Part shown: positions 1 to 64,000 of the stretch, in pieces
How the letters are laid out: each line of letters opens with the position of its first letter
Position numbering within the stretch: position 1 is the first letter of the stretch
Assembly (NCBI GenBank): GCA_023954475.1
Contig: JAMLHW010000010.1
Location: forward strand, 1 to 64,000
Reading direction: 5' to 3'
Source of the DNA: Anaerolineae bacterium
Lineage (GTDB): Bacteria; Chloroflexota; Anaerolineae; Promineifilales; Promineifilaceae
Length of the DNA: 64,000 nt
The notes under the pieces: model-generated
What the model was told of the DNA's origin: nothing
Seen by the model: only the letters and a program-made list of their open reading frames with translations
The model's database searches: none
Made by a program: the position numbers and the translations under genes

Positions 1-1943
1 TATGTCGCCTCTACCCCGCTGACATCCTGCGCATCGGCCGTAAAAATGTAGTACGATTGATCGACGGATTCGATTGGTCCGACAACTGTCACAAAATCAC
101 CTAACTCCATCCGTGTGTCGGCATTCGGTACCAATAATTCGCCGTCACGACGCACCGCCATCACAAAAACACCGGAAGGCAGACGCAGTTCGCGCAAGCG
201 CTTGCCGGTAATCGACGGATTACGCACGACAACTTCGTGTACTTCTTTGGCGTCATCAGTACGCGTCATCAATTCGTAGGCACCCGGACTGCGCGTCAGC
301 AGCACCAGCAATGCGGCATAATCGACAGCCGGGTTGGTCGGGGTAACGCCTAACTGCTGGAATCGGCCGAATTCACGCGGATCAGTCACATGCGCCACAA
401 TATGCCTGGCACCGTATGTCGTCTTGATAAACCGACAAATCTGATAATTGACATCACTCTCACCGGGAGTCACCACCATACGCGTAGCGCGTTCCAGAAT
501 TGCTTTTGTGTGCACATCCGGGCGATCGGCATAACCGGCCACAATCGCCAGCCCCAACTCCTGCGCCTGCGCAATATGCTCCGGATTGGGATCGATCAAC
601 AGCACCGGCTCGTGATGACGCTGCAACTGCTGCGCCACTTCCAGCCCCATTTTGTTCGCACCAATGACCAGAATCGGCGGCTCTTCGGCCATTTCCGGTT
701 TGGGCATCATATAGTTAAACACCAACGGCCCGACCGTCGCCATGATCATCGCCAGCAAAATAATGTCGGCATTGACCGGCTCGGTCAAAATACCCAATTC
801 AACACCGATGGCAGCTTCCGCCACGATCAGTGACAAACGCGCCGTCAACAACATGCCGCCGGCAAACGTATCGTGCCATGAAAACTTGAGGCGCAACAAC
901 AAACCGGGAATGATCTTCACCGCCAGCGACCCCAGAATCAGCGCCGGAACCAGTAGCAGGGCATCGGGCGAATCGATCAACGCCTGCAAGTCAAAACGCA
1001 CACCGATCATGATAAAAAAGATCGGAATGAAGAAACCGAAGCCAATCGATTCGATCTGATGGATGGTCGCCTTATCTTCCGTACCGGCAACAAGCGAGAC
1101 CAATACGCCTGCCAGAAACGTACCGAGTACAATTTCTGCGCCCAGAAATTCAGACAGCACCACAAAAATGAGGAAGATAAACAGGGCAAATCGCAATTTG
1201 ACCTGCGACGATGTCGTGTTGATACGCGTCACCAGTTGGCGTACCCATTCCTGGCCATAAATGCGCCGCACAATCCAATAAACGACGGCAAAACCGACCA
1301 GAATCAAGCCCACCAGACCAACTTCAAAGCCAAATCCACCGAGATCGATGACGGCGACGACAACGGTCAAAATGAGTAATGTGCCAAAGTCAGCGACTGT
1401 CGCAGCGACGAGAAGGGTTTGCCCCAATTGCGTGCTGCCGTAACCGCTTTCTTTCAACACGGCCACGATCAAGCCCAGTGAAGAGGGCGCAAAGATCAGG
1501 ACGAGGAACAGCCAGCTATTGCCTTGGAGCAGGGTGGTCTGGGCCAAGCCAAAGGAAATGGCCACGCCGATCAACAGGGTCAAACCGAACATTACAATTC
1601 CCATTGGCACGGGGCTGGCAAGATATTCACTCCAGTTGGCTGTTTTTTGGGGACGGGAACTGCGCAAATTGGAAAAATCGATCTCGGTTCCCGCGAGGAA
1701 AAAGAGGATGCCAAATCCGAATTCGGACAAAATGATCAGGATGCGGTCATCACGCAGTTCAGGATAGAATTGGCCCAACACGATGCCGAGCAGGATTTCG
1801 CCGACTACAACCGGGATAGCAATCCAGCGATTGATGCGTGCCACGATAAACGGCACGATGAACGCCAGACCGATCACGATGAGCAGGGGGACGAACGATT
1901 CCCCTTCTTCAGCCACGGGGGCGAGTAGCAATATGTGTTCCAT
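1..1943 (-). CDS. Kef/CPA2-type monovalent cation:proton antiporter with TrkA domains (3' end cut by window)
   Basis: The reading frame is open from an ATG at 1943 to the window edge (647 complete codons, no stop), so the C-terminus is missing. The first ~390 residues are a chain of hydrophobic segments typical of the CPA2 antiporter family, including a membrane stretch with FLAGTEID and a later LGTFLAGVL segment. Around residue 412 a Rossmann TrkA-N domain begins (VIGANKMGLEVA), followed by a TrkA-C domain ending in a GDFVTVVGP-like strand. Such proteins exchange K+ or Na+ for H+ across the inner membrane, with the TrkA part sensing nucleotides. The start is backed by a strong GAGGAGGT ribosome site. 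Ion specificity cannot be read from the sequence. Confidence 0.9.
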   Translation of the reverse strand, partial: MEHILLLAPVAEEGESFVPLLIVIGLAFIVPFIVARINRWIAIPVVVGEILLGIVLGQFYPELRDDRILIILSEFGFGILFFLAGTEIDFSNLRSSRPQKTANWSEYLASPVPMGIVMFGLTLLIGVAISFGLAQTTLLQGNSWLFLVLIFAPSSLGLIVAVLKESGYGSTQLGQTLLVAATVADFGTLLILTVVVAVIDLGGFGFEVGLVGLILVGFAVVYWIVRRIYGQEWVRQLVTRINTTSSQVKLRFALFIFLIFVVLSEFLGAEIVLGTFLAGVLVSLVAGTEDKATIHQIESIGFGFFIPIFFIMIGVRFDLQALIDSPDALLLVPALILGSLAVKIIPGLLLRLKFSWHDTFAGGMLLTARLSLIVAEAAIGVELGILTEPVNADIILLAMIMATVGPLVFNYMMPKPEMAEEPPILVIGANKMGLEVAQQLQRHHEPVLLIDPNPEHIAQAQELGLAIVAGYADRPDVHTKAILERATRMVVTPGESDVNYQICRFIKTTYGARHIVAHVTDPREFGRFQQLGVTPTNPAVDYAALLVLLTRSPGAYELMTRTDDAKEVHEVVVRNPSITGKRLRELRLPSGVFVMAVRRDGELLVPNADTRMELGDFVTVVGPIESVDQSYYIFTADAQDVSGVEAT

Positions 1944-2316
1944 CCAGTGCGTACCTCCTCAAGGTCCGATTTTCACAGCAGCATCTATTTGCCCACATCG
2001 TTGCTGCCGTTTAGCTGTGTAAATCAGGCAGATTGATGTGCAAATGGGCAAAATGTCATAAGGCAATGTGGATACAATGAGCAGGAATTATACGCTGAAC
2101 GCGATCGGTTTTGAAAATGGGGTCAGATCGGTGGGGGAATTCGGCCGAATTTCTCCCCTGCTGCAGGCAAAATGGAAGAGGCACGGCACTGCGTTGAGCA
2201 ACTTGTAATCAGGGCATTTCATGCATCGCGGCTCTTGGTCGACACCTAACACAGACGGCGTAGTGCGCCTGACATGACGCAGAAAGTGGCGCTGCGCCAG
2301 CAAGGGCAAAGAAAAA

Positions 2317-2364
2317 GCCCCCCACTTCCGCGAGAGACTTTCGGAGAGCAGAAAGCCGGGGCGT
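2317..2364 (-). terminator. Probable rho-independent terminator after the small barrel protein
   Basis: On the minus strand a GCCCC-starting arm near 2360 faces a GGGGGGC arm near 2320, followed directly by TTTTTCTTT. The stem is imperfect in the middle (a smaller CTTTC/GAAAG hairpin sits inside). It lies 27-74 bp beyond the stop codon at 2391 and would end that transcript. The rest of 1944-2390 shows no convincing gene; one copy of the TTCGGCCGAA palindrome lies at about 2143. Confidence 0.5.
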
Positions 2365-2390
2365 CTGCTCTGTGTACAGGCGTAAGTCAG

Positions 2391-2702
2391 CTAGGCCGGC
2401 TCAAAAGCCATCATCCCGGCCATTATCTGGTCAAACGCAAACATCGCATCGATTAGCGGGATTGCCTCATATGTTTGCACCTGGCTCAATGGGTAAGCGT
2501 GGAGCTTTGTCCAAATCTCTTCATGCGACTCGACATCCACAATCGCGACGCTGCCGGTCGCGTTGGCGAAATTGTAGACGCATTCCAGCCATCCGTCTTC
2601 CAGACCTTCCTCGAGAAATGCTCTGGATTTCACCACCGTGTCTTCCCAATTCTCCAGCGGCGGTGCGCCGACCTTCTCTTTAACCAAAATCAAGAACTTC
2701 AT
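2391..2702 (-). CDS. Small muconolactone-isomerase-like alpha/beta-barrel protein
   Basis: This 103-residue protein starts MKFLILVKEKVGAPPL and shows the pattern of dimeric ferredoxin-like barrel proteins of the muconolactone isomerase/DUF3303 type: a first strand FLILVK, a helix with AFLEEGLEDGW, a strand SVAIVDVES, then a helix and the strand VQTYEAIPLID. Function is not known; proteins of this shape include isomerases, monooxygenases and plain binding proteins. The start at 2702 has a GGAGGT ribosome site; a longer in-frame extension to 2828 has no such site and looks non-coding. It stands alone, with a likely terminator after it. Confidence 0.7.
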   Translation of the reverse strand: MKFLILVKEKVGAPPLENWEDTVVKSRAFLEEGLEDGWLECVYNFANATGSVAIVDVESHEEIWTKLHAYPLSQVQTYEAIPLIDAMFAFDQIMAGMMAFEPA

Positions 2703-3107
2703 TTTCTGTGTACCTCCATGTGGTGAGTGCTGACGACCCTCTATGATCGTCAGATGGTTGCGGCGCCGCGTTAGCGTCGCAGAGACGCCGGGATAAATGC
2801 CGCCGCATGCAACGTATGGACCGGGCATCGGCCGATTTATAGGCTGAAATCCTGTGGGTGCGGTGGTGCTGTGACGGGGAATCCTACTGGTTACCAGCGG
2901 CCAACCCGCAGCCTACCTGATAGCATAGCACCTGAGACACGTGGTTGTCACGTGTCATTTGTCATACAAAAGACAATGGGAAGCGCGCAAGTGGCTTGTT
3001 CATCTACAAGCGTTGCCCAAATCGGCCGAAATGAGCAATTCGTCAGCTTCAACGCTTTTAGATTAAAGCACCTGGAATCTGCTTGCCCCTACACCGTAAT
3101 TTGACGG
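2703..3107. other. Intergenic stretch without a gene
   Basis: No open frame here has coding character. It holds the upstream region of the small barrel gene, two copies of the TCGGCCGA core (about 2828 and 3013) and the inverted repeat listed separately. No clear terminator for the upstream PEP-synthase-like gene was found. Confidence 0.5.
2936..2956. promoter_or_regulatory. Perfect 8-bp inverted repeat GACACGTG-N5-CACGTGTC
   Basis: GACACGTG at 2936-2943 and CACGTGTC at 2949-2956 form a perfect dyad with a 5-bp spacer, about 235 bp upstream of the small barrel gene. The size and symmetry suit an operator for a dimeric regulator; an RNA hairpin from the upstream gene's 3' region is the alternative. 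No T-run follows on either strand, so it is not an ordinary terminator. Confidence 0.35.
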
Positions 3108-5798
3108 CTATTCTTCCGTCACAACCACAATCCGTCCTGACATACCATCCACGCGCACACGTTGGCCGGTTTGCAAGCGCTGTGTCGCTTGATCGACACC
3201 GACCACTGCCGGAATGCCGTATTCCCGCGCCACGACGGAGCCGTGCGTCATCAGGCCGCCGACTTCAGTAATCAGACCAGCGGCGGTGAGAAAGAGCGGC
3301 GTCCACGCCGGATCGGTGCCGGGGCAGACGAGAATATCACCCGGCTGGAGGTGTGCGTCGGTTGGATCGAACACGACGCGTACCGTGCCTTCAACGACGC
3401 CGGGCGAAACAGGTGTACCGATGATCTGTTCAGGATCGTTGGGGCCGGTTTCGGCCGAAATACGCACCCCTTCATAAAACGCCTGCCCATCGCTCAACAG
3501 AATCCGTGGAATCTGCTTGCGCTGCGCTTCACGCGCAAGCAACTGCCGCCGTGCGGCGACAATGGCCTGCCAATCAGTCGTGCTTTTGCCACCGGCGAGC
3601 GTCTTTAATTCGGCCATCGTCAGGAAAAAGATGTCTTCGGCCGAATCGAGTACGCCGTCGGCCGTTAACTGCGCACCACTGACCAGCAATGAATGCCGCA
3701 CCAAGCCCAGCAGATTGACAATGGTGAATTTAGGACTTTCGCGCAAACCGGTTAGCGCACGAATACGGCGCACAGCAAAGCGGATCGCGCGGGCTTTGAT
3801 GAAGCCGCCCGGTGATCGCCGCACCATTTTCTCCAGCTTGCCGGCAGCATCCTCGGCGGCTTGTTCACCGCGTGCAAAAACGGCGTCCGGTGCTTGCGCG
3901 GGATCGGCAATGTTCAAATAGCTTTGCACAGTGCGGATCACCTGGGTCGGCTCTTCACGCCAGCGACGTCGGCCGAGATCGATTTCTGCCAGCCCGCGCA
4001 TACCATAGCGGGCCATGAACGCAGTGAGCGCTGTCTGAGCCGTGGGCGGCAGTGAACCGGCACGGTATTCGGCCGAAATTTGCGTCGCATCCAACTCAGC
4101 AAACAACATCCGTGCCGCGTCATCTTCACGAATCGCCTGTGCCGTGCGCCACAAGACCAGATCCATTTCTGTTGTCACATTATGCGGCAACCCACGCGTC
4201 AACAACAGCACCGTTTCACGCCCATCCGGCAAGTCATGCACGAGTCGGGTGAGCAAATTGAGCATCGCCATACCCGCGCCGACCGCCGGAACAAAACGCG
4301 GCAGCAATGCGGGAAATGCATTTTGAAAAACTGATTCGGCAAGCCGGACGCGGTCAGCCAGCGTGTCGGCATGGCGGAACCAGAGTGTGTAATGTGCGAC
4401 AAGATCGTCAAAGCGGAGTTGCAACTGTTCGCGAGTGGCGTCGGGATGACGCAGGGCATGTTGCAGGCGCACAATCATGGGCAGCAAGCCGAAGAGCAGG
4501 TGACGGATGGTGCGCAATCGCGGCAGGTTGCGCTGCACGGGAAAACGATTGCCGTCGTACAGTGTGCGCAACGCTTCGGCCGATGCCGGTTCGATCAGGG
4601 CCAGTGCGTTGGTGATGATTTTTCGGCCGATTTGAGTCAGCAGCGGCGGCGTCAGATCGATCCACAGCCGTTCGCCGGCGTGCCACACCAGGCGTTGCTT
4701 TTCCGGCGCAACCCGATAGTCAAAAATAGCTGCCATACCGGCGAAAATACCGCGAATCGCTTCGCGCCCCAGCGGTGTCACCGGGTCGAGCATTCCCTGC
4801 ACCGCGCCAAACGAGAAAAAGATGCGCAGCTTGTCATCGCGCACACTGGCATTTTCAGGACAGGGGAACAGTGATGTGATCGGTCTGGATTGCAGCAGCG
4901 CCAAGCCGCTTTCCGGCGTCCAACCCCATTCGATATCCTGTGGAAAATCGAACAGCGCTGCAACTTGCCTCCCCAAAACAACCAAATCATCAACGACTTC
5001 GTCGGATACAGCCGGGTTTTCAGCTATCGGCCGATTGGTGGTTATGATGCCGCCGCCATCTTTGCCGTGAATGACAGTCGCTTTGGCGCCCAGACTGCGC
5101 TGCACAATGGCCCCGGTTGCGCTGTCCACGACGTAATGATCTGGTTCGACCTGGCCGGAGACGAGCGCTTCACCGAGGCCCAGAGTGGCATCGATGACCA
5201 TCTGGTCGCGGCGTCCATTGAGCGGATTGGCGGTGAACAAGACACCGCTGGCAGCACTGGGAACCATATTCTGCACCACCACAGCGAGTGCCACGACGCT
5301 GTGGTCAATGCCATTGCGAGCGCGGTAACCAATGGCGCGTGCCGTCCACAGGCTGCTCCAGCAGTTGACGACCGCTGCGAGCAATGCCTGTTCGCCGATG
5401 ACGTTGAGGAAGGTGTCCTGCTGTCCGGCAAAGGACATGTCGGGCAAATCTTCGGCGGTGGCGGAGGAGCGCACGGCGACCGGCTGCAACGGATCGGGAT
5501 ACGCTTCGAGAATGGCGTCGATCAGGGTGGGGGGAATGGTTTCGGCCGAAAACAGCCCGCGTATCTGCTGCGAAACTTGCTGCAATGCTGCCGGATTGCG
5601 TGTGTCAGCGGCAGCGACCCGGTCCATAATCTCGTCAGCCAGATCAGTTGCAGCGATATAGAGTTGATAGGCGTAAGTGGTCAGCAGAAAACCGGCGGGA
5701 ACGGGCAAGCCGGCCCGTACCAGTCGGGCAAGATTGGCTCCTTTACCCCCGACGAGGTTGAGTGTCGCATCCGATGCGTTGAGCGGCAGAACAAACAT
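3108..5798 (-). CDS. PEP synthase / rifampin-phosphotransferase-like enzyme
   Basis: The 896-residue protein begins with a PPDK/PEP-synthase ATP-grasp domain (GGKGANLARL near residue 18, VRSSATAEDLPDMSFAGQQ near 110, a GLGEALVSGQV motif near 210) and ends with the swivelling PEP-utilising domain, whose phospho-histidine would be His852 in GGLMTHGSVVARE. The middle ~450 residues are not like the TIM barrel of true PEP synthases; this layout (ATP domain, helical middle, histidine domain) and the length are closest to the rifampin phosphotransferase group. It could phosphorylate a small molecule with ATP, or act as a pyruvate/water dikinase. No ribosome site precedes the ATG, but a TATGAT box sits 6 bp upstream, suggesting a leaderless mRNA. 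Confidence 0.85.
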   Translation of the reverse strand: MFVLPLNASDATLNLVGGKGANLARLVRAGLPVPAGFLLTTYAYQLYIAATDLADEIMDRVAAADTRNPAALQQVSQQIRGLFSAETIPPTLIDAILEAYPDPLQPVAVRSSATAEDLPDMSFAGQQDTFLNVIGEQALLAAVVNCWSSLWTARAIGYRARNGIDHSVVALAVVVQNMVPSAASGVLFTANPLNGRRDQMVIDATLGLGEALVSGQVEPDHYVVDSATGAIVQRSLGAKATVIHGKDGGGIITTNRPIAENPAVSDEVVDDLVVLGRQVAALFDFPQDIEWGWTPESGLALLQSRPITSLFPCPENASVRDDKLRIFFSFGAVQGMLDPVTPLGREAIRGIFAGMAAIFDYRVAPEKQRLVWHAGERLWIDLTPPLLTQIGRKIITNALALIEPASAEALRTLYDGNRFPVQRNLPRLRTIRHLLFGLLPMIVRLQHALRHPDATREQLQLRFDDLVAHYTLWFRHADTLADRVRLAESVFQNAFPALLPRFVPAVGAGMAMLNLLTRLVHDLPDGRETVLLLTRGLPHNVTTEMDLVLWRTAQAIREDDAARMLFAELDATQISAEYRAGSLPPTAQTALTAFMARYGMRGLAEIDLGRRRWREEPTQVIRTVQSYLNIADPAQAPDAVFARGEQAAEDAAGKLEKMVRRSPGGFIKARAIRFAVRRIRALTGLRESPKFTIVNLLGLVRHSLLVSGAQLTADGVLDSAEDIFFLTMAELKTLAGGKSTTDWQAIVAARRQLLAREAQRKQIPRILLSDGQAFYEGVRISAETGPNDPEQIIGTPVSPGVVEGTVRVVFDPTDAHLQPGDILVCPGTDPAWTPLFLTAAGLITEVGGLMTHGSVVAREYGIPAVVGVDQATQRLQTGQRVRVDGMSGRIVVVTEE

Positions 5799-5804
5799 GA
5801 CACA

Positions 5805-5810
5805 ATCATA
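5805..5810 (-). promoter_or_regulatory. -10 box TATGAT, 6 bp before the PEP-synthase-like start codon
   Basis: TATGAT on the minus strand is followed by 6 bp and then the ATG at 5798. Transcription starting about 7 bp after the box would begin at the start codon. No good -35 box is seen, so support rests on the spacing shared with other genes here. Confidence 0.4.
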
Positions 5811-5848
5811 CCATGCCTGTCCGCCACAACGAGTGCAAAATCACGATT

Positions 5849-6247
5849 TTAGGGCAGTCGCATTTGCTGCAAGCTCGCTGTCGAAATAGCACTCAGGTGC
5901 GGATCGCGGTGAACCAGTATCAAATCATGCTCAGCAGCAGTCGCTGCAATCAAAGCATCTACAGTAGGAAGACGTTGCAGCGTTGCAGCGCGCAATTGGA
6001 TAGCGCGGTGGGCAATAGGCGCATCGGCCGCCAGCACTTTGGAGAATAGGGCAGAATAATTCTCCCATACGCCGGTCCAGTGAATCTGTTGCCCCAACGC
6101 ACTCAAACGGCCATATACCTCAGGAATAGACAGCGCGGAAATGCTCACCTTCACATTGGGATCGTTGAAGAGACGAGTAACATCATCGACACCTGGTTCC
6201 CCAAACAAATGCGCCAGCCATGCTGAAGAATCCAGTAAATGGGTCAT
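5849..6247 (-). CDS. vapC: VapC-type PIN-domain toxin
   Basis: The 132-residue protein has the PIN ribonuclease pattern: Asp6 in LLDSSAW, Glu43 in IPEV, Asp97 in LPTVDALIAATA and Asp115 in VHRDPHLSAI, the four acidic residues that bind the metal ions. VapC toxins cut tRNA or rRNA until blocked by the partner antitoxin. It overlaps the upstream antitoxin gene by 4 bp, as usual for translationally coupled vapBC pairs. All catalytic acids are present, so the toxin should be active. Confidence 0.92.
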   Translation of the reverse strand: MTHLLDSSAWLAHLFGEPGVDDVTRLFNDPNVKVSISALSIPEVYGRLSALGQQIHWTGVWENYSALFSKVLAADAPIAHRAIQLRAATLQRLPTVDALIAATAAEHDLILVHRDPHLSAISTASLQQMRLP

Positions 6248-6504
6248 TGTAGCCCTTCGTCTTCGTCATCCTGAATGCGTTCGGCAATCAAATCGGCAAT
6301 GGGATCATCACCTTCGTCCAGCCAGGCGCGACCCATTCCGGCTAATTGCTGTGCCAGGTCACCGCGCTTGGGTAGTGGTCGTGCAATTAGAATTCCGTCC
6401 TCGCCAATTTGCCAATCAATTTGTTGACCAGCTTCAATGTTCAGTTCCCGCGCGAGAGCCGCAGGAATCGTGATTTGATTTTTTCCAGTGACTGTTGTAA
6501 TCAT
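6244..6504 (-). CDS. vapB: VapB/AbrB-type antitoxin
   Basis: The 86-residue protein opens with an AbrB/MazE swapped-hairpin DNA-binding domain (VTGKNQITIPAALARELNI, GQQIDWQI) and ends in an acidic tail (DDPIADLIAERIQDDEDEG) that would wrap the toxin. It binds its own promoter, usually together with VapC, and represses the operon. It starts the two-gene operon and overlaps vapC by 4 bp. There is no ribosome site; a consensus promoter places the transcript start at the ATG. Confidence 0.9.
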   Translation of the reverse strand: MITTVTGKNQITIPAALARELNIEAGQQIDWQIGEDGILIARPLPKRGDLAQQLAGMGRAWLDEGDDPIADLIAERIQDDEDEGLQ

Positions 6505-6538
6505 GACTTAAGTTTAATCAAGGAAGATAACATGTCAA
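6505..6538 (-). promoter_or_regulatory. vapBC promoter, TTGACA-N16-TAAACT-N6-ATG (leaderless)
   Basis: On the minus strand a perfect -35 TTGACA (6533-6538) is followed after 16 bp by TAAACT (6511-6516) and after 6 bp more by the vapB ATG. Initiation 6-7 bp after the -10 box would start at the first codon. The AbrB-type antitoxin probably binds here. Confidence 0.75.
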
Positions 6539-6641
6539 GGAAAAGGTTTGTGCGGAACCGAAGAACAAGTTGTCAGGCAAATCAGAAATTGATCACGCAA
6601 AGCCGCCGAATCGATAGGATTGACAGACACCGGTGGCCTGA

Positions 6642-8258
6642 TTATTCCGCTGCAAACGCTGCGGCCGCAGCCAACCGATTGGCAATATGATCGACTAACT
6701 GCTGCACGGCTGTATCGAAGCCAACAGCCTGTTCCGCTGCAACTGATGGCCGGATCATCTCTGCCAGCGCCCGGATTCCCGTTTCCAATTCGGCCGAATC
6801 GACCGTCGCTGCAAACTGATCGACATAGCCGACATACAAATCATAGTAGACCTCGTCCGCCATCAGATAGCTGATCAGCGGCCATGCGTCGCTGACATTG
6901 CTCAGGTCCAGGGCGACCATACCCATGCGACCGTCGCTGGACAGCGACTCGTTGTTGTCCCACGGAATCCACGTAATTAGGCCAGTCGTCGGGTCGGTGT
7001 AGAGATAGTAATTGTGATAAGCGACGCCGTAGGTGTCCCAGTTCTGGATAACGGTGTTGACAGCCAGCCAGCGGGCAAACGCATCGACATCGAAGACGGT
7101 TTCGAGTTCGCTGCGCCATGCGGCAGCGTCGGAGGTGCGCAAATCGGCGTGCAGAATAGTATACAATGCCTGTACGTCGCTGAAATCAGCCTCATCCTGA
7201 TTGGTTTCCTTGTCCAGTGTTGTTGCGTCAAACGATTCGGCCGCAAAGGCAGCACTCAAGCCGTCCGGTTTGTACACGTTGCCACTGTCATCATCGAAAT
7301 TCGTCTCGATCACCGTGTCATCGACGATTTCGACCATCGTGTACAGTCCGACATAGACCGGGCCTTCGCCGTAATCGAGATAGAGTTCGTAGAATGCGGT
7401 CTCGGCCGAAACGACGCCCATCTCCTCGAACAGGTCATACGCGACTGTCTCCCGCAAATACGATTCATCACCAAAATTGCTCGACAACGACAGTTGTTTG
7501 AAGCCGTAGAAGCGCTGGTTATCGATTTCCGGATAGGCGTCTTCGAACTCGTCAAAATCGAGCTTGAACGGCATTTTGAGATCACCGCTGCTCCATGTAC
7601 TGCGCAGGCTGGAATTGCCTTTGAAGCGTATACCGACGTTGGTCCAGACATCGCCTTCAAATTCGACGGTGGCTTCGACCCAGATGGGATTCTCGGTGCT
7701 TTCCTCCAGTCCGGGGCCAAACCCGCCGCCAAAGCCACCCGGTTGGCCACCTTGTGGCCGTGCGCCGTCACCGGGCAATGCGCCGTCGGGCGACGTACCG
7801 TCGGGCGACGTACCGCCGGGCGACGTACCGTCGGGCGGCGTACCACCAGGCGGTAGTCTGTCAGGTGGCCCACCTTCCGGCAGACCGCCTGCCGGACGTC
7901 CGCCACCCAAACCGCCAAAGCCGCCGCTGCTGCCCTGTTCGCCGTAGAGGGCGGTCATGTCGTCCAGCATCAACTGCCAGTTTTCGGCCGAAATGGTGAT
8001 GTCGATGCGATTGACTTCATCATCGGGAAAGACGACATCGTAATTCGGTTCGGCCGAATTGCTGTGCGTCGCATCGTTCCAGCCTTCCGGTCGCGCCACG
8101 TCATCCGTATCGGCATCGACTGCCGTCACTGTGCTGTCGGCGCTCACTGCACTGACTGCAGCAGAAGCTTGATCATCGGCCGAGACGGCACCACAGGCCA
8201 CCAACACGCCCACCGTCACCAAAGCGAGTAATACAAAAGCGATTCGTCTCATGATCAT
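6642..8258 (-). CDS. CotH-kinase-family lipoprotein
   Basis: The protein (538 residues from the ATG at 8258, which has GGAG 7 bp upstream) starts with a lipoprotein signal ending LVAC, Cys22, so it is likely anchored outside the cytoplasmic membrane. A low-complexity Gly/Pro/Asp linker precedes the CotH domain, recognised by RFKGNSSLRSTW, KMPFKLDFDEFE, LSLSSNFGDESYLRE, YVGLYTMVEIVDD and FARWLAVNTVIQNWDTYG. CotH proteins are atypical kinases: Bacillus CotH phosphorylates spore coat proteins, and secreted bacterial relatives are common beside extracellular-matrix genes. No partner substrate is recognisable next to it. A longer start at 8273 is possible but lacks a ribosome site. Confidence 0.88.
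   Translation of the reverse strand: MIMRRIAFVLLALVTVGVLVACGAVSADDQASAAVSAVSADSTVTAVDADTDDVARPEGWNDATHSNSAEPNYDVVFPDDEVNRIDITISAENWQLMLDDMTALYGEQGSSGGFGGLGGGRPAGGLPEGGPPDRLPPGGTPPDGTSPGGTSPDGTSPDGALPGDGARPQGGQPGGFGGGFGPGLEESTENPIWVEATVEFEGDVWTNVGIRFKGNSSLRSTWSSGDLKMPFKLDFDEFEDAYPEIDNQRFYGFKQLSLSSNFGDESYLRETVAYDLFEEMGVVSAETAFYELYLDYGEGPVYVGLYTMVEIVDDTVIETNFDDDSGNVYKPDGLSAAFAAESFDATTLDKETNQDEADFSDVQALYTILHADLRTSDAAAWRSELETVFDVDAFARWLAVNTVIQNWDTYGVAYHNYYLYTDPTTGLITWIPWDNNESLSSDGRMGMVALDLSNVSDAWPLISYLMADEVYYDLYVGYVDQFAATVDSAELETGIRALAEMIRPSVAAEQAVGFDTAVQQLVDHIANRLAAAAAFAAE
7775..7856 (-). repeat. 15-bp tandem repeats in the CotH linker
   Basis: About five copies of a 15-bp unit with the core GGGCGACGTACCG (plus-strand view) encode a pentapeptide series of the type PDGTS/PGGTS. 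The units diverge slightly. Length changes by slippage would keep the frame and only alter the linker between the lipid anchor region and the kinase domain. Confidence 0.7.
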
Positions 8259-8358
8259 GATCCCTCTCCACATTTATAGCTGTCTACGGGTACGCGAAAA
8301 CGACCCTGACCAGAGCATAACAGCCGGTTGTTAAGAAACTATGCAGATGTTATTCAGA

Positions 8359-8562
8359 ACTGATTGGATCGAGTGGATAGCGCTCTCTGTCAGCAGGAGA
8401 ATATCAGTTGCTGCTGCGAGAAGGAAAATTTCTGCGAATCAAGTGATGAGGGCCTGAAAGCGTGGATCATCGCGGATGAACGCGAAATCAGGATCGAGCG
8501 CTGCCCATGCCTTCTGCGTCGGATCGTCGTGCAGGACTTTTGCCAATAAATCCAGAGCGCGC
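8359..8562 (-). repeat. Dispersed repeat, copy 1 (TPR gene 3' end plus downstream DNA)
   Basis: This stretch covers the last ~40 codons of the TPR gene and ~80 bp beyond its stop. A near-identical copy lies at 27298-27519. The second copy holds about 20 extra bases between two short GCTGCTGCG-like repeats (near 27347-27366), so one copy has lost or gained a slippage unit. Confidence 0.85.
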
Positions 8563-10871
8563 TCACTATCGCCGGCTATCGCTGCGTAACACGCCTGATC
8601 GTACGCATTTTGTTCCGGCAGCAGCGGACGAGCCAGCGCCAGGCAGTATTCTACCTGCTCCACGTCCCCCAATTGACGATAACGCCCGGCTATTGTCACA
8701 TAGGTCCACATATCCCCGTCCAACGCCACCGCTGCTTCAAACGACCTCGCTGCTGCTGCATAATTCCAAACTATCGCATAGGCGTTGCCGCGATTGTAGA
8801 AGGCGTCCGCATCCTCGGGATTGAGGCGGATCGCCTCGTCGTAGTCGGCAATGGCGCGATCGTGCTCTTGCTTCTTATGGTAGGCAAGGCCGCGATTGTA
8901 GAAGGCACTCGCATACTCGGGGTTGATGCGGATTGCCTCATCGTAGTCGGCAATAGCGCGGTCGCAATCCTTTTTTCTAAGGTAGGCGTTGCCGCGATTT
9001 AAAAATGCATCCGCAAACTCGGGGTTGAGACGGATCGCCTGGTCGTAGTCGGCGATGGCGCGATCATACTTCTGCGTGTCAAAATAGGTGTTGCCGCGAT
9101 TGAAGTAGGCAGCAATGTAGTTGGGATCGAGACGAATCGCCTCGGTGTAGTCCGCGATAGCACGCTCAAAATCTCCGGTGTCTTTGAAAGCATTCCCTCG
9201 ATTATTAAACGCGAAAGAGTAGCCCGGATTGAGGCGAATCGCCTCATCATAGTCGGCAAAGGCAAGGACATACTCCTGCTTGTGATTATGAGCAACGCCG
9301 CGACTGTTGAAAGCTTCTACATACTTGTGGTCAAGTCGAATCGCTTCACTGTAATCGGAGAGCGCAAGATCGTATTCATCTTTATTGGCGCGAGCGATAC
9401 CTCGATTGTGATACGCTTCTGCATATTCTGGATTGAGACGGATCGCTTCGTCAAAATCTGCGATAGCAAGATCAAACAGGCCTAAATCGTCATGCACATT
9501 ACCGCGATTGAAAAACGGGCTATAGTTTGTCGGATCCAACCGAATGGCTTCATTGAAATCTGCAATAGCGAGATCGAACTGGCCCTGATAGCGTTGAGCG
9601 TTGCCACGCATTTCGACTGCATCAGCATCACCTGGATCGAGGCGAATAGCTTCATCAAAGTCGGAAATCGCTCGACTGAACTCTTTTTTCTGTTGGTAGA
9701 CAAGACCGCGTGTTTTAAATGCTCTCGATAGTTCCGGCTCAATACGTAAAGCATTATCCAGGTCTAAGATGACTTTCTCATATTCTTCTATATAGAAAAA
9801 AGCAATTGCCCGATAGACTAACAGTACTGCTTTTTCGGGTTGGAGCTGAACCGCATTGTTGTAATCGGCAATTGCGAGGTCGTAAGCTTCAACTTCACAA
9901 TATGTGTCACCGCGCATAAAGTACGCAAGTGCATTTTCGGAATTGAGCAGGATTGATCTATCGAAATCACTAATAGCCGCTGTATAAGAGCCATTAAATC
10001 TGTTTGCGATACCACGTTGCAGAAAGGCGTTTGCATCTTCAGGACTTAGATTTATTGCTCTGTCAAAGTCAGAAATGGCGCGGTCGTACTCTTTCAGTCT
10101 AGTGTAAGTTTTGCCGCGACCGATAAAGTGTTTTGATTCATCAGGATCAAGACGGATCGCTTCGTCGAAATCTGCAATCGCGCGGATCATCTCCTTATTC
10201 TTGCTATATGCTATACCGCGATAAAAGTATGCTTCAGCGTCCTCTGGCTTTAACCGGATCGCTTCGTTGAAATCGACGACTGCTTGATCGTATTGACCTT
10301 TTTTAGCATGGGCATAACCCCGTTCCACGAACATGCCCGCGTCTTCAGGCTCCAGTTGCAAAGCTTCATCCAGATCGCCAACAGCTAGCTCATATTGACC
10401 TATCATAAGATATGCCTGACCTCGACTCGCTAACGCATCAACATCGTTGGGTTCAAGCCGAATTGACATACTGTAGTTTTCTATAGCTTGCTCGTATGCA
10501 CCCATTTCGTGGTTGGCATATCCTCGATCGTAGAAGGCGGACGCATATTCGGGGTTGAGGCGAATAACCTCATCGAAGTCAGATATAGCCTTGTCAAATT
10601 GCCCTAAGCTTACATATACATTGCCACGTCTGAAATAGGGTTGCCATTTCTCAGGAGCGAGAAGAATTGCCTGATCAAGATCAACAAGTGCATGATCGTA
10701 GTCGCGCTTTTCGTAATATGCGTTGCCACGATCTGTTAAAGCTCGAGCATATCCTGGAGCGAGATGGATTGCTTTGCTGAACGCCTCAATGGCAAGATCG
10801 TACTCACCAGACTCTAAATGGACGCTTCCCTGATGATTGTATTTGACTGCTTCTTCGGAATGTGTTGACAT
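8439..10871 (-). CDS. Tetratricopeptide-repeat protein of more than 20 TPR units
   Basis: All but the last ~90 of 810 residues is a chain of 34-residue TPR units of the form AIADYDEAIRLNPEYADAFYNRGNAY. TPR superhelices bind partner proteins. The C-terminus is different (DPDFAFIRDDPRFQAL), a tail often seen after TPRs in Chloroflexota and cyanobacterial proteins. There is no signal peptide or membrane segment, so it should be cytosolic. An AGAGA ribosome site lies before the ATG at 10871. The gene has no TTCGGCCGAA palindrome over 2.4 kb, and its 3' end is duplicated elsewhere in the window. Repeat homogeneity suggests recent internal duplication. Partner unknown. Confidence 0.9.
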   Translation of the reverse strand: MSTHSEEAVKYNHQGSVHLESGEYDLAIEAFSKAIHLAPGYARALTDRGNAYYEKRDYDHALVDLDQAILLAPEKWQPYFRRGNVYVSLGQFDKAISDFDEVIRLNPEYASAFYDRGYANHEMGAYEQAIENYSMSIRLEPNDVDALASRGQAYLMIGQYELAVGDLDEALQLEPEDAGMFVERGYAHAKKGQYDQAVVDFNEAIRLKPEDAEAYFYRGIAYSKNKEMIRAIADFDEAIRLDPDESKHFIGRGKTYTRLKEYDRAISDFDRAINLSPEDANAFLQRGIANRFNGSYTAAISDFDRSILLNSENALAYFMRGDTYCEVEAYDLAIADYNNAVQLQPEKAVLLVYRAIAFFYIEEYEKVILDLDNALRIEPELSRAFKTRGLVYQQKKEFSRAISDFDEAIRLDPGDADAVEMRGNAQRYQGQFDLAIADFNEAIRLDPTNYSPFFNRGNVHDDLGLFDLAIADFDEAIRLNPEYAEAYHNRGIARANKDEYDLALSDYSEAIRLDHKYVEAFNSRGVAHNHKQEYVLAFADYDEAIRLNPGYSFAFNNRGNAFKDTGDFERAIADYTEAIRLDPNYIAAYFNRGNTYFDTQKYDRAIADYDQAIRLNPEFADAFLNRGNAYLRKKDCDRAIADYDEAIRINPEYASAFYNRGLAYHKKQEHDRAIADYDEAIRLNPEDADAFYNRGNAYAIVWNYAAAARSFEAAVALDGDMWTYVTIAGRYRQLGDVEQVEYCLALARPLLPEQNAYDQACYAAIAGDSERALDLLAKVLHDDPTQKAWAALDPDFAFIRDDPRFQALIT

Positions 10872-11426
10872 TAACTATCTCTTTTGCATCAGAACCTGAC
10901 TGGCAGCAGAAAGAGTAAAAACGTTTCTTACTATGCTGCTTGAGAATGACTTGGACAAACTGCATTATGAGCGAAAATGACTATGATGTCAATTTCTTGT
11001 GCTGGAGATGCGTTCAGTCTGTGACGAAGATACGTTACTTTCAATTCATCAACAAAGAAAGGGAGGAAACGCTGTCATGATTCTACTGGAAACGTTCTGC
11101 ATTCAGGTTGATAGGTCATTGTAACCAAATCGATCCAAAACCAACTTTATCTCATCTGCCGTTGGCATATTGTGCCCGGTTCCCGATTCCTGCACTTTGG
11201 GTGCACTAGTAGCGTTGGCCACTGGCGTTCTTGCGCCAGGGGTGACAGTAATATAGGAGGTATGAAACCCTTCTTCAGCAAGGCTTTGGAGGACAACACA
11301 GCCCAAGAGATCATCGCCTATTTAGCCAAGAACATCACGATTCGGTGGCCTTGAAAGCAATACATGGCGGACATCGGCCGAAACCACCACATAATCATTA
11401 CCCTGAGTTGCTGTCATTGACGGCGA
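10872..11426. other. Intergenic stretch, no convincing gene
   Basis: The stretch holds the upstream region of the TPR gene. Its only longer frame is a 67-codon minus-strand frame (11103-11306) without a recognisable family or good ribosome site. A plus-strand AGGAGGT at about 11255 abuts an ATG with no spacer and leads into only 30 codons. One palindrome copy lies near 11375. Confidence 0.45.
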
Positions 11427-11846
11427 TCAAACATCATCCACGGATGCTGCAAACGCGGCAAATGCCCGATTTGGCTCTGCGCCACGAAACTTGAACTGCT
11501 CGATGACTTGCGCCCCATTGTTGACCAGTGCTCTGGACATCTGGCGCAAGGTTGATCCAATCGCCGACTTGTACGTGCAAAACACCAACGTCTTCTTGTC
11601 GTCCATCTTGCCCAGGCGCTTGATGAAACGCATCGCGCCATCGGACGGGTGTTGCCGAATGATGAAGAGTCCCTTCACCCAGCCACCGACGCAAATCAGG
11701 TCGGCTGCCTTTACAGTCGCCGGGTCAGCCGTTGAGACGGATTCTACAGTACACTGGTGACCGTGCTGCTCCAGCATAACGCCCATCGTCTGCGCGGCTT
11801 GAGCCGTCGTTCCCGTGCTGCTATCGTAAACTATCGCAATGTTCAC
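11427..11846 (-). CDS. Flavodoxin-family protein
   Basis: The 139-residue protein starts MNIAIVYDSSTGTTAQAAQ: the SSTGTTA loop is the FMN-phosphate-binding loop of flavodoxins. Later ICVGGWVKGLFIIRQHPSD would be the region that packs on the isoalloxazine ring, and KKTLVFCTYKSAIG a central strand. It is slightly shorter than classical flavodoxins (~150-170). It may act as a one-electron carrier or as an NADPH-dependent reductase. It lies 55 bp downstream of the broken MFS transporter gene on the same strand. Confidence 0.82.
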   Translation of the reverse strand: MNIAIVYDSSTGTTAQAAQTMGVMLEQHGHQCTVESVSTADPATVKAADLICVGGWVKGLFIIRQHPSDGAMRFIKRLGKMDDKKTLVFCTYKSAIGSTLRQMSRALVNNGAQVIEQFKFRGAEPNRAFAAFAASVDDV

Positions 11847-11901
11847 TAGAAAATCTCCTTTGCGTGTTCAAGTCGCAATCTCATCTATACATTTCACATC
11901 A

Positions 11902-13305
11902 TCAAGTAGCAGGCGCAACCGTGTTCAGTTTGCGTGCAGTGGTGGCGCTAAGAGCCACATTGCGCACGGCCGACTGGGCCGCCATACTCCGTTCTTGAGT
12001 AACCTGCCAGCCCAAAGCGCCGACTGCGCCGCGTTGCTCAGGCAGCCTCAATGTAACGAATACCAGCAGCGCCGTGAACAGAATCAAGGCTGCGGAAATA
12101 AAGAATACACTCTGCGCCGGCACAAACCGAACGATGATCAGCACCAATGCCGGCGCCAACAGACTACCCAATGATCCGATAGCTCCTTTGATCCCCATCG
12201 CCCGTGAGCGGTGTTTCTCGGGCGTGATGTCGAGATAGGAGGCGTTCAAAGCAGGGTTGACCAATGATTCGCCCAGCCCGGCAATGACGAACGCGCCCAC
12301 GATCAGCACGTAGCTATTCGAGACCATCAAGCCGACATATTGGGAGGCGTGCAGGATTAGGCCCACCACGAGTACCGGTTTTCGGCCGAAACGGTCACTC
12401 GACTGACTCAGCACCAGACTCCCAACCAGCGCTGCCCAGCCGTACAAGCTGATCGCCGAGCCGAATTGCGCCGTCGACCACTCCAATTCGTCGAAAACAT
12501 AGAACGGTAGTTGGGGATCGATGAAGAACCAGGCAAAGATCATGCTCAAGTTGACGGCGAGCAGCACACCGAAGGCGATCAGGGGCCGCGGCAACGTTGA
12601 TCTAAATGACACAACAGCCGATTGACTGGTAGCCAGCAGCGCGAGTCGTTTCTGGCGCAGACTCTCCCGGTGTCTCGCCTGCCACGTGTGTGTTTCGGGA
12701 GGGCGAAAAATGCGATCAGGCACGTGAGCAACCCCAACACAATGGAGACCAGGAAAGGCGGCCCGTAGCCCAGCGGTCGTAGAGCAGACCGCCCAAGACT
12801 GGGCCGATGATGAACCCGGCCGCCGTACCTGCGCCAATCACACCGATCCAGCGTGCACGCTCATCGTTCGGCGCGACATCGGCAACAACCCCCATCGTGG
12901 CCGGCCCTAACCCCGCAGTCAGTGCACCGGCAAAACCGCGAATGAGGATAAAAGTCAACGCCGTGGCTGCCAGATAGTAGCCTGCAAAGGCCGCCGTGAA
13001 CACGGCAAACGAAAGCAGTATCAACGGTCGCCTGCCAAAGCGATCGGCAAGTGAACCCATCACCGGGGCTGCGATCATGCTCGCCATTGAATAGGCCATG
13101 ACGCTCGTCGCCAGCACTGCCACACCGGCACCAAAATCGCCGATCTTTCTGGCAAAGGGAAGATCATGCCGAAACTGATCATCTGAACGGCAGTACACAG
13201 CGCAACCAGTACGATCACGATGCGGGCGCGACGTGGCTCCATACCACCAGCCACGACCTTTGTCGCTCGGCTGACCCGGCCCATGTGCACGTTCTGCCCG
13301 TTCAT
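11902..13305 (-). pseudogene. MFS efflux transporter, frame broken by three 1-bp deletions
   Basis: Joined across frames, this encodes a ~468-residue, 12-14-helix major facilitator protein with two signature loops, GSLADRFGRRPLI (N-half) and SSDRFGRKPVLV (C-half), typical of drug:proton antiporters. Breaks are at TTT near 13154, GGG near 12769 and GG near 12695; adding one base at each restores a continuous frame whose length is an exact multiple of three (1404+3). The restored start ATG at 13305 shares an ATGA overlap with the stop of the restored SnoaL-like gene. Every break is a single missing base in a homopolymer, so sequencing error is as likely as true decay. Confidence 0.8.
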
Positions 13306-13767
13306 AAGCCGACGCCCAGTTCGACGATCAATCGCCGGAGTCCATGTAGATGGTTTCGCGTTGAACGAGACCATCCTGCACGTCATAAAGGGTCACGCCC
13401 GGAACTGAATGGTTTTACCTGTGGGTTCGAGTCGCTGCTCAAAAACGGGCGGTCCAAGTGGTCCCGTGTGTGTGCCAGTGAAGACCCACTCGGTCACGAC
13501 GACATCGTCTGCGGCGATAGTGCGCGTGACTTCGTAGTCGGAATCATCGAAACCCGCGAACCAGATAGGAAAAAACGCGGCGCTCTCTTCGGCCGAACTC
13601 GGTGGCGTCTCAAAGGCATCGCCGTACACCCAATCGATGATGAACCCCTCGGCGTGTAAGGCCTTCAACGTCTTTGTGTCTTGGGCCGACATAGCTGCCA
13701 CCACTTGGGACACGACCTCAAATGCTGAGGGGTTGTCCTGACGAGGTTTGCGGTTCATGAGCTTCAT
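13302..13767 (-). pseudogene. SnoaL/NTF2-like protein, frame broken by two 1-bp deletions
   Basis: The first ~124 residues read in one frame (VVSQVVAAMSAQDTKTLKALHAEGF, DYEVTRTIAADDVVVTEWVFTGTHTG), a SnoaL-like cone fold used by polyketide cyclases, isomerases and many proteins of unknown role. After GKTIQFR the frame is lost at CCC 13398-13400; one added G gives GVTLYDVQDGLVQRETIY, and a second missing base at AA 13330-13331 is needed to reach IVELGVGL and a stop at 13302. The repaired gene is 155 codons plus stop (466+2 bp) and its stop overlaps the MFS start. It follows the MDR gene by 18 bp. Confidence 0.75.
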
Positions 13768-13785
13768 CGCGTTCGATATCCCTGG

Positions 13786-14805
13786 TCAATAATCGGGGCC
13801 AAGCAATATTTTGCCGCCCGTCATCTGGCCCACATAATCCTTGACGGCCAGCTGCGCTTCCTCAAACGGATAGCGAGCGCGAATCTCGCTGCTTAGCTCA
13901 CTTGCCATGAGCCGCTGTGCACGCCGCCACAGCATCTGGATTTGAACCAGATTCTTATTCTTCATCCACGGTCCCAACCAAAACCCGTCAACCGACTTGC
14001 CCTGAAAGATCAGGTGGTCGTGGCTCACTTCAGGCGCCGCTTTGGACAGGCAGCTAAACAGCACCACTTTGCTGTTGTCGGGCATTGCATCGAGAAGTTG
14101 ACGGGTCATTGGACCGGCCACCGCATCAAACGCCAGGTGAGCGTCAGCTCGATGGCATGCCTCGTGGAGCCGTTGGTTAAAATCAGGCTCGCTGCTATTC
14201 AACACCACGCGTGCACCTTGCGCCTTGAGCAGGTCTACTTGCGCCTCGCGACGCACCACATTGATGATCTCAACTTCCTCAGTGCGACCCAACCGATTGA
14301 CCATTTGCCCGAGCGAACTGGCCGCTGCCGTGAGCACAACCGCTTTGTGTCCACCTTTTTTGGCAATGTCCAGGAACGCGCTCGCGGTCAGTGGATTGAT
14401 GATGGACACCGCGCCCTGCTCCAGGCCAACTGACTCATGTAGGGGCAGCGCACCGCCTTTGGCCGAAGTCACGACATACTCGGCCCACATGCCGCGCCCT
14501 TCTCCCTGACTCAAGCAGGCCACCCGCTTTCCGAGAAAGTAACGTCCGGCCATGCCGGACCCTACGGCCACAACCGTACCCGACGCTTCGCCACCGGGAA
14601 TAACCGGGGGTGAATTGTCAAAGCCATAGTTGCCGTCCAGGTAGGCCAAATCGGAAGGGTTAATGGGTGACGCGGCGACTTTTACCAGTATCTCATCACT
14701 GCCCGGCTCGGGAACCGGACGCTGTTCGACCCGGAGCGCTTCGGGGCCTGAATATGAATCCAGGACAACAGCCGTCATCTGGTCAGGAATATGTTTCTGT
14801 GTCAT
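13786..14805 (-). CDS. Zinc-free medium-chain dehydrogenase / quinone-oxidoreductase-like protein
   Basis: The 339-residue protein has the MDR fold: a GroES-like N-terminus (VKVAASPINPSDLAYLDGNYG, VIPGGEASGTVVAVGSGM) and a nucleotide-binding half with TAAASSLGQMVNRLGR in place of the usual glycine-rich loop. The catalytic and structural zinc cysteines of alcohol dehydrogenases are absent, so a quinone or enone reductase using NADPH is likely. Of two adjacent ATGs (14808, 14805) the second has GGAAG at better spacing. It overlaps the end of the upstream 2TM gene by 23 bp and leads into the SnoaL and MFS genes, so these look like one operon. Confidence 0.83.
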   Translation of the reverse strand: MTQKHIPDQMTAVVLDSYSGPEALRVEQRPVPEPGSDEILVKVAASPINPSDLAYLDGNYGFDNSPPVIPGGEASGTVVAVGSGMAGRYFLGKRVACLSQGEGRGMWAEYVVTSAKGGALPLHESVGLEQGAVSIINPLTASAFLDIAKKGGHKAVVLTAAASSLGQMVNRLGRTEEVEIINVVRREAQVDLLKAQGARVVLNSSEPDFNQRLHEACHRADAHLAFDAVAGPMTRQLLDAMPDNSKVVLFSCLSKAAPEVSHDHLIFQGKSVDGFWLGPWMKNKNLVQIQMLWRRAQRLMASELSSEIRARYPFEEAQLAVKDYVGQMTGGKILLGPDY

Positions 14806-15076
14806 CATATTCTTCCATAATCTCTCTAATCTTCTTCTCCTCCCAATCTGAACCAAACCGGGAGCCTGAGCCGAAAACAGAAACTGCATGGAAACCAAGA
14901 GCAATACCCCACCCCAGGAGCGGCCAATAGAACCAAAGGTTGTCTGGTGATGTAAAGATATTGAGTAAAAACAGAAACAGGTTTACGATTACGTACACAG
15001 CAAGGTGCACGTAAAAACCTTTCAATGCTTCAACTCTTTCCTTTGCTCGCTGGTATCTGATTTCTTTCGTAGTCAT
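14783..15076 (-). CDS. 2TM-domain small membrane protein
   Basis: The 97-residue protein has a basic N-terminus (IRYQRAKERVEALKGFYVHLAVYVIVN), two hydrophobic helices around residues 24-42 and 48-68 and a charged cytoplasmic tail (WEEKKIREIMEEYDD). This is the 2TM domain pattern found alone or fused to histidine kinases and LytTR regulators. Its role is unknown. It begins the operon with the MDR gene, and a repeated sequence with paired TAACACC boxes lies 94 bp upstream. Confidence 0.8.
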   Translation of the reverse strand: MTTKEIRYQRAKERVEALKGFYVHLAVYVIVNLFLFLLNIFTSPDNLWFYWPLLGWGIALGFHAVSVFGSGSRFGSDWEEKKIREIMEEYDDTETYS

Positions 15077-15169
15077 TTTTGTCTCTCCTGATAATAGTCA
15101 CGAATTAACTGAGTTGGTTTGTCACGTTCTTGTCTTCATCCTCATTGGTTGAAGGAGGATTTCGTTCAT

Positions 15170-15226
15170 CTGATTACAGCGTACTCGACAGGTGGTGTTA
15201 CTGTCATACCCCGAAGGTGTTATTCG
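15170..15226 (-). repeat. Upstream repeat with paired TAACACC boxes, copy 1
   Basis: A 57-bp stretch matching 19010-19066 almost base for base in its right 36 bp. On the minus strand it holds two direct TAACACC boxes 22 bp apart (15216-15222 and 15194-15200), about two helical turns. Both copies lie upstream of a minus-strand start codon (94 and 41 bp), so this is a candidate shared operator or promoter. Confidence 0.65.
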
Positions 15227-15267
15227 GCACTGGACACTGGCGTAGGCGTTTCAGGTTTCTCCTTGTT

Positions 15268-16065
15268 TTACGTGATACCGAGTGCAGCCGTGATCAGGAA
15301 AATCATATTGAATAAGAAATTACCAACCCAATGGAATACCATTGCTAACGGCAAACTGCCTAACGGCCCTGCCGCGAAGGCAAAACTCAGACCGCCAATC
15401 AGGATACCGGGGTAAAGCCAGCGTTGATAAACGTGCTTCAGGGTAAACAGCACGCCGTTGGCAACCCAGTCCCATCTGCCAAACACACCCCGCATACGGG
15501 GCAATAAAAACCCACGGTAATATAATTCCTCACCGAAGATATTGAACAGTAACCCCACAACGAAATACAGGAAGACGAACAGGAAATTGCCTTCCAGGGA
15601 AATATCTGGAAACACATCTGAGGCACTGTTGACCGGGATAGTGGGATTGCTGGCAGCCGGCCACCATTCAGGTGGAACAAACCCCGGCGCAGACGCCACT
15701 GCCCGATTGACTGGCCCCATCATCATGCTCAGACTCATCCCCAAAACAAAAACAACGCCTGTCAAAATCCAGGCATTCCGACCCTTAGGCCAACGCCAGC
15801 GGATGCGGTCGCGGAGGGCGTTGATGGTCAGCCGATACCCTTCACGACGCAGTAACACCAACCCGGCCACCAATTCCGCGCCACTCCCCAAGACAGCGAT
15901 CGTTAGTAAAAGCCATGTTGGTACCGTTCCACCCGTGGGGATGAATTGTCGCCCGACGACGTAAATCAAAAAGGTATACCAAAGTGCGGGCCAGATGAAC
16001 ATCAGAATTATTGTTCCCAACTTATACTGTGGGATAGTTGTCGGACTTCTTTCTTTCATTTCCAT
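15268..16065 (-). CDS. CPBP-family intramembrane metalloprotease
   Basis: The protein (265 residues from the ATG at 16065) is strongly hydrophobic with about 7-8 helices. It carries the three CPBP/CAAX-protease motifs: FGEELYYRGFLLPRM (EExxxR at residues ~179-184), LKHVYQRW (His ~211) and MVFHWVGNFLFN (His ~245). The family includes prenyl-CAAX proteases and bacteriocin self-immunity proteins; no bacteriocin gene is recognisable here. The frame extends upstream to a TTG at 16083, but no ribosome site supports it. The substrate is unknown. Confidence 0.87.
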   Translation of the reverse strand: MEMKERSPTTIPQYKLGTIILMFIWPALWYTFLIYVVGRQFIPTGGTVPTWLLLTIAVLGSGAELVAGLVLLRREGYRLTINALRDRIRWRWPKGRNAWILTGVVFVLGMSLSMMMGPVNRAVASAPGFVPPEWWPAASNPTIPVNSASDVFPDISLEGNFLFVFLYFVVGLLFNIFGEELYYRGFLLPRMRGVFGRWDWVANGVLFTLKHVYQRWLYPGILIGGLSFAFAAGPLGSLPLAMVFHWVGNFLFNMIFLITAALGIT

Positions 16066-16233
16066 TTCTCTTATTTGGCTCAAAGCGATTTAACTCCGCC
16101 GGCCCAACAGCAGCTCGGCGGCGCCCAGCACAAAATACAAAATCTGTGGCCAGTGCAGCGAGTTGATTTCTTGGCTAAGGCCATCGCTCGCTTCTTTTTC
16201 TAAACAATCATCACGTGCCTGCCTGCACAGCCA

Positions 16234-17382
16234 TCAATCGCCCGGTAGCGAAGCGATGAAATTAGCAACCAGCTTGAAATTTGCTTTTTCATGTCTCCAG
16301 AATTGCGACCCATACTCTTCATAGAATGGATCCGCCGTAACCACCACAACCATGTCTAGTTCATCGACCAGAACAATCAACTGTCCTCCATGTCCCCAGG
16401 CGAAGTTAACCGCATAATCACCTACATTGGCGGACCACCATTGGTAGCCATAGCCGATCTCTCTGAATCCACTTATATTCTGGTAGGCATCTTCTGAATA
16501 AGTCTGCAGAGAATCATGCACCCAATCTGCAGAAACAATCTGCTTTCCTTCAAATTCACCATCATGTAGATATAATCGGCCGAACTTCGCCGCATCACGC
16601 GCTGTTAAATGCACCTCTCCGGCGCCCCAGTTATAGCCATCAAGGTCCTTTCTCCAGCTGCCCAACTCTGCGCCCAGCGGATTAAACAGATTCTCTTGCC
16701 CAAAAGATTCGAGGTCGGTGTTACACGCCCGGGCAGCAATCATTCCCAGCCAGTGGGCGGTCAGATTGCTGTACTGGAACGTCGTTCCCGGATCGTTCGT
16801 GAGGGGAAAATCAATAACGAGATGGTCGTAATTGCCGGACCATACCGCTTCCCAAAGGGTTTGATCGCTTTCCTCTGGTGGGAAACCTGCACGCATCTGC
16901 AGCATATCCCGGATGGTAATTTCATTCTTGCGTGGATCCGTTATTTGGCTGGAATATTCGGGGAAGAAAGCGAACATTTTCTGTTCTGTGCTGGACAGGC
17001 AACCTTGATCAAGGGCAATCCCCAGCAGGGCTGAAGTAATACTCTTGGTCACTGATTGCACTAACGCCTTCTGCTCTATTGACCCTTCATTGAAGTAGTC
17101 TTCAGCAATCAATTTATCGTTCTTCACCACCAGTAGTCCATAAAGCGTCTCTAATTCGGCCGCTTCAAAATACAGCTCGGCCACGAGGTCTGGATCCACG
17201 CCCTCTGCTACCGGTGTCGATGTTTGCCAATCTTCCCGCACCTGCGGCGTATAGTCCACCGCTTCCAACTGCGCTGCTGAAGGGCCACAACCTGCGTTGA
17301 CGAAACACAGCAGCAAGCACATGGCGATGATTAAGACCCGCAAATCGGCCGAAAGTGATAGGTTCTGTATGCTATTGAACAT
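16234..17382 (-). CDS. Beta-lactamase-family serine hydrolase (class C / penicillin-binding-like)
   Basis: The 382-residue protein has an N-terminal signal segment (LRVLIIAMCLLLCFVNAGC), possibly a lipoprotein signal although NAGC is a weak lipobox. Catalytic motifs are SVTK (Ser110/Lys113), YSN in FQYSNLTAHWLG, and HGG in GHGGQLIVL, the set of class C beta-lactamases, D-amino acid peptidases and esterases. It should act outside the cytoplasmic membrane; substrate is unknown. The start at 17382 has GGAG 6 bp upstream; an ATG two codons earlier overlaps that site. It follows the DUF1566-like gene by 23 bp. Confidence 0.86.
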   Translation of the reverse strand: MFNSIQNLSLSADLRVLIIAMCLLLCFVNAGCGPSAAQLEAVDYTPQVREDWQTSTPVAEGVDPDLVAELYFEAAELETLYGLLVVKNDKLIAEDYFNEGSIEQKALVQSVTKSITSALLGIALDQGCLSSTEQKMFAFFPEYSSQITDPRKNEITIRDMLQMRAGFPPEESDQTLWEAVWSGNYDHLVIDFPLTNDPGTTFQYSNLTAHWLGMIAARACNTDLESFGQENLFNPLGAELGSWRKDLDGYNWGAGEVHLTARDAAKFGRLYLHDGEFEGKQIVSADWVHDSLQTYSEDAYQNISGFREIGYGYQWWSANVGDYAVNFAWGHGGQLIVLVDELDMVVVVTADPFYEEYGSQFWRHEKANFKLVANFIASLPGD

Positions 17383-17405
17383 TTTCATCTCCGTATACCC
17401 GGCAG

Positions 17406-18356
17406 TCATGGCTGTTTCACACAGCGAAACCCCAGGTACGCCGGCCCGAACGTCTTTAAACGCGGCCACACCTGCCCATCGTAGGCGATGATGTAGGCGT
17501 GGTTTGCATCAATCTCCGTCGCCGTCCACCAATATATGACCTGAGAGTGGACGTCCCAGAGTGGCGATTCTTTGTCGGGCTTGATTTGATAGCTTGCCTC
17601 GGCGCTGTTCATGTTCCAGATGCCGCCGCTGTTTTCGCCGTGACGTGCCATCGAGCGCACTGCTTCATCGGCCGACGGCAACCGCCAGAGGTTTTGTGAC
17701 TCGTCGGTAACGGTTAACCCATCCTCAGTAAGGCGGCTGCATACGTTTTGGGCTTCCTGCCACGACATGCCTGATTGCGGCCAACCATGCCCATCTGGCG
17801 CCCAGGTGAGTGTCACACCGTTGCCCTGCACGTCGCGTGCGCCCAAATTGCCGTCAAAGACTCGAGTGGAAACACGATAGATCGGTTCGACGCTACAGAC
17901 AATGAGGGTCAGGAATGGCAGGCCGACTGCAAGGCAGGTAGCAATGCGCCTGGATTGAATTCGGCCGAACCAATACAACATCGCCAGTCCAACCAACGGC
18001 ATAATGATGAAGAATACCGCCGTGTCGTCAAATCCGTTGAAGAACCAGAGCGCAATGAGTGCTATGGCGATGTACAGTCCGGCACCTAACCGCGGCCATA
18101 GAATTGAGATCAATGTCAGCCCCATGAAAATCAACATCGGGCTGAGATATTGAATAAACATCAAGCCGGTGTTAGCCAACCACGATTCGTAATACCATCC
18201 CTCGTGGAAGTTCTCGATGATGCCCCAGCCGGCCCAAAAGCAGGTGATCAACGTCGTTAAGCTCACCGCTAGCCAGCCCGCAAGCTGTCGTCGATTGCGG
18301 GATTCACTTGGACCGATGCTGTCATGTTCTGATAAAGAATCGGTAGGCACATTCAT
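17406..18356 (-). CDS. Membrane protein with C-terminal DUF1566/Lcl-like domain
   Basis: Residues ~25-160 form about five hydrophobic helices. From ~185 to the end there is a domain of the Lcl/DUF1566 type, seen in LTWAPDGHGWPQSGMSWQEAQNVCSRL, NLWRLPSADEAVRSMARH, YWWTATEIDANHAYIIAYDG and a final FRCVK. This domain is common in secreted bacterial proteins (for example the Legionella collagen-like adhesin) and is probably a binding module. Here it would be displayed outside the cell by the membrane part. The frame starts at an ATG at 18356. It precedes the serine hydrolase gene by 23 bp, suggesting co-expression. Confidence 0.72.
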   Translation of the reverse strand: MNVPTDSLSEHDSIGPSESRNRRQLAGWLAVSLTTLITCFWAGWGIIENFHEGWYYESWLANTGLMFIQYLSPMLIFMGLTLISILWPRLGAGLYIAIALIALWFFNGFDDTAVFFIIMPLVGLAMLYWFGRIQSRRIATCLAVGLPFLTLIVCSVEPIYRVSTRVFDGNLGARDVQGNGVTLTWAPDGHGWPQSGMSWQEAQNVCSRLTEDGLTVTDESQNLWRLPSADEAVRSMARHGENSGGIWNMNSAEASYQIKPDKESPLWDVHSQVIYWWTATEIDANHAYIIAYDGQVWPRLKTFGPAYLGFRCVKQP

Positions 18357-18480
18357 TTGTACGTAATATCCGACTAGTATGGTTGCGCCTCACGCCTAAA
18401 CTTCAATTCGGCCGAACGCTGCGTGTTGACAGTGGCTTACGTGTAACTGTCACATGGCGACTTCAGCACTGTACGTTTCA

Positions 18481-18969
18481 TCATGCCGGTTGAACCGGCA
18501 CACGTGCACGCGCCTTTTCATGGTCGCGCATCTGTATCATTGGAATCCCGATGCCATAAGTCAGAAAATCCTTCTCGGGTGTGACTTCGATCAGGCAGGT
18601 CGTGGCCATCAGGCGATCGTTGTGATCGACGTAGTTGAAGACCTTTTTGCTGACCACCGGCGGCAATTCGTCCTTCTCATACACTTTCGCCAGGCCGGAA
18701 AATGTAATCGTCGCCGCTGGAATCTTGACCCAGGGCACAAACGGTATCCGCTTGACAATCGGAATCGTGATCGAGACGTGCGGATTCGCCTGGACGTGTC
18801 GGGTCTTCCATGCGTCTCGGTTGGTGCCAATGTAGATCTTGTGGTCGTGTGCCGCGTAGATAATACCGACGGTGCGGCACTCGTTGCGAGCCGTCACCAT
18901 GCCGAGTACGGCAAACCGCTCTTTGGTAACGGCGTCCCAAACTTCACGTGAGTTCAGTTGGTTTGTCAT
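18481..18969 (-). CDS. PNPOx-like flavin-binding split-barrel protein
   Basis: The 162-residue protein has the order of strands of the pyridoxamine-phosphate-oxidase-like fold: FAVLGMVTARNECRTVGIIYAAHDHKIYIGTNRDAWKTRHVQANPHVSITIP, where TNRDAWK and N/H-containing turns would hold FMN or F420 phosphate. Family members are oxidases, reductases and haem-handling proteins; the true reaction is not evident. A GGAGGAG ribosome site sets the start at 18969. The second copy of the TAACACC repeat lies 41 bp upstream. It stands alone between two differently oriented transcription units. Confidence 0.78.
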   Translation of the reverse strand: MTNQLNSREVWDAVTKERFAVLGMVTARNECRTVGIIYAAHDHKIYIGTNRDAWKTRHVQANPHVSITIPIVKRIPFVPWVKIPAATITFSGLAKVYEKDELPPVVSKKVFNYVDHNDRLMATTCLIEVTPEKDFLTYGIGIPMIQMRDHEKARARVPVQPA

Positions 18970-19009
18970 GGCCGGGGTCTCCTCCTCACCAGGTGATGAT
19001 TTTACTTGT

Positions 19010-19066
19010 CTGACTACAGCGTAATTGATCGGTGGTGTTACTGTCATACCCCGAAGGTGTTATTCG
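19010..19066 (-). repeat. Upstream repeat with paired TAACACC boxes, copy 2
   Basis: This is the second copy of the element at 15170-15226, with the two TAACACC direct repeats at 19056-19062 and 19034-19040 (minus-strand reading), again 22 bp apart. It ends 41 bp before the start of the PNPOx-like gene. Confidence 0.65.
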
Positions 19067-19097
19067 ATTTCAATAGGACAGGGATAATGCCGAATGG

Positions 19098-21863
19098 TCA
19101 GACGGCAGGCAGCAAGCCCAATTCGTTGGCGACCGCTACTGCCTGAGTGCGGCTGTGGACACCCAGCTTGCCGTAGATGTTGCGGGTGTGAACCTTGACT
19201 GTATTGAGTGTGAGGTAGAGTCGCTCCCCGATCTCGCGGTTGGTCAGCCCAACAGCAATTAGCTGAAGCACCTCCAGCTCGCGCTCACTCAGAGGCTCGA
19301 TCAGGTCCGGCTTCGGCCGATCGTTGCCCGTCTGCGGTGTGGTCGAAGGTAGTGCGCCTTGTTCAGCGCCCGAAAACGCCGCCAGAAGCCGGCTCGAATA
19401 AGCCGACGTGATACCGCGCGACTGCGCCAGTCGCAGCAGATCTGCCACCAGCGACCCCTCGTCGACAAACATGCAGACAAAACCGCACGGCTCTGCAACC
19501 GTCAAAGCACGCTCCAACGCCGCCAACGCCTGCTCGCGCCCGCCCGCTGCGTGGTGAGTCAGCGACTGGAGCAACGCGATTTCGACGCTGCTGGCAATTC
19601 GGCCGGATGATTTCGCCTCCTGCCACAGCCACTCCAACAAGGTTGAAGCGCTCGACGTGTCTCTCTGCGCCAATAGAATACGCGCCAGCATGATGTGATC
19701 CCGCAGCCGGAAAAAGGTCAATTGTGGGGGCGGATTGTTGCTGTCGCCCGGGTGCAGGCTCAATTCCGCCGCCCACGCCGCAGCCTCATCTACCTTCCCC
19801 TCATCGAGCCACAGCCGCGCTTGCCACATCTCCATCGCGCCGACAATCCAGGGGGGCATGTCTGTTGTCAGCGCTTGGTGGATGGTCTTGCGGATCGTGG
19901 CGGCTGCGTCGGTCAGACGTCCGGCGGAGTAGAGGACGCGCACCTGACACAGCCGGCTCCAGCCGATCATAGCCAGGTCTAATCCACGCTCGGTCAACTC
20001 GATGGCGTGTTCCACCTGTTCCAGGGCGCGTTCCAGTTCGTTGCGCTCGGCCAATACTTCGGCCCAAATCGCCAGGCACCAACCCGCCGCCGGCATCCGG
20101 CTCAACCCGCGCGATTGCGTGAACCGCAATTGCCGTCTGCATATCTCGATGGTCTCTTCCAAGCGGCCCTGCGCCCGCAGCGTTATTGCCAGTTTCAGGT
20201 TAGCAATCAAAATGAAATAGGTGTCGTCAGCCGCCGCACACGCTTTGGCGGCGGCCAGTCGGGCGTCGTAGGCCGCCTGCATATCCCCGATGAAGCCGTG
20301 GGCGTCGCCCAGGGTGATCGCCGCGCTGCTGCGCCACGTCAGGTCATCTTCCGGCAGTAGTGCCAGTGCATCGGTGGCGTGCCGGATAATGGCAGGTACA
20401 TCACCGCGAAAGGACGCCATGAACGCACGCACGGTAGCAACTCGACCCAGCAGCATTTGTTGCGTGTGTGAATTGGATGGTTCGGCGTCGGGATCGTCTG
20501 CTCCGACAAGCGCGGATTCAACGGCTTGCAATGCTGCTTCGGCCGAATCCTGCTGGCCTGAAGCAAACAAATACCAGGCGTGAAACAGACCAATGTGCGG
20601 TCTGGCAAACACCATCTCAGGCGGCAGCGCGTTCATCCAACGGCGTAAGTGGCCGTGTTCGCCGCGCTGCCACAGGGAATCGGCCGATTGTACGAGTAGA
20701 TCAGCCGCCCACTCGAGTGCATCCGCCCGCAGCGCGTGTTCGATCGCCTCGTTGACGTAGCCATTTGCGGTAAACCAGTCGCTGGCTCGGCCATGCAAGA
20801 CGGGAATCACCTCGCGGCGGCTTTGACGCAACCGTCGGCGCAACAGATCGGCAAAGAGGTGATGGTATCGATACCAACGCCGTTCTTCATCAAGCGGCAC
20901 GATGAACAGATTGTCGTGGTCAAACTGTTCTAGAATCTGCTGTCCATTGATGAATCGTGCGTTTTCACTCCCAGACTGTTCCGACCTCACTGCATCGCAC
21001 AAGGAGCCATTGAACCGTTCCAGGATTGATGTTTGCAGCAGAAACTCGTGATTTTCTGGCGTCTGTTGGTCGAGGACTTCTTCGACAAGATAATCCAACA
21101 CGAAGCGATTGCTTCCGGTAAACGATGTGATGAAATCGTCGGCTTTCTCTCTGCGTTGCAGCGATATGGCCGCCAATTGCAGTCCGGCAATCCACCCTTC
21201 GGTGCGGGCTTCGAGGGCAGCGATATTTTCGGCCGATAAATCCAATCCCATGACCTGATTGAGAAATTCAGCCGCCTCAACGTTCGAAAAACGCAGGTCT
21301 GCCGCGCGCAGGTCAGTCAACTCGCCACGCACGCGTAGGCGTGCCAGAGGTAGTGTTGGATCATGTCGCGTCGCAATCGCCAGGTGCATTTGCGGTGGCT
21401 GGTGTTCTAAGAGAAAGTCAATAGCTTCGTCGATGGCAGGTGTTTCAATCACATGATAGTCATCCAGCACAAGGCAGAACGTTGTCTGCTGGTCGACCAT
21501 GTCGTTGAGCAGCAACGTCAAAATGGTATCGCTCGCCACATTTTCGGTCGATTGCAAGGCCGCTAGGGCGCCACGCCCAGTCTCAGGTGAAACTGTCTGC
21601 ACAGCGGCGACCAGATAGGTCAGGAACCGCATCAAGTCATTGTCATCAGCATCGAGCGAAAGCCACGCCAGGGCATGGGGACATTGTTCTGCCCACGCTC
21701 GAACCAGTGTCGTCTTGCCAAAGCCAGCCGGGGCGCAGACGAGGGCTAACTTGTGACCCGATGCGAGGCTTTGATTGAGGTTTTGGATGAGGTGGGGACG
21801 TGCAACGCGATTCGGCCGAACCGGCGGAGCGAACAGCTTTGTGCGCAGGAGTGTCTCTGCCAT
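19098..21863 (-). CDS. MalT-like LuxR-family ATP-dependent transcriptional regulator 1
   Basis: The 921-residue protein is of the LAL/MalT type. A Walker A loop APAGFGKTT lies at residues 44-52, a Walker B-like LVLDDYHVI near 135, then winged-helix and TPR-like helical repeats, and a C-terminal LuxR helix-turn-helix (LSERELEVLQLIAVGLTNREIGERLYLTLNTVKVHTRNIY). Such STAND ATPases oligomerise on an inducer plus ATP and then activate promoters. Start at 21863 (MAETLLRTKL) matches the usual N-terminus; TATAAT lies 6 bp before it, so the mRNA is probably leaderless. The inducer is unknown. The related regulator at 23908-26583 shares the layout but only moderate identity. Confidence 0.93.
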   Translation of the reverse strand: MAETLLRTKLFAPPVRPNRVARPHLIQNLNQSLASGHKLALVCAPAGFGKTTLVRAWAEQCPHALAWLSLDADDNDLMRFLTYLVAAVQTVSPETGRGALAALQSTENVASDTILTLLLNDMVDQQTTFCLVLDDYHVIETPAIDEAIDFLLEHQPPQMHLAIATRHDPTLPLARLRVRGELTDLRAADLRFSNVEAAEFLNQVMGLDLSAENIAALEARTEGWIAGLQLAAISLQRREKADDFITSFTGSNRFVLDYLVEEVLDQQTPENHEFLLQTSILERFNGSLCDAVRSEQSGSENARFINGQQILEQFDHDNLFIVPLDEERRWYRYHHLFADLLRRRLRQSRREVIPVLHGRASDWFTANGYVNEAIEHALRADALEWAADLLVQSADSLWQRGEHGHLRRWMNALPPEMVFARPHIGLFHAWYLFASGQQDSAEAALQAVESALVGADDPDAEPSNSHTQQMLLGRVATVRAFMASFRGDVPAIIRHATDALALLPEDDLTWRSSAAITLGDAHGFIGDMQAAYDARLAAAKACAAADDTYFILIANLKLAITLRAQGRLEETIEICRRQLRFTQSRGLSRMPAAGWCLAIWAEVLAERNELERALEQVEHAIELTERGLDLAMIGWSRLCQVRVLYSAGRLTDAAATIRKTIHQALTTDMPPWIVGAMEMWQARLWLDEGKVDEAAAWAAELSLHPGDSNNPPPQLTFFRLRDHIMLARILLAQRDTSSASTLLEWLWQEAKSSGRIASSVEIALLQSLTHHAAGGREQALAALERALTVAEPCGFVCMFVDEGSLVADLLRLAQSRGITSAYSSRLLAAFSGAEQGALPSTTPQTGNDRPKPDLIEPLSERELEVLQLIAVGLTNREIGERLYLTLNTVKVHTRNIYGKLGVHSRTQAVAVANELGLLPAV

Positions 21864-21869
21864 CCACCC

Positions 21870-21875
21870 ATTATA
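21870..21875 (-). promoter_or_regulatory. -10 box TATAAT, 6 bp before MalT-like regulator 1
   Basis: A perfect TATAAT on the minus strand is followed by GGGTGG and then the ATG at 21863. This spacing predicts transcription starting at or next to the ATG. The -35 region is weak, which fits an activated promoter. Confidence 0.55.
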
Positions 21876-22012
21876 TGTGAAAATGGCAGCCAATGGAACC
21901 GAATTTTGAGCAAGGGCGTAGTAAAAACCCGTTAGGGAAAAGGTGGGCAAGAAGAGCCTCTTGTGATTTTGTTACAGGTATCAAGTCCAAACGAAATCAC
22001 AAGGAGTCTCCC

Positions 22013-22135
22013 ATGGAGTTTAGCACAGAGCGTCTCAAAGAAGGTGTTGAGCAAATTGCGTCAGTAGAGCCACCACAATACGTGCGGCAGTGGCTCAAGC
22101 GTTTCAATCCAATTTATTACGGCAGTTCCTGTTGA
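22013..22135 (+). CDS. Possible 40-residue peptide, divergent from MalT-like regulator 1
   Basis: A frame of 40 codons starts at ATG 22013 with an AAGGAG ribosome site 8 bp upstream and reads MEFSTERLKEGVEQIASVEP, then QYVRQWLKRFNPIYYGSSC. The family is not recognised. It is transcribed away from the regulator at 19098-21863, and an AAGAG-C-CTCTT dyad lies between them at 21952-21962. Its end overlaps the convergent S41 gene by 19 bp. It may be a real small protein or the remnant 5' end of a lost gene. Confidence 0.4.
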   Translation: MEFSTERLKEGVEQIASVEPPQYVRQWLKRFNPIYYGSSC

Positions 22136-23538
22136 AAAACCCACTCCATAACCACATCCCGGCCGGCGGCGTAGTCAGCATAAGTCGGTTCGATTATGTG
22201 GTTGGGAGCCAAACTGCCGGCCGCAACACCATGCTTCACTACCGGTGTAAAGCAATAAGGATGTTCTGAGCAACCATTGGCCCAGTCGTGATAACCTGTT
22301 GTGTAAACAACTTGAAAATCTGAATTGGGAAGACGAAAGTCCACACCCCATTCAGACCAATATTGTGCGCGGTCTCCCATTGGTGTGCCAATGATGATTG
22401 TCTTCTCGCCGCCATAATATTTCAGCAGTGCCGTACTGCTGATAGCCGCCGAGAACGTTTGAGGCCCCACAACAACATACAAATGACCGCCATCAACCAC
22501 TTTGTCCGGCAACCATTTAGCTGTTTCCACGAACAGTGTAAAATCGCCCCCGCCATTTGCACGCAGGTCTACCACTAAGTAGCGTAAGGAACCGTCTGGC
22601 AAAGGCTTGATAGTTTCTTCAAAAAAAGCAGGGATAGATTGCGCTTCAGTGTTTTGAATACTTTGCAAGCGCACATATCCGCCGCCATCCTGTACAGGGG
22701 TCCACATGTACCGTTGCCCGATATTCTGTAAGTAGAGGGGCACCTCTTCCTCAGTTACAGACTGCAGGCCGTGCACCCACGCATCTCCTTCAGCAGGCCA
22801 GGTCGCCGCATCTAATGTGTTCCACGCCTTCGTCTCAGGAGCAGGACTGTCTGCTGGCGGCAATTGGGCAGTCAACGGAACCTCAATGCGGGTGCCGGCT
22901 TGATCGGCCACGGTTAGCGTGTAGCCAGAGGGTGACGCCGCCAGACCAGCAGCATGCATGATTTCGGCGGATTCCAGCAACTTGACGGCATGTAATTGTC
23001 GCCACGCTTCTGTGCCGCCAGTGTAGGTGTGCAGTGCGGTTAAGACAGCGTCAATGGGCTGCCCGTCTATTTCGATCACGCGTCCACCGAGCAGCTGCTC
23101 ATGCTCGGCTAAAGCGCGCACCACAAACAAGCCATCCTGGAACTGAAAATAACGCACACCCACGGAATTGAATTGAGTTCGTACCGGCCAACCACTCATG
23201 CCTGTATGCCCATTATCGGCGAGGGCAGTGGCTTTTGCGCCGAGCAGATACAGGTCGACCAGGCTCATGGTGCCTGCATTTTGCTTGCTGCTGGCAATAA
23301 GTTTTTCAAATTCGATTCTGGCGGCTTCATCAAAGCTGCGGTCGTAATCTAATACCTTTGCCAGATATTCAATATCCTGCAATCGTGCCTCGGCTTCGTT
23401 TTCAGGTTTTGGGCCACTCCGAGGCATGAAAATGGGGCTAAAGGAGGCGATCTGATTAACGAGTGACCAGTTTGCTGCCACCAAAACAACAAGGCCAATC
23501 CCAAATAAGAGTGCGATACGAGCAATCCATTTCTTCAT
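22117..23538 (-). CDS. S41-family (C-terminal-processing-like) peptidase
   Basis: The 473-residue protein begins with one membrane segment (IALLFGIGLVVLVAANW), so the rest should lie outside the membrane. A PDZ-like region is followed by the S41 core: RYLVVDLRANGGGDFTLFVE and VVVGPQTFSAAISSTALLKYYGG, where the serine in TFSAAIS is the nucleophile of this family. The typical lysine partner is not clearly visible, so activity is uncertain. Its ATG overlaps the stop of the upstream small gene by an ATGA junction, so the two are translationally coupled. The 3' end overlaps the convergent peptide gene. Confidence 0.8.
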   Translation of the reverse strand: MKKWIARIALLFGIGLVVLVAANWSLVNQIASFSPIFMPRSGPKPENEAEARLQDIEYLAKVLDYDRSFDEAARIEFEKLIASSKQNAGTMSLVDLYLLGAKATALADNGHTGMSGWPVRTQFNSVGVRYFQFQDGLFVVRALAEHEQLLGGRVIEIDGQPIDAVLTALHTYTGGTEAWRQLHAVKLLESAEIMHAAGLAASPSGYTLTVADQAGTRIEVPLTAQLPPADSPAPETKAWNTLDAATWPAEGDAWVHGLQSVTEEEVPLYLQNIGQRYMWTPVQDGGGYVRLQSIQNTEAQSIPAFFEETIKPLPDGSLRYLVVDLRANGGGDFTLFVETAKWLPDKVVDGGHLYVVVGPQTFSAAISSTALLKYYGGEKTIIIGTPMGDRAQYWSEWGVDFRLPNSDFQVVYTTGYHDWANGCSEHPYCFTPVVKHGVAAGSLAPNHIIEPTYADYAAGRDVVMEWVFQQELP

Positions 23539-23783
23539 AATGATTCAAACTCCTTATGTGTTTGTTTGCCTGCGGCGGGGCGCAGGCGAGCGACGAGCAG
23601 AATCGGGAGTCCCAGATCCCGGATGCGTGCCAACAGGCCGTGTAGGGCTGCCTGATCAGCCACGTCACCGACGAGGATTGTGTTCCCAGACTCTGTGTAG
23701 ACTCGCTGAAGGTTGTTCAGCCAGGTTGACCAGTCGCTGTCAATATGACTTTGTACCTCAATCCTGTACCGTTCTGTCACCAT
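23535..23783 (-). CDS. Small conserved protein coupled to the S41 peptidase
   Basis: The 82-residue protein reads MVTERYRIEVQSHIDSDWSTW, then LVGDVADQAALHGLLARIRDLGLPILLVARL. I recognise this pattern (substrate-like strand, then DQAALHGLLxRIRDLGLPLL) as a small hypothetical family frequent in Chloroflexota and cyanobacteria with no assigned function. It has no signal peptide or membrane segment. An AGGTG ribosome site supports the ATG at 23783 over an upstream ATG. It overlaps the peptidase start by 4 bp, implying that the two are made together. Confidence 0.75.
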   Translation of the reverse strand: MVTERYRIEVQSHIDSDWSTWLNNLQRVYTESGNTILVGDVADQAALHGLLARIRDLGLPILLVARLRPAAGKQTHKEFESL

Positions 23784-23907
23784 GCACCTCGTTGTGAGCA
23801 AGATTGATTTGTTATTGACAGGATAACAGGAGCTGAGGCGTGCTCACATCGTCTGAAATGTGTATCAAGGGGTGTAAAAACGGTGTGTAGGGGTAAAACG
23901 GGGCTTG

Positions 23908-26583
23908 CTATTCGAGGTTTACGAGGCCCAATTCATAGGCGCGGGCGGTGGCTTCGGCACGGTTGTTGATGTTTAGCTTGTTGTAGATGTTCATGACGTG
24001 GCGCTTGGCAGTGCTGGGGGCAATTACTAATTTGTCGGCAATCTGCTGGTTGGTGAGTCCGCCAGCAACAAGTTGCAGAACCTCTTGTTCGCGCGGACTA
24101 AGGAGGTCGTTTGCAGAAGGTGGGGGTGGGGGAAAGTGTGCAAGGAGTGCAGCCGTATAGTTTGGGGCTTTTTCTAGCTGGGCTAATTCTGCCAACAAGC
24201 GCTGCATCGGTTCGCCTTCGTCTAGAAAGAGACGAATATAGCCAGATGATTCGGCCGATTGTACTGCTCGTTTAAGCCAGGAGAGAGCAAGGGCTTTTTC
24301 TCCGATAACCCGATAAGTCACACTTAACAAAATAGCCGCAGGCAACCAATCACCGTAACGTCCAGTCATCTCGGTTTGTGCCGCCAGCTTCTCCAACAGA
24401 GGAACAGCTTCGTGCGGCCGGCCTAACGTGATCAATGCCCGTGCTTGTGTAACGGGATCGAGGGCAACAGTCGTTAACGTTGAATATGACTGCTCGATAA
24501 TTGCCCGCAATTCAGGGGTGGGTCCCCGACTAAACAATGTGCAACTGACCGTCGCCAGGGCGATGGCTAACTGGCGGCGTATATAAGGGGGATTCGCCAT
24601 GCGCTCCATTTCCTGTAACTGCGCCAAAACAGGTAGAATGGTCTCAGCCTGGTTCTGAGCCAAACGCAGTTCAGCTAACGCCACAAGCCCTAAGCAGCGA
24701 TCAGCCAGGTCACTGATCGCTATCAGCTTGCCTGCATCTACTAATTGGGCTTCAGCCTTGGCCAGGCGGTTCCATTGATAGTAGATTTGGCCCAGCCTGA
24801 TATGCAGCGGTGCGGCCGACACAAGCTTCTGATCGGGTTTGCCTAAAATACGGGCTAACTGCTGTTCGGTCTGCAGGCCATCGAGGAAAACAATCTGAGC
24901 TTCGTGCAACCGCGCTTGCCCAACCAACAAGAAACCCAAGCCCAGTGTGGCTTTGATAGTGGCAAATAAGCTACCACTATCTCGATTAAGGGTAATTCCT
25001 ACCTGATAATTTTGCTCGGCCCTCAAGTCTTTACACTGAATATGGCAACTATACGCCAGGCCGTTGACAGCCAGGCCGAGTGAAGCTTGATTTGCTGCAT
25101 TTGGTTCAAGCTTCTTTAGCTGCGCTTCAGCCTGCTCCAGCAGGTAGTCAGCCTGTGCAATTTGTCCCAGTTCAATAGCCAAAGTACCTCTTAAAACGAG
25201 CATATCGAGTGATGTCTCGGTGAACGATGTTGGCAGATTGGCCAGAATGGCCTTCACGTCTTGAGCACGGCCGTTTAGGAGCAGGGCCCAGGCGTAATTC
25301 AGGGTGAGCTGCAGATTTTGCTGCCACCGTTCTACTGGTAGCCGCCCAGTCCACAATAGAATCTTGCCAATTTCTCCAAGTTTCAGCCAATCTTCACTGT
25401 ATCGTGTTACCAGGCTTGCGGCGCGTTCGCTGTCTGCTGCACTCAAAGCGTGCTGCACGGCTTCCTCAGGGTAGTCGGCTTGCTCAAACCAGCGACTGGC
25501 ACGTTGATGAATCAAATTTTCCAGCCCTGGTTTTTCCCGTCGCATTTGCTGCTGTAGCAGGTCGGCAAAGAGATGATGGTAACGATACCAACGTCGCTCG
25601 TCATCCAGTGGAATGAGAAAGAGGTTGGCGCTTTCCAGTTGATCCAGAATTTGTTGTGAAGATGAGTCAGCCGTTTCGGCTATGCCCAGAACGGCGTCAC
25701 ACAAAGAGGCACAAAATCGATCCAGAACGGCTGTTTGCAACAAAAACGCTCTTGTGCCCGTTGGTCGCTGGGCCAACACCTCCTCGGCCAGGTAATCAAA
25801 AATATAGCGATGAGAGGCGGTAAAGCCGCGAATAAAGGCATCCACATCCGACCGCCCATGCAGGGATAACGACCCTTGCAGGGCAAGGGCTGCCATTTGC
25901 AGTCCGGCCACCCAACCTTCGGTGCGTTTTTCCAACGCAGTAACGGCCGTCTCCGGCAAATCCAGAGCCATTAGCTGGTTTAGGAATGCCGATGCCTCGG
26001 TGGGAGAAAAGCGTAAATCATTCTGTCGTATTTCGGTTATTTGGTGACGCGCTCGCAGGCGGACTAACGAAAAGGGTGGATCGGCACGGCTGATGAGCAG
26101 CAAATGAAAATGGGCAGGCGCATTTTCGAGGAGAAAGTTGATACCGTCATGAATAGCAGGGTTGGTGATAAGGTGATAATCATCCAATGCTAGAATGACA
26201 GCCTGTGTGGATTGAGCTAGGGTATTGACCAGATCGGTTAAAACAACCTGAATGTTGTTGGCTTGCGGAGAGTGTAACATGTCCAATGCAGCCTGGCCTA
26301 TACGGTCATCAATCTTCTGCAGCGCAGTGATGACGTAGACGAAGAAGCGACTCAACTCATTGTCGTTTTCATCGAGTGAGAACCAGGTCAACTGCCGCGC
26401 TTCTGGCAATTGGCGACGCCAATCCACAACCAACGTAGTCTTGCCAAATCCGGCTGGGGCAGCTACCAGCGTGAGACGGCCATCGAGTCCCGCATTCAGC
26501 TTGACCAACAAGCGGGTTCGGGGCACAAGACTGCGACGCGTGACAGGTATATGCAATTTCGTTTGCAGTAATGTCTCGGTCAC
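23908..26583 (-). CDS. MalT-like LuxR-family ATP-dependent transcriptional regulator 2
   Basis: This 891-residue protein has the same plan as the regulator at 19098-21863: Walker A APAGFGKTT at residues 42-50, VILALDDYHLI near 130, a helical TPR-like middle, and a C-terminal LuxR domain (LSPREQEVLQLVAGGLTNQQIADKLVIAPSTAKRHVMNIYNKL). The start is a GTG at 26583 that aligns with the usual MTETLLQTKL beginning; TATAAT lies 6 bp upstream and no ribosome site exists. It lies 124 bp downstream of the start of the small S41-coupled gene, so it may control that operon. The inducer is unknown. Confidence 0.93.
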   Translation of the reverse strand: MTETLLQTKLHIPVTRRSLVPRTRLLVKLNAGLDGRLTLVAAPAGFGKTTLVVDWRRQLPEARQLTWFSLDENDNELSRFFVYVITALQKIDDRIGQAALDMLHSPQANNIQVVLTDLVNTLAQSTQAVILALDDYHLITNPAIHDGINFLLENAPAHFHLLLISRADPPFSLVRLRARHQITEIRQNDLRFSPTEASAFLNQLMALDLPETAVTALEKRTEGWVAGLQMAALALQGSLSLHGRSDVDAFIRGFTASHRYIFDYLAEEVLAQRPTGTRAFLLQTAVLDRFCASLCDAVLGIAETADSSSQQILDQLESANLFLIPLDDERRWYRYHHLFADLLQQQMRREKPGLENLIHQRASRWFEQADYPEEAVQHALSAADSERAASLVTRYSEDWLKLGEIGKILLWTGRLPVERWQQNLQLTLNYAWALLLNGRAQDVKAILANLPTSFTETSLDMLVLRGTLAIELGQIAQADYLLEQAEAQLKKLEPNAANQASLGLAVNGLAYSCHIQCKDLRAEQNYQVGITLNRDSGSLFATIKATLGLGFLLVGQARLHEAQIVFLDGLQTEQQLARILGKPDQKLVSAAPLHIRLGQIYYQWNRLAKAEAQLVDAGKLIAISDLADRCLGLVALAELRLAQNQAETILPVLAQLQEMERMANPPYIRRQLAIALATVSCTLFSRGPTPELRAIIEQSYSTLTTVALDPVTQARALITLGRPHEAVPLLEKLAAQTEMTGRYGDWLPAAILLSVTYRVIGEKALALSWLKRAVQSAESSGYIRLFLDEGEPMQRLLAELAQLEKAPNYTAALLAHFPPPPPSANDLLSPREQEVLQLVAGGLTNQQIADKLVIAPSTAKRHVMNIYNKLNINNRAEATARAYELGLVNLE

Positions 26584-26589
26584 GGAGGT

Positions 26590-26595
26590 ATTATA
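26590..26595 (-). promoter_or_regulatory. -10 box TATAAT, 6 bp before the GTG of MalT-like regulator 2
   Basis: TATAAT-ACCTCC-GTG on the minus strand repeats the spacing seen at 21870 and at vapB, predicting a leaderless transcript with a GTG start. Confidence 0.55.
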
Positions 26596-26963
26596 GCATT
26601 ACATAGAGATGGCATTAACAAAAAACCACATGCAAGGATGAGGTGATTTCAACCTCTGATGAATAGAATGTAGCCGTATTTAGTAATGAAGTGCCACTTT
26701 TGTCCAAAGCGTCACTCAAAATGCGGCGAGAATGTTCGAAAACTACTGTTTAGGTGCTGAGGTTTGTCTGTACAGAAAAGCTCTGTTGCCATATATGACT
26801 AAAGATACTGTTTGAAAATCTGTGCTGGCTTCGCGATCGTGCCAATATCGGCCGAAATTTCTACAAAAGTGACATTCGACACTACCGCACGACGCACCTG
26901 AAACATTATACTGAATCAGGCGTGCTTCACGATACATAGCAGCCCGACGCCTTGATTACAATT

Positions 26964-26980
26964 GTCTGGTACGACCAGAC
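26964..26980. promoter_or_regulatory. Inverted repeat GTCTGGT-ACG-ACCAGAC before the NHLP-like gene
   Basis: A perfect 7-bp dyad with a 3-bp centre ends 10 bp before the AGGAG ribosome site of the peptide gene. It could be a repressor operator near the promoter, or an mRNA hairpin that limits translation. Confidence 0.5.
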
Positions 26981-27003
26981 ATATAGACAGGAGTCGTGTT
27001 GCC

Positions 27004-27204
27004 ATGTCAGAAACCGCTGTTTTAGAGGTTGTCACTAGAGCACGCAATGACGAAGCTTTCCGCAAGCTGTTGCTCACCAATCCGAAGGCCGCATTTGCCG
27101 GCTACGACTTGACAGATGCGGAGAAAGAGAAACTCCGCAATCTCAACGAGATTATGATAACTGAAGGATCGCAAGTACCAGAGAGCCCCTTCACCTTAAC
27201 TTGA
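27004..27204 (+). CDS. Os1348/NHLP-like RiPP-precursor-type peptide (orphan)
   Basis: This 66-residue protein reads MSETAVLEVVTRARNDEAFR, KLLLTNPKAAFAGYDLTDAEK and KLRNLNEIMITEG. The middle (DEAFRxLLLxNPxAAxAGYDLTxxEKxxL) is the helix-rich leader type seen in the Os1348 / Franean1_4349 group of NHLP-clan peptides, which resemble RiPP leader peptides. The tail SQVPESPFTLT is short and holds Ser/Thr but no Cys. An AGGAG site precedes the ATG at 27004. No RiPP-modifying enzyme, protease or exporter is found in this window, so it is either an orphan precursor processed elsewhere or a leader-fold protein with another job. Confidence 0.68.
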   Translation: MSETAVLEVVTRARNDEAFRKLLLTNPKAAFAGYDLTDAEKEKLRNLNEIMITEGSQVPESPFTLT

Positions 27205-27297
27205 GCCGTAGCCGTTCGGCCGATGCTGACACGCTGTTAAAATCGGCCGAAAACCGCTCTACGTGAACCGAATAGTTCATCGTTCATGCGCCTCAAT

Positions 27298-27519
27298 ACT
27301 GATTGGCTCGGGGGTAACACTTTTTATCAGCAGGAGAATATCAGTTGCTGCTGCGCAATGGCGAATACTGCTGCGAGAAGGGAAATTTCTGCGAATCAAG
27401 TGATGAGGGCCTGAAAGCGTGGATCATCGCGGATGAACGCGAAATCAGGATCGAGCGCCGCCCATGCCTTCTGCGTCGGATCGTCGTGCAGGGCCTGTGC
27501 CAACAACTCCAGGGCGCGC
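27298..27519 (-). repeat. Dispersed repeat, copy 2 (copy of TPR gene 3' end)
   Basis: This stretch matches 8359-8562, with about 20 extra bases near 27347-27366. Homology begins at a shared ACTGATTGG and stops abruptly at a GCGCGCGC tract near 27517. Confidence 0.85.
27396..27519 (-). pseudogene. Remnant of a TPR-protein gene (last ~40 codons only)
   Basis: On the minus strand this encodes RALELLAQALHDDPTQKAWA and DPDFAFIRDDPRFQALIT plus stop, nearly identical to the C-terminus of the TPR protein at 8439-10871. Nothing TPR-like precedes it; upstream is unrelated sequence. It is a truncated copy without a start. Confidence 0.8.
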
Positions 27520-27604
27520 GCGATTTGGAGCCGGCTTTTCCGGTTCTGGCATCTTTCCCTTCAATTTGTTGGGGCCGATCTCCCTCTAAACACGAGTGTA
27601 TTCT

Positions 27605-27640
27605 AAAAACCGGGTTCCTGACAGAAACCCGGCTTTTTTG
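27605..27640. terminator. Strong rho-independent terminator after the phosphofructokinase operon
   Basis: CCGGGTT and AACCCGG arms (27610-27616, 27626-27632) enclose a 9-base loop. On the minus strand a TTTTT run follows, ending the operon whose stop is at 27654; on the plus strand TTTTTT follows too, so it works in both directions. Confidence 0.85.
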
Positions 27641-27653
27641 GTAAAGCTTTCGA

Positions 27654-28820
27654 TCAATAGAGGAACATCGGCTTGCCGAGGACGTGGCGCACGCGTGGGC
27701 GATACTGTTTCACATCGTACAACTCATCGACATCGACGCGCTTGAGGCCGCTGGTGACATGGCTCATCGGAATATGCGTATACGTGCCGTCGCGCAGTGC
27801 CACCATGCGCCCGCTCACGCCCATCGACACCAATTCGACTGCCAACGACGCGTAGTTGAACGCCACCATCAAGTCAAGGGCGTCGGGTGCGCCGGAACGC
27901 ATCAAATAACCGAGGCGCTGGTTGATAATGCCCTGACCAGTGATCTTCTTCAGCGCTTCACCGGTGATTTCACCAATGCCGCCCAATTTCCGGTGGCCAT
28001 AGGCGTCAGCTTCGCCGTATTCGACAATTTTGCCGCCCTTCATGTGGGCGCCCTCACTAATCGTAACCAACACATAGTTGCTGGGATTGGTTTTCTTGTC
28101 GATCATGACCAGTTCTGCGAGCTTTTCGGGATCGAACGGCACTTCGGAGATCAGGGCGCGGTCGACGCCGGCGAGATAGGAGCTGATCAAGCTGGTTTCG
28201 CCGGAATTTCGGCCGAAAAGCTCAACGACGGCAATGCGTTCATGCGACCCCGTACTCGTCCGCAACTGGTGCAGAAACTGGACACTGCGCGTGACGGCGG
28301 TGCTGAAACCGATGCAGTAATCCGTGCCGTAAACGTCATTGTCCATCGTCTTTGGAATCGCCACCACCGGGAACCCTTCGCTGTGCAGCCGCTCGCCATA
28401 ACTCAATGTATCGTCACCACCGATGGGAATCAGCGTATCAATGCCGAGGTACTCCAGATTCTTGAGCACATGCGGCGTGAAGTCACGGATGCTTTTGTCC
28501 TTGGCCTCTGCTTCAGGATGTTCGGGATCGCGCAGGAAATCGGGTACAGCGGACGGTTTGACTTTGCTTGGATTGGTCCGGCTCGTGTGTAAAAATGTGC
28601 CACCGGTGCGATCCACTTTGCGCACGATCATTTTGTCCAACGGCAAAACATGCTGTAGCAGTGAATCGGGATCATCGCGGTTGAATTCCAGCAGCCCTCC
28701 CCAACCACGTTTGAACCCGACGACTTCGTGGCCGCGGTCGACAGCCTGATTGACAACCTGTTTGATGCACGGATTAAGTCCGGGAACGTCACCGCCGCCG
28801 GTAAGAATACCAATTTTCAT
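27654..28820 (-). CDS. PPi-type 6-phosphofructokinase
   Basis: The 388-residue protein starts [20 protein letters not shown]. Substrate motifs are [35 protein letters not shown] and [16 protein letters not shown]. In ATP-dependent enzymes the first two read GGDGS and GTIDND; the GGDDT plus PKTxDND pair seen here is the hallmark of pyrophosphate-dependent enzymes, which interconvert fructose-6-phosphate and fructose-1,6-bisphosphate reversibly. This assignment is from motif knowledge. The ATG at 28820 has GGAG 9 bp upstream. It follows the tandem phosphofructokinase gene by 14 bp and ends at a strong terminator, so the two enzymes share one operon. Confidence 0.9.
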
Positions 28821-28834
28821 CTGGTTTATCTCCT

Positions 28835-31072
28835 TCACTCACTGTTATTAGTTGATTGTGTTTGTGGGGCCGGTTTGGCCAGCACGCGAGCTATCGGCCG
28901 AATATCCAGCCACCACTGACGTTTCGGCCGATGTACGTCCATATCCATCAGACGCGCAATATCCTCCATTTCAGTAAAAAGAAGCTCGCCCTGAACCTGA
29001 CCGACACATGCGCTGCGCGGCTCCGGCTGCCCGATCTGTTTTTCCAGATAGTCAACACACTGCGACGCCAGGCGCGTCGCCAAAATACGATCAAATGGGC
29101 TGGGATCGCCACCTTGCTGCAAATGGCCCAAAATCGATTCGCGGACATCAAATAAATCGCCGCCCTCTTCTTCAAACAGGGCACGCATGAAACCTGTCGT
29201 ATAGACGGGATTGGCATACTCGTTGCGGATCATCAAACCCAACCGCTTGCCTTTGCTAAAGCCATCGACCAATTGGCGCACATCCGCTTCCAAATCGGCC
29301 AGCGTCACGCCTTCTTCATGCAAATACACGCGTTCCGCGCCCGTCGCCAGGGCGCTCATCAACGCCAGATAGCCGCAATAATTGCCCATCACTTCGACGA
29401 CAAACGCCCGGCGCGAGGCCACAGCCGACCGCTTGATCTTGTCCACGGCGCTGACAATGCTGTTGAGCGCCGTATCCGCACCCACACTGAGTTCAGCGCC
29501 GGGCAAATTGTTGTTGATACTGACCGGCAAGCAGACGATGGGGATGTCAAACGCCGGAAAAGTGTGTCGCTGGCGGTGTAACTCTAATCCGCCCCGATAC
29601 CCTGTCCAGCCACCGATCATCAGGATACCGTCGATGGCGTATTTTTCCAGATTGCGGGCCATGGCATAATAATCAGAGCCGTGAGGCAAATAGCGATTTG
29701 TCCCCAACTCAGAACCGCCACGCGTTGCCCAGCCGCTGACGCTCATCCAATCCATTTCGCTGATGTCATCCTCGATTAAGCCGTGGAAGCCGTTGCGGAT
29801 ACCCAGCACGATGTGACCTTTGTCAACGGCAAGCCGCACGGCTGCACGCACAGCCGTATTCATGCCGGGAGCGGGGCCACCGGCATTGAGAACAGCAATG
29901 CGCATGCGCCGTTGTCCCGGTGTCGGTGGGTGGGGCAGGGCGCGCACCAATGTGCGCACGGTGCGGAATGATTCCTGAAAACTCTTGCCGCGCAGGCGGA
30001 GCGCTTCGTCGTAGTTCTGGGCGACGATGGCAGTGGTGACGGCATTTGTGACACGCAACGCTTCGGCGAGTGGCGTGCGGGTCAATTTGTTGCCGCGCAT
30101 GCCCATGACAAAAGGTGGGGTTCCCGTTTCGGCCGAAATCAACTCCACCACAGCCGCTGAACCGAGCAGCGTGCTCAAATTGCGGTCAAATGCACTTGGC
30201 GCACCGCCGCGCTGCACGTGCCCCAACACGGTGATGCGCGTATCTTCACCCAACCGCTCTTCCAGGATGCGTTTGATCTGTTCACTGGTAATTGGGTTGC
30301 CGTGGCGATCTTGTGCCCCCTCCGCAATGACAACCAGCGTATCGCGCCGCCCGGTTTCGCGTCCCTTGCGCAACAAGCGGCACATGGTCTCTGCCCAATC
30401 GTCCACATCGGGTGGGCTTTCAGGAATCAACACCCAATCAGCGCCGGCGGCCAGAGCGCCCATCAAAGCCAGATAACCGCAATGGCGGCCCATTACTTCA
30501 ACGACAAAACTGCGCTGGTGACTGGCTGCCGTGCTGGTAATGGCGTCAGTTGCCTCGACAATGCGGTGCAGTGCCGTGTCAGCGCCAGTTGTGACGTCTG
30601 AGCCAAACATATCGTTGTCGATAGAACCGATAATGCCGGCAACAGCCAATGACGGGAACTGTGCGGCGGTCGTTGCGCCAATGCGCCCGTCGGCGACGAG
30701 TTCGGCGACCAGTTCGGGCCACTCTTCGTACAGAATGTTGGCACCGGTCAAACTGCCGTCGCCGCCGATGACGACGATCCCTTCAATTTTGTGCAGGAGT
30801 AAATTGCGCACAGCTTTGAGGCGACCACTGCGTTCGCGAAATTCGGCCGAACGGGCTGAACCGATGATCGTACCGCCTTTGTGCAAAATGCCGCCGACAT
30901 CATTCCAGCGAATCGGCCGAATGGCATCGCCGCCATCCACCATTCCCTGATACCCTTCGTAAATCGCAAATACATCCAGGCCATGATCGAGCGCCGTGCG
31001 CACGACGGCACGTACAGCCGCATTCATGCCTTGTGCATCACCGCCACTGGTTAAAACCGCAATTCGCTTCAT
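28835..31072 (-). CDS. Tandem (eukaryote-type) 6-phosphofructokinase with degenerate C-terminal half
   Basis: The 745-residue protein is two fused PFK domains. The N-half (1-~380) has intact ATP-PFK motifs: [19 protein letters not shown] at 103-107, GSIDND at 149-154 with the catalytic Asp at 152, MGRHCGY and [15 protein letters not shown]. The C-half (from ~389, [19 protein letters not shown]) keeps the fold and effector-type residues ([15 protein letters not shown]), but GGDGS is GGWTG (487-491) and IDND is INNN, so it should be catalytically dead. This matches the layout of animal and fungal PFK-1, whose C-half is regulatory. The tail [18 protein letters not shown] also resembles those enzymes. 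Start at 31072 follows GGAAACAGAG. Confidence 0.9.
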
Positions 31073-31164
31073 CTCTGTTTCCCAAAAAACGTGTGTCTGG
31101 TCGTGTAGCTTATTCGACGCCAAACAGTCATAATATTACCGCGTCCTGCGAGCAACGTCTACTG

Positions 31165-31176
31165 CTGACATGTCAG
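31165..31176. promoter_or_regulatory. 12-bp palindrome CTGACATGTCAG between divergent PFK and VOC genes
   Basis: A perfect palindrome lies between the phosphofructokinase operon and the VOC gene. TACAAT at about 31194 on the plus strand, 17 bp beyond TGTCAG, could be the -10 box of the VOC gene, so the palindrome would cover its -35. Confidence 0.4.
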
Positions 31177-31230
31177 TGGGAGCGTCTAACCGATACAATC
31201 GGGAAATCAAGATCGTAAAGGAGAGTATCG

Positions 31231-31698
31231 ATGGGACAAAAATTACGCCAGGGCGATCCATGGATGCCCGGTTTCCGCTACGGAGCGTTACTGCCGCCAT
31301 TATCACTAAACCTGATGGTTACGGATGTAGCGCGTTCCGTTGCCTTTTATCAGGCCGTCTTTGCTGCTGAAGTGCATTACTACGATATCGACTTCGGCGC
31401 GGCGCGAGTCGGTTCGGCCGAAGTGATGCTGCATGCCGACCACACCCACGACGAACATCCCTGGCACGCCGATCTGGTGGCCGGCCAACAACGCGGCCTG
31501 GGCTTGCAACTGCGCCTGTTGGGCATCGACCCGGACGAAACAGAGCGACGCGCACGTGCATATGGCGCAACCGTTGTTTCCGGCACCAAAGACAAAGGGC
31601 ACGGCTGGCGTGAAACGCTGGTGCGCGATCCGGATGGGTACGAATGGGCAGTCGGCGTACTGATTCCGCCGGCGAAAGGGCCGCTGCGACCTACGTAA
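31231..31698 (+). CDS. VOC-superfamily (glyoxalase/bleomycin-resistance-like) protein
   Basis: The 155-residue protein has the paired beta-alpha-beta modules of the VOC fold: LSLNLMVTDVARSVAFYQAVF, then VGSAEVMLHADHTH, LGLQLRLLGIDPDETERRARAYGATV and RETLVRDPDGYEWAVGVL. The closing RDPDGYEWAV is the diagnostic end of this family, which includes glyoxalases, dioxygenases and antibiotic-binding proteins. Which metal or substrate it binds is not visible. A GGAG ribosome site precedes the ATG. It is followed after 73 bp by a dienelactone-hydrolase-like gene on the same strand. Confidence 0.87.
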   Translation: MGQKLRQGDPWMPGFRYGALLPPLSLNLMVTDVARSVAFYQAVFAAEVHYYDIDFGAARVGSAEVMLHADHTHDEHPWHADLVAGQQRGLGLQLRLLGIDPDETERRARAYGATVVSGTKDKGHGWRETLVRDPDGYEWAVGVLIPPAKGPLRPT

Positions 31699-31771
31699 TG
31701 CGTGCATTGCGGCATTATCAAACGGCACACGTTGTAAACAGTAAACAAAGAAAGGATAAGAAAAGGTAAAC

Positions 31772-32347
31772 ATGGCAGAAGTCGTATTATTCCACCACGC
31801 ATTGGGACTGACTCCGGGCGTCACTGCGTTTGCTGACACGCTGCGTCAGGCCGGACACACTGTCCACACGCCCGATCTTTTTGATGGGCATACATTCGAT
31901 GATCTGGAGCAAGGGATGGCATTCGTCGAGGAGATGGGATTTGAGGAAGTGATTGTGCGCGGAGAGCGTGCAGTGCGTGGACTGCCTGCCGATCTGATCT
32001 ATGCCGGATTTTCTCTCGGCGTACTTCCGGCGCAGAAGTTGGCCCAAACCCGGGCCGGCGCACGCGGGGCGCTGCTTTTTTACTCCTGCGTGCCGGTTTC
32101 AGCATTTGCTGCAGCCTGGCCCGAGAGGGTGCCGGTGCAGGTGCATGGCATGGACGCCGATCCGATCTTTGTCGGTGACGGCGATATAGACGCTGCGCGG
32201 GAACTCGTCGCAGAAACTGAGGAAGCAGAACTGTTCCTCTATCCGGGCGACCAGCACTACTTTGCCGACAGTTCGCTGCCTTCATATGACGCCAGCGCCA
32301 CCGCTCTCCTGACACAGCGGGTGCTGAGTTTCCTCGCTGCCGTGTAA
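31772..32347 (+). CDS. Dienelactone-hydrolase-family protein
   Basis: The 191-residue alpha/beta-hydrolase begins VVLFHHALGLTPGVTAFADTL. The nucleophile elbow reads YAGFSLGVLPAQ, with serine instead of the cysteine of classical dienelactone hydrolase; the acid may be in MDADPIFVGDGD and the histidine in PGDQHYFADSS. Length is at the lower end for the family. It probably hydrolyses an ester or lactone in the cytosol; no pathway partner is obvious. An AAAGG ribosome site precedes it. The 3' end faces the convergent DUF4432 gene 23 bp away. Confidence 0.82.
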   Translation: MAEVVLFHHALGLTPGVTAFADTLRQAGHTVHTPDLFDGHTFDDLEQGMAFVEEMGFEEVIVRGERAVRGLPADLIYAGFSLGVLPAQKLAQTRAGARGALLFYSCVPVSAFAAAWPERVPVQVHGMDADPIFVGDGDIDAARELVAETEEAELFLYPGDQHYFADSSLPSYDASATALLTQRVLSFLAAV

Positions 32348-32370
32348 CAGGACAAACTGGTCGGCGTCTG

Positions 32371-33459
32371 CTATGCACGTGCGCAACAGCGCTGCACATG
32401 GGCGATCAACGCCGGCGTGTGGGCGGCAGCGACCTTTCCCACATCGAAACTCGCCGCAAATTGTGCACCGGGAGCCAGCGTGCGGATGTTGCCTTTGGCT
32501 TTTTCGGCCGAAAATCCCTCTGGCTCGCACGTGCCAACCTCAGCCAACGCAATGGCATCTTGATCCGGCGTGCGGCTGATCCAGCGCGTGGCACAGGGCA
32601 ACTGTGCAGGTCGGTGGCGAATGTAATCGGCCGAACCGTCGGGATGCACCTGAAGCGTGTGCGCCCAGCCCGTATCATCGGCAACGTAATCGAGGAAAAG
32701 CACCAATTCCGGATCGGCTGCCAGATCAGGCGTGATGTGCTCATGTAAAAACGGATCGGCTGCCAGTTGGCCAAGAAAGGCGCTGTATGCCGGTGATGGC
32801 GTGATATGCGCCGGAATCGTCGTGCGCACGCGCACATGCATCGGGTCGCGTGGGACTGAATAGACGAGGCGAGCATGGTTTTTCGGCCGAAAATTGACAT
32901 GCGCCAAATAACCATAGTCTAAAGGCGCTCTACTCAGATTAGTGATCGTCAGCGACACATTGATCATCGTTTCTGCAGCGTACAATTTTACCAACGGCTC
33001 CACTGTGTAATGAGCGCCAAACGCGATGATATGTTCATAGCGCCCACCAATGCCCAGATAATCGCCGCGTTGATCGCTGCCGACGACGAGGTAAGCCGCT
33101 TGATAAGGAGCGTTGTGCAATTCGCCGTGAATTGGATGCACATCGCCCAGCCCCGGGCCACCGACACCGCTCAAGCCACAATGCTGCAGAAAACCGCCGA
33201 AGTTGGCGAGAAAATCGCGCGTCGGCTGTGGTTCGCTGAATTGCGAACGCATCGTCAGTTCGCGCCCAAATTCGGCCGACCAGATTTGTTGTCCCTGGAA
33301 CGGCAAAACGACAATAGATCCGTGTGCATTGCGCAGTTGCAGCAGGCAAACCCCCGTATCAGTGCGCGAAGTGGTCGCAGTCAAAGATTCGGCCGAAACG
33401 AGCGTGTCGGCGCGTTCTCCAAACTGGGTCGGCTTCAAATAAATAGTGGCTGCTGACAT
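32371..33459 (-). CDS. DUF4432-family aldose-1-epimerase-like protein
   Basis: The 362-residue protein has the galactose-mutarotase beta-sandwich pattern of DUF4432: VVLPFQGQQIWSAEF, LSGVGGPGLGDVHPIHGELHNAPYQ, GRYEHIIAFGAHYTVEPLVKL and NVSLTITNLSRAPLDYGYLAHVNF. The HGELHNAPYQ and YLAHVNF histidines are candidate sugar-binding residues. The family probably acts on sugars, but no substrate is established. An AGGAG site 7 bp before the ATG at 33459 decides the start over upstream in-frame codons. It diverges from the MerR gene over a 157-bp gap. Confidence 0.83.
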   Translation of the reverse strand: MSAATIYLKPTQFGERADTLVSAESLTATTSRTDTGVCLLQLRNAHGSIVVLPFQGQQIWSAEFGRELTMRSQFSEPQPTRDFLANFGGFLQHCGLSGVGGPGLGDVHPIHGELHNAPYQAAYLVVGSDQRGDYLGIGGRYEHIIAFGAHYTVEPLVKLYAAETMINVSLTITNLSRAPLDYGYLAHVNFRPKNHARLVYSVPRDPMHVRVRTTIPAHITPSPAYSAFLGQLAADPFLHEHITPDLAADPELVLFLDYVADDTGWAHTLQVHPDGSADYIRHRPAQLPCATRWISRTPDQDAIALAEVGTCEPEGFSAEKAKGNIRTLAPGAQFAASFDVGKVAAAHTPALIAHVQRCCARA

Positions 33460-33546
33460 AGGTGTACTCCTGTCGCTCATCTCTTGGCAGCAGCGAGTAT
33501 ACTTGAGAATGATGGAGAGCGCGTGCCTCGCTGCAAAAACTGCCTC

Positions 33547-33577
33547 TTGACTCTCCAGTCGCTGGAGGGTGTATCCT
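33547..33577 (+). promoter_or_regulatory. MerR-type promoter: TTGACT-N19-TATCCT with CTCCAG-TCG-CTGGAG dyad
   Basis: A -35 TTGACT (33547-33552) and a -10 TATCCT (33572-33577) are 19 bp apart, the overlong spacer that MerR regulators correct by twisting DNA. The spacer contains a perfect 6-3-6 inverted repeat (33553-33567). It lies 39 bp before the merR-like gene, so this should be its autoregulatory promoter. Confidence 0.85.
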
Positions 33578-33616
33578 ATTGACAGGTAACCACACCAAAC
33601 GTTTGGAACCGGAACC

Positions 33617-34429
33617 ATGTTCAAGATCGGAGAATTTTCAAAACTCAGTCAGATTCCTGTCAAGACCTTGCGCTATTACCATGAAATCGGTCTGCTCACG
33701 CCCGCACACATCGATACATTCACGGGTTATCGCTACTATTCGGCTGCCCAACTGCCCCGTCTCAATCGCATTCTTGCATTGAAGGAATTGGGATTCACGC
33801 TGGATCAAATTCGGCCGATAGTCGATGAAACCGTGTCATCTGAACAGATACGCGGCATGTTGATGCTGCAACAAGCGGAAGTGGAACAGTCAATTTCGGC
33901 CGAAAACGCCCGGCTGCGACGCATCGAATCCCGGCTGAAACAAATAGAACTGGAGGACAAAATGCCAGAATATGAAGTCGTAATCAAACAAGTTGAACCG
34001 CTGACTGTCGCCACAATGCGCGACATCATGCCCAGCTACAAGGAAGTAGGCCCACTGTACCAGGAATTGTTCGAGACAATCGGCCGAAACGGTATCGCGC
34101 CCACCGGCCCCTCAATGGGCATCTACTACGACGACGATTACAAGGAAAGCGATGTCGATGTCGCGGCGGCTGTGCCGGTTGCCGGCGGTTCGCTAGACAG
34201 TGAGCGCGTTGTGATCGAGGAACTGCCCGCCATCACAGCCGCCTCAGTCGTGCGGCGTGGTCCGTGGGACGATTTTTCGCCGGCGTATCAGGCACTGATG
34301 CAATGGATACAGGCCAACGACTACCGCGTGGTCGGCTACAACCGCGAAATCTACCTGCAAGGCCCCGAGTCTGGTGTTTCACCAGAAGAATACATCGTCG
34401 AAATCCAGTTCCCCATCGCCCACAATTAG
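33617..34429 (+). CDS. MerR-family regulator with GyrI-like effector domain
   Basis: The 270-residue protein has an N-terminal MerR winged helix (FKIGEFSKLSQIPVKTLRYYHEIGLL, TGYRYYSAAQLPRLNRI), a long coiled-coil helix (~75-125) and a GyrI-like C-terminal pocket (~125-270; EYEVVIKQVEPLTVATMRDI, GPSMGIYYDDDYKESDVDVAAAVP). This is the BmrR/TipAL-type plan: the pocket binds a lipophilic or cationic compound and the dimer untwists a 19-bp promoter. Such a promoter stands just upstream. The only divergent neighbour is the DUF4432 gene. Confidence 0.9.
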   Translation: MFKIGEFSKLSQIPVKTLRYYHEIGLLTPAHIDTFTGYRYYSAAQLPRLNRILALKELGFTLDQIRPIVDETVSSEQIRGMLMLQQAEVEQSISAENARLRRIESRLKQIELEDKMPEYEVVIKQVEPLTVATMRDIMPSYKEVGPLYQELFETIGRNGIAPTGPSMGIYYDDDYKESDVDVAAAVPVAGGSLDSERVVIEELPAITAASVVRRGPWDDFSPAYQALMQWIQANDYRVVGYNREIYLQGPESGVSPEEYIVEIQFPIAHN

Positions 34430-34545
34430 TCCATTGCGAAGGATGGAAGGCTGAAGGATGAATCTTTCCGCCTTCCGCCTTCCGCCTCTCGCCTTTCGCC
34501 TTTCGGGCAAAAACCTCCTCTCATGCTACAATCGCATTCACCTAA
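34430..34545. repeat. Short pyrimidine repeat (CCGCCTT-like) between genes
   Basis: At 34468-34506 the plus strand carries about five imperfect 7-bp units of the type CCGCCTT/TCGCCTT, preceded by purine-rich GAAGGAT units at 34436-34460 that can pair with them. TACAAT at 34526 may be the -10 box of the following gene. Confidence 0.5.
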
Positions 34546-34911
34546 ATGAATGCGCTGCTCAATTTGCACTACTGGCTTTTCATTGTTGCCGTCAGTCTAT
34601 TGGGAACATTGCCTAATCTCGTCGCCTATTATCTCGGCCGAGAAGGCTCAGCTGCCGTCTTCAAACGGTATCCACATCTGCAAACATCCCCCCTATGGGA
34701 TCGCGTCAACAGATGGTTTCAGCGCTGGGGATCGCGCACTTTGTTACTGGCCTTCATTCCCGCACTAGCGACGGCTCTGTCAGCTACCGCAGGCATCTTT
34801 GGCATCAACAGAAGCATCTTTCTGACCTATGTCATTACAGCCAAGGTGATGCGCAATTGGGTGCTGTTATTACTGATTCTCAATATTGCGCGCTCTTTTG
34901 AAGTTCTTTAA
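34546..34911 (+). CDS. Small VTT/DedA-like (SNARE-associated) membrane protein
   Basis: The 121-residue protein has three hydrophobic segments (~8-30, ~64-84 and ~95-115). LLGTLPNLVAYYLGREGSAAVFKRYP resembles the G-x-x-x-G-x-x-x-G-Y-x-x-G-R stretch of DedA/YqaA proteins, and the arginine pair after WFQRWGSRTLLLAFIPALATAL fits the family's second conserved region. DedA relatives move phospholipids or influence membrane potential. It is shorter than typical members (~180-220). There is no ribosome site; a TACAAT box ends 14 bp upstream, so the leader is very short. The UGP gene follows 36 bp downstream. Confidence 0.68.
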   Translation: MNALLNLHYWLFIVAVSLLGTLPNLVAYYLGREGSAAVFKRYPHLQTSPLWDRVNRWFQRWGSRTLLLAFIPALATALSATAGIFGINRSIFLTYVITAKVMRNWVLLLLILNIARSFEVL

Positions 34912-34947
34912 CCGACGACAATCAATCGCAACAAACACAAGCTTTTT

Positions 34948-36321
34948 ATGCCCACTCCAAAAAACCCCTTTACGCTGTTTGCAATCCGCATGCAAGCCGC
35001 AGGCCTACCCGCTATCGTCATAGATAATTTTCGTCATTATTATGAACAACTCGCTTCCGGTGAGACCGGTCTGATTCCTGAAAGCACTATCGTACCGGTC
35101 AGTGCATTACCTGACGCCGAACTATTCGCTGACGATGCGGATTTGATCGCAGCCGGCGAAGCTGCGCTCCCTCACACCGTCATTTTCAAGCTCAATGGCG
35201 GTCTCGGCACAAGCATGGGCCTGACCAAAGCAAAATCGCTGCTCACCGTACGCAACGAATTGACCTTTCTCGACATCATCGCGCGGCAAGCAATTCGCAG
35301 TGGCAATCCACTGGTGTTGATGAACAGTTTCAATACACGCGACGACTCATTGGCGGCACTGATGCGTTACGATGCGCTACAGAGCACAATACCGCTCGAT
35401 TTCTTGCAGCATAAGGTACCCAAAATTGTCCGTTCCGATCTGTCGCCTGCCAGCTATCCCGATGACGATGAATTGGCATGGAATCCGCCGGGTCACGGTG
35501 ACATCTACATCGCACTCGTTACGAGCGGGATGCTCGATACGCTGCTCGCTGCCGACTATCGCTATGCGTTTGTATCCAACTCGGACAATCTTGGTGCGGT
35601 GATGGAAACGGCGATTTTGGGGTATTTTGTAGCCAATCAACTGCCCTTCATGATGGAAGCCGCTGACCGGACGGAATCGGACAAGAAAGGCGGTCATCTG
35701 GCTCAACGCGCTGACGGCCGCTTGATATTGCGCGAGTCGGCACAATGTCCCGATGAAGATGGGGCGGCCTTTCAGAATGTGACGCGTCACAGATATTTCA
35801 ACACCAATAATCTGTGGATCAGGCTGCCGGCTTTGAAAGCGCTGCTCGATGAGAAGAACAACGTCCTCGGCTTGCCGATGATCCGCAACGCCAAGACGAT
35901 CGATCCGCGTGATCCGGGGTCGACTCCAGTTTATCAAATTGAAACGGCAATGGGATCGGCCATCGGCGTGTTTGCCGGTGCCGGAGCGGTCCGTGTGCCG
36001 CGCAGCCGTTTTGCGCCGGTGAAGACAACCGATGATTTATTGGCGGTGCGTTCTGATGCGTACGTGTTGACGGCGGACGATCGCATTGCGCTCAATCCGC
36101 AGCGGACAGCGCCACCGATGATCGAACTGGACAGTGACTATTACAGATTGATCGATGCGCTGGAAGCGCGGTTTCCGTTCGGTCCGCCGTCGCTAGTACA
36201 CTGTGACAGTTTGCGTGTGGATGGGGATGTGCGTTTCGGCCGAAATGTCACGCTCACCGGCTCTGTCCACCTCAAAGCAGAAGATGAACCACTTTACATT
36301 GCAGACAACACGACAATTTAG
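34948..36321 (+). CDS. UTP-glucose-1-phosphate uridylyltransferase (eukaryote-type UDPGP family)
   Basis: The 457-residue protein is of the UGP2/UDPGP family, not the short bacterial GalU type. It has the nucleotide-binding loop FKLNGGLGTSMGLTKAKSLL near residue 75, VLMNSFNTRDDSL, FLQHKVPKI, and a middle domain with FVSNSDNLGAVME and RYFNTNNLWIRLPAL. It makes UDP-glucose from UTP and glucose-1-phosphate in the cytosol. The C-terminal left-handed helix is short, ending soon after GRNVTLTGSVHLKAEDEPLY. No ribosome site is seen. Its 3' side is followed by a hairpin element that could terminate transcription. Confidence 0.9.
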   Translation: MPTPKNPFTLFAIRMQAAGLPAIVIDNFRHYYEQLASGETGLIPESTIVPVSALPDAELFADDADLIAAGEAALPHTVIFKLNGGLGTSMGLTKAKSLLTVRNELTFLDIIARQAIRSGNPLVLMNSFNTRDDSLAALMRYDALQSTIPLDFLQHKVPKIVRSDLSPASYPDDDELAWNPPGHGDIYIALVTSGMLDTLLAADYRYAFVSNSDNLGAVMETAILGYFVANQLPFMMEAADRTESDKKGGHLAQRADGRLILRESAQCPDEDGAAFQNVTRHRYFNTNNLWIRLPALKALLDEKNNVLGLPMIRNAKTIDPRDPGSTPVYQIETAMGSAIGVFAGAGAVRVPRSRFAPVKTTDDLLAVRSDAYVLTADDRIALNPQRTAPPMIELDSDYYRLIDALEARFPFGPPSLVHCDSLRVDGDVRFGRNVTLTGSVHLKAEDEPLYIADNTTI

Positions 36322-36542
36322 CGAGTATACTATGCCCTTTCCTCCCAGTTGCGACCGGAATGGGGAAAACGACAGATGCACAACTGGGCGGCCCTGGCGG
36401 TCATGTCACTGGATGCCGTGCCTGGATTCAGCAGCGCAAACAGGAAGAGGGCGTGATCTGATAATGTGCGGCGCAAACTGATACAAAACGACTCTAGCGA
36501 TGTTCTTACACCTAATACAAACTTAGCAGATCGATAGTTGAG

Positions 36543-36634
36543 TACTCTGTAACGTAAGTTTTCAGAAGCCTAGCTTTTGCTATGAGTAGCGTCTGCACCA
36601 GACGAAAAAGCTAGGCTTCTTTTGTTACAGAGTA
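36543..36634. mobile_element. MITE-like hairpin element, copy 1 (also a likely bidirectional terminator)
   Basis: This 92-bp element has terminal inverted repeats (TACTCTGTAACG / TGTTACAGAGTA, 11 of 12 matching) and inner arms AGAAGCCTAGCTTTT / AAAAGCTAGGCTTCT. It is flanked by TTGAG on both sides (36538-36542 and 36635-36639), a possible 5-bp target duplication. A second copy lies at 43853-43943. Both sit between convergent genes and end in T-rich arms, so they may serve as terminators. The wider gap 36322-36669 holds nothing else recognisable. Confidence 0.7.
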
Positions 36635-36669
36635 TTGAGATGTCAGATCAGAAGTAGCAAAGCTATCAA

Positions 36670-36954
36670 TCAATTCAGAATGCCCGTGACAAACCTCACC
36701 GGATCACCATCCTGCCCCATGACGTGAATCTGCGTAGCCGGACTGACTGAAACAATGTACTCGAACGTCTTCAGCTTACATGCCGGATCGAGGTCACTCC
36801 CAAGAAAAACGAAGTCAAGCGCGCCCTGCGCGCAAATACGCACCATCTCCTCGAAACTGATCGCAACATGGATTCTGACTTGATCTGATGTAAGCGTTCG
36901 CACCAAAAGCCCCAAATCTTTGGTGCGAACGCCAACCAGCAGCCCGGTTTTCAT
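36670..36954 (-). CDS. Small paralog of unknown function, copy B
   Basis: The 94-residue protein (from ATG 36954; GTG 36966 is also possible) shares with the neighbouring gene the pattern KTGLLV near the N-terminus, DFVFLG in the middle and the C-terminal core YIVSVSPATQIHVMGQDGDPVRFVTGIL. The alternating strand/helix order resembles a receiver-like or small Rossmann-like fold. I recognise no family. It is the last gene of the oxoamine-synthase operon and ends just before the hairpin element. Confidence 0.65.
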   Translation of the reverse strand: MKTGLLVGVRTKDLGLLVRTLTSDQVRIHVAISFEEMVRICAQGALDFVFLGSDLDPACKLKTFEYIVSVSPATQIHVMGQDGDPVRFVTGILN

Positions 36955-36995
36955 CTTTGCAGGCACCTTCGTTAAACCTTGCAGGCTTTTTCAGT

Positions 36996-37298
36996 TCAAG
37001 TTGAGAACGCCTGCAGGATACCACCGACAAATAGATAAGGATCAATGCCCTGCCCTTTGATGTGGATTGAAGTCGTTGGGCTTACTGACCAGATGTATTC
37101 CATAATCTCCACATGAAAACCGGCTGCCCCTCCTGAAAAGACGATGTCGATTGACTCCGCTTCGAATATCTCCTTCACCTCATTGAGGCTATCCGCAAAG
37201 AGCAACTTGACATCACCTAAATCTACCTCGTTCAAAAGCGTGGTATGAAACCAGTCTCGATATTGCGGCGTAGCCACCAATAAACCCGTCTTGATCAT
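36996..37298 (-). CDS. Small paralog of unknown function, copy A
   Basis: The 100-residue protein starts MIKTGLLVATPQYRDWF, continues with VKLLFADSLNEVKEIFEAE, IDIVFSGG and YIWSVSPTTSIHIKGQGIDPYLFVGGIL. About a third of positions match copy B downstream. The beta-alpha order (LLVA, helix, KLLFAD, helix, DIVFSG, helix, SIHIKG) suggests a receiver-like fold without the acidic pocket of true response regulators. A GGAG site precedes the ATG. It lies 51 bp after the acyl-CoA-dehydrogenase-like gene and 41 bp before copy B, so it belongs to that operon. Confidence 0.7.
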   Translation of the reverse strand: MIKTGLLVATPQYRDWFHTTLLNEVDLGDVKLLFADSLNEVKEIFEAESIDIVFSGGAAGFHVEIMEYIWSVSPTTSIHIKGQGIDPYLFVGGILQAFST

Positions 37299-37349
37299 CG
37301 CAACTCTCCTTCCTCAATTGAATTACGTCTGTGCAGTTGTCTAACCCAA

Positions 37350-38501
37350 TTATGCACGAAGCAGGTAATTGCCTGAGAACAAATGCTGATCGGCTTTGTA
37401 AATTGGGTGATAGCGTGCACCCTGCACATCGCGCAGCAGTTTCTCCAGCGGGTGCCGGCGATAGAATGCCTGGCCACCCACAATGTCCATCGCCTGATTG
37501 ACGACCTCGATGACGGCATCGGCAATGATGCTCTTGCGGGTCAGAATCAGGTGACCACACGCATCAGTCGGCGTGAAGTCGAAATTGTTGTTGATGCGCA
37601 GCATGTCGTTCAATGCCATTTCGGCAATCGACAGTTCATTGTTGAGTGCGCCAACGGCCGAAATCTGGTGTGGCTTGGGGGCTGGAAATTGCCTGACGTG
37701 ATCTGTCGCGATCTGCGCCGCCTTCTGCGCGATGCCGACGTAGACCGACATGATTAGCGGCATCGCCACAGTGAGAACGACGTTCCAGACACCGTGATAT
37801 GTTCCGCGCGGCCGGCTGAGGGCAATGGCGGCATCGGGTACAAAGACGTCTTCGAACTTGATCGCGTGTGAGCCGGTGCCGCGCATGCCCAGGGCTTCCC
37901 AGTTTTCGATCAAGGAGACGCCATCGCTGGCCAATGGCACCGGGAAGTGCAAGACGTGCCAATCACCCTGTTCATCTTCATAGGGCGCGCTGGTGACGGC
38001 AATGCCGCCTTCGGCCGATTGACTGCCAAACTGCTTAACCGCGCTAAACAAATAGCCACCCTCGGTACGCGTCATCGTGCCGTTGGATTCCAGCCAGTCG
38101 CGCGCTCCCGTGCTGATCAAAACCGGTTGTTGGTCAGCGACCTTTTGCAGGAAACCGCGCACGTCCTGGCCTTTCTTGTGCTTAAACACATTGGCGGCAA
38201 CCAGATGCTGGTGCATGGAGTGCGCCAATGCAGTCGATGGACTGTAATGCGCCATGACGCGCAAGATGTCGCTCATGTCGCCGTAGTCTACACCACTACC
38301 ACCAAACTCTGCCGGCACCAGCGCCGCAAAGAAGCGATGCTCTCTCAGCAAAGCGTAGTTGGCGCTGACAAACGCATCGGTCTCGTCAGATTGCTGTTCG
38401 CATGCGCTCAGTTGGTCACCCATTTGAGCAATCAATTCAAGCCACAAGTTGGGGCGGCCATTTTGATGCTGATCGTATTTTCTCTCCTTCGTTACGTTCA
38501 T
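37350..38501 (-). CDS. Acyl-CoA-dehydrogenase-family flavoenzyme
   Basis: The 383-residue protein shows the three-domain ACAD layout: an N-terminal helical domain (LREHRFFAALVPAEFGGSGVDY), a middle beta domain (WEALGMRGTGSHAIKFEDVFVP, the classic flavin-loop strand) and a C-terminal helical domain with VEVVNQAMDIVGGQAFYRRHPLEKLLRDVQGARYHP. The usual catalytic glutamate cannot be placed with certainty. Its relatives include true acyl-CoA dehydrogenases and FMN-dependent monooxygenases such as DszC. It lies downstream of an alpha-oxoamine synthase and upstream of two small paralogs, suggesting one pathway. GGAG supports the ATG at 38501. Confidence 0.85.
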   Translation of the reverse strand: MNVTKERKYDQHQNGRPNLWLELIAQMGDQLSACEQQSDETDAFVSANYALLREHRFFAALVPAEFGGSGVDYGDMSDILRVMAHYSPSTALAHSMHQHLVAANVFKHKKGQDVRGFLQKVADQQPVLISTGARDWLESNGTMTRTEGGYLFSAVKQFGSQSAEGGIAVTSAPYEDEQGDWHVLHFPVPLASDGVSLIENWEALGMRGTGSHAIKFEDVFVPDAAIALSRPRGTYHGVWNVVLTVAMPLIMSVYVGIAQKAAQIATDHVRQFPAPKPHQISAVGALNNELSIAEMALNDMLRINNNFDFTPTDACGHLILTRKSIIADAVIEVVNQAMDIVGGQAFYRRHPLEKLLRDVQGARYHPIYKADQHLFSGNYLLRA

Positions 38502-38681
38502 TTATTTTCTCCAATTTATAGGTATTATTCGGCTAATTGAGCCATTATTGTCTGGTAGCGGTCAGCATATCCAGGCGCGTCCGCAGTATGGGGCGTCTCC
38601 GCATATCATTTGGCACACACGTCTGTTCACAGTTCGATGGGCATCGGCCGAAAACCCGGATCACAGACAGCCTCGGCAACA

Positions 38682-40016
38682 TCAAACACGGCCATTGGAC
38701 TTTGCGCGACCGGCCGGCACAACTGGAGCAACATCCTGGAGCAACTCGCTTTCCTCCCGCGCCTGCTGAATAATCGCCAGGAAACGGTCGAGATGGGATG
38801 CCGTATGACTCGCCATCACTTGCAGCCGGAAACGCGAGTTCCTTCTCGACACCGCCGGATACTCAACCAAATTGATCAGTCCGCCATTACGCAACGTTTG
38901 ACGCGCAATCAACCTCGACTTTCTCATGCCACCGAGCAGTACGGGTATAATTGCCGAAGGCGCACCCATCACCTCAAATTCACGCTCGGTCAATCCTTGT
39001 CGTAGATAAATGGCATTGTCCAACATCTTGCGGCGCAAATCAGCGCCTTCTTCAGACATGATCACGTCCATCGCCGCCAACACAACGGCCGCCTGAACCG
39101 GAGAGATGGCGTTCGAGAAGGTCAGCGGCCCACTTCCGTACCGCAAAGCGAGCTTCAAGGCCGGATGATTGGCTGCTACAAAGCCTCCATTGGAGGCAAA
39201 CGTTTTTGAGAAGCTACCCATCACGACATCGACTTTGCCCAACATGTTTTGCTCTTCTAAATGACCGCGCCCCGTGCGACCCATGCAACCCAAATCATGG
39301 GCAACGTCGACGAGCAGGGTGGCGCCGTATTGGTTTGCCAGCGCCTGATGCGCAGCGATGTCGGGTGTGTCTGAGTCCATTGAAAAGAGCGACTCCGTGA
39401 CGACCAGGATGCCCGCAGTTGGATTACCGTGACGGATCTTTTTCAGTTTGCGCTCCAAAGCCTGTGTCGACAGGTGCGGAAACACGTGAACATTTCTGGT
39501 CGCGTTACGCGCACCCTCAGCCAGGCACGCATGAGCGAGTTGATCGATAACTACGAAGTCATTCTGCTTGACCAGTCCAGTGACCGCTCCGTAACCAGCC
39601 GCCCAGCCTGTGGGAAACACGGTGCAGCTTTCCATCTTCACAAAGGAAGCCAATTCTCTCTCCAGTTGAACGGACAAGATAGTATTGCCCATGAGTGCCG
39701 GTGAACCGGCAGAGTGAACCCCAAATTGCTCAATGGCCTGCCTGGCAGCCTGCTTGATGCGGGGATGACTCGAAAGAGCCAGGTAATCCTGGCTGGCAAG
39801 ATTGACTCCTCTGCCGTAGGACTTTCCATTCCTGTCCATAGCTTCCGCTTCGGGCAGAATTGCTCCGATCGTCGCTTTTGAATAGGGATCTACACCCTGC
39901 TCGTAACGTGCGTCAAGCCAATTCGTATGTGGCTGGAGACGTTCAAGTAGATTCCCATCAAGCTTAACGAGATAATCCGCTGTCGTTCCTGTCCAAACCG
40001 AGTGTTCCGCAATCAT
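38682..40016 (-). CDS. Alpha-oxoamine synthase (PLP; KBL/BioF/SPT/CqsA family)
   Basis: The 444-residue protein has an ~70-residue N-terminal extension before the core NLASQDYLALSSHPRIKQAAR. Family marks are GVHSAGSPALMGN, the HxGxxxG-like DQLAHACLAEGAR, ESLFSMDSDTPDIAAHQALA, LLVDVAHDLGCMGRTGRG and the PLP lysine in GSFSKTFASNGG. These enzymes condense an amino acid with an acyl-CoA and release CO2; products range from biotin precursors and sphingoid bases to CqsA-type signals. Which product is made is open. GGAG has correct spacing to the second of two ATGs (40016). It starts a four-gene operon. No TTCGGCCGAA copy lies within it. Confidence 0.86.
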   Translation of the reverse strand: MIAEHSVWTGTTADYLVKLDGNLLERLQPHTNWLDARYEQGVDPYSKATIGAILPEAEAMDRNGKSYGRGVNLASQDYLALSSHPRIKQAARQAIEQFGVHSAGSPALMGNTILSVQLERELASFVKMESCTVFPTGWAAGYGAVTGLVKQNDFVVIDQLAHACLAEGARNATRNVHVFPHLSTQALERKLKKIRHGNPTAGILVVTESLFSMDSDTPDIAAHQALANQYGATLLVDVAHDLGCMGRTGRGHLEEQNMLGKVDVVMGSFSKTFASNGGFVAANHPALKLALRYGSGPLTFSNAISPVQAAVVLAAMDVIMSEEGADLRRKMLDNAIYLRQGLTEREFEVMGAPSAIIPVLLGGMRKSRLIARQTLRNGGLINLVEYPAVSRRNSRFRLQVMASHTASHLDRFLAIIQQAREESELLQDVAPVVPAGRAKSNGRV

Positions 40017-40167
40017 AATCATTCTCCTGTGGTTCGCTGAATCGATATGGTGTGCATTAGCACTGCTACATTGTGTAAAAAGCGGTACTCTGGTTCCATA
40101 TCCAAAACGGATTAAACAGGATTAAACTGCGATCTGGCGCGCTGACATGTGCAACTCGTGCGTCACG

Positions 40168-40791
40168 TCACACGGTCGCCGTGCCACGCACAGGCAGCAT
40201 GACGCCTTTCAGCGCTTCAACCATCCCCAAATGGCGGCTGGCATGGCCGGAATGGAAATCCAAATCATCAAAGAGTGAGCCTACGTTTGGGCCAGTCGTC
40301 GTGAGCGTCCAACTCTCCGCATCGAATTCCAAACCTGGAATGATGCGGTTCCGTTCTTGCGTCAAATCGCCATCGTGGAGCTGCTTTAACGCGTCGTCGG
40401 TCGCCTGAAACACCTTTTCCGCATACGCTGTCAACCTTGCGCGACCAACCGATGCGACGACGACGGCATCTTCAACCTTCATACCGGGGCCCGTTTCGAG
40501 CCATCCGAGCGTATTCGGATCGACACCCCACGCCTGCGCTACGTTTTCAACCAGCCAGATTTGGTCAGGCAATTCTGACGGGTGGCTGTCGGCCGGCAGC
40601 CGGTTGGGTAGACTGGCTTGCAAGCGGTCGGCCCAGCGGGCGATATGAAAAATGTGCCAGCCCATCGGCGGTGCGGTTTCACCCGGTTGTTTGGCAAGCG
40701 TCTCGTCGCTCATATCTTGCACAAGCTGCAGCATCGCCTGCTGTGTCCAGGCAATTCCGTCGACTATCGAGCCGGCTATTTGATTGGTCAT
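40168..40791 (-). CDS. DinB-family protein
   Basis: The 207-residue protein has the DinB four-helix pattern: IAWTQQAMLQLVQDMSDETL, GWHIFHIARWADRLQASL with a candidate metal histidine, and a C-terminal DLDFHSGHASRHLGMVEAL with further histidines, fitting the three-His metal site. DinB proteins are mostly of unknown function; some are bacillithiol or mycothiol S-transferases, others stress-induced. GGAGGA sets the start at 40791. It is transcribed divergently from the BTAD regulator over 137 bp and may be its target. Confidence 0.82.
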   Translation of the reverse strand: MTNQIAGSIVDGIAWTQQAMLQLVQDMSDETLAKQPGETAPPMGWHIFHIARWADRLQASLPNRLPADSHPSELPDQIWLVENVAQAWGVDPNTLGWLETGPGMKVEDAVVVASVGRARLTAYAEKVFQATDDALKQLHDGDLTQERNRIIPGLEFDAESWTLTTTGPNVGSLFDDLDFHSGHASRHLGMVEALKGVMLPVRGTATV

Positions 40792-40893
40792 GTTTGTCCT
40801 CCAAAATGATTTGTAGAGACGCGGTTGTTTAGGCGCGATGATTAGAGGATAGCGTTCGAGCGTCACCACAACGTCACCACTTTCCCCTAACTG

Positions 40894-40922
40894 TTGCGAA
40901 ATATGCGGTGGTTTTCCATAAT
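40894..40922 (+). promoter_or_regulatory. Promoter TTGCGA-N17-CATAAT-N6-ATG of the BTAD regulator
   Basis: TTGCGA (40894-40899), a 17-bp spacer, CATAAT (40917-40922) and 6 bp lead to the ATG at 40929. The spacing predicts a leaderless transcript; no ribosome site is present. Confidence 0.65.
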
Positions 40923-40928
40923 TCGGCT

Positions 40929-43850
40929 ATGCCAGCGCTCGTTTTGTCATTTCTCGGTGGGTTTCAGGTGCTGCTCAACCGGCAGCCGATCACCCGCTTT
41001 CGGTCGGCCAACAATCAGGGATTGCTGGTCTATCTGGCGTGCAACCGTGACAAACCGATTTCACGCGAAACGCTGGCCACGCTCTTCTGGCCTGAAGCGC
41101 CAGAAAAGGAAGCGCGACATAATTTGCGCCAGGCGCTGTACCGCCTGCGCAAACTGCTGGACGGCGGCGCGGAACCGTACCTGCTCGTCACGCGGCAAAC
41201 GGTGCAGTTCAACGCAGTAGCCGACTATGAACTGGATGTCGAACAATTTACGTGTGCCATCGATGCCAACGCATTGGGGCAAGCGGTAGACCATTACGCC
41301 GGTGATTTGCTGCCGGGCTTCTCGTGCAGCAGCGATCAATTCGAGGTGTGGCTGCGCAACCAGCGCGAATATCTTCATCAACTGGCGCTGGAGGCGCTGC
41401 TGCAACTTGCCGAAGACAGCTTGGCCTCAGGCGATTTCGGCACAGCGGTGACACTGGCACAGCGTCAGTTGCGACTCGAACCGTGGCGGGAACAGGCGCA
41501 TCGTCAATTGATGTACGCTTACGCCCGGATGGGTGATCGCAGCAATGCGCTAGCCCAGTTTGAGCGTTGTCGCGAGCAACTGTGGGACGAAATCGGCATC
41601 GAACCGGCACCGGAAACGGCTGAACTTTACGATGATATCAAGTCCGGTCGCTTTGGTGCGGCTTCGGCCGAAAATCCGATCACACCGCCCGCCAAACCGA
41701 AACACAATTTACCGGCCGACACGACGCTGTTTATCGGCCGAAAACGGGAATCGGCTGAGATCAAGGCTCTATTTACACAAGAGCAGCAGCGGCTGGTGAC
41801 CATCGTCGCGCCCGGCGGCATGGGCAAGACCCGCCTGGGCATTGAGGTCGGGAGGCGTTTGCTGCCCGCGTTCCAGGACGGCGTTACCTTTGTCGATCTT
41901 GCCGCCGTCACGGACCCGGCCGAGATCACCGGCGTGATTGCGGCCGCGATTCACTATCAGGCACCGGACAAAACCCAACCGCTGCTGCCGCAACTCCTAA
42001 ACACGCTGGCGCAGCGCAACATGCTGCTCATTCTCGATAATTTCGAGCAGTTGCTGGCCGGTGTCGCGCTCATCGACCAGATTTTGAAGGCGTGTCCCGA
42101 ACTGTCACTGCTGGTGACATCGCGCCAACCGCTCAATCTCGTCAGCGAGAGCCGCTACCGGCTGCAAGGACTCGACTTTCCCGATTTATTGACGGTCGAT
42201 GATGCGCTGGCGTGGTCCGCCGTGGCGCTATTTGTCGACAGCGGTCGGCGTTCGCGTCCGGGATACGCCTTGTCCGACGACAATCTCGTCTACGTACTCC
42301 AGATTTGCCGACTGGTGCAGGGGATGCCATTGGCGTTGATTCTGGCGGCGGCGTGGTTTGAGTTGTTGGGTTCGGCCGAAATTGCCATAGAAATTGAAAA
42401 GAGCCTCGCCTTCTTATCATCCGATCTGGCCGACCTGCCCCATCGTCAACGCAGCATGCACGCCGTTTTCGACCGTTCATGGCACCATCTACAACCAGAC
42501 GAGCAAATAGTGCTGGCCAAATTGAGCGTTTTTCGCGGTGGTTTTACCCGCGACGCCGCCGAACACGTGGCCGGTGCCAACCTGCGGATTCTGCTCTCGC
42601 TGGTCAACAAATCCTTTCTACAGCGGCGATCAGACGGTGGTCGCTACGTGATGCACGAGCTACTGCGCCAATATGCGGCTGAGCAGCGCCGGCATCTAGG
42701 CGTCAGTGAAGACGCGCAATACGCACATTGCCGCTATTTTGCTCAAATCGTGCCCCGGGAAATGCAGCGCGTTTTATATTTCCTTCCCCTGCTCTTACCC
42801 CGCGACTACGCAGCCGATCGCGACAACTTTCAGCACGCCTGGGAATATGCCCTGCACAACAAATTGCCCAACAATCTGGCAGATTTGGCTACCGGCATGA
42901 TCAAATTTATGGACAGCCAGGGCATCCAGCCCACCGCGACGATTGATGCAGCCGTGGCACTCGTGCCACAAATCGGGACACCCTCAACCGACCCGGCAGC
43001 ACTTAATTTGAAAGCCGCACAACTACGCGCGCGGCAAATGGTTACAGCCGCGCCTGAAGTCAACAGGCAGTACATCTCGTTGATTGAAGAATCGAGTCAG
43101 GGTGAACAGTATGAGTTGTGCTACTGGCTGTGCATTCAATTGGCGATGCAGTGGCGCATGGTCAATGACCCGAGCTTGATCGACTGGCTCGACGTCGCGC
43201 AGACGATGGCTGAAAAGCTGGCCGACGAAACGCTTGTCAAGATGGTCATCGGCATACGGGTGTGGGGGTATCTTGCAGCCGGCCGACCTGTGGCGGCCGC
43301 AGAGGCGCAGCTCGTCGCCCTTCTACCTTATTTTGAATCCCGTTATCCGGACAGCTTTATTCTTTACGGCGTTCTAAGCTCATTGAGCATGGTATGTGAT
43401 GACGAGGGGCGCTTGGCAGAAGCCGTTAAGTACGGAAAACGGGCCATCAATCTCGCCGTTCGCTGGGGAGATTTATTTTGGATCAGCAGTGCCAACGAGA
43501 AGCTCGTACTGTTGTACAAACGCGTCGGGCAATTCGATCTTGCTCGGTCGCATCTGTCGGATATTGTGAATTGGCACGTCGCACTGGGTCAGAATTGGCA
43601 GATGCTCGGTTGCCTAGGCGGAGCAGCGTGTATGCATCCGCAATTGCTTGGCGGTGACACAGCAGCCGTAGCCATCCTGTCCATGCTCACCCACCATCCG
43701 GAGTTTACGGAAAACAACCATCATATCATCCAAAATCATCTGGCCAACGTGCGCAAGATGATGGCGCCGGAGGCGTTCAGCACGGGCTGGGAAACGGGAA
43801 AACAGTTGGAAATCGACGCTGTGGTCGAACAACTTTCACCATTGACATAA
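40929..43850 (+). CDS. BTAD/SARP-type regulator with NB-ARC ATPase domain
   Basis: The 973-residue protein begins with an OmpR-like winged helix (PALVLSFLGGFQVLLNRQPI, ARHNLRQALYRLRKLL), continues with a BTAD helical domain (LPGFSCSSDQFEVWLRNQRE; LEPWREQAHRQLMYAYARMGDRSNAL) to ~240, then an NB-ARC ATPase (Walker A APGGMGKTRLG, Walker B MLLILDNFEQLL, LVTSRQPLNL) and a C-terminal helical repeat region. This is the AfsR/SARP-like plan, common in Chloroflexota and actinobacteria, where it activates secondary metabolism or stress genes. DinB is the divergent neighbour. The 3' end runs into the second hairpin element. Confidence 0.9.
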   Translation: MPALVLSFLGGFQVLLNRQPITRFRSANNQGLLVYLACNRDKPISRETLATLFWPEAPEKEARHNLRQALYRLRKLLDGGAEPYLLVTRQTVQFNAVADYELDVEQFTCAIDANALGQAVDHYAGDLLPGFSCSSDQFEVWLRNQREYLHQLALEALLQLAEDSLASGDFGTAVTLAQRQLRLEPWREQAHRQLMYAYARMGDRSNALAQFERCREQLWDEIGIEPAPETAELYDDIKSGRFGAASAENPITPPAKPKHNLPADTTLFIGRKRESAEIKALFTQEQQRLVTIVAPGGMGKTRLGIEVGRRLLPAFQDGVTFVDLAAVTDPAEITGVIAAAIHYQAPDKTQPLLPQLLNTLAQRNMLLILDNFEQLLAGVALIDQILKACPELSLLVTSRQPLNLVSESRYRLQGLDFPDLLTVDDALAWSAVALFVDSGRRSRPGYALSDDNLVYVLQICRLVQGMPLALILAAAWFELLGSAEIAIEIEKSLAFLSSDLADLPHRQRSMHAVFDRSWHHLQPDEQIVLAKLSVFRGGFTRDAAEHVAGANLRILLSLVNKSFLQRRSDGGRYVMHELLRQYAAEQRRHLGVSEDAQYAHCRYFAQIVPREMQRVLYFLPLLLPRDYAADRDNFQHAWEYALHNKLPNNLADLATGMIKFMDSQGIQPTATIDAAVALVPQIGTPSTDPAALNLKAAQLRARQMVTAAPEVNRQYISLIEESSQGEQYELCYWLCIQLAMQWRMVNDPSLIDWLDVAQTMAEKLADETLVKMVIGIRVWGYLAAGRPVAAAEAQLVALLPYFESRYPDSFILYGVLSSLSMVCDDEGRLAEAVKYGKRAINLAVRWGDLFWISSANEKLVLLYKRVGQFDLARSHLSDIVNWHVALGQNWQMLGCLGGAACMHPQLLGGDTAAVAILSMLTHHPEFTENNHHIIQNHLANVRKMMAPEAFSTGWETGKQLEIDAVVEQLSPLT

Positions 43851-43852
43851 AA

Positions 43853-43943
43853 TACACTGTAACGGAGTTTTCAGAAGCCTAGCTTTTGCTGTGAGTAGCG
43901 TTTGCACCAGACGAAAAAGCTAGGCTTCTTTTGTTACAGAGTA
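43853..43943. mobile_element. MITE-like hairpin element, copy 2
   Basis: This 91-bp copy of the element at 36543-36634 has the same inner arms and right terminal repeat; the left end reads TACACTGTAACG. No target duplication is evident (TAAAA left, TTATA right). It begins 3 bp after the stop of the BTAD regulator and lies before the convergent tocopherol-cyclase-like gene, a terminator-like position. Confidence 0.7.
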
Positions 43944-44079
43944 TTATATGCTGCACACGACGGTAACCAGTATGATTATGAAAGGTTCCGGGAACGCGAG
44001 CATCCTGCTCGCCGATGATGACACGACCAGGATGGTCGCGCTCCAATCCGTAAATTTGGAGATTTGCGATACTATCCGA

Positions 44080-45054
44080 TCAATCTGTCAGCAGAATCGT
44101 CGTGTCGCCTTCGATCTCCAGGCCGGCGTTGGCGCTTTGGCTTGCAAATATCAGTTCGCCGCTGCGCCGCGAAAACTGAATGGCAACCGTGGCATTGAGC
44201 GATTCGTTGACACGTGGCACCATGCCGCGATCGGGCGTTGGCGCAGGCAGTAAACCGGTTGCGCCACGCTGTGCCGTGATCGCCAGCCGGTGCGTGCGGT
44301 TGCACACGACAATTTCAGCCTGATCACCGTTCAGTGCAACCCGCTCCAACTGTGAGCGGTTGTACGTCGTGAAGCGGTGCAGCACACCATCGTGCCATAA
44401 ACCGATGATGAAGCCAGGGAAATCGTAGCCGATCCACGGGATGCGGGCGACGGAGGCGGTCAGCGAGGTGCCAGCCTGATCAAAATGGTTGGCCTGTGTC
44501 CAAATCCACGTCTGCGGAAAGCTGCGCCCCCAATCTTTTTCGGTGTAGCCGCGCCCACCGGTCATGTCGACGGTGTCACTTTCGGCCGATAACACTCCCT
44601 CGATCCCGTGATCCAGACTGACCAGTCCGTGATAGCACTCCATGAACGGCATCCAGGCGTACCAGCCCATGATGCCCGGCGAGCGCAGTGTCACCGGCCA
44701 CGATGTGACGTTGTGGAAGCGCAGGTGGCCGGATAGGGTGGGGAGGTTGAGAGAGACGGATTCGGCCGAAAACAGATTGCCGCCCACTTGAATCAGGAAG
44801 GCATCAGTCGCTGCCCGAAACGCACTTACCGGAAAGCGATGTGTCGTCACCGCGTGCGTGCGTCCGTCGAGCACCATCACAAATGCTTGTGAATGCGCCG
44901 GATCAACGCCCTTGTAGATGCCGGGAATGACCGCCCAACTGTATTGTGCCGTTGCATCGACCAGTTTGAAGTACCAGCCTTCAAAAAACGGCGGGCTTTG
45001 CTTGTGACCATGATAGGCCGTTGGCTGCAGAGTCGTTCGGATAAAGGTGTACAA
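44080..45054 (-). CDS. Tocopherol-cyclase-like protein
   Basis: The 324-residue protein has the marks of the tocopherol cyclase-like beta-barrel family: PFFEGWYFKLVDATAQYSWAVIPGIYKG, GIMGWYAWMPFMECYHGLVSLDHGIEG, GRGYTEKDWGRSFPQTWIWTQANHF and SVARIPWIGYDFPGFIIGLWHDG. Plant and cyanobacterial members close the chromanol ring of vitamin E, but bacterial homologs without the rest of that pathway have unknown roles. No signal peptide is visible. The start appears to be TTG at 45054; the next in-frame Met would remove the first motif. It begins 4 bp after the NagB-II gene and is the last gene of the amino-sugar operon. Confidence 0.82.
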   Translation of the reverse strand: MYTFIRTTLQPTAYHGHKQSPPFFEGWYFKLVDATAQYSWAVIPGIYKGVDPAHSQAFVMVLDGRTHAVTTHRFPVSAFRAATDAFLIQVGGNLFSAESVSLNLPTLSGHLRFHNVTSWPVTLRSPGIMGWYAWMPFMECYHGLVSLDHGIEGVLSAESDTVDMTGGRGYTEKDWGRSFPQTWIWTQANHFDQAGTSLTASVARIPWIGYDFPGFIIGLWHDGVLHRFTTYNRSQLERVALNGDQAEIVVCNRTHRLAITAQRGATGLLPAPTPDRGMVPRVNESLNATVAIQFSRRSGELIFASQSANAGLEIEGDTTILLTD

Positions 45055-45058
45055 AGTC

Positions 45059-46105
45059 TTATTCTGTTTCAGTCACTTTCAACAAGCCACGCGGGGCATC
45101 CACATTGAAATCGCGTGTGTGGGCCAGATGCATCGCCAGCATTTGCCCCGGCACAATTGTCGTCAACGGCGACAAACCCTCCGGCACGGATTGCGGCAAT
45201 TGCAATGGAATGCGGGCTTCGGCCAGAGCTGCAGCATCATCACTGATGGCGATAACTTCTGCACCACGGTCGCGCATCTGACGCATGAATTCCAGCATCT
45301 TGGGCAGCATCATGCCTGACGGCGCGATCACGATTACCGGAAAGCCCTGTTCAATAACGGCCATCGGTCCGTGCAGGAAGTCGGCGCTACTGTATGGTTC
45401 GACCACGGTATAGGTCAACTCTTTCATTTTCAGCGCCAGCTCAAAGGCGGTGGCGTAATTATAACCGCGCCCAATGACGACGCAGCGCTGCATGTAGCGG
45501 TAACGAGGAGCAATTCGGCCGATTTCATCGTCCATTACCAATGTTTGTGCAACGGCAGCGGGAACCTGCTGCACATCGGCCCACAGCGACGGCTCGTCAG
45601 CCAACGCCGCACTGAGCATGGCAATCGCCATCAATTCGGATGTGTATGTCTTGGTTGCGGCCACTGCTTTTTCCACACCGGCATTCAGATTAATCACAAA
45701 ATCACTGTGCTGCGCCAGGTCTGAGTTGGGGAAATTGGTCAGCGCGGCGGTGAGCTTGCCCTGCCGTCTGGCTTCGGCGACGACACTGACGATGTCAGGG
45801 CTTTTGCCGCTCTGGCTGATGCCGAGAACAAGGGCGTTGCCGAATGTTATCGGCCGATTATAGATCGAAAATAAACTCGGCGTCGCCAACGCAACTTGCA
45901 ATCCGTTTAGCGATCCGAGCAAATATTGTGCGTAGCGACCGGCATTATCACTTGTGCCGCGCGCCGAAATGATGACGTGGTCGATATGGCGTTCTTTGAT
46001 AGCGGCAGCCAGCGCTGCAACCGTCTCGCTTTCATTCTCAAGTACTCGGCGCAACACAGCAGGTTGTTCGTGGATTTCGCGGTAGAGGTGGGTGTGGGAC
46101 AACAT
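45059..46105 (-). CDS. Glucosamine-6-phosphate deaminase of the NagB-II/SIS type
   Basis: The 348-residue protein consists of two SIS domains like the isomerase half of GlmS, without the glutaminase half. N-domain: [21 protein letters not shown] and [26 protein letters not shown]-domain: [22 protein letters not shown] and [24 protein letters not shown]. It would convert glucosamine-6-phosphate to fructose-6-phosphate and ammonia. The place between NagA and the cyclase-like gene supports deamination. The NagA stop lies 2 bp upstream of its start, so the genes are tightly linked. AgaS-type action on galactosamine-6-phosphate is the alternative. Confidence 0.87.
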
Positions 46106-46107
46106 GG

Positions 46108-47280
46108 TTATTGGTCAATTAGTTGGTTAGTTCGGTGTTCGCGTGCTTCATGACAGATTTTGCCACCGATAATGGTGTGTTTCACATGCAGATCAGGAGT
46201 AAGCAGGACGAAATCGGCGTCGTGACCGGGCACGATGCGGCCTTTGTGGGTGAGGCCGAGCAAGTCGGCGGGAATGGTTGTCACAGTGCGGACCGCATCG
46301 GCCGAACAGCAACCCGTGTAGGCCACTAGATTGCGCACAGCCGCATCCATCGTCACAATGCTGCCAGCCAGTGTGCCGTCCGCCAACGTCGCCCGTTGTT
46401 CGTCAACAGTCACGCTAAATGTGCCCAGTTCGTAAACGCCCGGCGGCATCGCCATGGCACCCATCGCATCGGTGACGAGATTGAGTCGGTCGCCGGCCGC
46501 TTCCCAGACAACGCGAATCAGGCCGGGATGAACATGGACGCCATCGGGAATCAGGCCAATTGTCACGCGCTCGTCGGCCAGCAAAGCACCCGCCAATCCC
46601 GGTTCGCGGTGATGCAGCGGCGGCATGGCGTTGAACAAATGCGTGCCGTAACGAATTCCGGCAGCGAATCCGGCCGTCGCTTCGCTGAAGGTCGCCAGCG
46701 AATGTCCGGCACTGACCAGCACGCCGTTGGCCGCCAACTGTTCGATCATGCTGTGTGCGCCGGGCAGTTCGGGAGCCAGTGTGACGAGCAGGATGCCGCT
46801 GTCCGCTGTCCAGCCGTGAATTTCGGCCGAATTGGGTTCGCGGATCAATGCCGGATTGTGTGCCCCCTTCTTTTGCGGATTGAGATACGGGCCTTCGACA
46901 TGCAAACCGAGTGGGTGTGCGCCGGCGTGATTTTTCGGCCGATTTTGCACCACCCGTTGCGCATGGGCGACCATCGCCAGGGGTGACGTAATAATCGTCG
47001 GCAGAAAACTGGTCACGCCAAAGCGCGGCAACTGCTCCGCCACATCCCAAATCGTGTCCGGCTCGTGGGTAAAATCGTGACCAAAGCCGCCGTTGAACTG
47101 CAGATCGATGTAACCCGGTGCAAGCGTCAAGCCCGCCGCATCGATCTGCTGCGCAGCTACAGGACAGGGTAGGTCAGCAGCCGGCGCAACCGCCTCGATA
47201 CGGTCGTCAACGACAAGCACAGCCATCCCGCTGCGTTCACCTGCGGGCGTGATAATGGTTTCCGGTTTAATGTACAGCAT
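46108..47280 (-). CDS. nagA: N-acetylglucosamine-6-phosphate deacetylase
   Basis: The 390-residue amidohydrolase has [20 protein letters not shown] (metal-site strand), [24 protein letters not shown] (the Glu ligand), [50 protein letters not shown] and [14 protein letters not shown] with the catalytic aspartate. It removes acetate from GlcNAc-6-phosphate in the cytosol, feeding NagB-II. The C-terminus shows [18 protein letters not shown]. The start at 47280 ([10 protein letters not shown]) is chosen over 47298. It lies 14 bp downstream of the hexosaminidase gene, within the operon. Confidence 0.93.
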
Positions 47281-47294
47281 ACAGTCGCCCCGTC

Positions 47295-48896
47295 TCAATA
47301 GCTCAGGCCGTGACCAAAAGCATATGAATCAGGTATCGACACCGGCAATTGGCCCTCAAACTGCGCCTGGCCCCACAATGCCGCAGCCAGCGCCCGCATT
47401 GATGGCGGCAAAATACTATACGTGGCGACATGTGTCTGCGCCTGTGGATAAACCCCGATGTCATAAGGAGTCCGCAGCGCAACCGTCACCGTCGGCACCC
47501 CCGTGTTGAGCAACGCCTGCGCCAACGCGGTTTGTGCCGGGTTCATACTGGCACCAATCGTGCCCACAATGAGCAAATCGTAATGCGCCGCTTTTTCGCG
47601 CAGCGCGGCAATCTCTGCGTCCGTCGGTTTGTGTGCGGTGACAAATTCGTCTACAGACGGATGATAGCTGCGCATGGCTTCTGCCAGCGTATGCCTAATG
47701 TACGAACTCGTATCGGCCGGCGTCAGGTCCTGCGGCTGCGGCACGATCACGGCAAGGCGGGCGTCTTGAGCGGGTTGCAGCGGCAACAAACCGGCATCGT
47801 TGCGCACCAGAGTCAGGGAGCGCCGCGCCAATTCAGCGGCCAGCAATTGATGGTCAGCACAACCAACCACATCGATTTCCGGCCGGGTTTGAGCGGCGAT
47901 CCAGTGCTTGAGCGCCAAAATCCGCTGCACAGAGTCAGTCACATGGGCATCGCTAAACAAGGCGCGCCTGTGTGCCAGTCGCAGGCTTTGATAAATGCGT
48001 TCCTGCACTTCCGGCTGATTGGTCGTAAGCAACAGATCGACTTCGGCGCGAACGGCGGCGATTACATCGATGATTTGACCGGCACCCTGTGTCAGCGCGG
48101 CCATGTCGAGCGCATCAGAGATAACCACGCCCTTGAAGCCCATCGTGCCGCGAACAAAGTCGTGCACAACAGCACGTGACAGCGTCGCCGGTGTTTCCAC
48201 TGTGCCTGCCAGCACCGGAATGGCAAAATGGCCGGTCATGACGAGCCGCGCACCGGCATCAATAGCAGCCTGAAACGGTGGTAGTTCAACGGTGTTGAGC
48301 CGCGTCAAACTGTGGTCGATTAGCGGCATGGCGAAATGCGAATCTTGTTGTGAATCGCCGCTGCCGGGGAAATGCTTGATGGTGGCAGCAACGCCAGCGC
48401 TTTGGATACCTGTGACGTAAGCATGTGCCATTGCCGTAACCAGCGGCGACTGATCCCCAAATGAGCGGATGCCGCATGATGAATTGTCGGGGTTGGTATT
48501 GATGTCGAGGTTGGGAGCGTAGTTGACGTTGATGCCCATTGCGGCCATTTCGCGCCCGGTGGCGGCAGCGACGCGTTGCGCCAAATCGGTGTCACGGGTT
48601 GCACCGAGCGCCATGTTGCCGGCAAACTGAGTCGTGGCAGCGCCCAGTGCGTTGAGCTGGCCGCCTTCCTGATCGGTGGCGATGATGAGTGGGGGATGTC
48701 CGGCAGCGGCGGTGATAGCCTGCAATTCGGCCGATAAGTGTCTCACCTGCTGCGGCGTCCGTACATTGTAAGGCAGAAAATACGTCACGCCTCCTGTCGG
48801 GCGTTCTGCAAGCCATAGCCTGATACGTTCGGGGACAGTCATGCCCTCAAACGCCAACATCATTTTATAACCGAGCTGATCGCGGACTGCCGTCAT
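47295..48896 (-). CDS. nagZ: Glycoside hydrolase family 3 beta-N-acetylhexosaminidase (NagZ-like)
   Basis: The 533-residue protein starts with a GH3 barrel: PPLIIATDQEGGQLNALG, NVNYAPNLDINTNPDNSSCGIRSFG, and the NagZ-type loop IKHFPGSGDSQQDSHFAMP, whose Asp/His pair is the acid-base dyad of bacterial NagZ; the nucleophile Asp lies in GVVISDALDMAAL. It continues into a second, C-terminal GH3-like sandwich (~350-533) as in longer Gram-positive and Chloroflexota types. No signal peptide is seen, so it should release GlcNAc from imported wall fragments in the cytosol. GAGGAAACAC precedes the ATG. It lies 8 bp after the ROK kinase gene. Confidence 0.88.
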   Translation of the reverse strand: MTAVRDQLGYKMMLAFEGMTVPERIRLWLAERPTGGVTYFLPYNVRTPQQVRHLSAELQAITAAAGHPPLIIATDQEGGQLNALGAATTQFAGNMALGATRDTDLAQRVAAATGREMAAMGINVNYAPNLDINTNPDNSSCGIRSFGDQSPLVTAMAHAYVTGIQSAGVAATIKHFPGSGDSQQDSHFAMPLIDHSLTRLNTVELPPFQAAIDAGARLVMTGHFAIPVLAGTVETPATLSRAVVHDFVRGTMGFKGVVISDALDMAALTQGAGQIIDVIAAVRAEVDLLLTTNQPEVQERIYQSLRLAHRRALFSDAHVTDSVQRILALKHWIAAQTRPEIDVVGCADHQLLAAELARRSLTLVRNDAGLLPLQPAQDARLAVIVPQPQDLTPADTSSYIRHTLAEAMRSYHPSVDEFVTAHKPTDAEIAALREKAAHYDLLIVGTIGASMNPAQTALAQALLNTGVPTVTVALRTPYDIGVYPQAQTHVATYSILPPSMRALAAALWGQAQFEGQLPVSIPDSYAFGHGLSY

Positions 48897-48904
48897 GTGT
48901 TTCC

Positions 48905-49846
48905 TCAAACGTGTAGCTGGGTTGCCTGGCGGGCTAAATGCAATGCGCCCCACGTTCCTGCGTTGAATCCCGCCGGTAAAAGCATAATTTTTGAATCAGG
49001 CAACATCATTTGTGTCAGCGGAGAATGGACACGCAGGTGGGCAAAATGGCTCAAAATCGGTTGTAGAAATGCGTCACCGGAATTGGCAACGCCACCACCA
49101 ATGACAACTTTTTCGACATCGTAAGCCATCACCAGCCACTGAATTGTACGAGCAAGCAACGTGCTGACATGCCGCACAATCTCCGCAGCAGCGGCACTAC
49201 CGCGCACAGCAGCCTCGTATACTTCAGAAGCAGTGACCGGCTGGGCAAAGTAGTTGGCAGCGTGTCGGGCGATGGCCGGGCCGGCCACAATGGTCTCAAG
49301 GCAACCGCGCTGGCCGCAACTGCACAGGATGCCATCGGGGTCAACGACAACGTGGCCAATTTCGCCTGCCATGCCGTTGGTACCGCGATACAGTTGACCA
49401 TTGAGGACCATGCCTGCGGAAATCCCTGTGCCAACGCTGAGGTAAGCGAGATGGCGCAGCGGTTCGGTTTGGTTGAGATGATGGTAGATGCCGACTGTGG
49501 CGGCACGAACGTCATTTTCGATCAACACGGGGGTATGGAATTCGGCCGAAAGAGTAGCGCCCAGTGGATAATGTTCCAGGTTGAGATTAGCCGCCATGCG
49601 AACGATACCGGCATCGCGCTCTACCAGACCGGGCACACCGGCGCCAATAGCAGCCACATCGCTCACAGTGCCCCCAGCTCCATTGAGCACAATGGCAACT
49701 GCATGACAAACACTGTATACCACTTGCTCAGGCGACTGGCTCAGCGTCGGCACGACCGTTTCGCTCAAAACCTGTCCGTCACGCGTGGTGAGCAGAACCG
49801 CTGTCTTTGTGCCGCCAATGTCTACACCAACCAGCAACTCACGCAT
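48905..49846 (-). CDS. ROK-family sugar kinase (probably N-acetylglucosamine/glucose kinase)
   Basis: The protein (313 residues from ATG 49846; 316 from 49855) has the ASKHA phosphate loop LLVGVDIGGTKTAVLL, the ROK consensus VGTGISAGMVLNGQLYRGTNGMAGEIGHVVVDPDG and the zinc-binding CSCGQRGCLETI. The AGEIGH motif supplies the catalytic region. In this operon, between a NagC-like regulator and NagZ/NagA, the likely substrate is GlcNAc, giving GlcNAc-6-phosphate for NagA; glucose or ManNAc remain possible. Only 15 bp or fewer separate it from the upstream regulator. Confidence 0.88.
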   Translation of the reverse strand: MRELLVGVDIGGTKTAVLLTTRDGQVLSETVVPTLSQSPEQVVYSVCHAVAIVLNGAGGTVSDVAAIGAGVPGLVERDAGIVRMAANLNLEHYPLGATLSAEFHTPVLIENDVRAATVGIYHHLNQTEPLRHLAYLSVGTGISAGMVLNGQLYRGTNGMAGEIGHVVVDPDGILCSCGQRGCLETIVAGPAIARHAANYFAQPVTASEVYEAAVRGSAAAAEIVRHVSTLLARTIQWLVMAYDVEKVVIGGGVANSGDAFLQPILSHFAHLRVHSPLTQMMLPDSKIMLLPAGFNAGTWGALHLARQATQLHV

Positions 49847-49861
49847 ATTGCCCATTAACTG

Positions 49862-51010
49862 TCAGACTATGCCCAATTCGTGCTTTAGGACCAGCGCCGA
49901 ACTGCCGAGCAAAACGATGTCCTGTCCCAGCGTCGAATAATCGATGTTTGTTTCGTAGACCATCCCGGGCAGGGTACGCCGTCGGGCTTCATCGCGAACA
50001 GCTTCGAGAAAGATTCGGCCGAAATGTTCCACACGCCCCGAAATGACAATGTGGTGAATATTGAATGCAGCTATCAAATTGGCAACCGCAACACCCAGGC
50101 GCTCGCCCGCACGGGTGACAACCATCGTCACAGCAGAATCACCAGCATGCAGCGCCGCAACCATTTCCGGCCACGTCAAAGCCGCATTACCCGTGCGCGC
50201 TGCCGCATCCGCCAACAATGAACGCGTACCGACAAACGTTTCCAGGCAACCGTGATTGCCGCAGGTACAGAGAGCGCCGTCCTCTGCCACAACCACATGC
50301 CCAATTTCGCCTGCTCCGAAACCATCACCATACAAAGGTTGACCGTCAAGGACAATGCCCGCACCGATGCCCTGGCCGATTTTGATCACGATCAAGTTAG
50401 TGCTGGGACGCACTTCGCCAAACGTGTACTCAGCCAAACCGGCGATATGGCTGTCATTGATAATGTGAACAGGTATTTCAAACCGATTTTCCAACTGGTG
50501 CTTCAACGGCAAATTGTACCAACCCAAATTTACAGCTTGCCGCACGACGCCATTTTGCGGATTGATCAAGCCGGGCGTACCAATGCCAATGCCCAGCAGC
50601 GGCTGCGTTGCAGCGGCGATCAGTCTGTCTACCAGCGTGTAGACAAGCTGCAGAGCATCTGTTCCCATGCGCCCTGCAACCGGCAGTTCCAACCGGTTGC
50701 TGAATTCGCCGCGCAAATTGGTCAACACGCCGCGAAAATTGTGGCTGCTCAAATCGACACAGACCGATTGCCATGCGTCCGCGTTAAATTCCAGCATGGT
50801 CGGCGGCTTCCCCCCGGCCGATGGCCCAAGACCCACTTCAAAAACCAATTGTTCATCGAGCAAATCACGCACGATGCTCGATACAGTCGGCCGAGTCAGG
50901 TGTGTGGCGCGCGCAATGTCGGCACGACTGATGTGACCATAATCGTAGATGGTTCTGAGTACCAGTTGGGTATTGTGGTTTTTTGTGTGGTGACGTGTTG
51001 CTTTGCGCAT
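49862..51010 (-). CDS. ROK-family transcriptional regulator (NagC/XylR-like)
   Basis: The 382-residue protein has an N-terminal winged helix (LVLRTIYDYGHISRADIARATHLTRPTVSSIVRDLL) followed by a ROK sugar-binding domain (IGIGTPGLINPQNGVV, IKIGQGIGAGIVLDGQPLYGDGFGAGEIGHVVV, CTCGNHGCLETFVG). It lacks a kinase-type DxGxT loop at the domain start, as expected for a regulator. It should repress the GlcNAc operon that it heads and respond to an amino sugar or its phosphate. An operator-like dyad lies 13 bp upstream. Confidence 0.9.
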   Translation of the reverse strand: MRKATRHHTKNHNTQLVLRTIYDYGHISRADIARATHLTRPTVSSIVRDLLDEQLVFEVGLGPSAGGKPPTMLEFNADAWQSVCVDLSSHNFRGVLTNLRGEFSNRLELPVAGRMGTDALQLVYTLVDRLIAAATQPLLGIGIGTPGLINPQNGVVRQAVNLGWYNLPLKHQLENRFEIPVHIINDSHIAGLAEYTFGEVRPSTNLIVIKIGQGIGAGIVLDGQPLYGDGFGAGEIGHVVVAEDGALCTCGNHGCLETFVGTRSLLADAAARTGNAALTWPEMVAALHAGDSAVTMVVTRAGERLGVAVANLIAAFNIHHIVISGRVEHFGRIFLEAVRDEARRRTLPGMVYETNIDYSTLGQDIVLLGSSALVLKHELGIV

Positions 51011-51022
51011 GACGGTAGCTTA

Positions 51023-51045
51023 CTTAGTTATCTTAACTTACTAAG
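51023..51045. promoter_or_regulatory. ROK-type operator CTTAGT-N11-ACTAAG
   Basis: CTTAGT (51023-51028) and ACTAAG (51040-51045) form an inverted repeat 13 bp upstream of the ROK regulator start. The TTAGT...ACTAA arms match the known style of Bacillus XylR operators. A possible -10 TAAGCT lies 6 bp before the ATG, inside the left arm side, so binding here would block the operon promoter. Confidence 0.6.
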
Positions 51046-51117
51046 ATCGTACAGGGTTCCCTGCATCCTGTCAATGAAATGCAAGAGAAACTAAAGCGGA
51101 GAGGCACAAATCGCGGA

Positions 51118-51158
51118 AAAACGACAAAGCGGCTTCGATATAACTCGAAACCGCTTTG
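51118..51158 (-). terminator. Rho-independent terminator of the small RNA
   Basis: CAAAGCGG and CCGCTTTG arms, extended by TTCGA/TCGAA, form a 13-bp stem with one mismatch (51125-51158). On the minus strand it is followed by TCGTTTTTCC. It lies just after the tRNA-like 3' end. Confidence 0.85.
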
Positions 51159-51169
51159 CTATCTAAGTC

Positions 51170-51322
51170 CGCAGGACGGGATTCGAACCCTTTCACAATA
51201 ACGATTAAGGAACACTCACGGTTCTGATGCTAACAACACTGTGGTTGGAAAGACTAACTCTTACTTCGAAAGCTTAAACCTGCTTCGCATCAACGAACTG
51301 TACCAACAGAAGTGTCCTGCGT
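51170..51322 (-). ncRNA. Structured small RNA with tRNA-like 3' end (unassigned)
   Basis: The region has its own consensus promoter and terminator and no coding frame. The predicted RNA start coincides with CGCAGGAC, which pairs with GTCCTGCG 152 nt downstream. Just before that 3' strand is GGGTTCGAATCCC, the T-arm consensus of tRNAs. Inside, CTGTTGGTACAG resembles a D-arm, and TTGATGC near the 5' side can pair with GCATCAG further down; GAAC/GTTC form another hairpin. A normal anticodon arm cannot be built, no CCA follows, and the length is twice a tRNA but under half a tmRNA. Candidates are a tRNA-like regulatory RNA or a disrupted tRNA gene. Confidence 0.6.
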
Positions 51323-51328
51323 AACAAC

Positions 51329-51357
51329 ATCATAAAACGTTTTCTGACCAATGTCAA
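51329..51357 (-). promoter_or_regulatory. Consensus promoter TTGACA-N17-TATGAT for the small RNA
   Basis: On the minus strand a perfect -35 TTGACA (51352-51357) and TATGAT (51329-51334) are 17 bp apart, the best promoter match in the window. It overlaps the stop codon of the last baseplate-operon gene and points at the small RNA, with start predicted near 51322. Confidence 0.85.
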
Positions 51358-54155
51358 GCATAATTTTCCGATTGGCGTACACGCGCACGCTGATCGGCAA
51401 TGGGGATATTGGTGTTGTCGTTGGTAATGGACACTGAAGCGACATTGTCCGCTATCAGCCACTGGGGGCGTCGCGGATCACCTAGTGGATTGAGCGGATT
51501 GAAGCGCACGCCAGTATTGAAATCTGCGATATGATTGTGGCGCACGATCATGCGTTTACCCATGTAACCAAAGACGCGTATCCCTTCTATATGCAGCTCG
51601 CTGGTACTGCCGGTGCGCTGTAACGTTATTTTGTTGTCGTCGATGAGCACACTGTCGCCATTGCCGACAAAGATGCCATGCCGCTCGCCGGTTGCCGTGG
51701 AGGGCAGTGTGCAGTTGACTGTGTTGCCGCGCACCAGAATGGTAACTGCCCTGTCGGGCGTGCCGCGCTGGTTTTCTCTGTGGCTGAGACCGACGTGGAT
51801 GCCTTGAATCACATCTTGGATCGTGTTATCGAAGATGCGCACATCGGTCGCATTGCTGCCACCGATGACGATGCCCTGACCGGCAACACTGCCTTGATCG
51901 GTGCGTGCGGCAGCGAGCCAACGGCGTACAGCCGGGATTGACGTTGCGCCGCTTGTGTTCAGGAGAATGCTGTCGGCGGCGCGATACAGCGCCTGCTGGG
52001 CTGTGTCGCCACGGCGAATCGTGTCAGAAACAAGTGTTTGCCACAGATCGGCATTTGCCAGGGCAGGGTGGGTGGTGAAAAAGATTGATTCTCGGCCGAT
52101 TGTGATACCGACGACATTGCCCCGCGTTCGGGAAGCGCCGAGGCGTGCCGGCGCAGCGTTCGTGATACGCGCATTGGCAACGAGCAAGTTGCGCAGCTTG
52201 CCGCGTGCAACTTTGTCAGTTACCAGCGTGTCAATTGTCGCCGTGCGCGGTGACTGGACGACGCGCATGACGTTGTCACTGACATGCGAACGCCACACAT
52301 TGGTCAGCAGGATACCCGTTTGCAGGTTGCCGACATGCAAATCACAGTGGCGAATGCGAACGGTGCTTTGGACGACCGGATCGACGGCATTGTTGACGCG
52401 AATACAAGTCGCGGCGCGAGAAGTGCCAGGCGCACCGATGACCTGCACATCATCGACAGTGACATCACCGCAATCGCTGAAGGTGAGAACTCCGTTGAGG
52501 GTGTTGCCGATGACGAGTTTGCCGATGCGGCTTTCGGCCGAAAGGTGTTCAATCGTCACACTGGCACACTTCTCAAAGCGAATCGCCGCCTCCTGCTCGG
52601 CAGCAACCAGTTTTGTACCCCACCCGCTACCCGACAACACCAGATGTCCTTTCGCGACGGCCTGCACGGTTTCGGCCGATTCATACTCTCCGACCGCAAA
52701 GCAGATCAGCGCGTCACCACCATCCGGAATGGCGTCAAACACAGCCTGCAAGTCGGCGCCGGGCGCAACATGGAATGTACACCGACCGCCGCCATTGGTG
52801 CGACACAAAATATCCAGCGCTTCCTGCACCGTCGTTGCACCTGCCAGTTCCGGCTGACAGTTGGCATTTTCATAACTGATATCTTCAGCCTTCAGATCGG
52901 ACAACGGCGGGAACAGACAGCGGCAATCACCGTCGTCGACGAGCTGCCACCCTGCTGCGGTGCGATCGACCAATGCTAACGGACAATAATAATGTTCGAT
53001 GCCCATGCGCGGCTGCGCCAGCGGACCAACGGCGTCACGCGGCCACAACACATCTCCCAGATTGGTCCGCGCCGGAATCAGCCAGTAATCACCTGTCTGG
53101 AAATGGGCACCTGCTGCCGGGCCAAACAAAATTTCGACGCCGTCTTCGAGGCGCAAATACCCCTGATTATCGGCGGCAATTTCGACCGTCTGTGGGCCGT
53201 CGCTGTCCCAGCGGCGCACCTTGCGCGTCTCTGCAAAGTTGTTGATGTCAATGACTGCGCCATTGGGATCGATTGTCAATGTTTTATCGTTGACATCAAT
53301 GAGTTTGACGACAACTCCCGGCTCACCGCGCAGCTCACGGTCGTCGTCAGTTAACTCAACCCAATCGTCAATACGGAAGCTGAGATTATCATCGCGTCCT
53401 TGATTGGCAATGATGATGTTATCACCGTCCTGATCAACCCACTCAGCAACGACACTGCCGTTTTCGCGGCTGTAGAGGAATGTCGCCGTACCCAATCCGC
53501 CGGCATCGAGAATTTGTACGCGGTAGAGCTGGTTCTCCAATCGGCGATACCCGGCCGAAGCGGGTACGATGCATGGCTCTGTTGAACCGGTTTCCGGTTG
53601 GGCGCGGGCAGTCAGATTGCCGGTTGAGGCTAGGGGCAAATTCGGCCGAAAACCGGCAGCAAAATCAGCACAGGTCGCGCCGTCATTAACCTGCTGCAAC
53701 CTGACCTGCGTCACGACCTGTACACGCGTTGCCGTGTCCGGGCCGCCAAGTGCCGGTTCCCGAATGTCGCCGTCTTCCAGCGCTGTAATGTGCCGTTCCC
53801 ATACATCGAGATAGGCGAGATAGCGTCCGGACGCACCGGGCAATATCGCACCGGGAAAATCAGGCTGACCAGTGAACAAATGACTGACGTCGTTTTCGCA
53901 CAGAATGCCGGCGACATAATATCGGCCGATGCCAATGCGCAGATTGGCGCCGTCAATCGTGATAGCATAGCCGGCGTCGTTTTCCGGCGCACAGCAACCA
54001 CCGATCACGTCATACCGCGTTACGCGGTCGCGATACGTCGCAATCTCAAATGCCTCGTTCCAATCGGCATCGAGCTGAACGCGGCCCTGCTGCTGTAAAA
54101 CCCGACTGTAATGCTTGTTTTTATCAAATGTGTTGCGGGTGAAATCGCCTTGCAT
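51354..54155 (-). CDS. Baseplate-operon protein with DUF6519-like N-terminus and right-handed beta-helix
   Basis: The 933-residue protein starts MQGDFTRNTFDKNKHYSRVL, QQQGRVQLDADWNEAFEI, a signature of a family (I recall it as DUF6519) found in contractile-tail-like clusters. From ~470 to ~900 it carries parallel beta-helix repeats (NTLNGVLTFSDCGDVTVDDVQVIG, SHVSDNVMRVV, NATDVRIFDNTIQDVIQGIHV, RMIVRHNHIADFNTGVRF), as in tail spikes. A likely role is an outer spike or fibre that contacts the target surface, but this is inference. GGAG sets the start at 54155; 95 bp separate it from the tail-I gene. Its stop overlaps the small-RNA promoter. Confidence 0.8.
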   Translation of the reverse strand: MQGDFTRNTFDKNKHYSRVLQQQGRVQLDADWNEAFEIATYRDRVTRYDVIGGCCAPENDAGYAITIDGANLRIGIGRYYVAGILCENDVSHLFTGQPDFPGAILPGASGRYLAYLDVWERHITALEDGDIREPALGGPDTATRVQVVTQVRLQQVNDGATCADFAAGFRPNLPLASTGNLTARAQPETGSTEPCIVPASAGYRRLENQLYRVQILDAGGLGTATFLYSRENGSVVAEWVDQDGDNIIIANQGRDDNLSFRIDDWVELTDDDRELRGEPGVVVKLIDVNDKTLTIDPNGAVIDINNFAETRKVRRWDSDGPQTVEIAADNQGYLRLEDGVEILFGPAAGAHFQTGDYWLIPARTNLGDVLWPRDAVGPLAQPRMGIEHYYCPLALVDRTAAGWQLVDDGDCRCLFPPLSDLKAEDISYENANCQPELAGATTVQEALDILCRTNGGGRCTFHVAPGADLQAVFDAIPDGGDALICFAVGEYESAETVQAVAKGHLVLSGSGWGTKLVAAEQEAAIRFEKCASVTIEHLSAESRIGKLVIGNTLNGVLTFSDCGDVTVDDVQVIGAPGTSRAATCIRVNNAVDPVVQSTVRIRHCDLHVGNLQTGILLTNVWRSHVSDNVMRVVQSPRTATIDTLVTDKVARGKLRNLLVANARITNAAPARLGASRTRGNVVGITIGRESIFFTTHPALANADLWQTLVSDTIRRGDTAQQALYRAADSILLNTSGATSIPAVRRWLAAARTDQGSVAGQGIVIGGSNATDVRIFDNTIQDVIQGIHVGLSHRENQRGTPDRAVTILVRGNTVNCTLPSTATGERHGIFVGNGDSVLIDDNKITLQRTGSTSELHIEGIRVFGYMGKRMIVRHNHIADFNTGVRFNPLNPLGDPRRPQWLIADNVASVSITNDNTNIPIADQRARVRQSENYA

Positions 54156-54176
54156 GCGACTACTCCATTGATTGTA

Positions 54177-54228
54177 AGTTGGTTGAATGGTTGGCTCGTC
54201 AGCGTTGAATCGGCCAACCAACTAACAA
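54177..54228. other. Inverted repeat in the gap between the tail-I and beta-helix genes
   Basis: AGTTGGTT...GGTTGGC (54177-54196) and GGCCAACCAACT (54217-54228) can pair in the intercistronic gap. The pairing is interrupted. It may be a processing or attenuation hairpin. Confidence 0.4.
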
Positions 54229-54250
54229 ACCATCAAACAGCCTATTCCAG

Positions 54251-56335
54251 TTAAGTGACATAAAAGAGTCCGGCTTGCAGACCGAACGGCAAATATTCAT
54301 CCAATGCCACGCGCAAATTAGCCTCGCGCTGTGGCTGCTGCAAAAAGCTGAAAACGCCCATTTCACTACCATCTGCTGCACCAGTACGCAGTTCAACCGC
54401 CGCTGTCGCCGCCAATTGCATGTAACCAGGATCGCCATAGCGCACGCTTGTGAATTGTGGACGCAGACGCACAGCGGCGGCCTGCTGTTGGGCATCTGCA
54501 ATCCCTTCCAGTGCCGCATCCGGCTGACAACGGTAGCGGCGCGGCGTGCGCGATCCGAGCGGAACATGACAAAAGCGGGCACAACCCACCTGCCGTCGTG
54601 CGACGATCAGCCGGCCGGTAAAGAGCGACTCTGACGCATGCAGAATGTGCAGTGCCGGATCGACTGCCGGATCGTCGTCTGCGCCAATGACAGTGCTGCG
54701 TCGAATGGTCGTTTCCGCACCACGGGCAATGATGTCCGCGTTCGTACCCGCATCAACGACGCTTTCCTCAATCGTGAGAAACGGCACGTTGGAGCCGAGA
54801 GCGATACCCCCGCAAATCGAGCGCAACAGCGTCACGTGCAGACGGTTGTTGGTCGACGATGGGGCCGTCAACGTCGCCGCACCGGGGACAATCGTGCCGT
54901 GCCGAACGATCAGCCGACCCAGATTGCCTGACAACGCCTGCACAGCGCCTTCAATGAGCAATCCGTCAACGCACAGCGTACCGGGATTTTCGTCGCCGGA
55001 TGCGGCGCTGCCCTGCACGGAAAGATTGCCACGCAGATGGGGTCGGGAGGCGGTTGCGTCGAGCTGTGTGTCAGCACCGGACAGGAATGGACGCGTTCCG
55101 GCAATGAGCAGTTCGCTGTGTGACGGGATTTGGATGGCGTTGGCACCGGTCAGGTTTTCGCTGTAAGTGTGATTGTCGACGATGGCGATGACGCCGCGCG
55201 TACCTTGCGGCTGGGTGTTCCAGTCGGCCACAGCGGCAGCCAATGTCGTAAAATCGGCCGAACCGTCTTGCGCCACCTGCACGACCCAATCCCACGCGAG
55301 CAAATCTCCGTCCAGCGTTTCATTGCGATTGTAAGGCCCACCGCCCACGTCAGCGCTGAAGCCGTAAGTATGGCTCACTTCCAGTGTCACCGGTTCAGGT
55401 TCGAGCAGGGCAAATCGGCCGAAAACCGGATCCACCACCGCACGTACACCGGCAATCACCGGCGGCGTCCAGCCCACGGCATCCCACTCACCGAGGTGAC
55501 AGACAGCCATCTCATCATCCGTCAACGCCACCCCGTCAAACCAGATTTGCAGCACCGGCTCCGCGCCACCCAGATACGCTTTGCGATTTTCATACAGCTC
55601 GCGGCGGCGCACAGGCGTCGGCACATTGCGCTCCGTAGCAATGTGATTGATGCCCGGCTCCGCTTGTGGCCGGTTAAAAACCGGTGCATCGAGACCCAGC
55701 GCATCAAATGTGTAGCGCCCGTCAGCCGGTTCAACCACGGCACGCGGCGTCGATCGTTGCAGCGGATACGCCTGCAACCGCCACAGAAACAGGCCAATAT
55801 TGGGGATGTTGTAACGCCCCTGCCGCGTGGCTGTGCGCCGCACTTCACCGGTATGCGCAATGCGATCAAACGGGGAATCGAGCAGTTCGAGCCGGTTTGT
55901 CTCGCGCAAATCAGGTGTGCGTTCATTGTGCAGACGCACGTGATTCAGATGTTGCGTCGTGCCCAGCAATTGGAAAAACTCGACGACGCGCGCTTCCCAG
56001 TTGGTGATGTCGTTGGCGAGTTGTTCGAGTACCGCCGCTGTGCCTTTGCGCTGGCGGTAGGTCAACGTGTTGGCGATGTAGGCACGCAAACTGTACACAT
56101 CGGTTCCCTGAACCGTGTGCAAATTGGTTACGCCGAGCAAATCGCCGATGTAGGGCAGCAGCCATTCGGCCGCTGTTTCGACAAACCAATTGTCATACAA
56201 TCCTTCCAAATCGGCTTCGACGCGGTTGATTTCTTCCTGAATGATAGTGAGCAAGGCACGCAGCGGCTGACCTTGTTCGTGGTCGCGTTGCCGGTAAACG
56301 GCGGGCAGTAGGTCGTAAAGACGGTCGTCGTTCAT
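54251..56335 (-). CDS. Phage tail protein I-like baseplate protein fused to a beta-helix domain
   Basis: The first ~180 of 694 residues resemble P2 gpI/tail protein I (DRLYDLLPAVYRQRDHEQGQPLRALLTIIQEEINRVEADL, AEWLLPYIGDLLGVTNLHTV, YRQRKGTAAVLEQLANDITNWEARVVEFFQ), the baseplate wedge subunit joining fibres. The rest holds a middle domain and, from ~380 to 600, solenoid-like repeats (LLIEGAVQALSGNLGRLIVRHGTIVP, LHVTLLRSICGGIALG, FLTIEESVVDAG). This is much longer than gpI (~180 residues), so it is a fusion. ATG 56335 overlaps the preceding gene's stop (ATGA); GGAG lies upstream. Confidence 0.83.
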   Translation of the reverse strand: MNDDRLYDLLPAVYRQRDHEQGQPLRALLTIIQEEINRVEADLEGLYDNWFVETAAEWLLPYIGDLLGVTNLHTVQGTDVYSLRAYIANTLTYRQRKGTAAVLEQLANDITNWEARVVEFFQLLGTTQHLNHVRLHNERTPDLRETNRLELLDSPFDRIAHTGEVRRTATRQGRYNIPNIGLFLWRLQAYPLQRSTPRAVVEPADGRYTFDALGLDAPVFNRPQAEPGINHIATERNVPTPVRRRELYENRKAYLGGAEPVLQIWFDGVALTDDEMAVCHLGEWDAVGWTPPVIAGVRAVVDPVFGRFALLEPEPVTLEVSHTYGFSADVGGGPYNRNETLDGDLLAWDWVVQVAQDGSADFTTLAAAVADWNTQPQGTRGVIAIVDNHTYSENLTGANAIQIPSHSELLIAGTRPFLSGADTQLDATASRPHLRGNLSVQGSAASGDENPGTLCVDGLLIEGAVQALSGNLGRLIVRHGTIVPGAATLTAPSSTNNRLHVTLLRSICGGIALGSNVPFLTIEESVVDAGTNADIIARGAETTIRRSTVIGADDDPAVDPALHILHASESLFTGRLIVARRQVGCARFCHVPLGSRTPRRYRCQPDAALEGIADAQQQAAAVRLRPQFTSVRYGDPGYMQLAATAAVELRTGAADGSEMGVFSFLQQPQREANLRVALDEYLPFGLQAGLFYVT

Positions 56336-58986
56336 GGCGTCATCTCCAAAAGGGTGATGCCTGTGGGATTGATCAGCAGCAATTGGGCCGGGGCGATGCG
56401 CCCACACACAGCAGTTGCCGCTACGGTCGGGTCATAGGTAGCGCGTCGCGCAGCAAGGACGCTGTTCAGTGAGCCGGTGGGCTGTAGATCGGTGTGCAGC
56501 GCCTCGAGATCGACGGCTATCACGCCGGGAATCGTGTGGATGAGGGCCAGAATTTCGGCCGAAGTGACCACTTGCCCAAACGCCCGTTTCTCAAACGAAA
56601 ATGCCTGTAACAACAGCGCTGTAATCGCCGCCTCCACATCATTGCGCAGATACGCCTCGTCGATCAACACCTTGGCAGTAACCCTAAACGAACGCGCTTC
56701 GTGGGAGCCGTAGCACACCGTGCGCAATGGATCGCGCGCTTCAGCTACCGCCGTCTTCAGGTCATCGAGCGTACCCGCCGGTACAGGTTGTCCTGTCGGG
56801 TCAGACAATGTGATGTGGACGAGTTCGCGCATGCCGTCCCACAGGGCGACCGCCTGTGCCTTGCCGATACCGGCAAAGCCGCGTGCAAAATCCTCATAGT
56901 CGCGCAGCGAGACGATGCGATCCAATGTGCGTACGGTCAAAGGCGCATTGTCGCGTGCGCCATCCAACGTTTCCGGGTCTTCTGCACCATCGGCCGAAAC
57001 GGGATTGGTCACATCACGCACGCCAAACGGGCGTTTCTTGAGCAATGTCAGCGTACCCGCGCCCACTTCACCGTCCAGTCCAATGCCGCTGCGGTAAGTG
57101 GCACGTACATTTTCGGTTCCGGACGGCAAACGTGCGCCCATTTTGCCGTCGCCAAAGATGACGGTCGCGTTGGCGTCGTCGTCAATACGCACACTGTACA
57201 CTTTGTCGGTAGGCGCGTGGGCATACAACGACGGGCGCTGCTCCCACGCCACGCCATTGACGCGCACGGTCAACTCACTGCGACTGCCAGCGGGTGTTGC
57301 TGCGGACACATGGGTTAGCGGTCGTTTCTTGAGCGTAAAGCGCTGGTGTGGCTGTGCGCCGTTGCCTGCTCCGAGGACTTCATCGGCGACCGTTTCGCCG
57401 TGCGTGGCATGGACCACATTGCCGTAAATCGTCGTCGTGCTGCGCTGATAGCTGTGGCCCAATGCGTTGACCAGAGTCAGGCGCGTGCGTGCGCCAAGCT
57501 GCTGCGCTTCCTTGAGTTCGGCCACTTCGCTTACGGCAGTAGTTGCGCCGACCGGGATGCCGCTGACGATGAGATGACTGCCGGTCGGCAGCGGCTCAAC
57601 GACCGTTTCGAGGTCGATCACGGGGCCGATGATCGCTGTGGTCAGGTCTTGCGCGGCAAGAGTCAGCTTTTCCGGGGCACCGTATACTTTCGTCTGGCGC
57701 ACCAGTGTGCTGAAATCGTCGCGATCAGGCCCATCGAGCGATAAACGGGTCACTTCGGCCGAAATCAGGAACTGCGACCGCGATGTCTCTTCCACGTTGG
57801 TCACCCAATACAATTCGCTGAGCGCACCCGCCTGAAAATATATCCAGCTATTGGGTGCGATCTTGTCGTAGCGGCTGTCGAGATCGACTTTGCAGCCTGC
57901 TGAACCGACTGCTTTTGCTTTGGCGGCGGGTGTGGTGCCGGGTTTGTTGATGATCTGGACATCGATGGCTTTGTCTTTGATTGCGAGCGCTTCAAATGCA
58001 ATTTGATCGATACCCTTAATCGGCTCGATGTTTAATTTCACTTTTCCGAAGCTTCCGGTAGGCACACAAATTTCAAAATTGGGCCATTCCGTCAACGAAC
58101 TGTTGCCGCCGGGATAATTGTTTTGAATATCGGCCGATAAGCCGTTCCAGTCCGCCGCATTATGACCGAAAATACCGGCCCGCTGCCGCAGCGCATACAC
58201 GTTGGGCGTCGTCGACAGCGTATCCTTACTGCCTACCGTCACCGTGACCAGCGTGCGGTTTTTTGTCGGTTCAGCAGTCGTGCTGAGAACACGGCGAACG
58301 TCCCATTTATCGCCGCTCTTGCCGCCTTCCTTGCTCGGATCAACGAGCAGCAACCGGTCGCCGGTGCGCAGATTGGCATCAACGCCGACGACGATGATCG
58401 TCGTTGTGCCGACGGTGATGAGCTGCGGCAGTGTTACCTGCGGCTGCAACTTGTTCCAGGCAACGTGCGCTGTGAAATCGGCCGTCGTCTCAAATGTCTG
58501 TGGCAGTTCATCCTGTTTCTGCGGCAGGCTTTGCACCTGCGTGGCGGCGGGAATGGGTGCAGAGGAGGGCGTGGAGCCGCTGTCGTCCAGTGTGAAGGCG
58601 AGGTAAGTTTCGGCCGAAACGCCCGGCTTCAACTCGTACCCAATCGCCCGCGCCAATGTCAACACGGACAGCCGCTCCGTCGCTGTGCGCAAAAAGCCTT
58701 CGTTGGCGATGCGCTCCTGATAAAACGTCAACACATCACCGACAACGGCCCATGCGTCGAGCACGCCCATGGCAAAATCGTCGGCGGCTCGCGTCGTCAG
58801 GTCGCGCAGCGGGCGACGACCGTCCACTTCAACGCGACCGAGTTGTGCTGTCATGCGCCGCATAAAGCCATCATATGTGCTGATGCGGTAGTCGAGCGCC
58901 GTTTGACCCGGTGGATTCGATAATTGTGGTGCGGCAGGCGCATCGGCGCAGCAGTCACACGGTTTGGTTTCGGCCGAATTGCTCAT
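56332..58986 (-). CDS. Putative baseplate assembly protein (J-type), second copy
   Basis: The 884-residue protein belongs to the large 'putative baseplate assembly protein' type of contractile-tail clusters. It has a Cys-rich start (KPCDCCADAP), a helical DYRISTYDGFMRRMTAQLG segment, DFAMGVLDAWAVVGDVLTFYQERIANEGFLRTATE, a long beta-rich middle and a gpJ-like C-terminus (RIVSLRDYEDFARGFAGIGKAQAVALWDGMRELVHIT, EAAITALLLQAFSFEKRAFGQVVTSAEILALIHTIPGVIAVDLEAL). J proteins form the wedge ring that triggers sheath contraction. It overlaps both neighbours by 4 bp (ATGA). Confidence 0.86.
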   Translation of the reverse strand: MSNSAETKPCDCCADAPAAPQLSNPPGQTALDYRISTYDGFMRRMTAQLGRVEVDGRRPLRDLTTRAADDFAMGVLDAWAVVGDVLTFYQERIANEGFLRTATERLSVLTLARAIGYELKPGVSAETYLAFTLDDSGSTPSSAPIPAATQVQSLPQKQDELPQTFETTADFTAHVAWNKLQPQVTLPQLITVGTTTIIVVGVDANLRTGDRLLLVDPSKEGGKSGDKWDVRRVLSTTAEPTKNRTLVTVTVGSKDTLSTTPNVYALRQRAGIFGHNAADWNGLSADIQNNYPGGNSSLTEWPNFEICVPTGSFGKVKLNIEPIKGIDQIAFEALAIKDKAIDVQIINKPGTTPAAKAKAVGSAGCKVDLDSRYDKIAPNSWIYFQAGALSELYWVTNVEETSRSQFLISAEVTRLSLDGPDRDDFSTLVRQTKVYGAPEKLTLAAQDLTTAIIGPVIDLETVVEPLPTGSHLIVSGIPVGATTAVSEVAELKEAQQLGARTRLTLVNALGHSYQRSTTTIYGNVVHATHGETVADEVLGAGNGAQPHQRFTLKKRPLTHVSAATPAGSRSELTVRVNGVAWEQRPSLYAHAPTDKVYSVRIDDDANATVIFGDGKMGARLPSGTENVRATYRSGIGLDGEVGAGTLTLLKKRPFGVRDVTNPVSADGAEDPETLDGARDNAPLTVRTLDRIVSLRDYEDFARGFAGIGKAQAVALWDGMRELVHITLSDPTGQPVPAGTLDDLKTAVAEARDPLRTVCYGSHEARSFRVTAKVLIDEAYLRNDVEAAITALLLQAFSFEKRAFGQVVTSAEILALIHTIPGVIAVDLEALHTDLQPTGSLNSVLAARRATYDPTVAATAVCGRIAPAQLLLINPTGITLLEMTP

Positions 58987-61604
58987 ATGCCACCTTCCAT
59001 GAAAAAGGTAACTTTGCCGTTTTCCGGCAAGCTCGGATCATTATCGAGGCGTGCTATTTCCAGTCTGCCCATCTTGATTTTGCCGTCGGCCACCTCGTTA
59101 TTAGGCGGTTGTCCCCAACGCTGAAAGCGATGCTGCCGGTCGAGCGGCTGGGCGGGATTGGGCAAGATATCGACCCACTGCACGCCGGTGACGTTCATCG
59201 CCGTTGCGATCACATCGCTGAGATAGACCGGCTGTCCAAACGTCCAGTTGTCCGGGTGGAAAAAGCCGCGTTGTCCGTCGGATAAAGTGCGGCTGCTGAA
59301 CACGCGCAGCAACGCCTGCTGCACATTGCCGGGGAAATAACCGGGCTGCACACACACGGTCATGCGTATATCCAGGGCGACAAAGCGCGGCGCATCGACT
59401 TCGACATCGTGCCCGGCCAGACGGAATGGCTCGATGTGATCGCGGCAATCCGCTTCGAAGACAGCATCGACCGGCAGACCGGATTGGCGATCTACAGTGA
59501 CAAACATCGTGTGCCAGCTTCCAGTCCAGCGACGGGTTGCCGCAGCGCGTTGTACGGCCGGATGGCGTTCTGTGACAGCGGCGTAATCGGCCGAAGTGAC
59601 AGCCCGCTCCTGGCGGCGAAAAGCCTGCGGCGCATACAGTTTGACCTCATCGAGCGATTCCGGCGCCGCACCACCGCGAGCAGGCAACGGATTGCGCACG
59701 GCGCTGATACCCGCCACATCGGTGATGATGTGATGCAGCGTATCTGCGCCAATGTTGCCGGCGGTGCCGTTGCCAATGCGGTAGAGTGCACCCGGATCGC
59801 TTACACTGGTATCGTCATCGGTAAACGCATTGGACGACGGCTCCACGCCAAAAACGCCGTCGCCGAAACGCAAATACGCATAGCCGTCGTTCTCCAGTTC
59901 GGCAACGAAATGGGGTGCGAAACGGTCGCTTTCGAGTAAATCACGGCGCGGCGTCCACGTCTGGCTGTCGCCTTCCAATTCGACGACCGGCAGCGCGGCT
60001 TGGGGCGTCTGTTGCAGCAGGCGTGCAGCGGGAAGCGTGGCGTCGATGTAATTCTCCGGCTCCGGATCACCGGGAAGCGGTTCGGTGAGAATGGTCGCCT
60101 GGGGCCGGTCGGGATCGAGCGGCGCGGCGCGGGTAACGCCGGTGCGGGACAATTTCGGCCGAAAAACGCGATGAGCCAGCCCGTGACGCAATGGTTCGCG
60201 CACCAGCGTGCGCCCGTGGTCGGCTAACGCCACATTACCGCGCACAACGGTCATCTGCTCGATCAAGGTGTCGTTTTGATCACGCTTACTGACACAGAGC
60301 GAGAACGGCAGCGCATCTTCATCACGCCAGGTGACGGTGACGACAGGAACGCCGACGACGGGATCATCGACTGGTTCGACAGCGGTGAGGCGTACCGCAT
60401 GGCGATGTGCGGGATCGGCATCGGCAGCAGCGCCCGTTTCCGGGCTAATTACTTCTTCGAAGATGATTACATCTCCTTCTGACAGGGCGAGGACGAGCGC
60501 CGCATCGGTACTGCTGAGCAATGTCGCGCTGGTCGCGCCGGCGGGGAGGCAGCACGCTTCATCGCCCCATGTGTGCAGATGGATGGTGTTGTGGGCCGGG
60601 CGCATGGTGGCTGATGTGCGCAATTCAAACACAATCGGCCGAAATGTCGCCAGCGCATCATCGAGATCACTTTCAGCCAAAACAGTCGGCACACCGGGCA
60701 TCCGCGTCAACAGCCGCACCGGCGCTGTGGTCAACGCCGTCGGCGCAGGCAAGTCCACCAACGCGTCCACATCAAACGCAACCCAGGTGCGTGCATTGCA
60801 ACCGTCGTGCAGCGGATAAGCCAGCAAGCGGGCGTGACGACGCACAGAACTGCGCCGCCGTGCCGTCTCCAGATACGCTTCGGTGGCGACGCCATCCTGC
60901 CAGTAGCTGAGATAGTCACCGACATATGCCAGCAAATCGACCAGCGCAATGTTGACATCGGGCAAGTGGCGTTCCTGCCAATCCGGATTGGTGATCGCCA
61001 TCCGGTCGAGGATCAACTGGCGGAACGAGTTGAAATCTTTGGCGAGATAGTCGATTGCCGGCGTTTCTTCCGGTTCGGGTGGGCAATCATCTGTCGGTGC
61101 ACAATCAAAGTCATCCGGGCATTCGACCTTGAACGAGAAGTCGATGCGGTTGAGAATGGGGTCGAAGCCGGGGAATGGGCTGGCGTCGGTCGGTGAGGCG
61201 ACGATGCGCAGGGTGTAGGTGTCAAAATCGCCGCTGCTGTCGGTGCGGACGAGCAGGACGTGATCGGGGTCGGTCAGACTGGCAAAAAAGGCGGCTTCAT
61301 CGGCCGAAATAGTTCCCGGCGGCAAACTTCCCGTCGCATCAGCGGCAACAACCCAATCGACACCGACCGGTGTAATACGTACTCCGCCGTCAATGTGGAT
61401 GTTATCGGCGGTCAATCCGGCCGGAACAGGCCGCAACAGCCGCACGAGCAGCGTGCGCTGCCGCATGTCGTCATTGGGCGGGATGCCATCCGGCGCTTCA
61501 CTGTCGAGCACCTCCAGAAAATCAATCCCGTTGACGACGATTGCCGCGTTGTTTCGAATAATTTGGGCGCGGCGCTGATTGTCGCAAACATAGCGGTTTG
61601 CCAT
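58983..61604 (-). CDS. Putative baseplate assembly protein (J-type), first copy
   Basis: The 873-residue protein starts MANRYVCDNQRRAQIIRNNA with a strand-rich N-domain, then PAIDYLAKDFNSFRQLILDRMA, VDLLAYVGDYLSYWQDGVATEAYLETARRRSSVRRHARLL, a core J motif, and a C-terminus with FRRQERAVTSADYAAVTERHPAVQRAAATRRW and VYLSDVIATAMNVTGVQWVDI. It is related to, but clearly different from, the copy at 56332, as in other extracellular-injection clusters with two J proteins. The second ATG (61604) has GAGG at proper spacing. It starts 2 bp after the gp25 gene ends. Confidence 0.86.
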   Translation of the reverse strand: MANRYVCDNQRRAQIIRNNAAIVVNGIDFLEVLDSEAPDGIPPNDDMRQRTLLVRLLRPVPAGLTADNIHIDGGVRITPVGVDWVVAADATGSLPPGTISADEAAFFASLTDPDHVLLVRTDSSGDFDTYTLRIVASPTDASPFPGFDPILNRIDFSFKVECPDDFDCAPTDDCPPEPEETPAIDYLAKDFNSFRQLILDRMAITNPDWQERHLPDVNIALVDLLAYVGDYLSYWQDGVATEAYLETARRRSSVRRHARLLAYPLHDGCNARTWVAFDVDALVDLPAPTALTTAPVRLLTRMPGVPTVLAESDLDDALATFRPIVFELRTSATMRPAHNTIHLHTWGDEACCLPAGATSATLLSSTDAALVLALSEGDVIIFEEVISPETGAAADADPAHRHAVRLTAVEPVDDPVVGVPVVTVTWRDEDALPFSLCVSKRDQNDTLIEQMTVVRGNVALADHGRTLVREPLRHGLAHRVFRPKLSRTGVTRAAPLDPDRPQATILTEPLPGDPEPENYIDATLPAARLLQQTPQAALPVVELEGDSQTWTPRRDLLESDRFAPHFVAELENDGYAYLRFGDGVFGVEPSSNAFTDDDTSVSDPGALYRIGNGTAGNIGADTLHHIITDVAGISAVRNPLPARGGAAPESLDEVKLYAPQAFRRQERAVTSADYAAVTERHPAVQRAAATRRWTGSWHTMFVTVDRQSGLPVDAVFEADCRDHIEPFRLAGHDVEVDAPRFVALDIRMTVCVQPGYFPGNVQQALLRVFSSRTLSDGQRGFFHPDNWTFGQPVYLSDVIATAMNVTGVQWVDILPNPAQPLDRQHRFQRWGQPPNNEVADGKIKMGRLEIARLDNDPSLPENGKVTFFMEGGI

Positions 61605-61606
61605 GA

Positions 61607-61966
61607 TCATACCTCGCGTGAGAATTGCGCCACTTGCCGCTGCTGGCTGCGCTGCACGATGTATTGCACGCTGATCGACAGCGTGGCATCGTGGCTTTCG
61701 ACACGCACTGCTTCCGGCTTGATGATGTCGCCGAGGTGTTGTTGCAACGCGCTTTGAATCATGAATTCGGTCGCCGTCGCCAGTTCGGGACTGTTGGGCG
61801 CGAAGATAAGCTGCATGACGCCGGTGCCGAAAGTGGGCCGATTGACGCGTTCGCCGGGCGCGGTAAACAGTAATTGTTCAATCATCTGATGAATGTGCGG
61901 ATCGGATTCGGCCGAAGCGACCCGTCCACTGCCGTCGATGTGAAAAGGATAGGCGATGTTTGTCAT
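61607..61966 (-). CDS. GPW/gp25-family baseplate protein
   Basis: The 119-residue protein reads MTNIAYPFHIDGSGRVASAE, DPHIHQMIEQLLFTAPGERV, RPTFGTGVMQLIFAPNSPEL, the full pattern of T4 gp25/P2 gpW: an N-terminal strand, the conserved helix ending in LLFTAPGERV and the FGTG turn. In T4 this protein staples sheath to baseplate. Upstream in-frame codons to a GTG at 61996 lie inside a hairpin and are excluded. The ribosome site is weak. It follows the PAAR gene after a 57-bp gap with a strong hairpin. Confidence 0.9.
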   Translation of the reverse strand: MTNIAYPFHIDGSGRVASAESDPHIHQMIEQLLFTAPGERVNRPTFGTGVMQLIFAPNSPELATATEFMIQSALQQHLGDIIKPEAVRVESHDATLSISVQYIVQRSQQRQVAQFSREV

Positions 61967-61983
61967 AATTGCTTTGCTGCCAA

Positions 61984-62017
61984 AGGTGGCAGTCACTTGG
62001 GAAAGTGACTGTCACCT
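61984..62017. other. 15-bp hairpin between PAAR and gp25 genes
   Basis: Arms at 61984-61998 and 62003-62017 match in 14 of 15 pairs (one wobble), with a 4-base loop. No long T-run follows on the minus strand, so it is more likely an RNA-stability or partial-termination element than a full terminator. Confidence 0.65.
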
Positions 62018-62023
62018 CACCAA

Positions 62024-62344
62024 TCAAGTCGCGTTCACACGCGGTTGCGTCACCAGAATTATCAGCGGCGTGCCGTTGGGAGTACAAACGGATGAACTGC
62101 TCTGCACGACCACGGGTTGGCCGCCGGCAAAAACCCGTGTCGCACCGACTAGCCATTGCCCGGTCACACAGGGAAGCGGATTGACGCCGCTGAAAAATGG
62201 ACAGCCAGCGACAACATACGGTGCCGCAATCGTCACGACCGGCTGCCCACTGACCATCACACGCGGGTTGGGCGCGGTCGGTTGCGCCTGCCCGCCATGG
62301 CTGCAGATGACACTGGCTCCTAAATGGACGATAAATCCGGGCAT
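62024..62344 (-). CDS. PAAR-like spike-tip protein
   Basis: The 106-residue protein starts MPGFIVHLGASVICSHGGQAQ and shows the PAAR/DUF4280 pattern: short strands ended by Pro/Gly (PRVMVSGQPVVTIAAPYVVAGCPF, CVTGQWLVGATRVFAGGQPVVVQ) with cysteine and histidine residues that could hold the tip metal ion. It would cap the spike made by the gpV-like protein. AGGAAAG precedes the ATG. It lies 48 bp downstream of the gpV gene. Confidence 0.85.
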   Translation of the reverse strand: MPGFIVHLGASVICSHGGQAQPTAPNPRVMVSGQPVVTIAAPYVVAGCPFFSGVNPLPCVTGQWLVGATRVFAGGQPVVVQSSSSVCTPNGTPLIILVTQPRVNAT

Positions 62345-62359
62345 GTTCTTTCCTAGACA

Positions 62360-62391
62360 AGCTGACAGCTTTTAGCTGATAGCTGTCAGCT
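62360..62391. other. 11-bp perfect hairpin between gpV and PAAR genes
   Basis: AGCTGACAGCT (62360-62370) and AGCTGTCAGCT (62381-62391) are perfect complements around a 10-base loop, placed between the gpV stop and the PAAR ribosome site. Confidence 0.65.
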
Positions 62392-62392
62392 A

Positions 62393-62893
62393 TTATGTAA
62401 TCGTCAACGCACCGGCGTTGATGTCAGTGACCGGGCCGGTCATCGAGATGATTGCGCCCTGACCGTTACTGATAATGATGCCGGTTTCGTTGATCGTAAT
62501 CGTCGCGCCGGACGCGCTCTTGAGCAAAATGCCGCCGACGCCGGGCATATCGCTGATGGCGATGGCGTTTTGACCGTTGGTTTGCAGGACGATGCTAGGC
62601 GAAGGAGGTAAACCGGCCAGCGCCAATGCGGGCGTCTCGCCCGGCCCCCAAAACCCACCGGCATAAATCGGATAATCGGGATCACCTGCTTCAAATTCAA
62701 CCCAGACATGGCTGCCAATGGTCGGCACAGCGTAGATGCCCGTCTGGATGCCGGCGAGCGGCACGCACGGCATCGCCCAACTAAGGCGACCGTCACCGAG
62801 AACTGCGGGCACACTGACCTGAATTCGGCCGATTTGCATGGGATCGATATTATTGACCACCGAGCCGCGATATTTGCCGAAAAATTGTTTCAT
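62393..62893 (-). CDS. Phage baseplate assembly protein V-like spike protein
   Basis: The 166-residue protein has the gpV/Gp5 OB-fold (FFGKYRGSVVNNIDPMQIGRIQVSVPAV, WAMPCVPLAGIQTGIYAVPTIGSHVWVEFEAGDPDYPIYAGGFWG) followed by short beta-prism repeats (SDMPGVGGILLKSASGATITINETGIIISNGQGAIISMTG). It would form the trimeric spike under the tube, capped by the PAAR protein. There is no lysozyme domain. Its ATG overlaps the stop of the gpD-like gene (ATGA), so both are translated in step. Confidence 0.9.
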   Translation of the reverse strand: MKQFFGKYRGSVVNNIDPMQIGRIQVSVPAVLGDGRLSWAMPCVPLAGIQTGIYAVPTIGSHVWVEFEAGDPDYPIYAGGFWGPGETPALALAGLPPSPSIVLQTNGQNAIAISDMPGVGGILLKSASGATITINETGIIISNGQGAIISMTGPVTDINAGALTIT

Positions 62894-64000
62894 GGAATCA
62901 CCACCGGACTGATTGAACCGACACCTTCCCGCTCCAACGAGAATTGCTGCTGATAACTACCGCGCTCCAGCGTATGGGTTACTTGCTGCACGTAATAAAA
63001 ACCGTCGTAACTGTAGCCAACGCCGCGCACACCTACGAGACCACGTGGCTGCAAAATCGACTCGTAGCGCAGTGCGTCGAGTTGGCCGCTAGCCCTGATC
63101 ACCGTGTCCTGAGCGCGGTCGGTCTCTGCCTGGGCCTGCGCGTATGCCTGCGCTGTGTTGAGACCGGAGTAACGCACCGCTTTTGTGCGCGTATGCGATT
63201 GGGTCAACCACGCCGGCTGGGTGACGAGCGGAATGCGGGTGCTGGCAAATGTGCGCACGGGAATGGCGACATTCAGGTTGCGATCCTGCACCGTACCGCT
63301 GACAAATTGCGATTGCATGCCGTCGTATTGAAAGCTTATGTTGTTCAGATTGCTATCAGACCCCATACCGGAAGTCAATGCCCGCTGCGGCACACCGACG
63401 CGAATCGGTGGCCCCCAATACGCTTTGTTGACGAGCGGCACCGGCCCCGGTTCGACGTAAAACGTGTAGGCGTAACGCGCAGCCATCTCGTTGAGATAAG
63501 CCAGATCGGTGCCTTGCTGCACCGGTGTGCGCTCGATGGGCAGGGGAATATCGATGGACGGCGGCGGAATGACGGTCGGAATCAAGCCGTATTGAGCATA
63601 GGTCGCAATCAGCTTGAGCGCAATGACAACTTCGGGTTGGGCAGGATGTTCGGCCGATTTTTCCTCCAAATCCATCATGACGCTGACATCTTCGCCGGTG
63701 ACAGTCAACCGGGTACCGCCCGGCTGCTCACTGGGCTGCAACTGCTGGTTGGTGATGACGCCGTCAAACAGGACGCGAGGCAGGGCGTTGAAGGTAACGA
63801 CCATGATGACACGGCTGAACGGGCGCAGCAACGGCGTCGCCAACTCGCGATAATCGAGAATATCGGTCTGGTCACGCCCGGCGCGAAACACCATCTGGAA
63901 ACCGGAACGACCCCGGTCGCTGTGGCGCACTTCGACGCGTTCCAGCGCATCGAGCAGGAACGACGGCGCGGGCAGCGGCGCTGTCGGGCCGATAAGCAGT
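62890..64000 (-). CDS. Phage late-control gpD-like hub protein (5' end outside window)
   Basis: The frame is open to the right edge; codons before the internal Met at 63930 read PAPSFLLDALERVEVRHSDRG, so the true start is outside. The visible ~370 residues match the gpD/VgrG-N hub: RVLFDGVITNQQLQPSEQPGGTRLTVTGEDVSVMMDLEE, QQGTDLAYLNEMAARYAYTFYVEPG and GVRGVGYSYDGFYYVQQVTHTLERGSYQQQFSL. It forms the ring between tube and spike. In contractile-injection clusters the gene follows sheath, tube and LysM-protein genes, so these should lie beyond 64000. Confidence 0.88.
   Translation of the reverse strand, partial: LLIGPTAPLPAPSFLLDALERVEVRHSDRGRSGFQMVFRAGRDQTDILDYRELATPLLRPFSRVIMVVTFNALPRVLFDGVITNQQLQPSEQPGGTRLTVTGEDVSVMMDLEEKSAEHPAQPEVVIALKLIATYAQYGLIPTVIPPPSIDIPLPIERTPVQQGTDLAYLNEMAARYAYTFYVEPGPVPLVNKAYWGPPIRVGVPQRALTSGMGSDSNLNNISFQYDGMQSQFVSGTVQDRNLNVAIPVRTFASTRIPLVTQPAWLTQSHTRTKAVRYSGLNTAQAYAQAQAETDRAQDTVIRASGQLDALRYESILQPRGLVGVRGVGYSYDGFYYVQQVTHTLERGSYQQQFSLEREGVGSISPVVIP

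What the first reader, a model, noticed from the sequence alone, without database searches (positions are those of the whole stretch)
1..64000. Genome-wide HIP1-like palindrome TTCGGCCGAA
The 8-mer TCGGCCGA occurs more than 80 times by eye and most copies extend to TCGGCCGAA or the full 10-mer (for example near 2143, 3015, 4071, 6788, 12381, 17344, 30128, 32505, 41665, 50016, 58609, 61908). About one copy of an 8-mer is expected by chance in 64 kb. Copies lie in all reading frames (giving SAE, FGR and FRPK) and in gaps, so protein coding does not explain them. Cyanobacterial HIP1 behaves like this. It could be a methylation, repair, uptake or chromosome-organisation signal. I know of no description for this group.
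Basis: partly seen in the sequence, partly recalled or inferred. Interest (0 to 1): 0.8.

Follow-up and report, generated by a model that had tools for sequence, protein, structure and literature searches.

The report
Phage-shared palindrome marking Chloroflexota genomes
One eight-letter DNA palindrome is repeated thousands of times across this bacterium's genome; many relatives, and phages presumed to infect them, carry versions with the same six-letter core, so it looks like a cell-wide DNA recognition mark whose reader is unknown.

Summary
TCGGCCGA occurs 87 times in the window (expected: 1.7 from shuffles, 4.2 from an order-3 Markov model) and 7,668 times in the 5.12 Mb genome (reversed-word control 125). 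The organism belongs to the Chloroflexota.

The family uses dialects of one palindrome with core CGGCCG and a switching outer pair: ACGGCCGT in 21 of 34 relatives, TCGGCCGA here and in one relative, GCGGCCGC in one, core only in three; eight fit none. None of 24 genomes outside the family has it in quantity.

Sites are maintained. Between sister species the eight bases diverge two to four times less than their surroundings, and most sites keep their positions (47/50, 25/29, 7/10; controls 62-70, 57 and 21%). Density is equal inside and outside predicted genes.

Methyltransferases do not track it: 10 of 21 ACGGCCGT genomes lack the m5C family PF00145. Tailed phages carry the dialects (73 ACGGCCGT in 22.8 kb, no other outer palindrome), which speaks against an uptake sequence.

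Best reading: a HIP1-like, apparently methylation-independent recognition site for a host DNA-binding factor acting on all DNA in the cell. The factor was not found.

The parts
363..370 (.). TCGGCCGA site
2141..2148 (.). TCGGCCGA site
2828..2835 (.). TCGGCCGA site
3022..3029 (.). TCGGCCGA site
3451..3458 (.). TCGGCCGA site
3637..3644 (.). TCGGCCGA site
3969..3976 (.). TCGGCCGA site
4069..4076 (.). TCGGCCGA site
4576..4583 (.). TCGGCCGA site
4623..4630 (.). TCGGCCGA site
5027..5034 (.). TCGGCCGA site
5542..5549 (.). TCGGCCGA site
6790..6797 (.). TCGGCCGA site
7402..7409 (.). TCGGCCGA site
7984..7991 (.). TCGGCCGA site
8050..8057 (.). TCGGCCGA site
8176..8183 (.). TCGGCCGA site
11374..11381 (.). 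TCGGCCGA site
12382..12389 (.). TCGGCCGA site
13589..13596 (.). TCGGCCGA site
16576..16583 (.). TCGGCCGA site
17345..17352 (.). TCGGCCGA site
17668..17675 (.). TCGGCCGA site
17961..17968 (.). TCGGCCGA site
18408..18415 (.). TCGGCCGA site
19313..19320 (.). TCGGCCGA site
20539..20546 (.). TCGGCCGA site
20680..20687 (.). TCGGCCGA site
21229..21236 (.). TCGGCCGA site
21812..21819 (.). TCGGCCGA site
24251..24258 (.). TCGGCCGA site
26848..26855 (.). TCGGCCGA site
27216..27223 (.). TCGGCCGA site
27243..27250 (.). TCGGCCGA site
28209..28216 (.). TCGGCCGA site
28894..28901 (.). TCGGCCGA site
28924..28931 (.). TCGGCCGA site
30129..30136 (.). TCGGCCGA site
30843..30850 (.). TCGGCCGA site
30913..30920 (.). 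TCGGCCGA site
31414..31421 (.). TCGGCCGA site
32504..32511 (.). TCGGCCGA site
32627..32634 (.). TCGGCCGA site
32883..32890 (.). TCGGCCGA site
33272..33279 (.). TCGGCCGA site
33389..33396 (.). TCGGCCGA site
33811..33818 (.). TCGGCCGA site
33896..33903 (.). TCGGCCGA site
34080..34087 (.). TCGGCCGA site
34634..34641 (.). TCGGCCGA site
36236..36243 (.). TCGGCCGA site
38011..38018 (.). TCGGCCGA site
38644..38651 (.). TCGGCCGA site
41664..41671 (.). TCGGCCGA site
41734..41741 (.). TCGGCCGA site
42372..42379 (.). TCGGCCGA site
44582..44589 (.). TCGGCCGA site
44762..44769 (.). TCGGCCGA site
45515..45522 (.). TCGGCCGA site
45850..45857 (.). TCGGCCGA site
46298..46305 (.). TCGGCCGA site
46823..46830 (.). 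TCGGCCGA site
46935..46942 (.). TCGGCCGA site
48727..48734 (.). TCGGCCGA site
49542..49549 (.). TCGGCCGA site
50015..50022 (.). TCGGCCGA site
50887..50894 (.). TCGGCCGA site
52092..52099 (.). TCGGCCGA site
52534..52541 (.). TCGGCCGA site
52672..52679 (.). TCGGCCGA site
53642..53649 (.). TCGGCCGA site
53922..53929 (.). TCGGCCGA site
55254..55261 (.). TCGGCCGA site
55415..55422 (.). TCGGCCGA site
56555..56562 (.). TCGGCCGA site
56990..56997 (.). TCGGCCGA site
57755..57762 (.). TCGGCCGA site
58130..58137 (.). TCGGCCGA site
58610..58617 (.). TCGGCCGA site
58970..58977 (.). TCGGCCGA site
59587..59594 (.). TCGGCCGA site
60155..60162 (.). TCGGCCGA site
60635..60642 (.). TCGGCCGA site
61300..61307 (.). 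TCGGCCGA site
61908..61915 (.). TCGGCCGA site
62825..62832 (.). TCGGCCGA site
63650..63657 (.). TCGGCCGA site

Best explanation
TCGGCCGA is this lineage's dialect of a family-wide, highly iterated recognition palindrome (core CGGCCG; the outer base pair and weaker flanks differ between lineages). It is most likely the binding site of an inherited, sequence-specific host DNA-binding factor, probably a symmetric dimer, that acts on all DNA in the cell, phage DNA included. Having a site every few hundred to a thousand or so bases is favoured, so sites are gained and kept on chromosome and phage alike, and when the factor's reading of the outer pair shifts the genome is rewritten to the new dialect. 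Shown: abundance, dialects, maintenance at orthologous sites between close species, extended symmetric consensus, equal density in and out of predicted genes, presence in tailed phages, and bearers without PF00145 and with no or only marginal PF01555 matches. Inferred: that one protein reads the site, that it is a dimer, that the driver is selection or directed repair at the site, that site density is what is favoured, and which process it serves (DNA maintenance, repair direction or self-recognition). That the phages infect this family is inferred from the shared dialect.
For: Genome-wide count 7,668 against 125. Dialects: ACGGCCGT 2,887-13,708 copies in 21 of 34 family relatives, TCGGCCGA 7,668 in G000 and 9,414 in G031; these two alone among 52 family genomes, the next highest being 2,070; GCGGCCGC in G013, core without strong outer preference in G005, G016, G025; in 24 genomes outside the family only 0-451 and 0-287 copies. 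Positional conservation: 47/50 and 47/55 (92-93% identity), 25/29 and 25/28 (89.5%), 7/10 and 7/9 (76%), against 62-70%, 57% and 21% for control 8-mers (binomial p 2e-6 to 1e-3 for the four cases tested). Divergence inside against 6-30 bases away: 0.018/0.060, 0.033/0.105, 0.068/0.281, 0.146/0.271 in four pairs. Flank consensus beyond codon-phase expectation: GGNA|ACGGCCGT|TNCC in the A-type pool, WW|TCGGCCGA|WW here, C|GCGGCCGC|G in G013, little in core-only genomes, with little left-right covariation apart from the adjacent base, which fits a protein half-site consensus better than a hairpin. Coding 1.54/kb (694 in 451 kb), non-coding 1.50/kb (79 in 53 kb). Spacings up to 100 bases: 65 seen, 109 expected. 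Phages: L586 with portal, major head and tape-measure genes has 73 ACGGCCGT in 22.8 kb and none of the other three outer palindromes; L576 (portal, major head) 36 in 21.9 kb; L502 (terminase) 18 in 9.3 kb; L587, found by protein and not by motif, 9 in 6.4 kb.
Against: The factor was not found. Spacing repulsion is weaker in the pooled A-type sample (84 seen, 94 expected), absent in the five phage stretches tested, and two rarer control palindromes of ten in the own genome show an even lower ratio (TTGCAA, ACGCGT). Gaps up to 6.3 kb exist in the host, so a site is not needed everywhere. Over larger distances positions turn over: own against G031 0/1 and 0/2 in DNA alignments at 70% identity, G028-G009 1/1 and 1/5 at 74%; by translated alignment 2 of 9 own sites are TCGGCCGA in G031, and of 91 own sites aligned to A-type relatives 11 have the core and one is ACGGCCGT, which is hard to square with indispensable fixed sites. 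The dialect classes are not sharply separated: core-only G025 has 2,982 ACGGCCGT, as many as A-type G030 with 2,887. Phage densities come from loci mostly chosen by the motif. Methyltransferases outside PF00145 and PF01555 were not surveyed. A repair or mutation bias with no selected function fits most of the data.
Confidence: 0.5

Rival explanations
1. Methylation-linked HIP as proposed for cyanobacteria (Elhai 2015): an orphan methyltransferase methylates the core and a methylation-directed mismatch repair ratchet creates and preserves sites.
For: Same scale and look as HIP1 (around 500-2,500 per million nucleotides for most). The own genome has one m5C methyltransferase of PF00145, L009 1462-2748, and G031 has four PF00145 hits. 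A permuted Zn-ribbon methyltransferase is present in 22 of 24 genomes with an outer-pair dialect and in 4 of 11 family genomes without one.
Against: PF00145 is absent from 10 of 21 A-type genomes, among them one scored 100% complete, and from core-only G005. PF01555 is absent from G005 and marginal in G030 and G002. The one close relative of L009 among 58 relatives (79%) is in G024, whose dialect differs. The Zn-ribbon enzyme is missing from A-type G011 (95% complete) and G002 (78%), present in HIP-less G003 and G023 and in three of four same-order outgroups, and its middle region is not conserved among same-dialect genomes.
Confidence: 0.15
2. DNA uptake sequence: competence machinery prefers DNA with the palindrome, and biased import spreads it; the outer-pair variants are dialects as in Neisseriaceae.
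For: Copy numbers in the range of DUS dialects (up to 5,918 in 2.4 Mb) and the same pattern of constant core with variable outer bases. ComEC is present in 55 of 59 genomes searched, own included. Mild spacing repulsion, as noted for uptake sequences (passage).
Against: Tailed phages carry it at host-like or higher density, whereas a paper I saw only as a search listing (PMC7371117) uses DUS distribution to find integrative elements. ComEC was not found in the A-type genomes G034 (95% complete, 13,708 copies) and G029 (83%), and it is as common in HIP-less genomes and families. One-mismatch forms are over-represented in DUS genomes but not here (271 seen; 425 expected by an order-2 and 333 by an order-3 model, summed). 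Uptake sequences are not palindromes and are denser outside genes (passage).
Confidence: 0.12
3. Non-adaptive repair or mutation bias: a host repair or nicking enzyme with sequence preference converts near-matches into the palindrome on any DNA replicated in the cell, with no benefit from the sites.
For: Near-matches in the central GGCC are low in the own genome (O/E 0.24-0.62) and non-matching outer contexts are scarce (ACGGCCGT 4 of 19, GCGGCCGC 7 of 40, GCGGCCGT 5 of 55 expected). Coding and non-coding densities are equal. Phage DNA replicated in the cell would be affected too.
Against: Short spacings are avoided in the own genome. In A-type genomes and phages half-matching outer bases are enriched, not depleted (O/E 1.5-4.4 and 2.0-5.3). 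In the group of genomes without the palindrome some of the same central near-matches are also low (0.38-0.39), so part of the depletion is background.
Confidence: 0.15
4. Repeat-family or codon artefact: dispersed mobile repeats, or a word favoured by codon usage.
For: 62% of coding copies lie in one frame (431 of 694).
Against: Copies occur in all frames and between genes at equal density; sequence around copies departs from expectation only within about 4-8 bases; relatives with similar composition lack the word.
Confidence: 0.03

Closest known systems
HIP1 (GCGATCGC) and alternate HIPs of cyanobacteria (Elhai 2015, PMC4390886; abstract and three sections read, one of them in part)
   Same: An 8-base palindrome repeated about 1-2 times per kb across whole genomes; lineages with variant outer bases or other palindromes.
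   Different: Different phylum and core; one family shows a constant core with at least three outer pairs plus a core-only state. The paper reports a capable methyltransferase in every genome with a highly over-represented sequence; here PF00145 and PF01555 do not track it. The words phage, CGGCCG, Chloroflex and TCGGCCGA do not occur in its main text.
DNA uptake sequence dialects of Neisseriaceae (Frye 2013, PMC3630211; abstract and one section read)
   Same: Thousands of copies, constant core with lineage-specific outer bases called dialects.
   Different: DUS are not palindromic; one-mismatch forms are enriched in DUS genomes (PMC1939737, passages) and not in the own genome; here phages carry the motif.
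18-base palindromic repeat of Caldithrix abyssi (PMC5317091; passages read)
   Same: Genome-wide palindrome of unknown function.
   Different: 38 exact cores, 13 of them overlapping annotated coding regions, and strand-linked; here thousands, at equal density in and out of predicted genes.
Chi and similar sequence-encoded marks (recalled, not tested)
   Same: Sequence itself, not a modification, would label DNA as self.
   Different: Chi is not palindromic and is read by RecBCD; no nuclease is identified here.

Membership tests
HIP1 / highly iterated palindromes | Most over-represented 8-mer, palindromic, spread over the whole genome at about 0.5-2.5 per kb | tested here: met
   Rank tested in the window only; spread and density over the genome, 1.5 per kb; yardstick
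HIP1 / highly iterated palindromes | Sequence GCGATCGC or one with a GATC core | tested here: not met
   GCGATCGC 0 in the window, CGATCG 17 of 45 expected
HIP1 / highly iterated palindromes | A methyltransferase able to methylate the sequence in every genome that has it | tested here: not met
   PF00145 absent in 10 of 21 A-type genomes and in G005; PF01555 absent in G005, marginal in G030 and G002. Other methyltransferase families not surveyed; the own genome does have one m5C gene of unknown specificity
HIP1 / highly iterated palindromes | Methylation of the site in the cell | not testable with these tools
   No methylation data
DNA uptake sequences | Dialects with a constant core | tested here: met
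   DUS pattern
DNA uptake sequences | One-mismatch forms over-represented | tested here: inconclusive
   Own genome 271 seen, 333-425 expected; A-type genomes enriched at the outer base only
DNA uptake sequences | Competence gene comEC present in bearers | tested here: inconclusive
   55 of 59 genomes, but not found in bearers G034 and G029, and present in non-bearers
DNA uptake sequences | Preferential uptake of DNA with the motif | not testable with these tools
   Needs a transformation assay
Type II restriction site | Site avoided in the genome | tested here: not met
   Strongly over-represented in host and phage
REP-like intergenic repeats | Confined largely to intergenic DNA | tested here: not met
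   694 of 773 copies in predicted ORFs, equal density

The most novel reading that the evidence does not exclude
The palindrome is a sequence-encoded, modification-independent self mark: a host nuclease or DNA-handling system spares or services DNA that carries the local dialect at sufficient density, so host genomes are saturated with it, phages have evolved to match their host's dialect, and dialect switching is a host escape from phages or from foreign DNA.
Probability: 0.2. Interest if true: 0.93.

Novelty: new variant of a known kind. Interest (0 to 1): 0.8.

Why it matters
HIP1 was described in 1995 (reference seen) and its function is still argued over; it has been tied to methylation. 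A second system in another phylum with a fixed core, several outer-pair dialects, losses and a core-only state is a natural experiment: dialect, methyltransferase content, phage content and gene content can be compared across about 50 genomes of one family. Phages carrying the dialects mean that the process acts on, or is demanded of, other DNA in the cell too, which narrows the options for HIP function in general. The dialects may also give a simple sequence tag for assigning phages to hosts in an uncultured group.

Tried and rejected
m5C methyltransferase L009 as the HIP enzyme: not conserved in the family. The N4/N6 methyltransferase on contig C21 (L090 9942-10895, minus strand): its end overlaps the start of a small ORF (9461-9964, minus) that I judged by eye to be endonuclease-like, so probably a restriction-modification pair; it grouped with none of the 30 relatives' enzymes clustered. 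The permuted Zn-ribbon methyltransferase looked promising at first (present in all six bearers tested), but its distribution and the lack of conservation of its middle region do not fit. ComEC as a discriminating gene: nearly universal. Replication-terminus mapping and strand bias: not possible. A test of whether own sites replaced A-type sites in place: no sign of it, but divergence is too high to decide. No structure prediction was run.

Limits: relatives are mostly draft assemblies; dialects other than TCGGCCGA and ACGGCCGT were called from samples of 4-43 kb per relative, and G008, G010, G019, G027 and G033 from under 16 kb. Genomes with under 4 kb were dropped from the table, and two fetched stretches without readable bases were dropped from all counts. 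G030 is the weakest A-type call (2,887 copies in 6.6 Mb, 5 in a 22 kb sample). Gene calls are simple ORFs of at least 100 codons. In the site-conservation and divergence counts both directions of each pair are used, so shared sites count twice. The tree holds 27 of 30 sequences. The phage contigs have no recorded host in my calls, and prophage origin is not excluded. Papers: of PMC4390886 I saw outline, abstract, sections 7 and 12, part 1 of section 18 and one word search; of PMC5317091, PMC1939737, PMC13065082, PMC8093824, PMC9239245 and PMC4687349 passages; of PMC3630211 outline, abstract and one section; PMC7371117 only as a search listing. The NAR paper on HIP1 selection and periodicity that I recalled is not held, and nothing is taken from it.

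Full report
OBSERVATION. TCGGCCGA occurs 87 times in the window; dinucleotide shuffles give 1.7 on average and at most 5, an order-3 Markov model 4.2. The next most over-represented 8-mers of the window are words overlapping it. Genome-wide there are 7,668 copies in 5,120,153 bases, with 125 copies of the same word read backwards, and 3,215 copies of TTCGGCCGAA against 17.

DIALECTS. Sampling relatives showed that most of those sampled carry another palindrome with the same core, ACGGCCGT. Whole-genome counts of both words over 58 relatives divide the 34 others of the family into 21 with ACGGCCGT (2,887 to 13,708 copies, 0.4-2.1 per kb), one with TCGGCCGA (G031, 9,414), one with GCGGCCGC (G013, 42 of 47 CGGCCG sites in 30 kb), three with CGGCCG itself enriched 2.3-4.5 times and no strong outer preference (G005, G016, G025), and eight that fit none of these. 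The borders are not sharp: the core-only genomes have 1,189-2,982 ACGGCCGT and 771-1,326 TCGGCCGA. Of the eight, G003 and G023 (63-64% GC) have each word at 4-6 times its reversed control but no excess of the core in samples (O/E 0.9-1.2); G019 and G033 show a weak core excess (22 against 6.8 and 20 against 7.8 expected); G010 has a different palindrome, TGCCGGCA, 3,665 copies. The 24 genomes of the same order and class outside the family have 0-451 and 0-287 copies. Among 52 family genomes TCGGCCGA reaches more than 1 per kb only here and in G031; the next highest count is 2,070 in genus g6. In a tree of one shared protein these two are sisters (own sequence partial there). G016 and G031 share a genus but not a dialect.

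EXTENDED SITE. With codon phase controlled, flanks differ sharply from expectation: in A-type genomes A at -1 (0.50 against 0.20), G at -3 (0.49 against 0.28) and G at -4 (0.52 against 0.30); in the own genome C or G at -1 only 6% against 58%; in G013 C at -1 0.62 against 0.27. A control hexamer GCCGGC departs by 0.08 at most and core-only genomes by about 0.06. Left and right flanks vary nearly independently beyond the adjacent base (z 3.6 and 2.5 at the adjacent base, otherwise 2.2 or less), as expected of two half-sites and not of a hairpin.

WHERE THE SITES LIE. In 504 kb of the own genome 773 sites have the same density in predicted ORFs (1.54/kb) and outside (1.50/kb; p 0.91). Frame usage is uneven (431, 146, 117). 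Short spacings are avoided: 20 at up to 50 bases against 57, 65 at up to 100 against 109. Over 10-100 bases the observed/expected ratio 0.65 is lower than in all 36 control 6-mers of 400-1,200 copies (lowest 0.72), though of ten palindromic 6-mers of 150-1,500 copies two rarer ones are lower (0.51, 0.52). In the A-type pool the ratio is 0.89, and in five phage stretches there is no deficit. The longest gap, 6.3 kb at 45% GC, holds ORFs that I took by eye for a recent insertion; this was not tested.

MAINTENANCE. In sister-species alignments sites are intact in 47 of 50 and 47 of 55 (G021-G034), 25 of 29 and 25 of 28 (G001-G022), 7 of 10 and 7 of 9 (G017-G032, 76% identity) and 1 of 1 and 1 of 5 (G028-G009); control 8-mers with two CpG are intact in 62-70%, 57%, 21% and 17%; a fifth pair gave no alignment. 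Per-position divergence in the first two pairs is 0.012-0.037 inside the eight bases and 0.080 at 13-30 bases away; the position just outside is higher (0.166), as is -4 (0.110). Own against G031 shares none of 1 and 2 sites in DNA alignments and 2 of 9 in translated ones; own sites aligned to A-type relatives keep the core in 11 of 91, while 6.6% of control 8-mers are identical, so no clear excess. Sites therefore persist over species divergence but largely turn over across genera.

NEAR-MATCHES. In the own genome one-mismatch forms total 271, against 425 expected by an order-2 and 333 by an order-3 model (summed), and outer-pair variants of other dialects are scarce (ACGGCCGT 4 of 19, GCGGCCGC 7 of 40). 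In A-type genomes and phages a mismatch at the outer base is enriched 1.5-4.4 and 2.0-5.3 times while core mismatches are not, apart from one transition at 1.5-1.6 on few counts. The core is thus strict and the outer base graded, more so in A-type genomes.

METHYLTRANSFERASES. The own genome has a single PF00145 m5C gene. Of 59 genomes, own included, 22 have PF00145; 10 of 21 A-type genomes lack it (G001, G002, G004, G006, G009, G017, G018, G022, G029, G030), as does core-only G005. PF01555 is absent from G005 and weak in G030 and G002. A permuted Zn-ribbon methyltransferase is frequent (22 of 24 bearers of an outer-pair dialect, 0 of 3 core-only, 4 of 8 others of the family, 3 of 4 same-order outgroups at E below 1e-60) but is missing from A-type G011 and G002, and its middle region varies. 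Neither family explains the palindrome; enzymes of other families were not surveyed.

PHAGES. Scanning IMG/VR for two sites within 10-40 bases found phage contigs saturated with the motif. L586, on a 65.5 kb contig with portal, head morphogenesis, major head and tape-measure genes, has 73 ACGGCCGT in 22.8 kb and no TCGGCCGA, GCGGCCGC or CCGGCCGG; L576 (portal, major head) has 36 in 21.9 kb; L502 (terminase) 18 in 9.3 kb. L587, fetched through its tape-measure protein and not by motif, has 9 in 6.4 kb, while six terminase relatives of 41-45% identity (L580-L585, some probably the same phage) have 0-2. One contig with a phage-type primase/helicase, L437, carries 11 TCGGCCGA in 11.1 kb and none of the other three. 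A-type phage stretches examined carry 1.4-3.7 per kb, but they were chosen by the motif except L587 (1.4), which lies within the host range. A sequence that phages accumulate is not expected of an uptake signal or a restriction target; it fits something the host does to, or requires of, DNA in the cell. The hosts of these phages are inferred from the shared dialect only.

INTERPRETATION. The pattern works like HIP1 and in its dialects like DUS, but I do not file it under either: the methyltransferase rule of HIPs is not met for the two families tested, and phage carriage and near-match counts speak against DUS. The best-supported mechanism is a site-specific DNA-binding factor with a constant core reading and an evolvable outer reading; whether sites are kept by selection or by directed repair is open. 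I found no report of these words as genomic motifs (TCGGCCGA, nine papers seen as titles and opening lines only; ACGGCCGT, AACGGCCGTT and TTCGGCCGAA, one unrelated paper) nor of highly iterated palindromes in this phylum (none; by listing, the latter 10 of 126) in the open library searched.

Noticed in passing
G010 (family relative); loci L174-L176: A different highly iterated palindrome, TGCCGGCA, 3,665 copies in a 62%-complete draft, among the sampled stretches 15 against 0.5 expected.
   Followed up: partly
G000 contig C1 about 577.1-579.0 kb, minus strand (L280, L282, L307): The own copy of the permuted Zn-ribbon methyltransferase is split over two frames, the change of frame lying near a TTTCGGCCGA site; assembly error or real frameshift not resolved. 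G013's copy shows one in-frame TGA.
   Followed up: partly
L275, L280, L267: The permuted Zn-ribbon methyltransferase is followed by a NurA-domain gene in G031 (Pfam) and by an apparent NurA homologue in the own genome and G006 (by eye).
   Followed up: partly
L090 9461-10895 (own contig C21): An N4/N6 methyltransferase whose end overlaps the start of a small, by eye endonuclease-like ORF, probably a restriction-modification pair.
   Followed up: partly
L504 12027-13187: A HIP-dense phage contig encodes a full-length phosphoadenosine phosphosulfate reductase family protein (phrog_12882, 2e-126).
   Followed up: no
L437 3303-10497: Contig with the TCGGCCGA dialect has an amidoligase / glutamine amidotransferase cluster next to a phage-type primase/helicase.
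   Followed up: no
L470, L524 (IMGVR_UViG_3300033417_000002): HIP-dense element with integrase, ParA-like and FtsK-like genes, perhaps a phage-plasmid or integrative element; 49 ACGGCCGT in 13.2 kb of L470.
   Followed up: partly
G021 and G034, around L026 8284-8364: An about 80-base repeat, matching in both orientations, recurs on dozens of contigs of both genomes.
   Followed up: no
window 56332-58986: Putative baseplate assembly protein (TIGR02243, over its cut-off), suggesting a contractile injection system or tail-like cluster in this part of the window.
   Followed up: no
L179 (G018): GCCGGC 35 copies in 7.7 kb against 5 expected and several repeated 8-mers, apparently a local repeat or different composition; ACGGCCGT is not among the top palindromes there.
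   Followed up: no

Follow-up and report, generated by a model that had tools for sequence, protein, structure and literature searches.

The pseudo-tRNA tRNA-Other of Bacillus cereus is a tRNA-like RNA outside the translation set, with a narrow distribution and a possible regulatory role (PMC3399842). It carries a Trp anticodon and is transcribed as part of a longer RNA for which no terminator is predicted (PMC3399842). Allo-tRNAs and selC-like tRNAs combine a longer acceptor with a shorter T-stem (8/4 or 9/3) and keep both the anticodon arm and the normal tRNA length (PMC7609411). In tmRNA (RF00023), tRNA-like ends close over a large insert. The small non-coding RNA YrlA (RF02553) contains a module of tRNA-like T-arm and D-arm, which is permuted, and its termini form the Ro60-binding stem. 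The motif bound by Ro60 is GNCGAAN0-1G.

Here we compare with these systems a short element found in a 64,000-nt stretch of bacterial DNA (the window, whose numbering is used unless a contig or locus is named). Judging from its sequence, the element is a real and probably transcribed RNA gene with tRNA-like ends, possibly for a tRNA-like regulatory RNA.

Results

The element lies on the minus strand between a baseplate operon, which comprises genes for a phage-tail-like particle, and the gene of a ROK regulator. The DUF6519 gene (51354-54221, 955 aa) is the last of the operon, neighbouring Phage_Mu_Gp48-like and Baseplate_J genes, and its stop codon is overlapped by the -35 box of the RNA promoter. 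This sigma-70-type promoter, TTGACA-N17-TATGAT (51329..51357, minus strand), had been called perfect in an earlier note made from the DNA; the two boxes and their spacing are indeed there, but with 11 of 12 consensus positions the word is strictly too strong. It is the single match to TTGACA-N16-18-TATRAT in the window, where 0.01 are expected from shuffles, and it is of the same type as the promoters of tRNA genes in this genome. Transcription is predicted to start at about 51322, after six bases past the -10 box. Among the genome's tRNA genes, 32 have a recognisable promoter, and in these the 5′ end follows the -10 box by 10-41 nt, compared with 6 nt here. Unlike them, the RNA thus seems to be leaderless and to begin at its acceptor. 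Sequence and fold together predict an RNA of about 155 nt (51168..51322, minus strand), spanning the start A up to the discriminator position, or 205 nt including the terminator. The latter (51114..51159, minus strand) consists of a strong 15-bp hairpin (51159-51124) and a T-run to about 51117, with the tail CGTTTTTCCG. Thus, the self-contained gene for a tRNA-like RNA that the earlier note had proposed, complete with promoter, start-site stem, T-arm and a terminator with a T-run, has all its parts in place, and these are jointly improbable by chance.

The ROK regulator downstream has a promoter of its own (51074-51046). That the element might serve the ROK operon as a riboswitch or leader was considered and rejected, since ROK orthologues lack such an RNA upstream and the ROK gene of the window uses its own promoter. 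In this region (window 51010-51074) the ROK promoter is followed by a palindrome-like operator, CTTAGTAAGTTAAGATAACTAAGTAAG, and similar sequences lie upstream of most ROK orthologues of the family (L074-L093).

From 5′ to 3′, the parts of the RNA are A-CGCAGGAC, CTGTTGGTACAG, a 107-nt middle, GGGTTCGAATCCC and GTCCTGCG-G-A, ending at 51168. The closing, acceptor-like stem pairs CGCAGGAC (51314..51321, minus strand) with GTCCTGCG (51170..51177, minus strand; then GA, 51169-51168) in eight perfect pairs, with a pairing probability of at least 0.98 at every pair. The predicted start is one base ahead of CGCAGGAC; its coincidence with the 5′ strand of the stem had been noticed before. The T-arm GGGTTCGAATCCC (51178..51190, minus strand), with a TTCRANY loop, directly precedes the 3′ strand of the stem, again as described earlier. 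Just inside the closing stem, a D-loop-like hairpin, CTGTTGGTACAG (51298..51309, minus strand; pairing probability about 0.5), places the tRNA-like D-loop GTTGGTA in D-loop position. The match to a tRNA is not exact: the T-stem has three clean base pairs, or five with a mismatch, an A.G lies beyond the closing stem, and the D-stem is imperfect. Two geometries can be drawn from the sequence, an acceptor of 8 bp with a T-stem of 3 bp, or 7 + 5 with A.G mismatches; in the latter the D-arm is ACT..AGT, and GG and A21 are in place. Strict tRNA numbering gives the mismatches A1.G72, A50.G64 and T13.C22. Either predicted geometry puts the acceptor, the GG of the D-loop and the T-loop in tRNA order, with the anticodon domain replaced.

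How much of this likeness could arise by chance differs among its parts. Across the 5.1-Mb genome, the T-arm 11-mer GGTTCGANTCC occurs 58 times; not counting the element, about eight of these sites are outside clear tRNA and tmRNA genes. One of the eight is a tRNA-Sec gene, and none of the seven remaining chance sites (0/7) has a nearby perfect complement of more than 6 bp. The T-arm motif alone is not significant against chance. When the T-arm and the promoter are taken as given, 0.04% of dinucleotide shuffles (4/10,000) have an 8-bp complement where transcription starts, and 0.45% have one at any position within the 138 nt. Both the promoter and the start-site placement of the stem are thus far above chance. 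The tRNA-Sec gene lies at C21:333287-333384 (L144 488-585), and because of it the genome probably uses selenocysteine.

The middle (107 nt, 51191..51297, minus strand) stands in place of the anticodon arm and variable region and has no recognisable motif; in particular, it has neither an Rfam match nor a Y-RNA motif. It is no more stable than its shuffles (z +0.7), and the fold of the whole RNA likewise has no advantage over shuffled sequences (z -0.34 and -0.53), while two real tRNAs, from tRNA loci of this genome used as controls, do have one (z -2.5 and -1.7). Antisense targets of the middle among the window genes were none better than those of shuffled inserts.

ARAGORN and Rfam covariance-model searches gave no match to the element, in line with the earlier view that neither a tRNA cloverleaf nor a tmRNA can be made from it. 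A tRNA-Gly-like fold reaches 84% of the ARAGORN threshold, but so do 17% of shuffled sequences in which the T-arm is preserved. The earlier note had also suggested a tRNA with a large insertion. This fails as a spliceable tRNA, because none of 4,148 single deletions yields a default ARAGORN tRNA (low-threshold matches equal those of shuffles) and the bases flanking the insert, those that follow the D-loop and those that precede the T-arm, form no proper anticodon stem. No RF00023 match and no recognised tag reading frame were found, and the genome encodes a full, normal tmRNA. Furthermore, the 3′ end of the element recurs in none of the tRNAs found in this genome, and the element is therefore not a local attachment-site copy; the proposed attachment-site remnant finds no support. 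By these searches, the element classes as neither a tRNA, a spliceable tRNA, a tmRNA or a YrlA, nor as any Rfam family.

No homologue was found by DNA search in 198 relatives or by covariance model in 396 genomes of the class, and no relative of the element was found in 72,556 plasmid or 50,697 phage records. In the set of genomes used, this one is the sole member of its genus. The single-sequence model R1 gave one weak match in the 396 genomes (24.7 bits; E 0.013 per genome, with about five such matches expected), which we rejected as chance since it lacks a T-arm and apparently lies in coding sequence. DNA matches in relatives were stretches of 16-43 bases in T-arms of tRNA genes or in apparently coding DNA. 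At the 3′ end, 20-22 nt (GGGTTCGAATCCCGTCCTGCGG) recur without change in two other RNAs, a phage-type tRNA and a tRNA-like RNA of phages, where they form the T-arm and acceptor; what is common to the phages reads as T-arm and acceptor sequence of the tRNA type. Scanning genomes for the ROK protein or for the 22 nt of the 3′ end gave no match. By these searches the RNA gene is an orphan of this genome and seems unique to this organism.

Two observations concern viral genomes. Enterococcus phage EFDG1 (KP339049.1; L162 1977-2077) carries an unannotated tRNA-like RNA with permuted tRNA halves inside a phage tRNA cluster, as do L163, L164 and 16 more Enterococcus phage records. It has a Y-RNA-like two-part stem (TATCCA/TGGATA and GGACAGTG/CACTGTCC) and a weak YrlA match (28.4 bits, E 2e-4), in view of which a first interpretation, a permuted tRNA enclosing a group I intron, was abandoned. 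On a viral contig (L103 10304-10387; IMG/VR UViG_3300019880_000009), a tRNA gene with the anticodon UUA would read the UAA stop.

The same genome encodes Ro60 (TROVE, PF05731; C1:144373-145263, E 3.4e-39), on another contig than the element; only 1 of 19 relatives shares this gene. Its immediate neighbour is a tRNA array with about 20 genes (locus L137, C1:143500-149500). Beside the Ro60 gene, between and inside the tRNA array, at least three RNAs on the minus strand (L137 1966-1862, 2212-2130 and 2389-2320) can be read as Y RNAs from their sequence. They are unmatched by the Rfam Y RNA families and have pairing ends (GACGGGC/GCCCGTC, GTGGGC/GCCCAC and GCGGGC/GCCCGC) and a common GGGCCG(G/A)...TTA. 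In a genome of the same family, a putative Y RNA beside the TROVE gene (L188 2652-2576, minus strand) contains GCCGAAG, which fits the Ro60 motif, and gives a sub-threshold match (32.9 bits) to RF01656, a nematode RNA family that we take to be stem-bulge RNA. Stem-bulge RNAs have been described as Y RNA homologues (PMC4726728).

Moreover, the two loci hold three tRNA-Y RNA chimeras on their minus strands, in which a tRNA acceptor and T-arm, mostly with the D-arm too, surround a 50-90-nt insert with GGGCCG..GGTTA. L188 3411-3282 scores 52.6 bits with the tRNA model over 130 nt, L137 4170-4049 scores 39.7 bits over 122 nt, and L137 ~2127-2012 has a 7-bp acceptor and a T-arm without a D-arm. For the first two, the insert is more similar to some of the Y RNAs than shuffled sequences are (P at most 0.007, two pairings each); for the third, the similarity is only weak. 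By sequence, the chimeras look like unpermuted counterparts of YrlA. Because this architecture is found at its Ro60 locus, the genome builds RNAs with tRNA ends around an insert, as in the window RNA. The window RNA itself is not called a Y RNA, because the Y-RNA motif is absent: it contains neither GNCGAAN0-1G nor the GGGCCG motif of the clade. It also has no match to RF02553 or to the clade's Y RNA model (a weak test, since the same model misses the chimeras), and its middle has no sequence similarity to any Y RNA or chimera.

Discussion

The promoter, the stem at the start site, the T-arm and the terminator are all present, and the element is absent from the other genomes searched. The reading that we tentatively favour is an expressed pseudo-tRNA or tRNA-clamped small RNA, whose ends would be held by a tRNA-type acceptor and T-arm. 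We infer that the small RNA is transcribed independently and that its acceptor/T-arm, folded as an elbow, and the D-loop-like hairpin would clamp the 5′ and 3′ ends, the anticodon half being replaced. Such a clamp could be bound by tRNA-handling proteins, with tRNase Z trimming after A155, CCA addition and possibly the action of modification enzymes or Ro60, and this recognition would protect the RNA ends. The loosely structured middle would carry the specific function, for example base pairing or protein binding. Against this reading count the lack of homologues in the genomes searched, the unremarkable stability of the fold, the three-pair T-stem, imperfect D-stem and A.G beyond the closing stem, and a middle that shows neither a motif nor an antisense target in the window better than those of shuffled inserts.

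Nearly as likely, if doubtful, is a decayed tRNA gene, perhaps derived from a phage, whose middle was replaced or rearranged and which retains the acceptor, D-loop and T-arm with its old promoter and terminator; it would be functionless, whether transcribed or not. The three mismatches under strict numbering, the lack of stable structure in the middle, the lack of conservation and the array of divergent tRNA genes in this genome are consistent with decay, but the promoter and terminator are intact, the eight perfect closing pairs reach beyond a tRNA acceptor, no single deletion restores a tRNA, and the RNA is leaderless at its acceptor, unlike the genome's tRNA genes. The tRNA likeness itself could be fortuitous in an ordinary orphan small RNA, given the seven or so T-arm 11-mers found by chance outside tRNA genes, the frequency of an 8-bp complement anywhere in the RNA and a fold no better than shuffles. 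We consider this unlikely, however, in view of the rarity of such a stem at the start site, the position of GTTGGTA and the exact junction of T-arm and stem.

Ro60 is encoded in the genome, and its locus holds chimeras of the same architecture, which would suit a Ro60-associated RNA that has diverged from them; the missing Ro60 and GGGCCG motifs, the failure of the Y model, the dissimilar middle and the different contig make this improbable. Even less credible is a tRNA interrupted by a removable intron, or else a reduced tmRNA. Acceptor, D-loop and T-arm do flank a large insert, yet the flanks give no anticodon stem, no spliced form scores and the insert is too short for a group I intron, while RF00023 does not match and a full tmRNA exists in the genome.

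The tRNA-clamped small RNA, if expressed, would be a compact case of a tRNA end-structure clamping an unrelated RNA, and the genome that encodes it also encloses Y-RNA-like inserts between tRNA ends. It bears on whether, in these bacteria, small RNAs are stabilised more generally by a scaffold of tRNA ends. As a speculation to which we attach little confidence, bacteria with Ro60 and tRNA arrays might build a wider class of tRNA-clamped chimeras with an unpermuted acceptor/T-arm and interchangeable inserts. The window RNA would then be a member with a non-Y insert, through which the tRNA-processing or the Ro60 pathway would receive a new cargo.

Among the known systems, the window RNA has its tRNA-like form and narrow distribution in common with tRNA-Other, and it may likewise stand outside the translation set and have a regulatory role; it differs in lacking an anticodon arm and in having a 107-nt middle and its own promoter and terminator. 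Its 8/3 combination of acceptor and T-stem recalls the allo-tRNAs and selC-like tRNAs, although it retains neither their anticodon arm nor their length. With YrlA it has in common a T-arm and D-arm module in a small RNA and a genome that encodes Ro60; its termini, however, pair as a stem of the acceptor type, and it lacks the Ro60 motif. It resembles tmRNA in its tRNA-like ends closing over a large insert, but has no recognised tag reading frame or covariance-model match, and the genome has a normal tmRNA besides. The insert of the window RNA lacks the GGGCCG...GGTTA of the tRNA-Y RNA chimeras, but as in these chimeras, tRNA acceptor/T-arm ends enclose a large insert.
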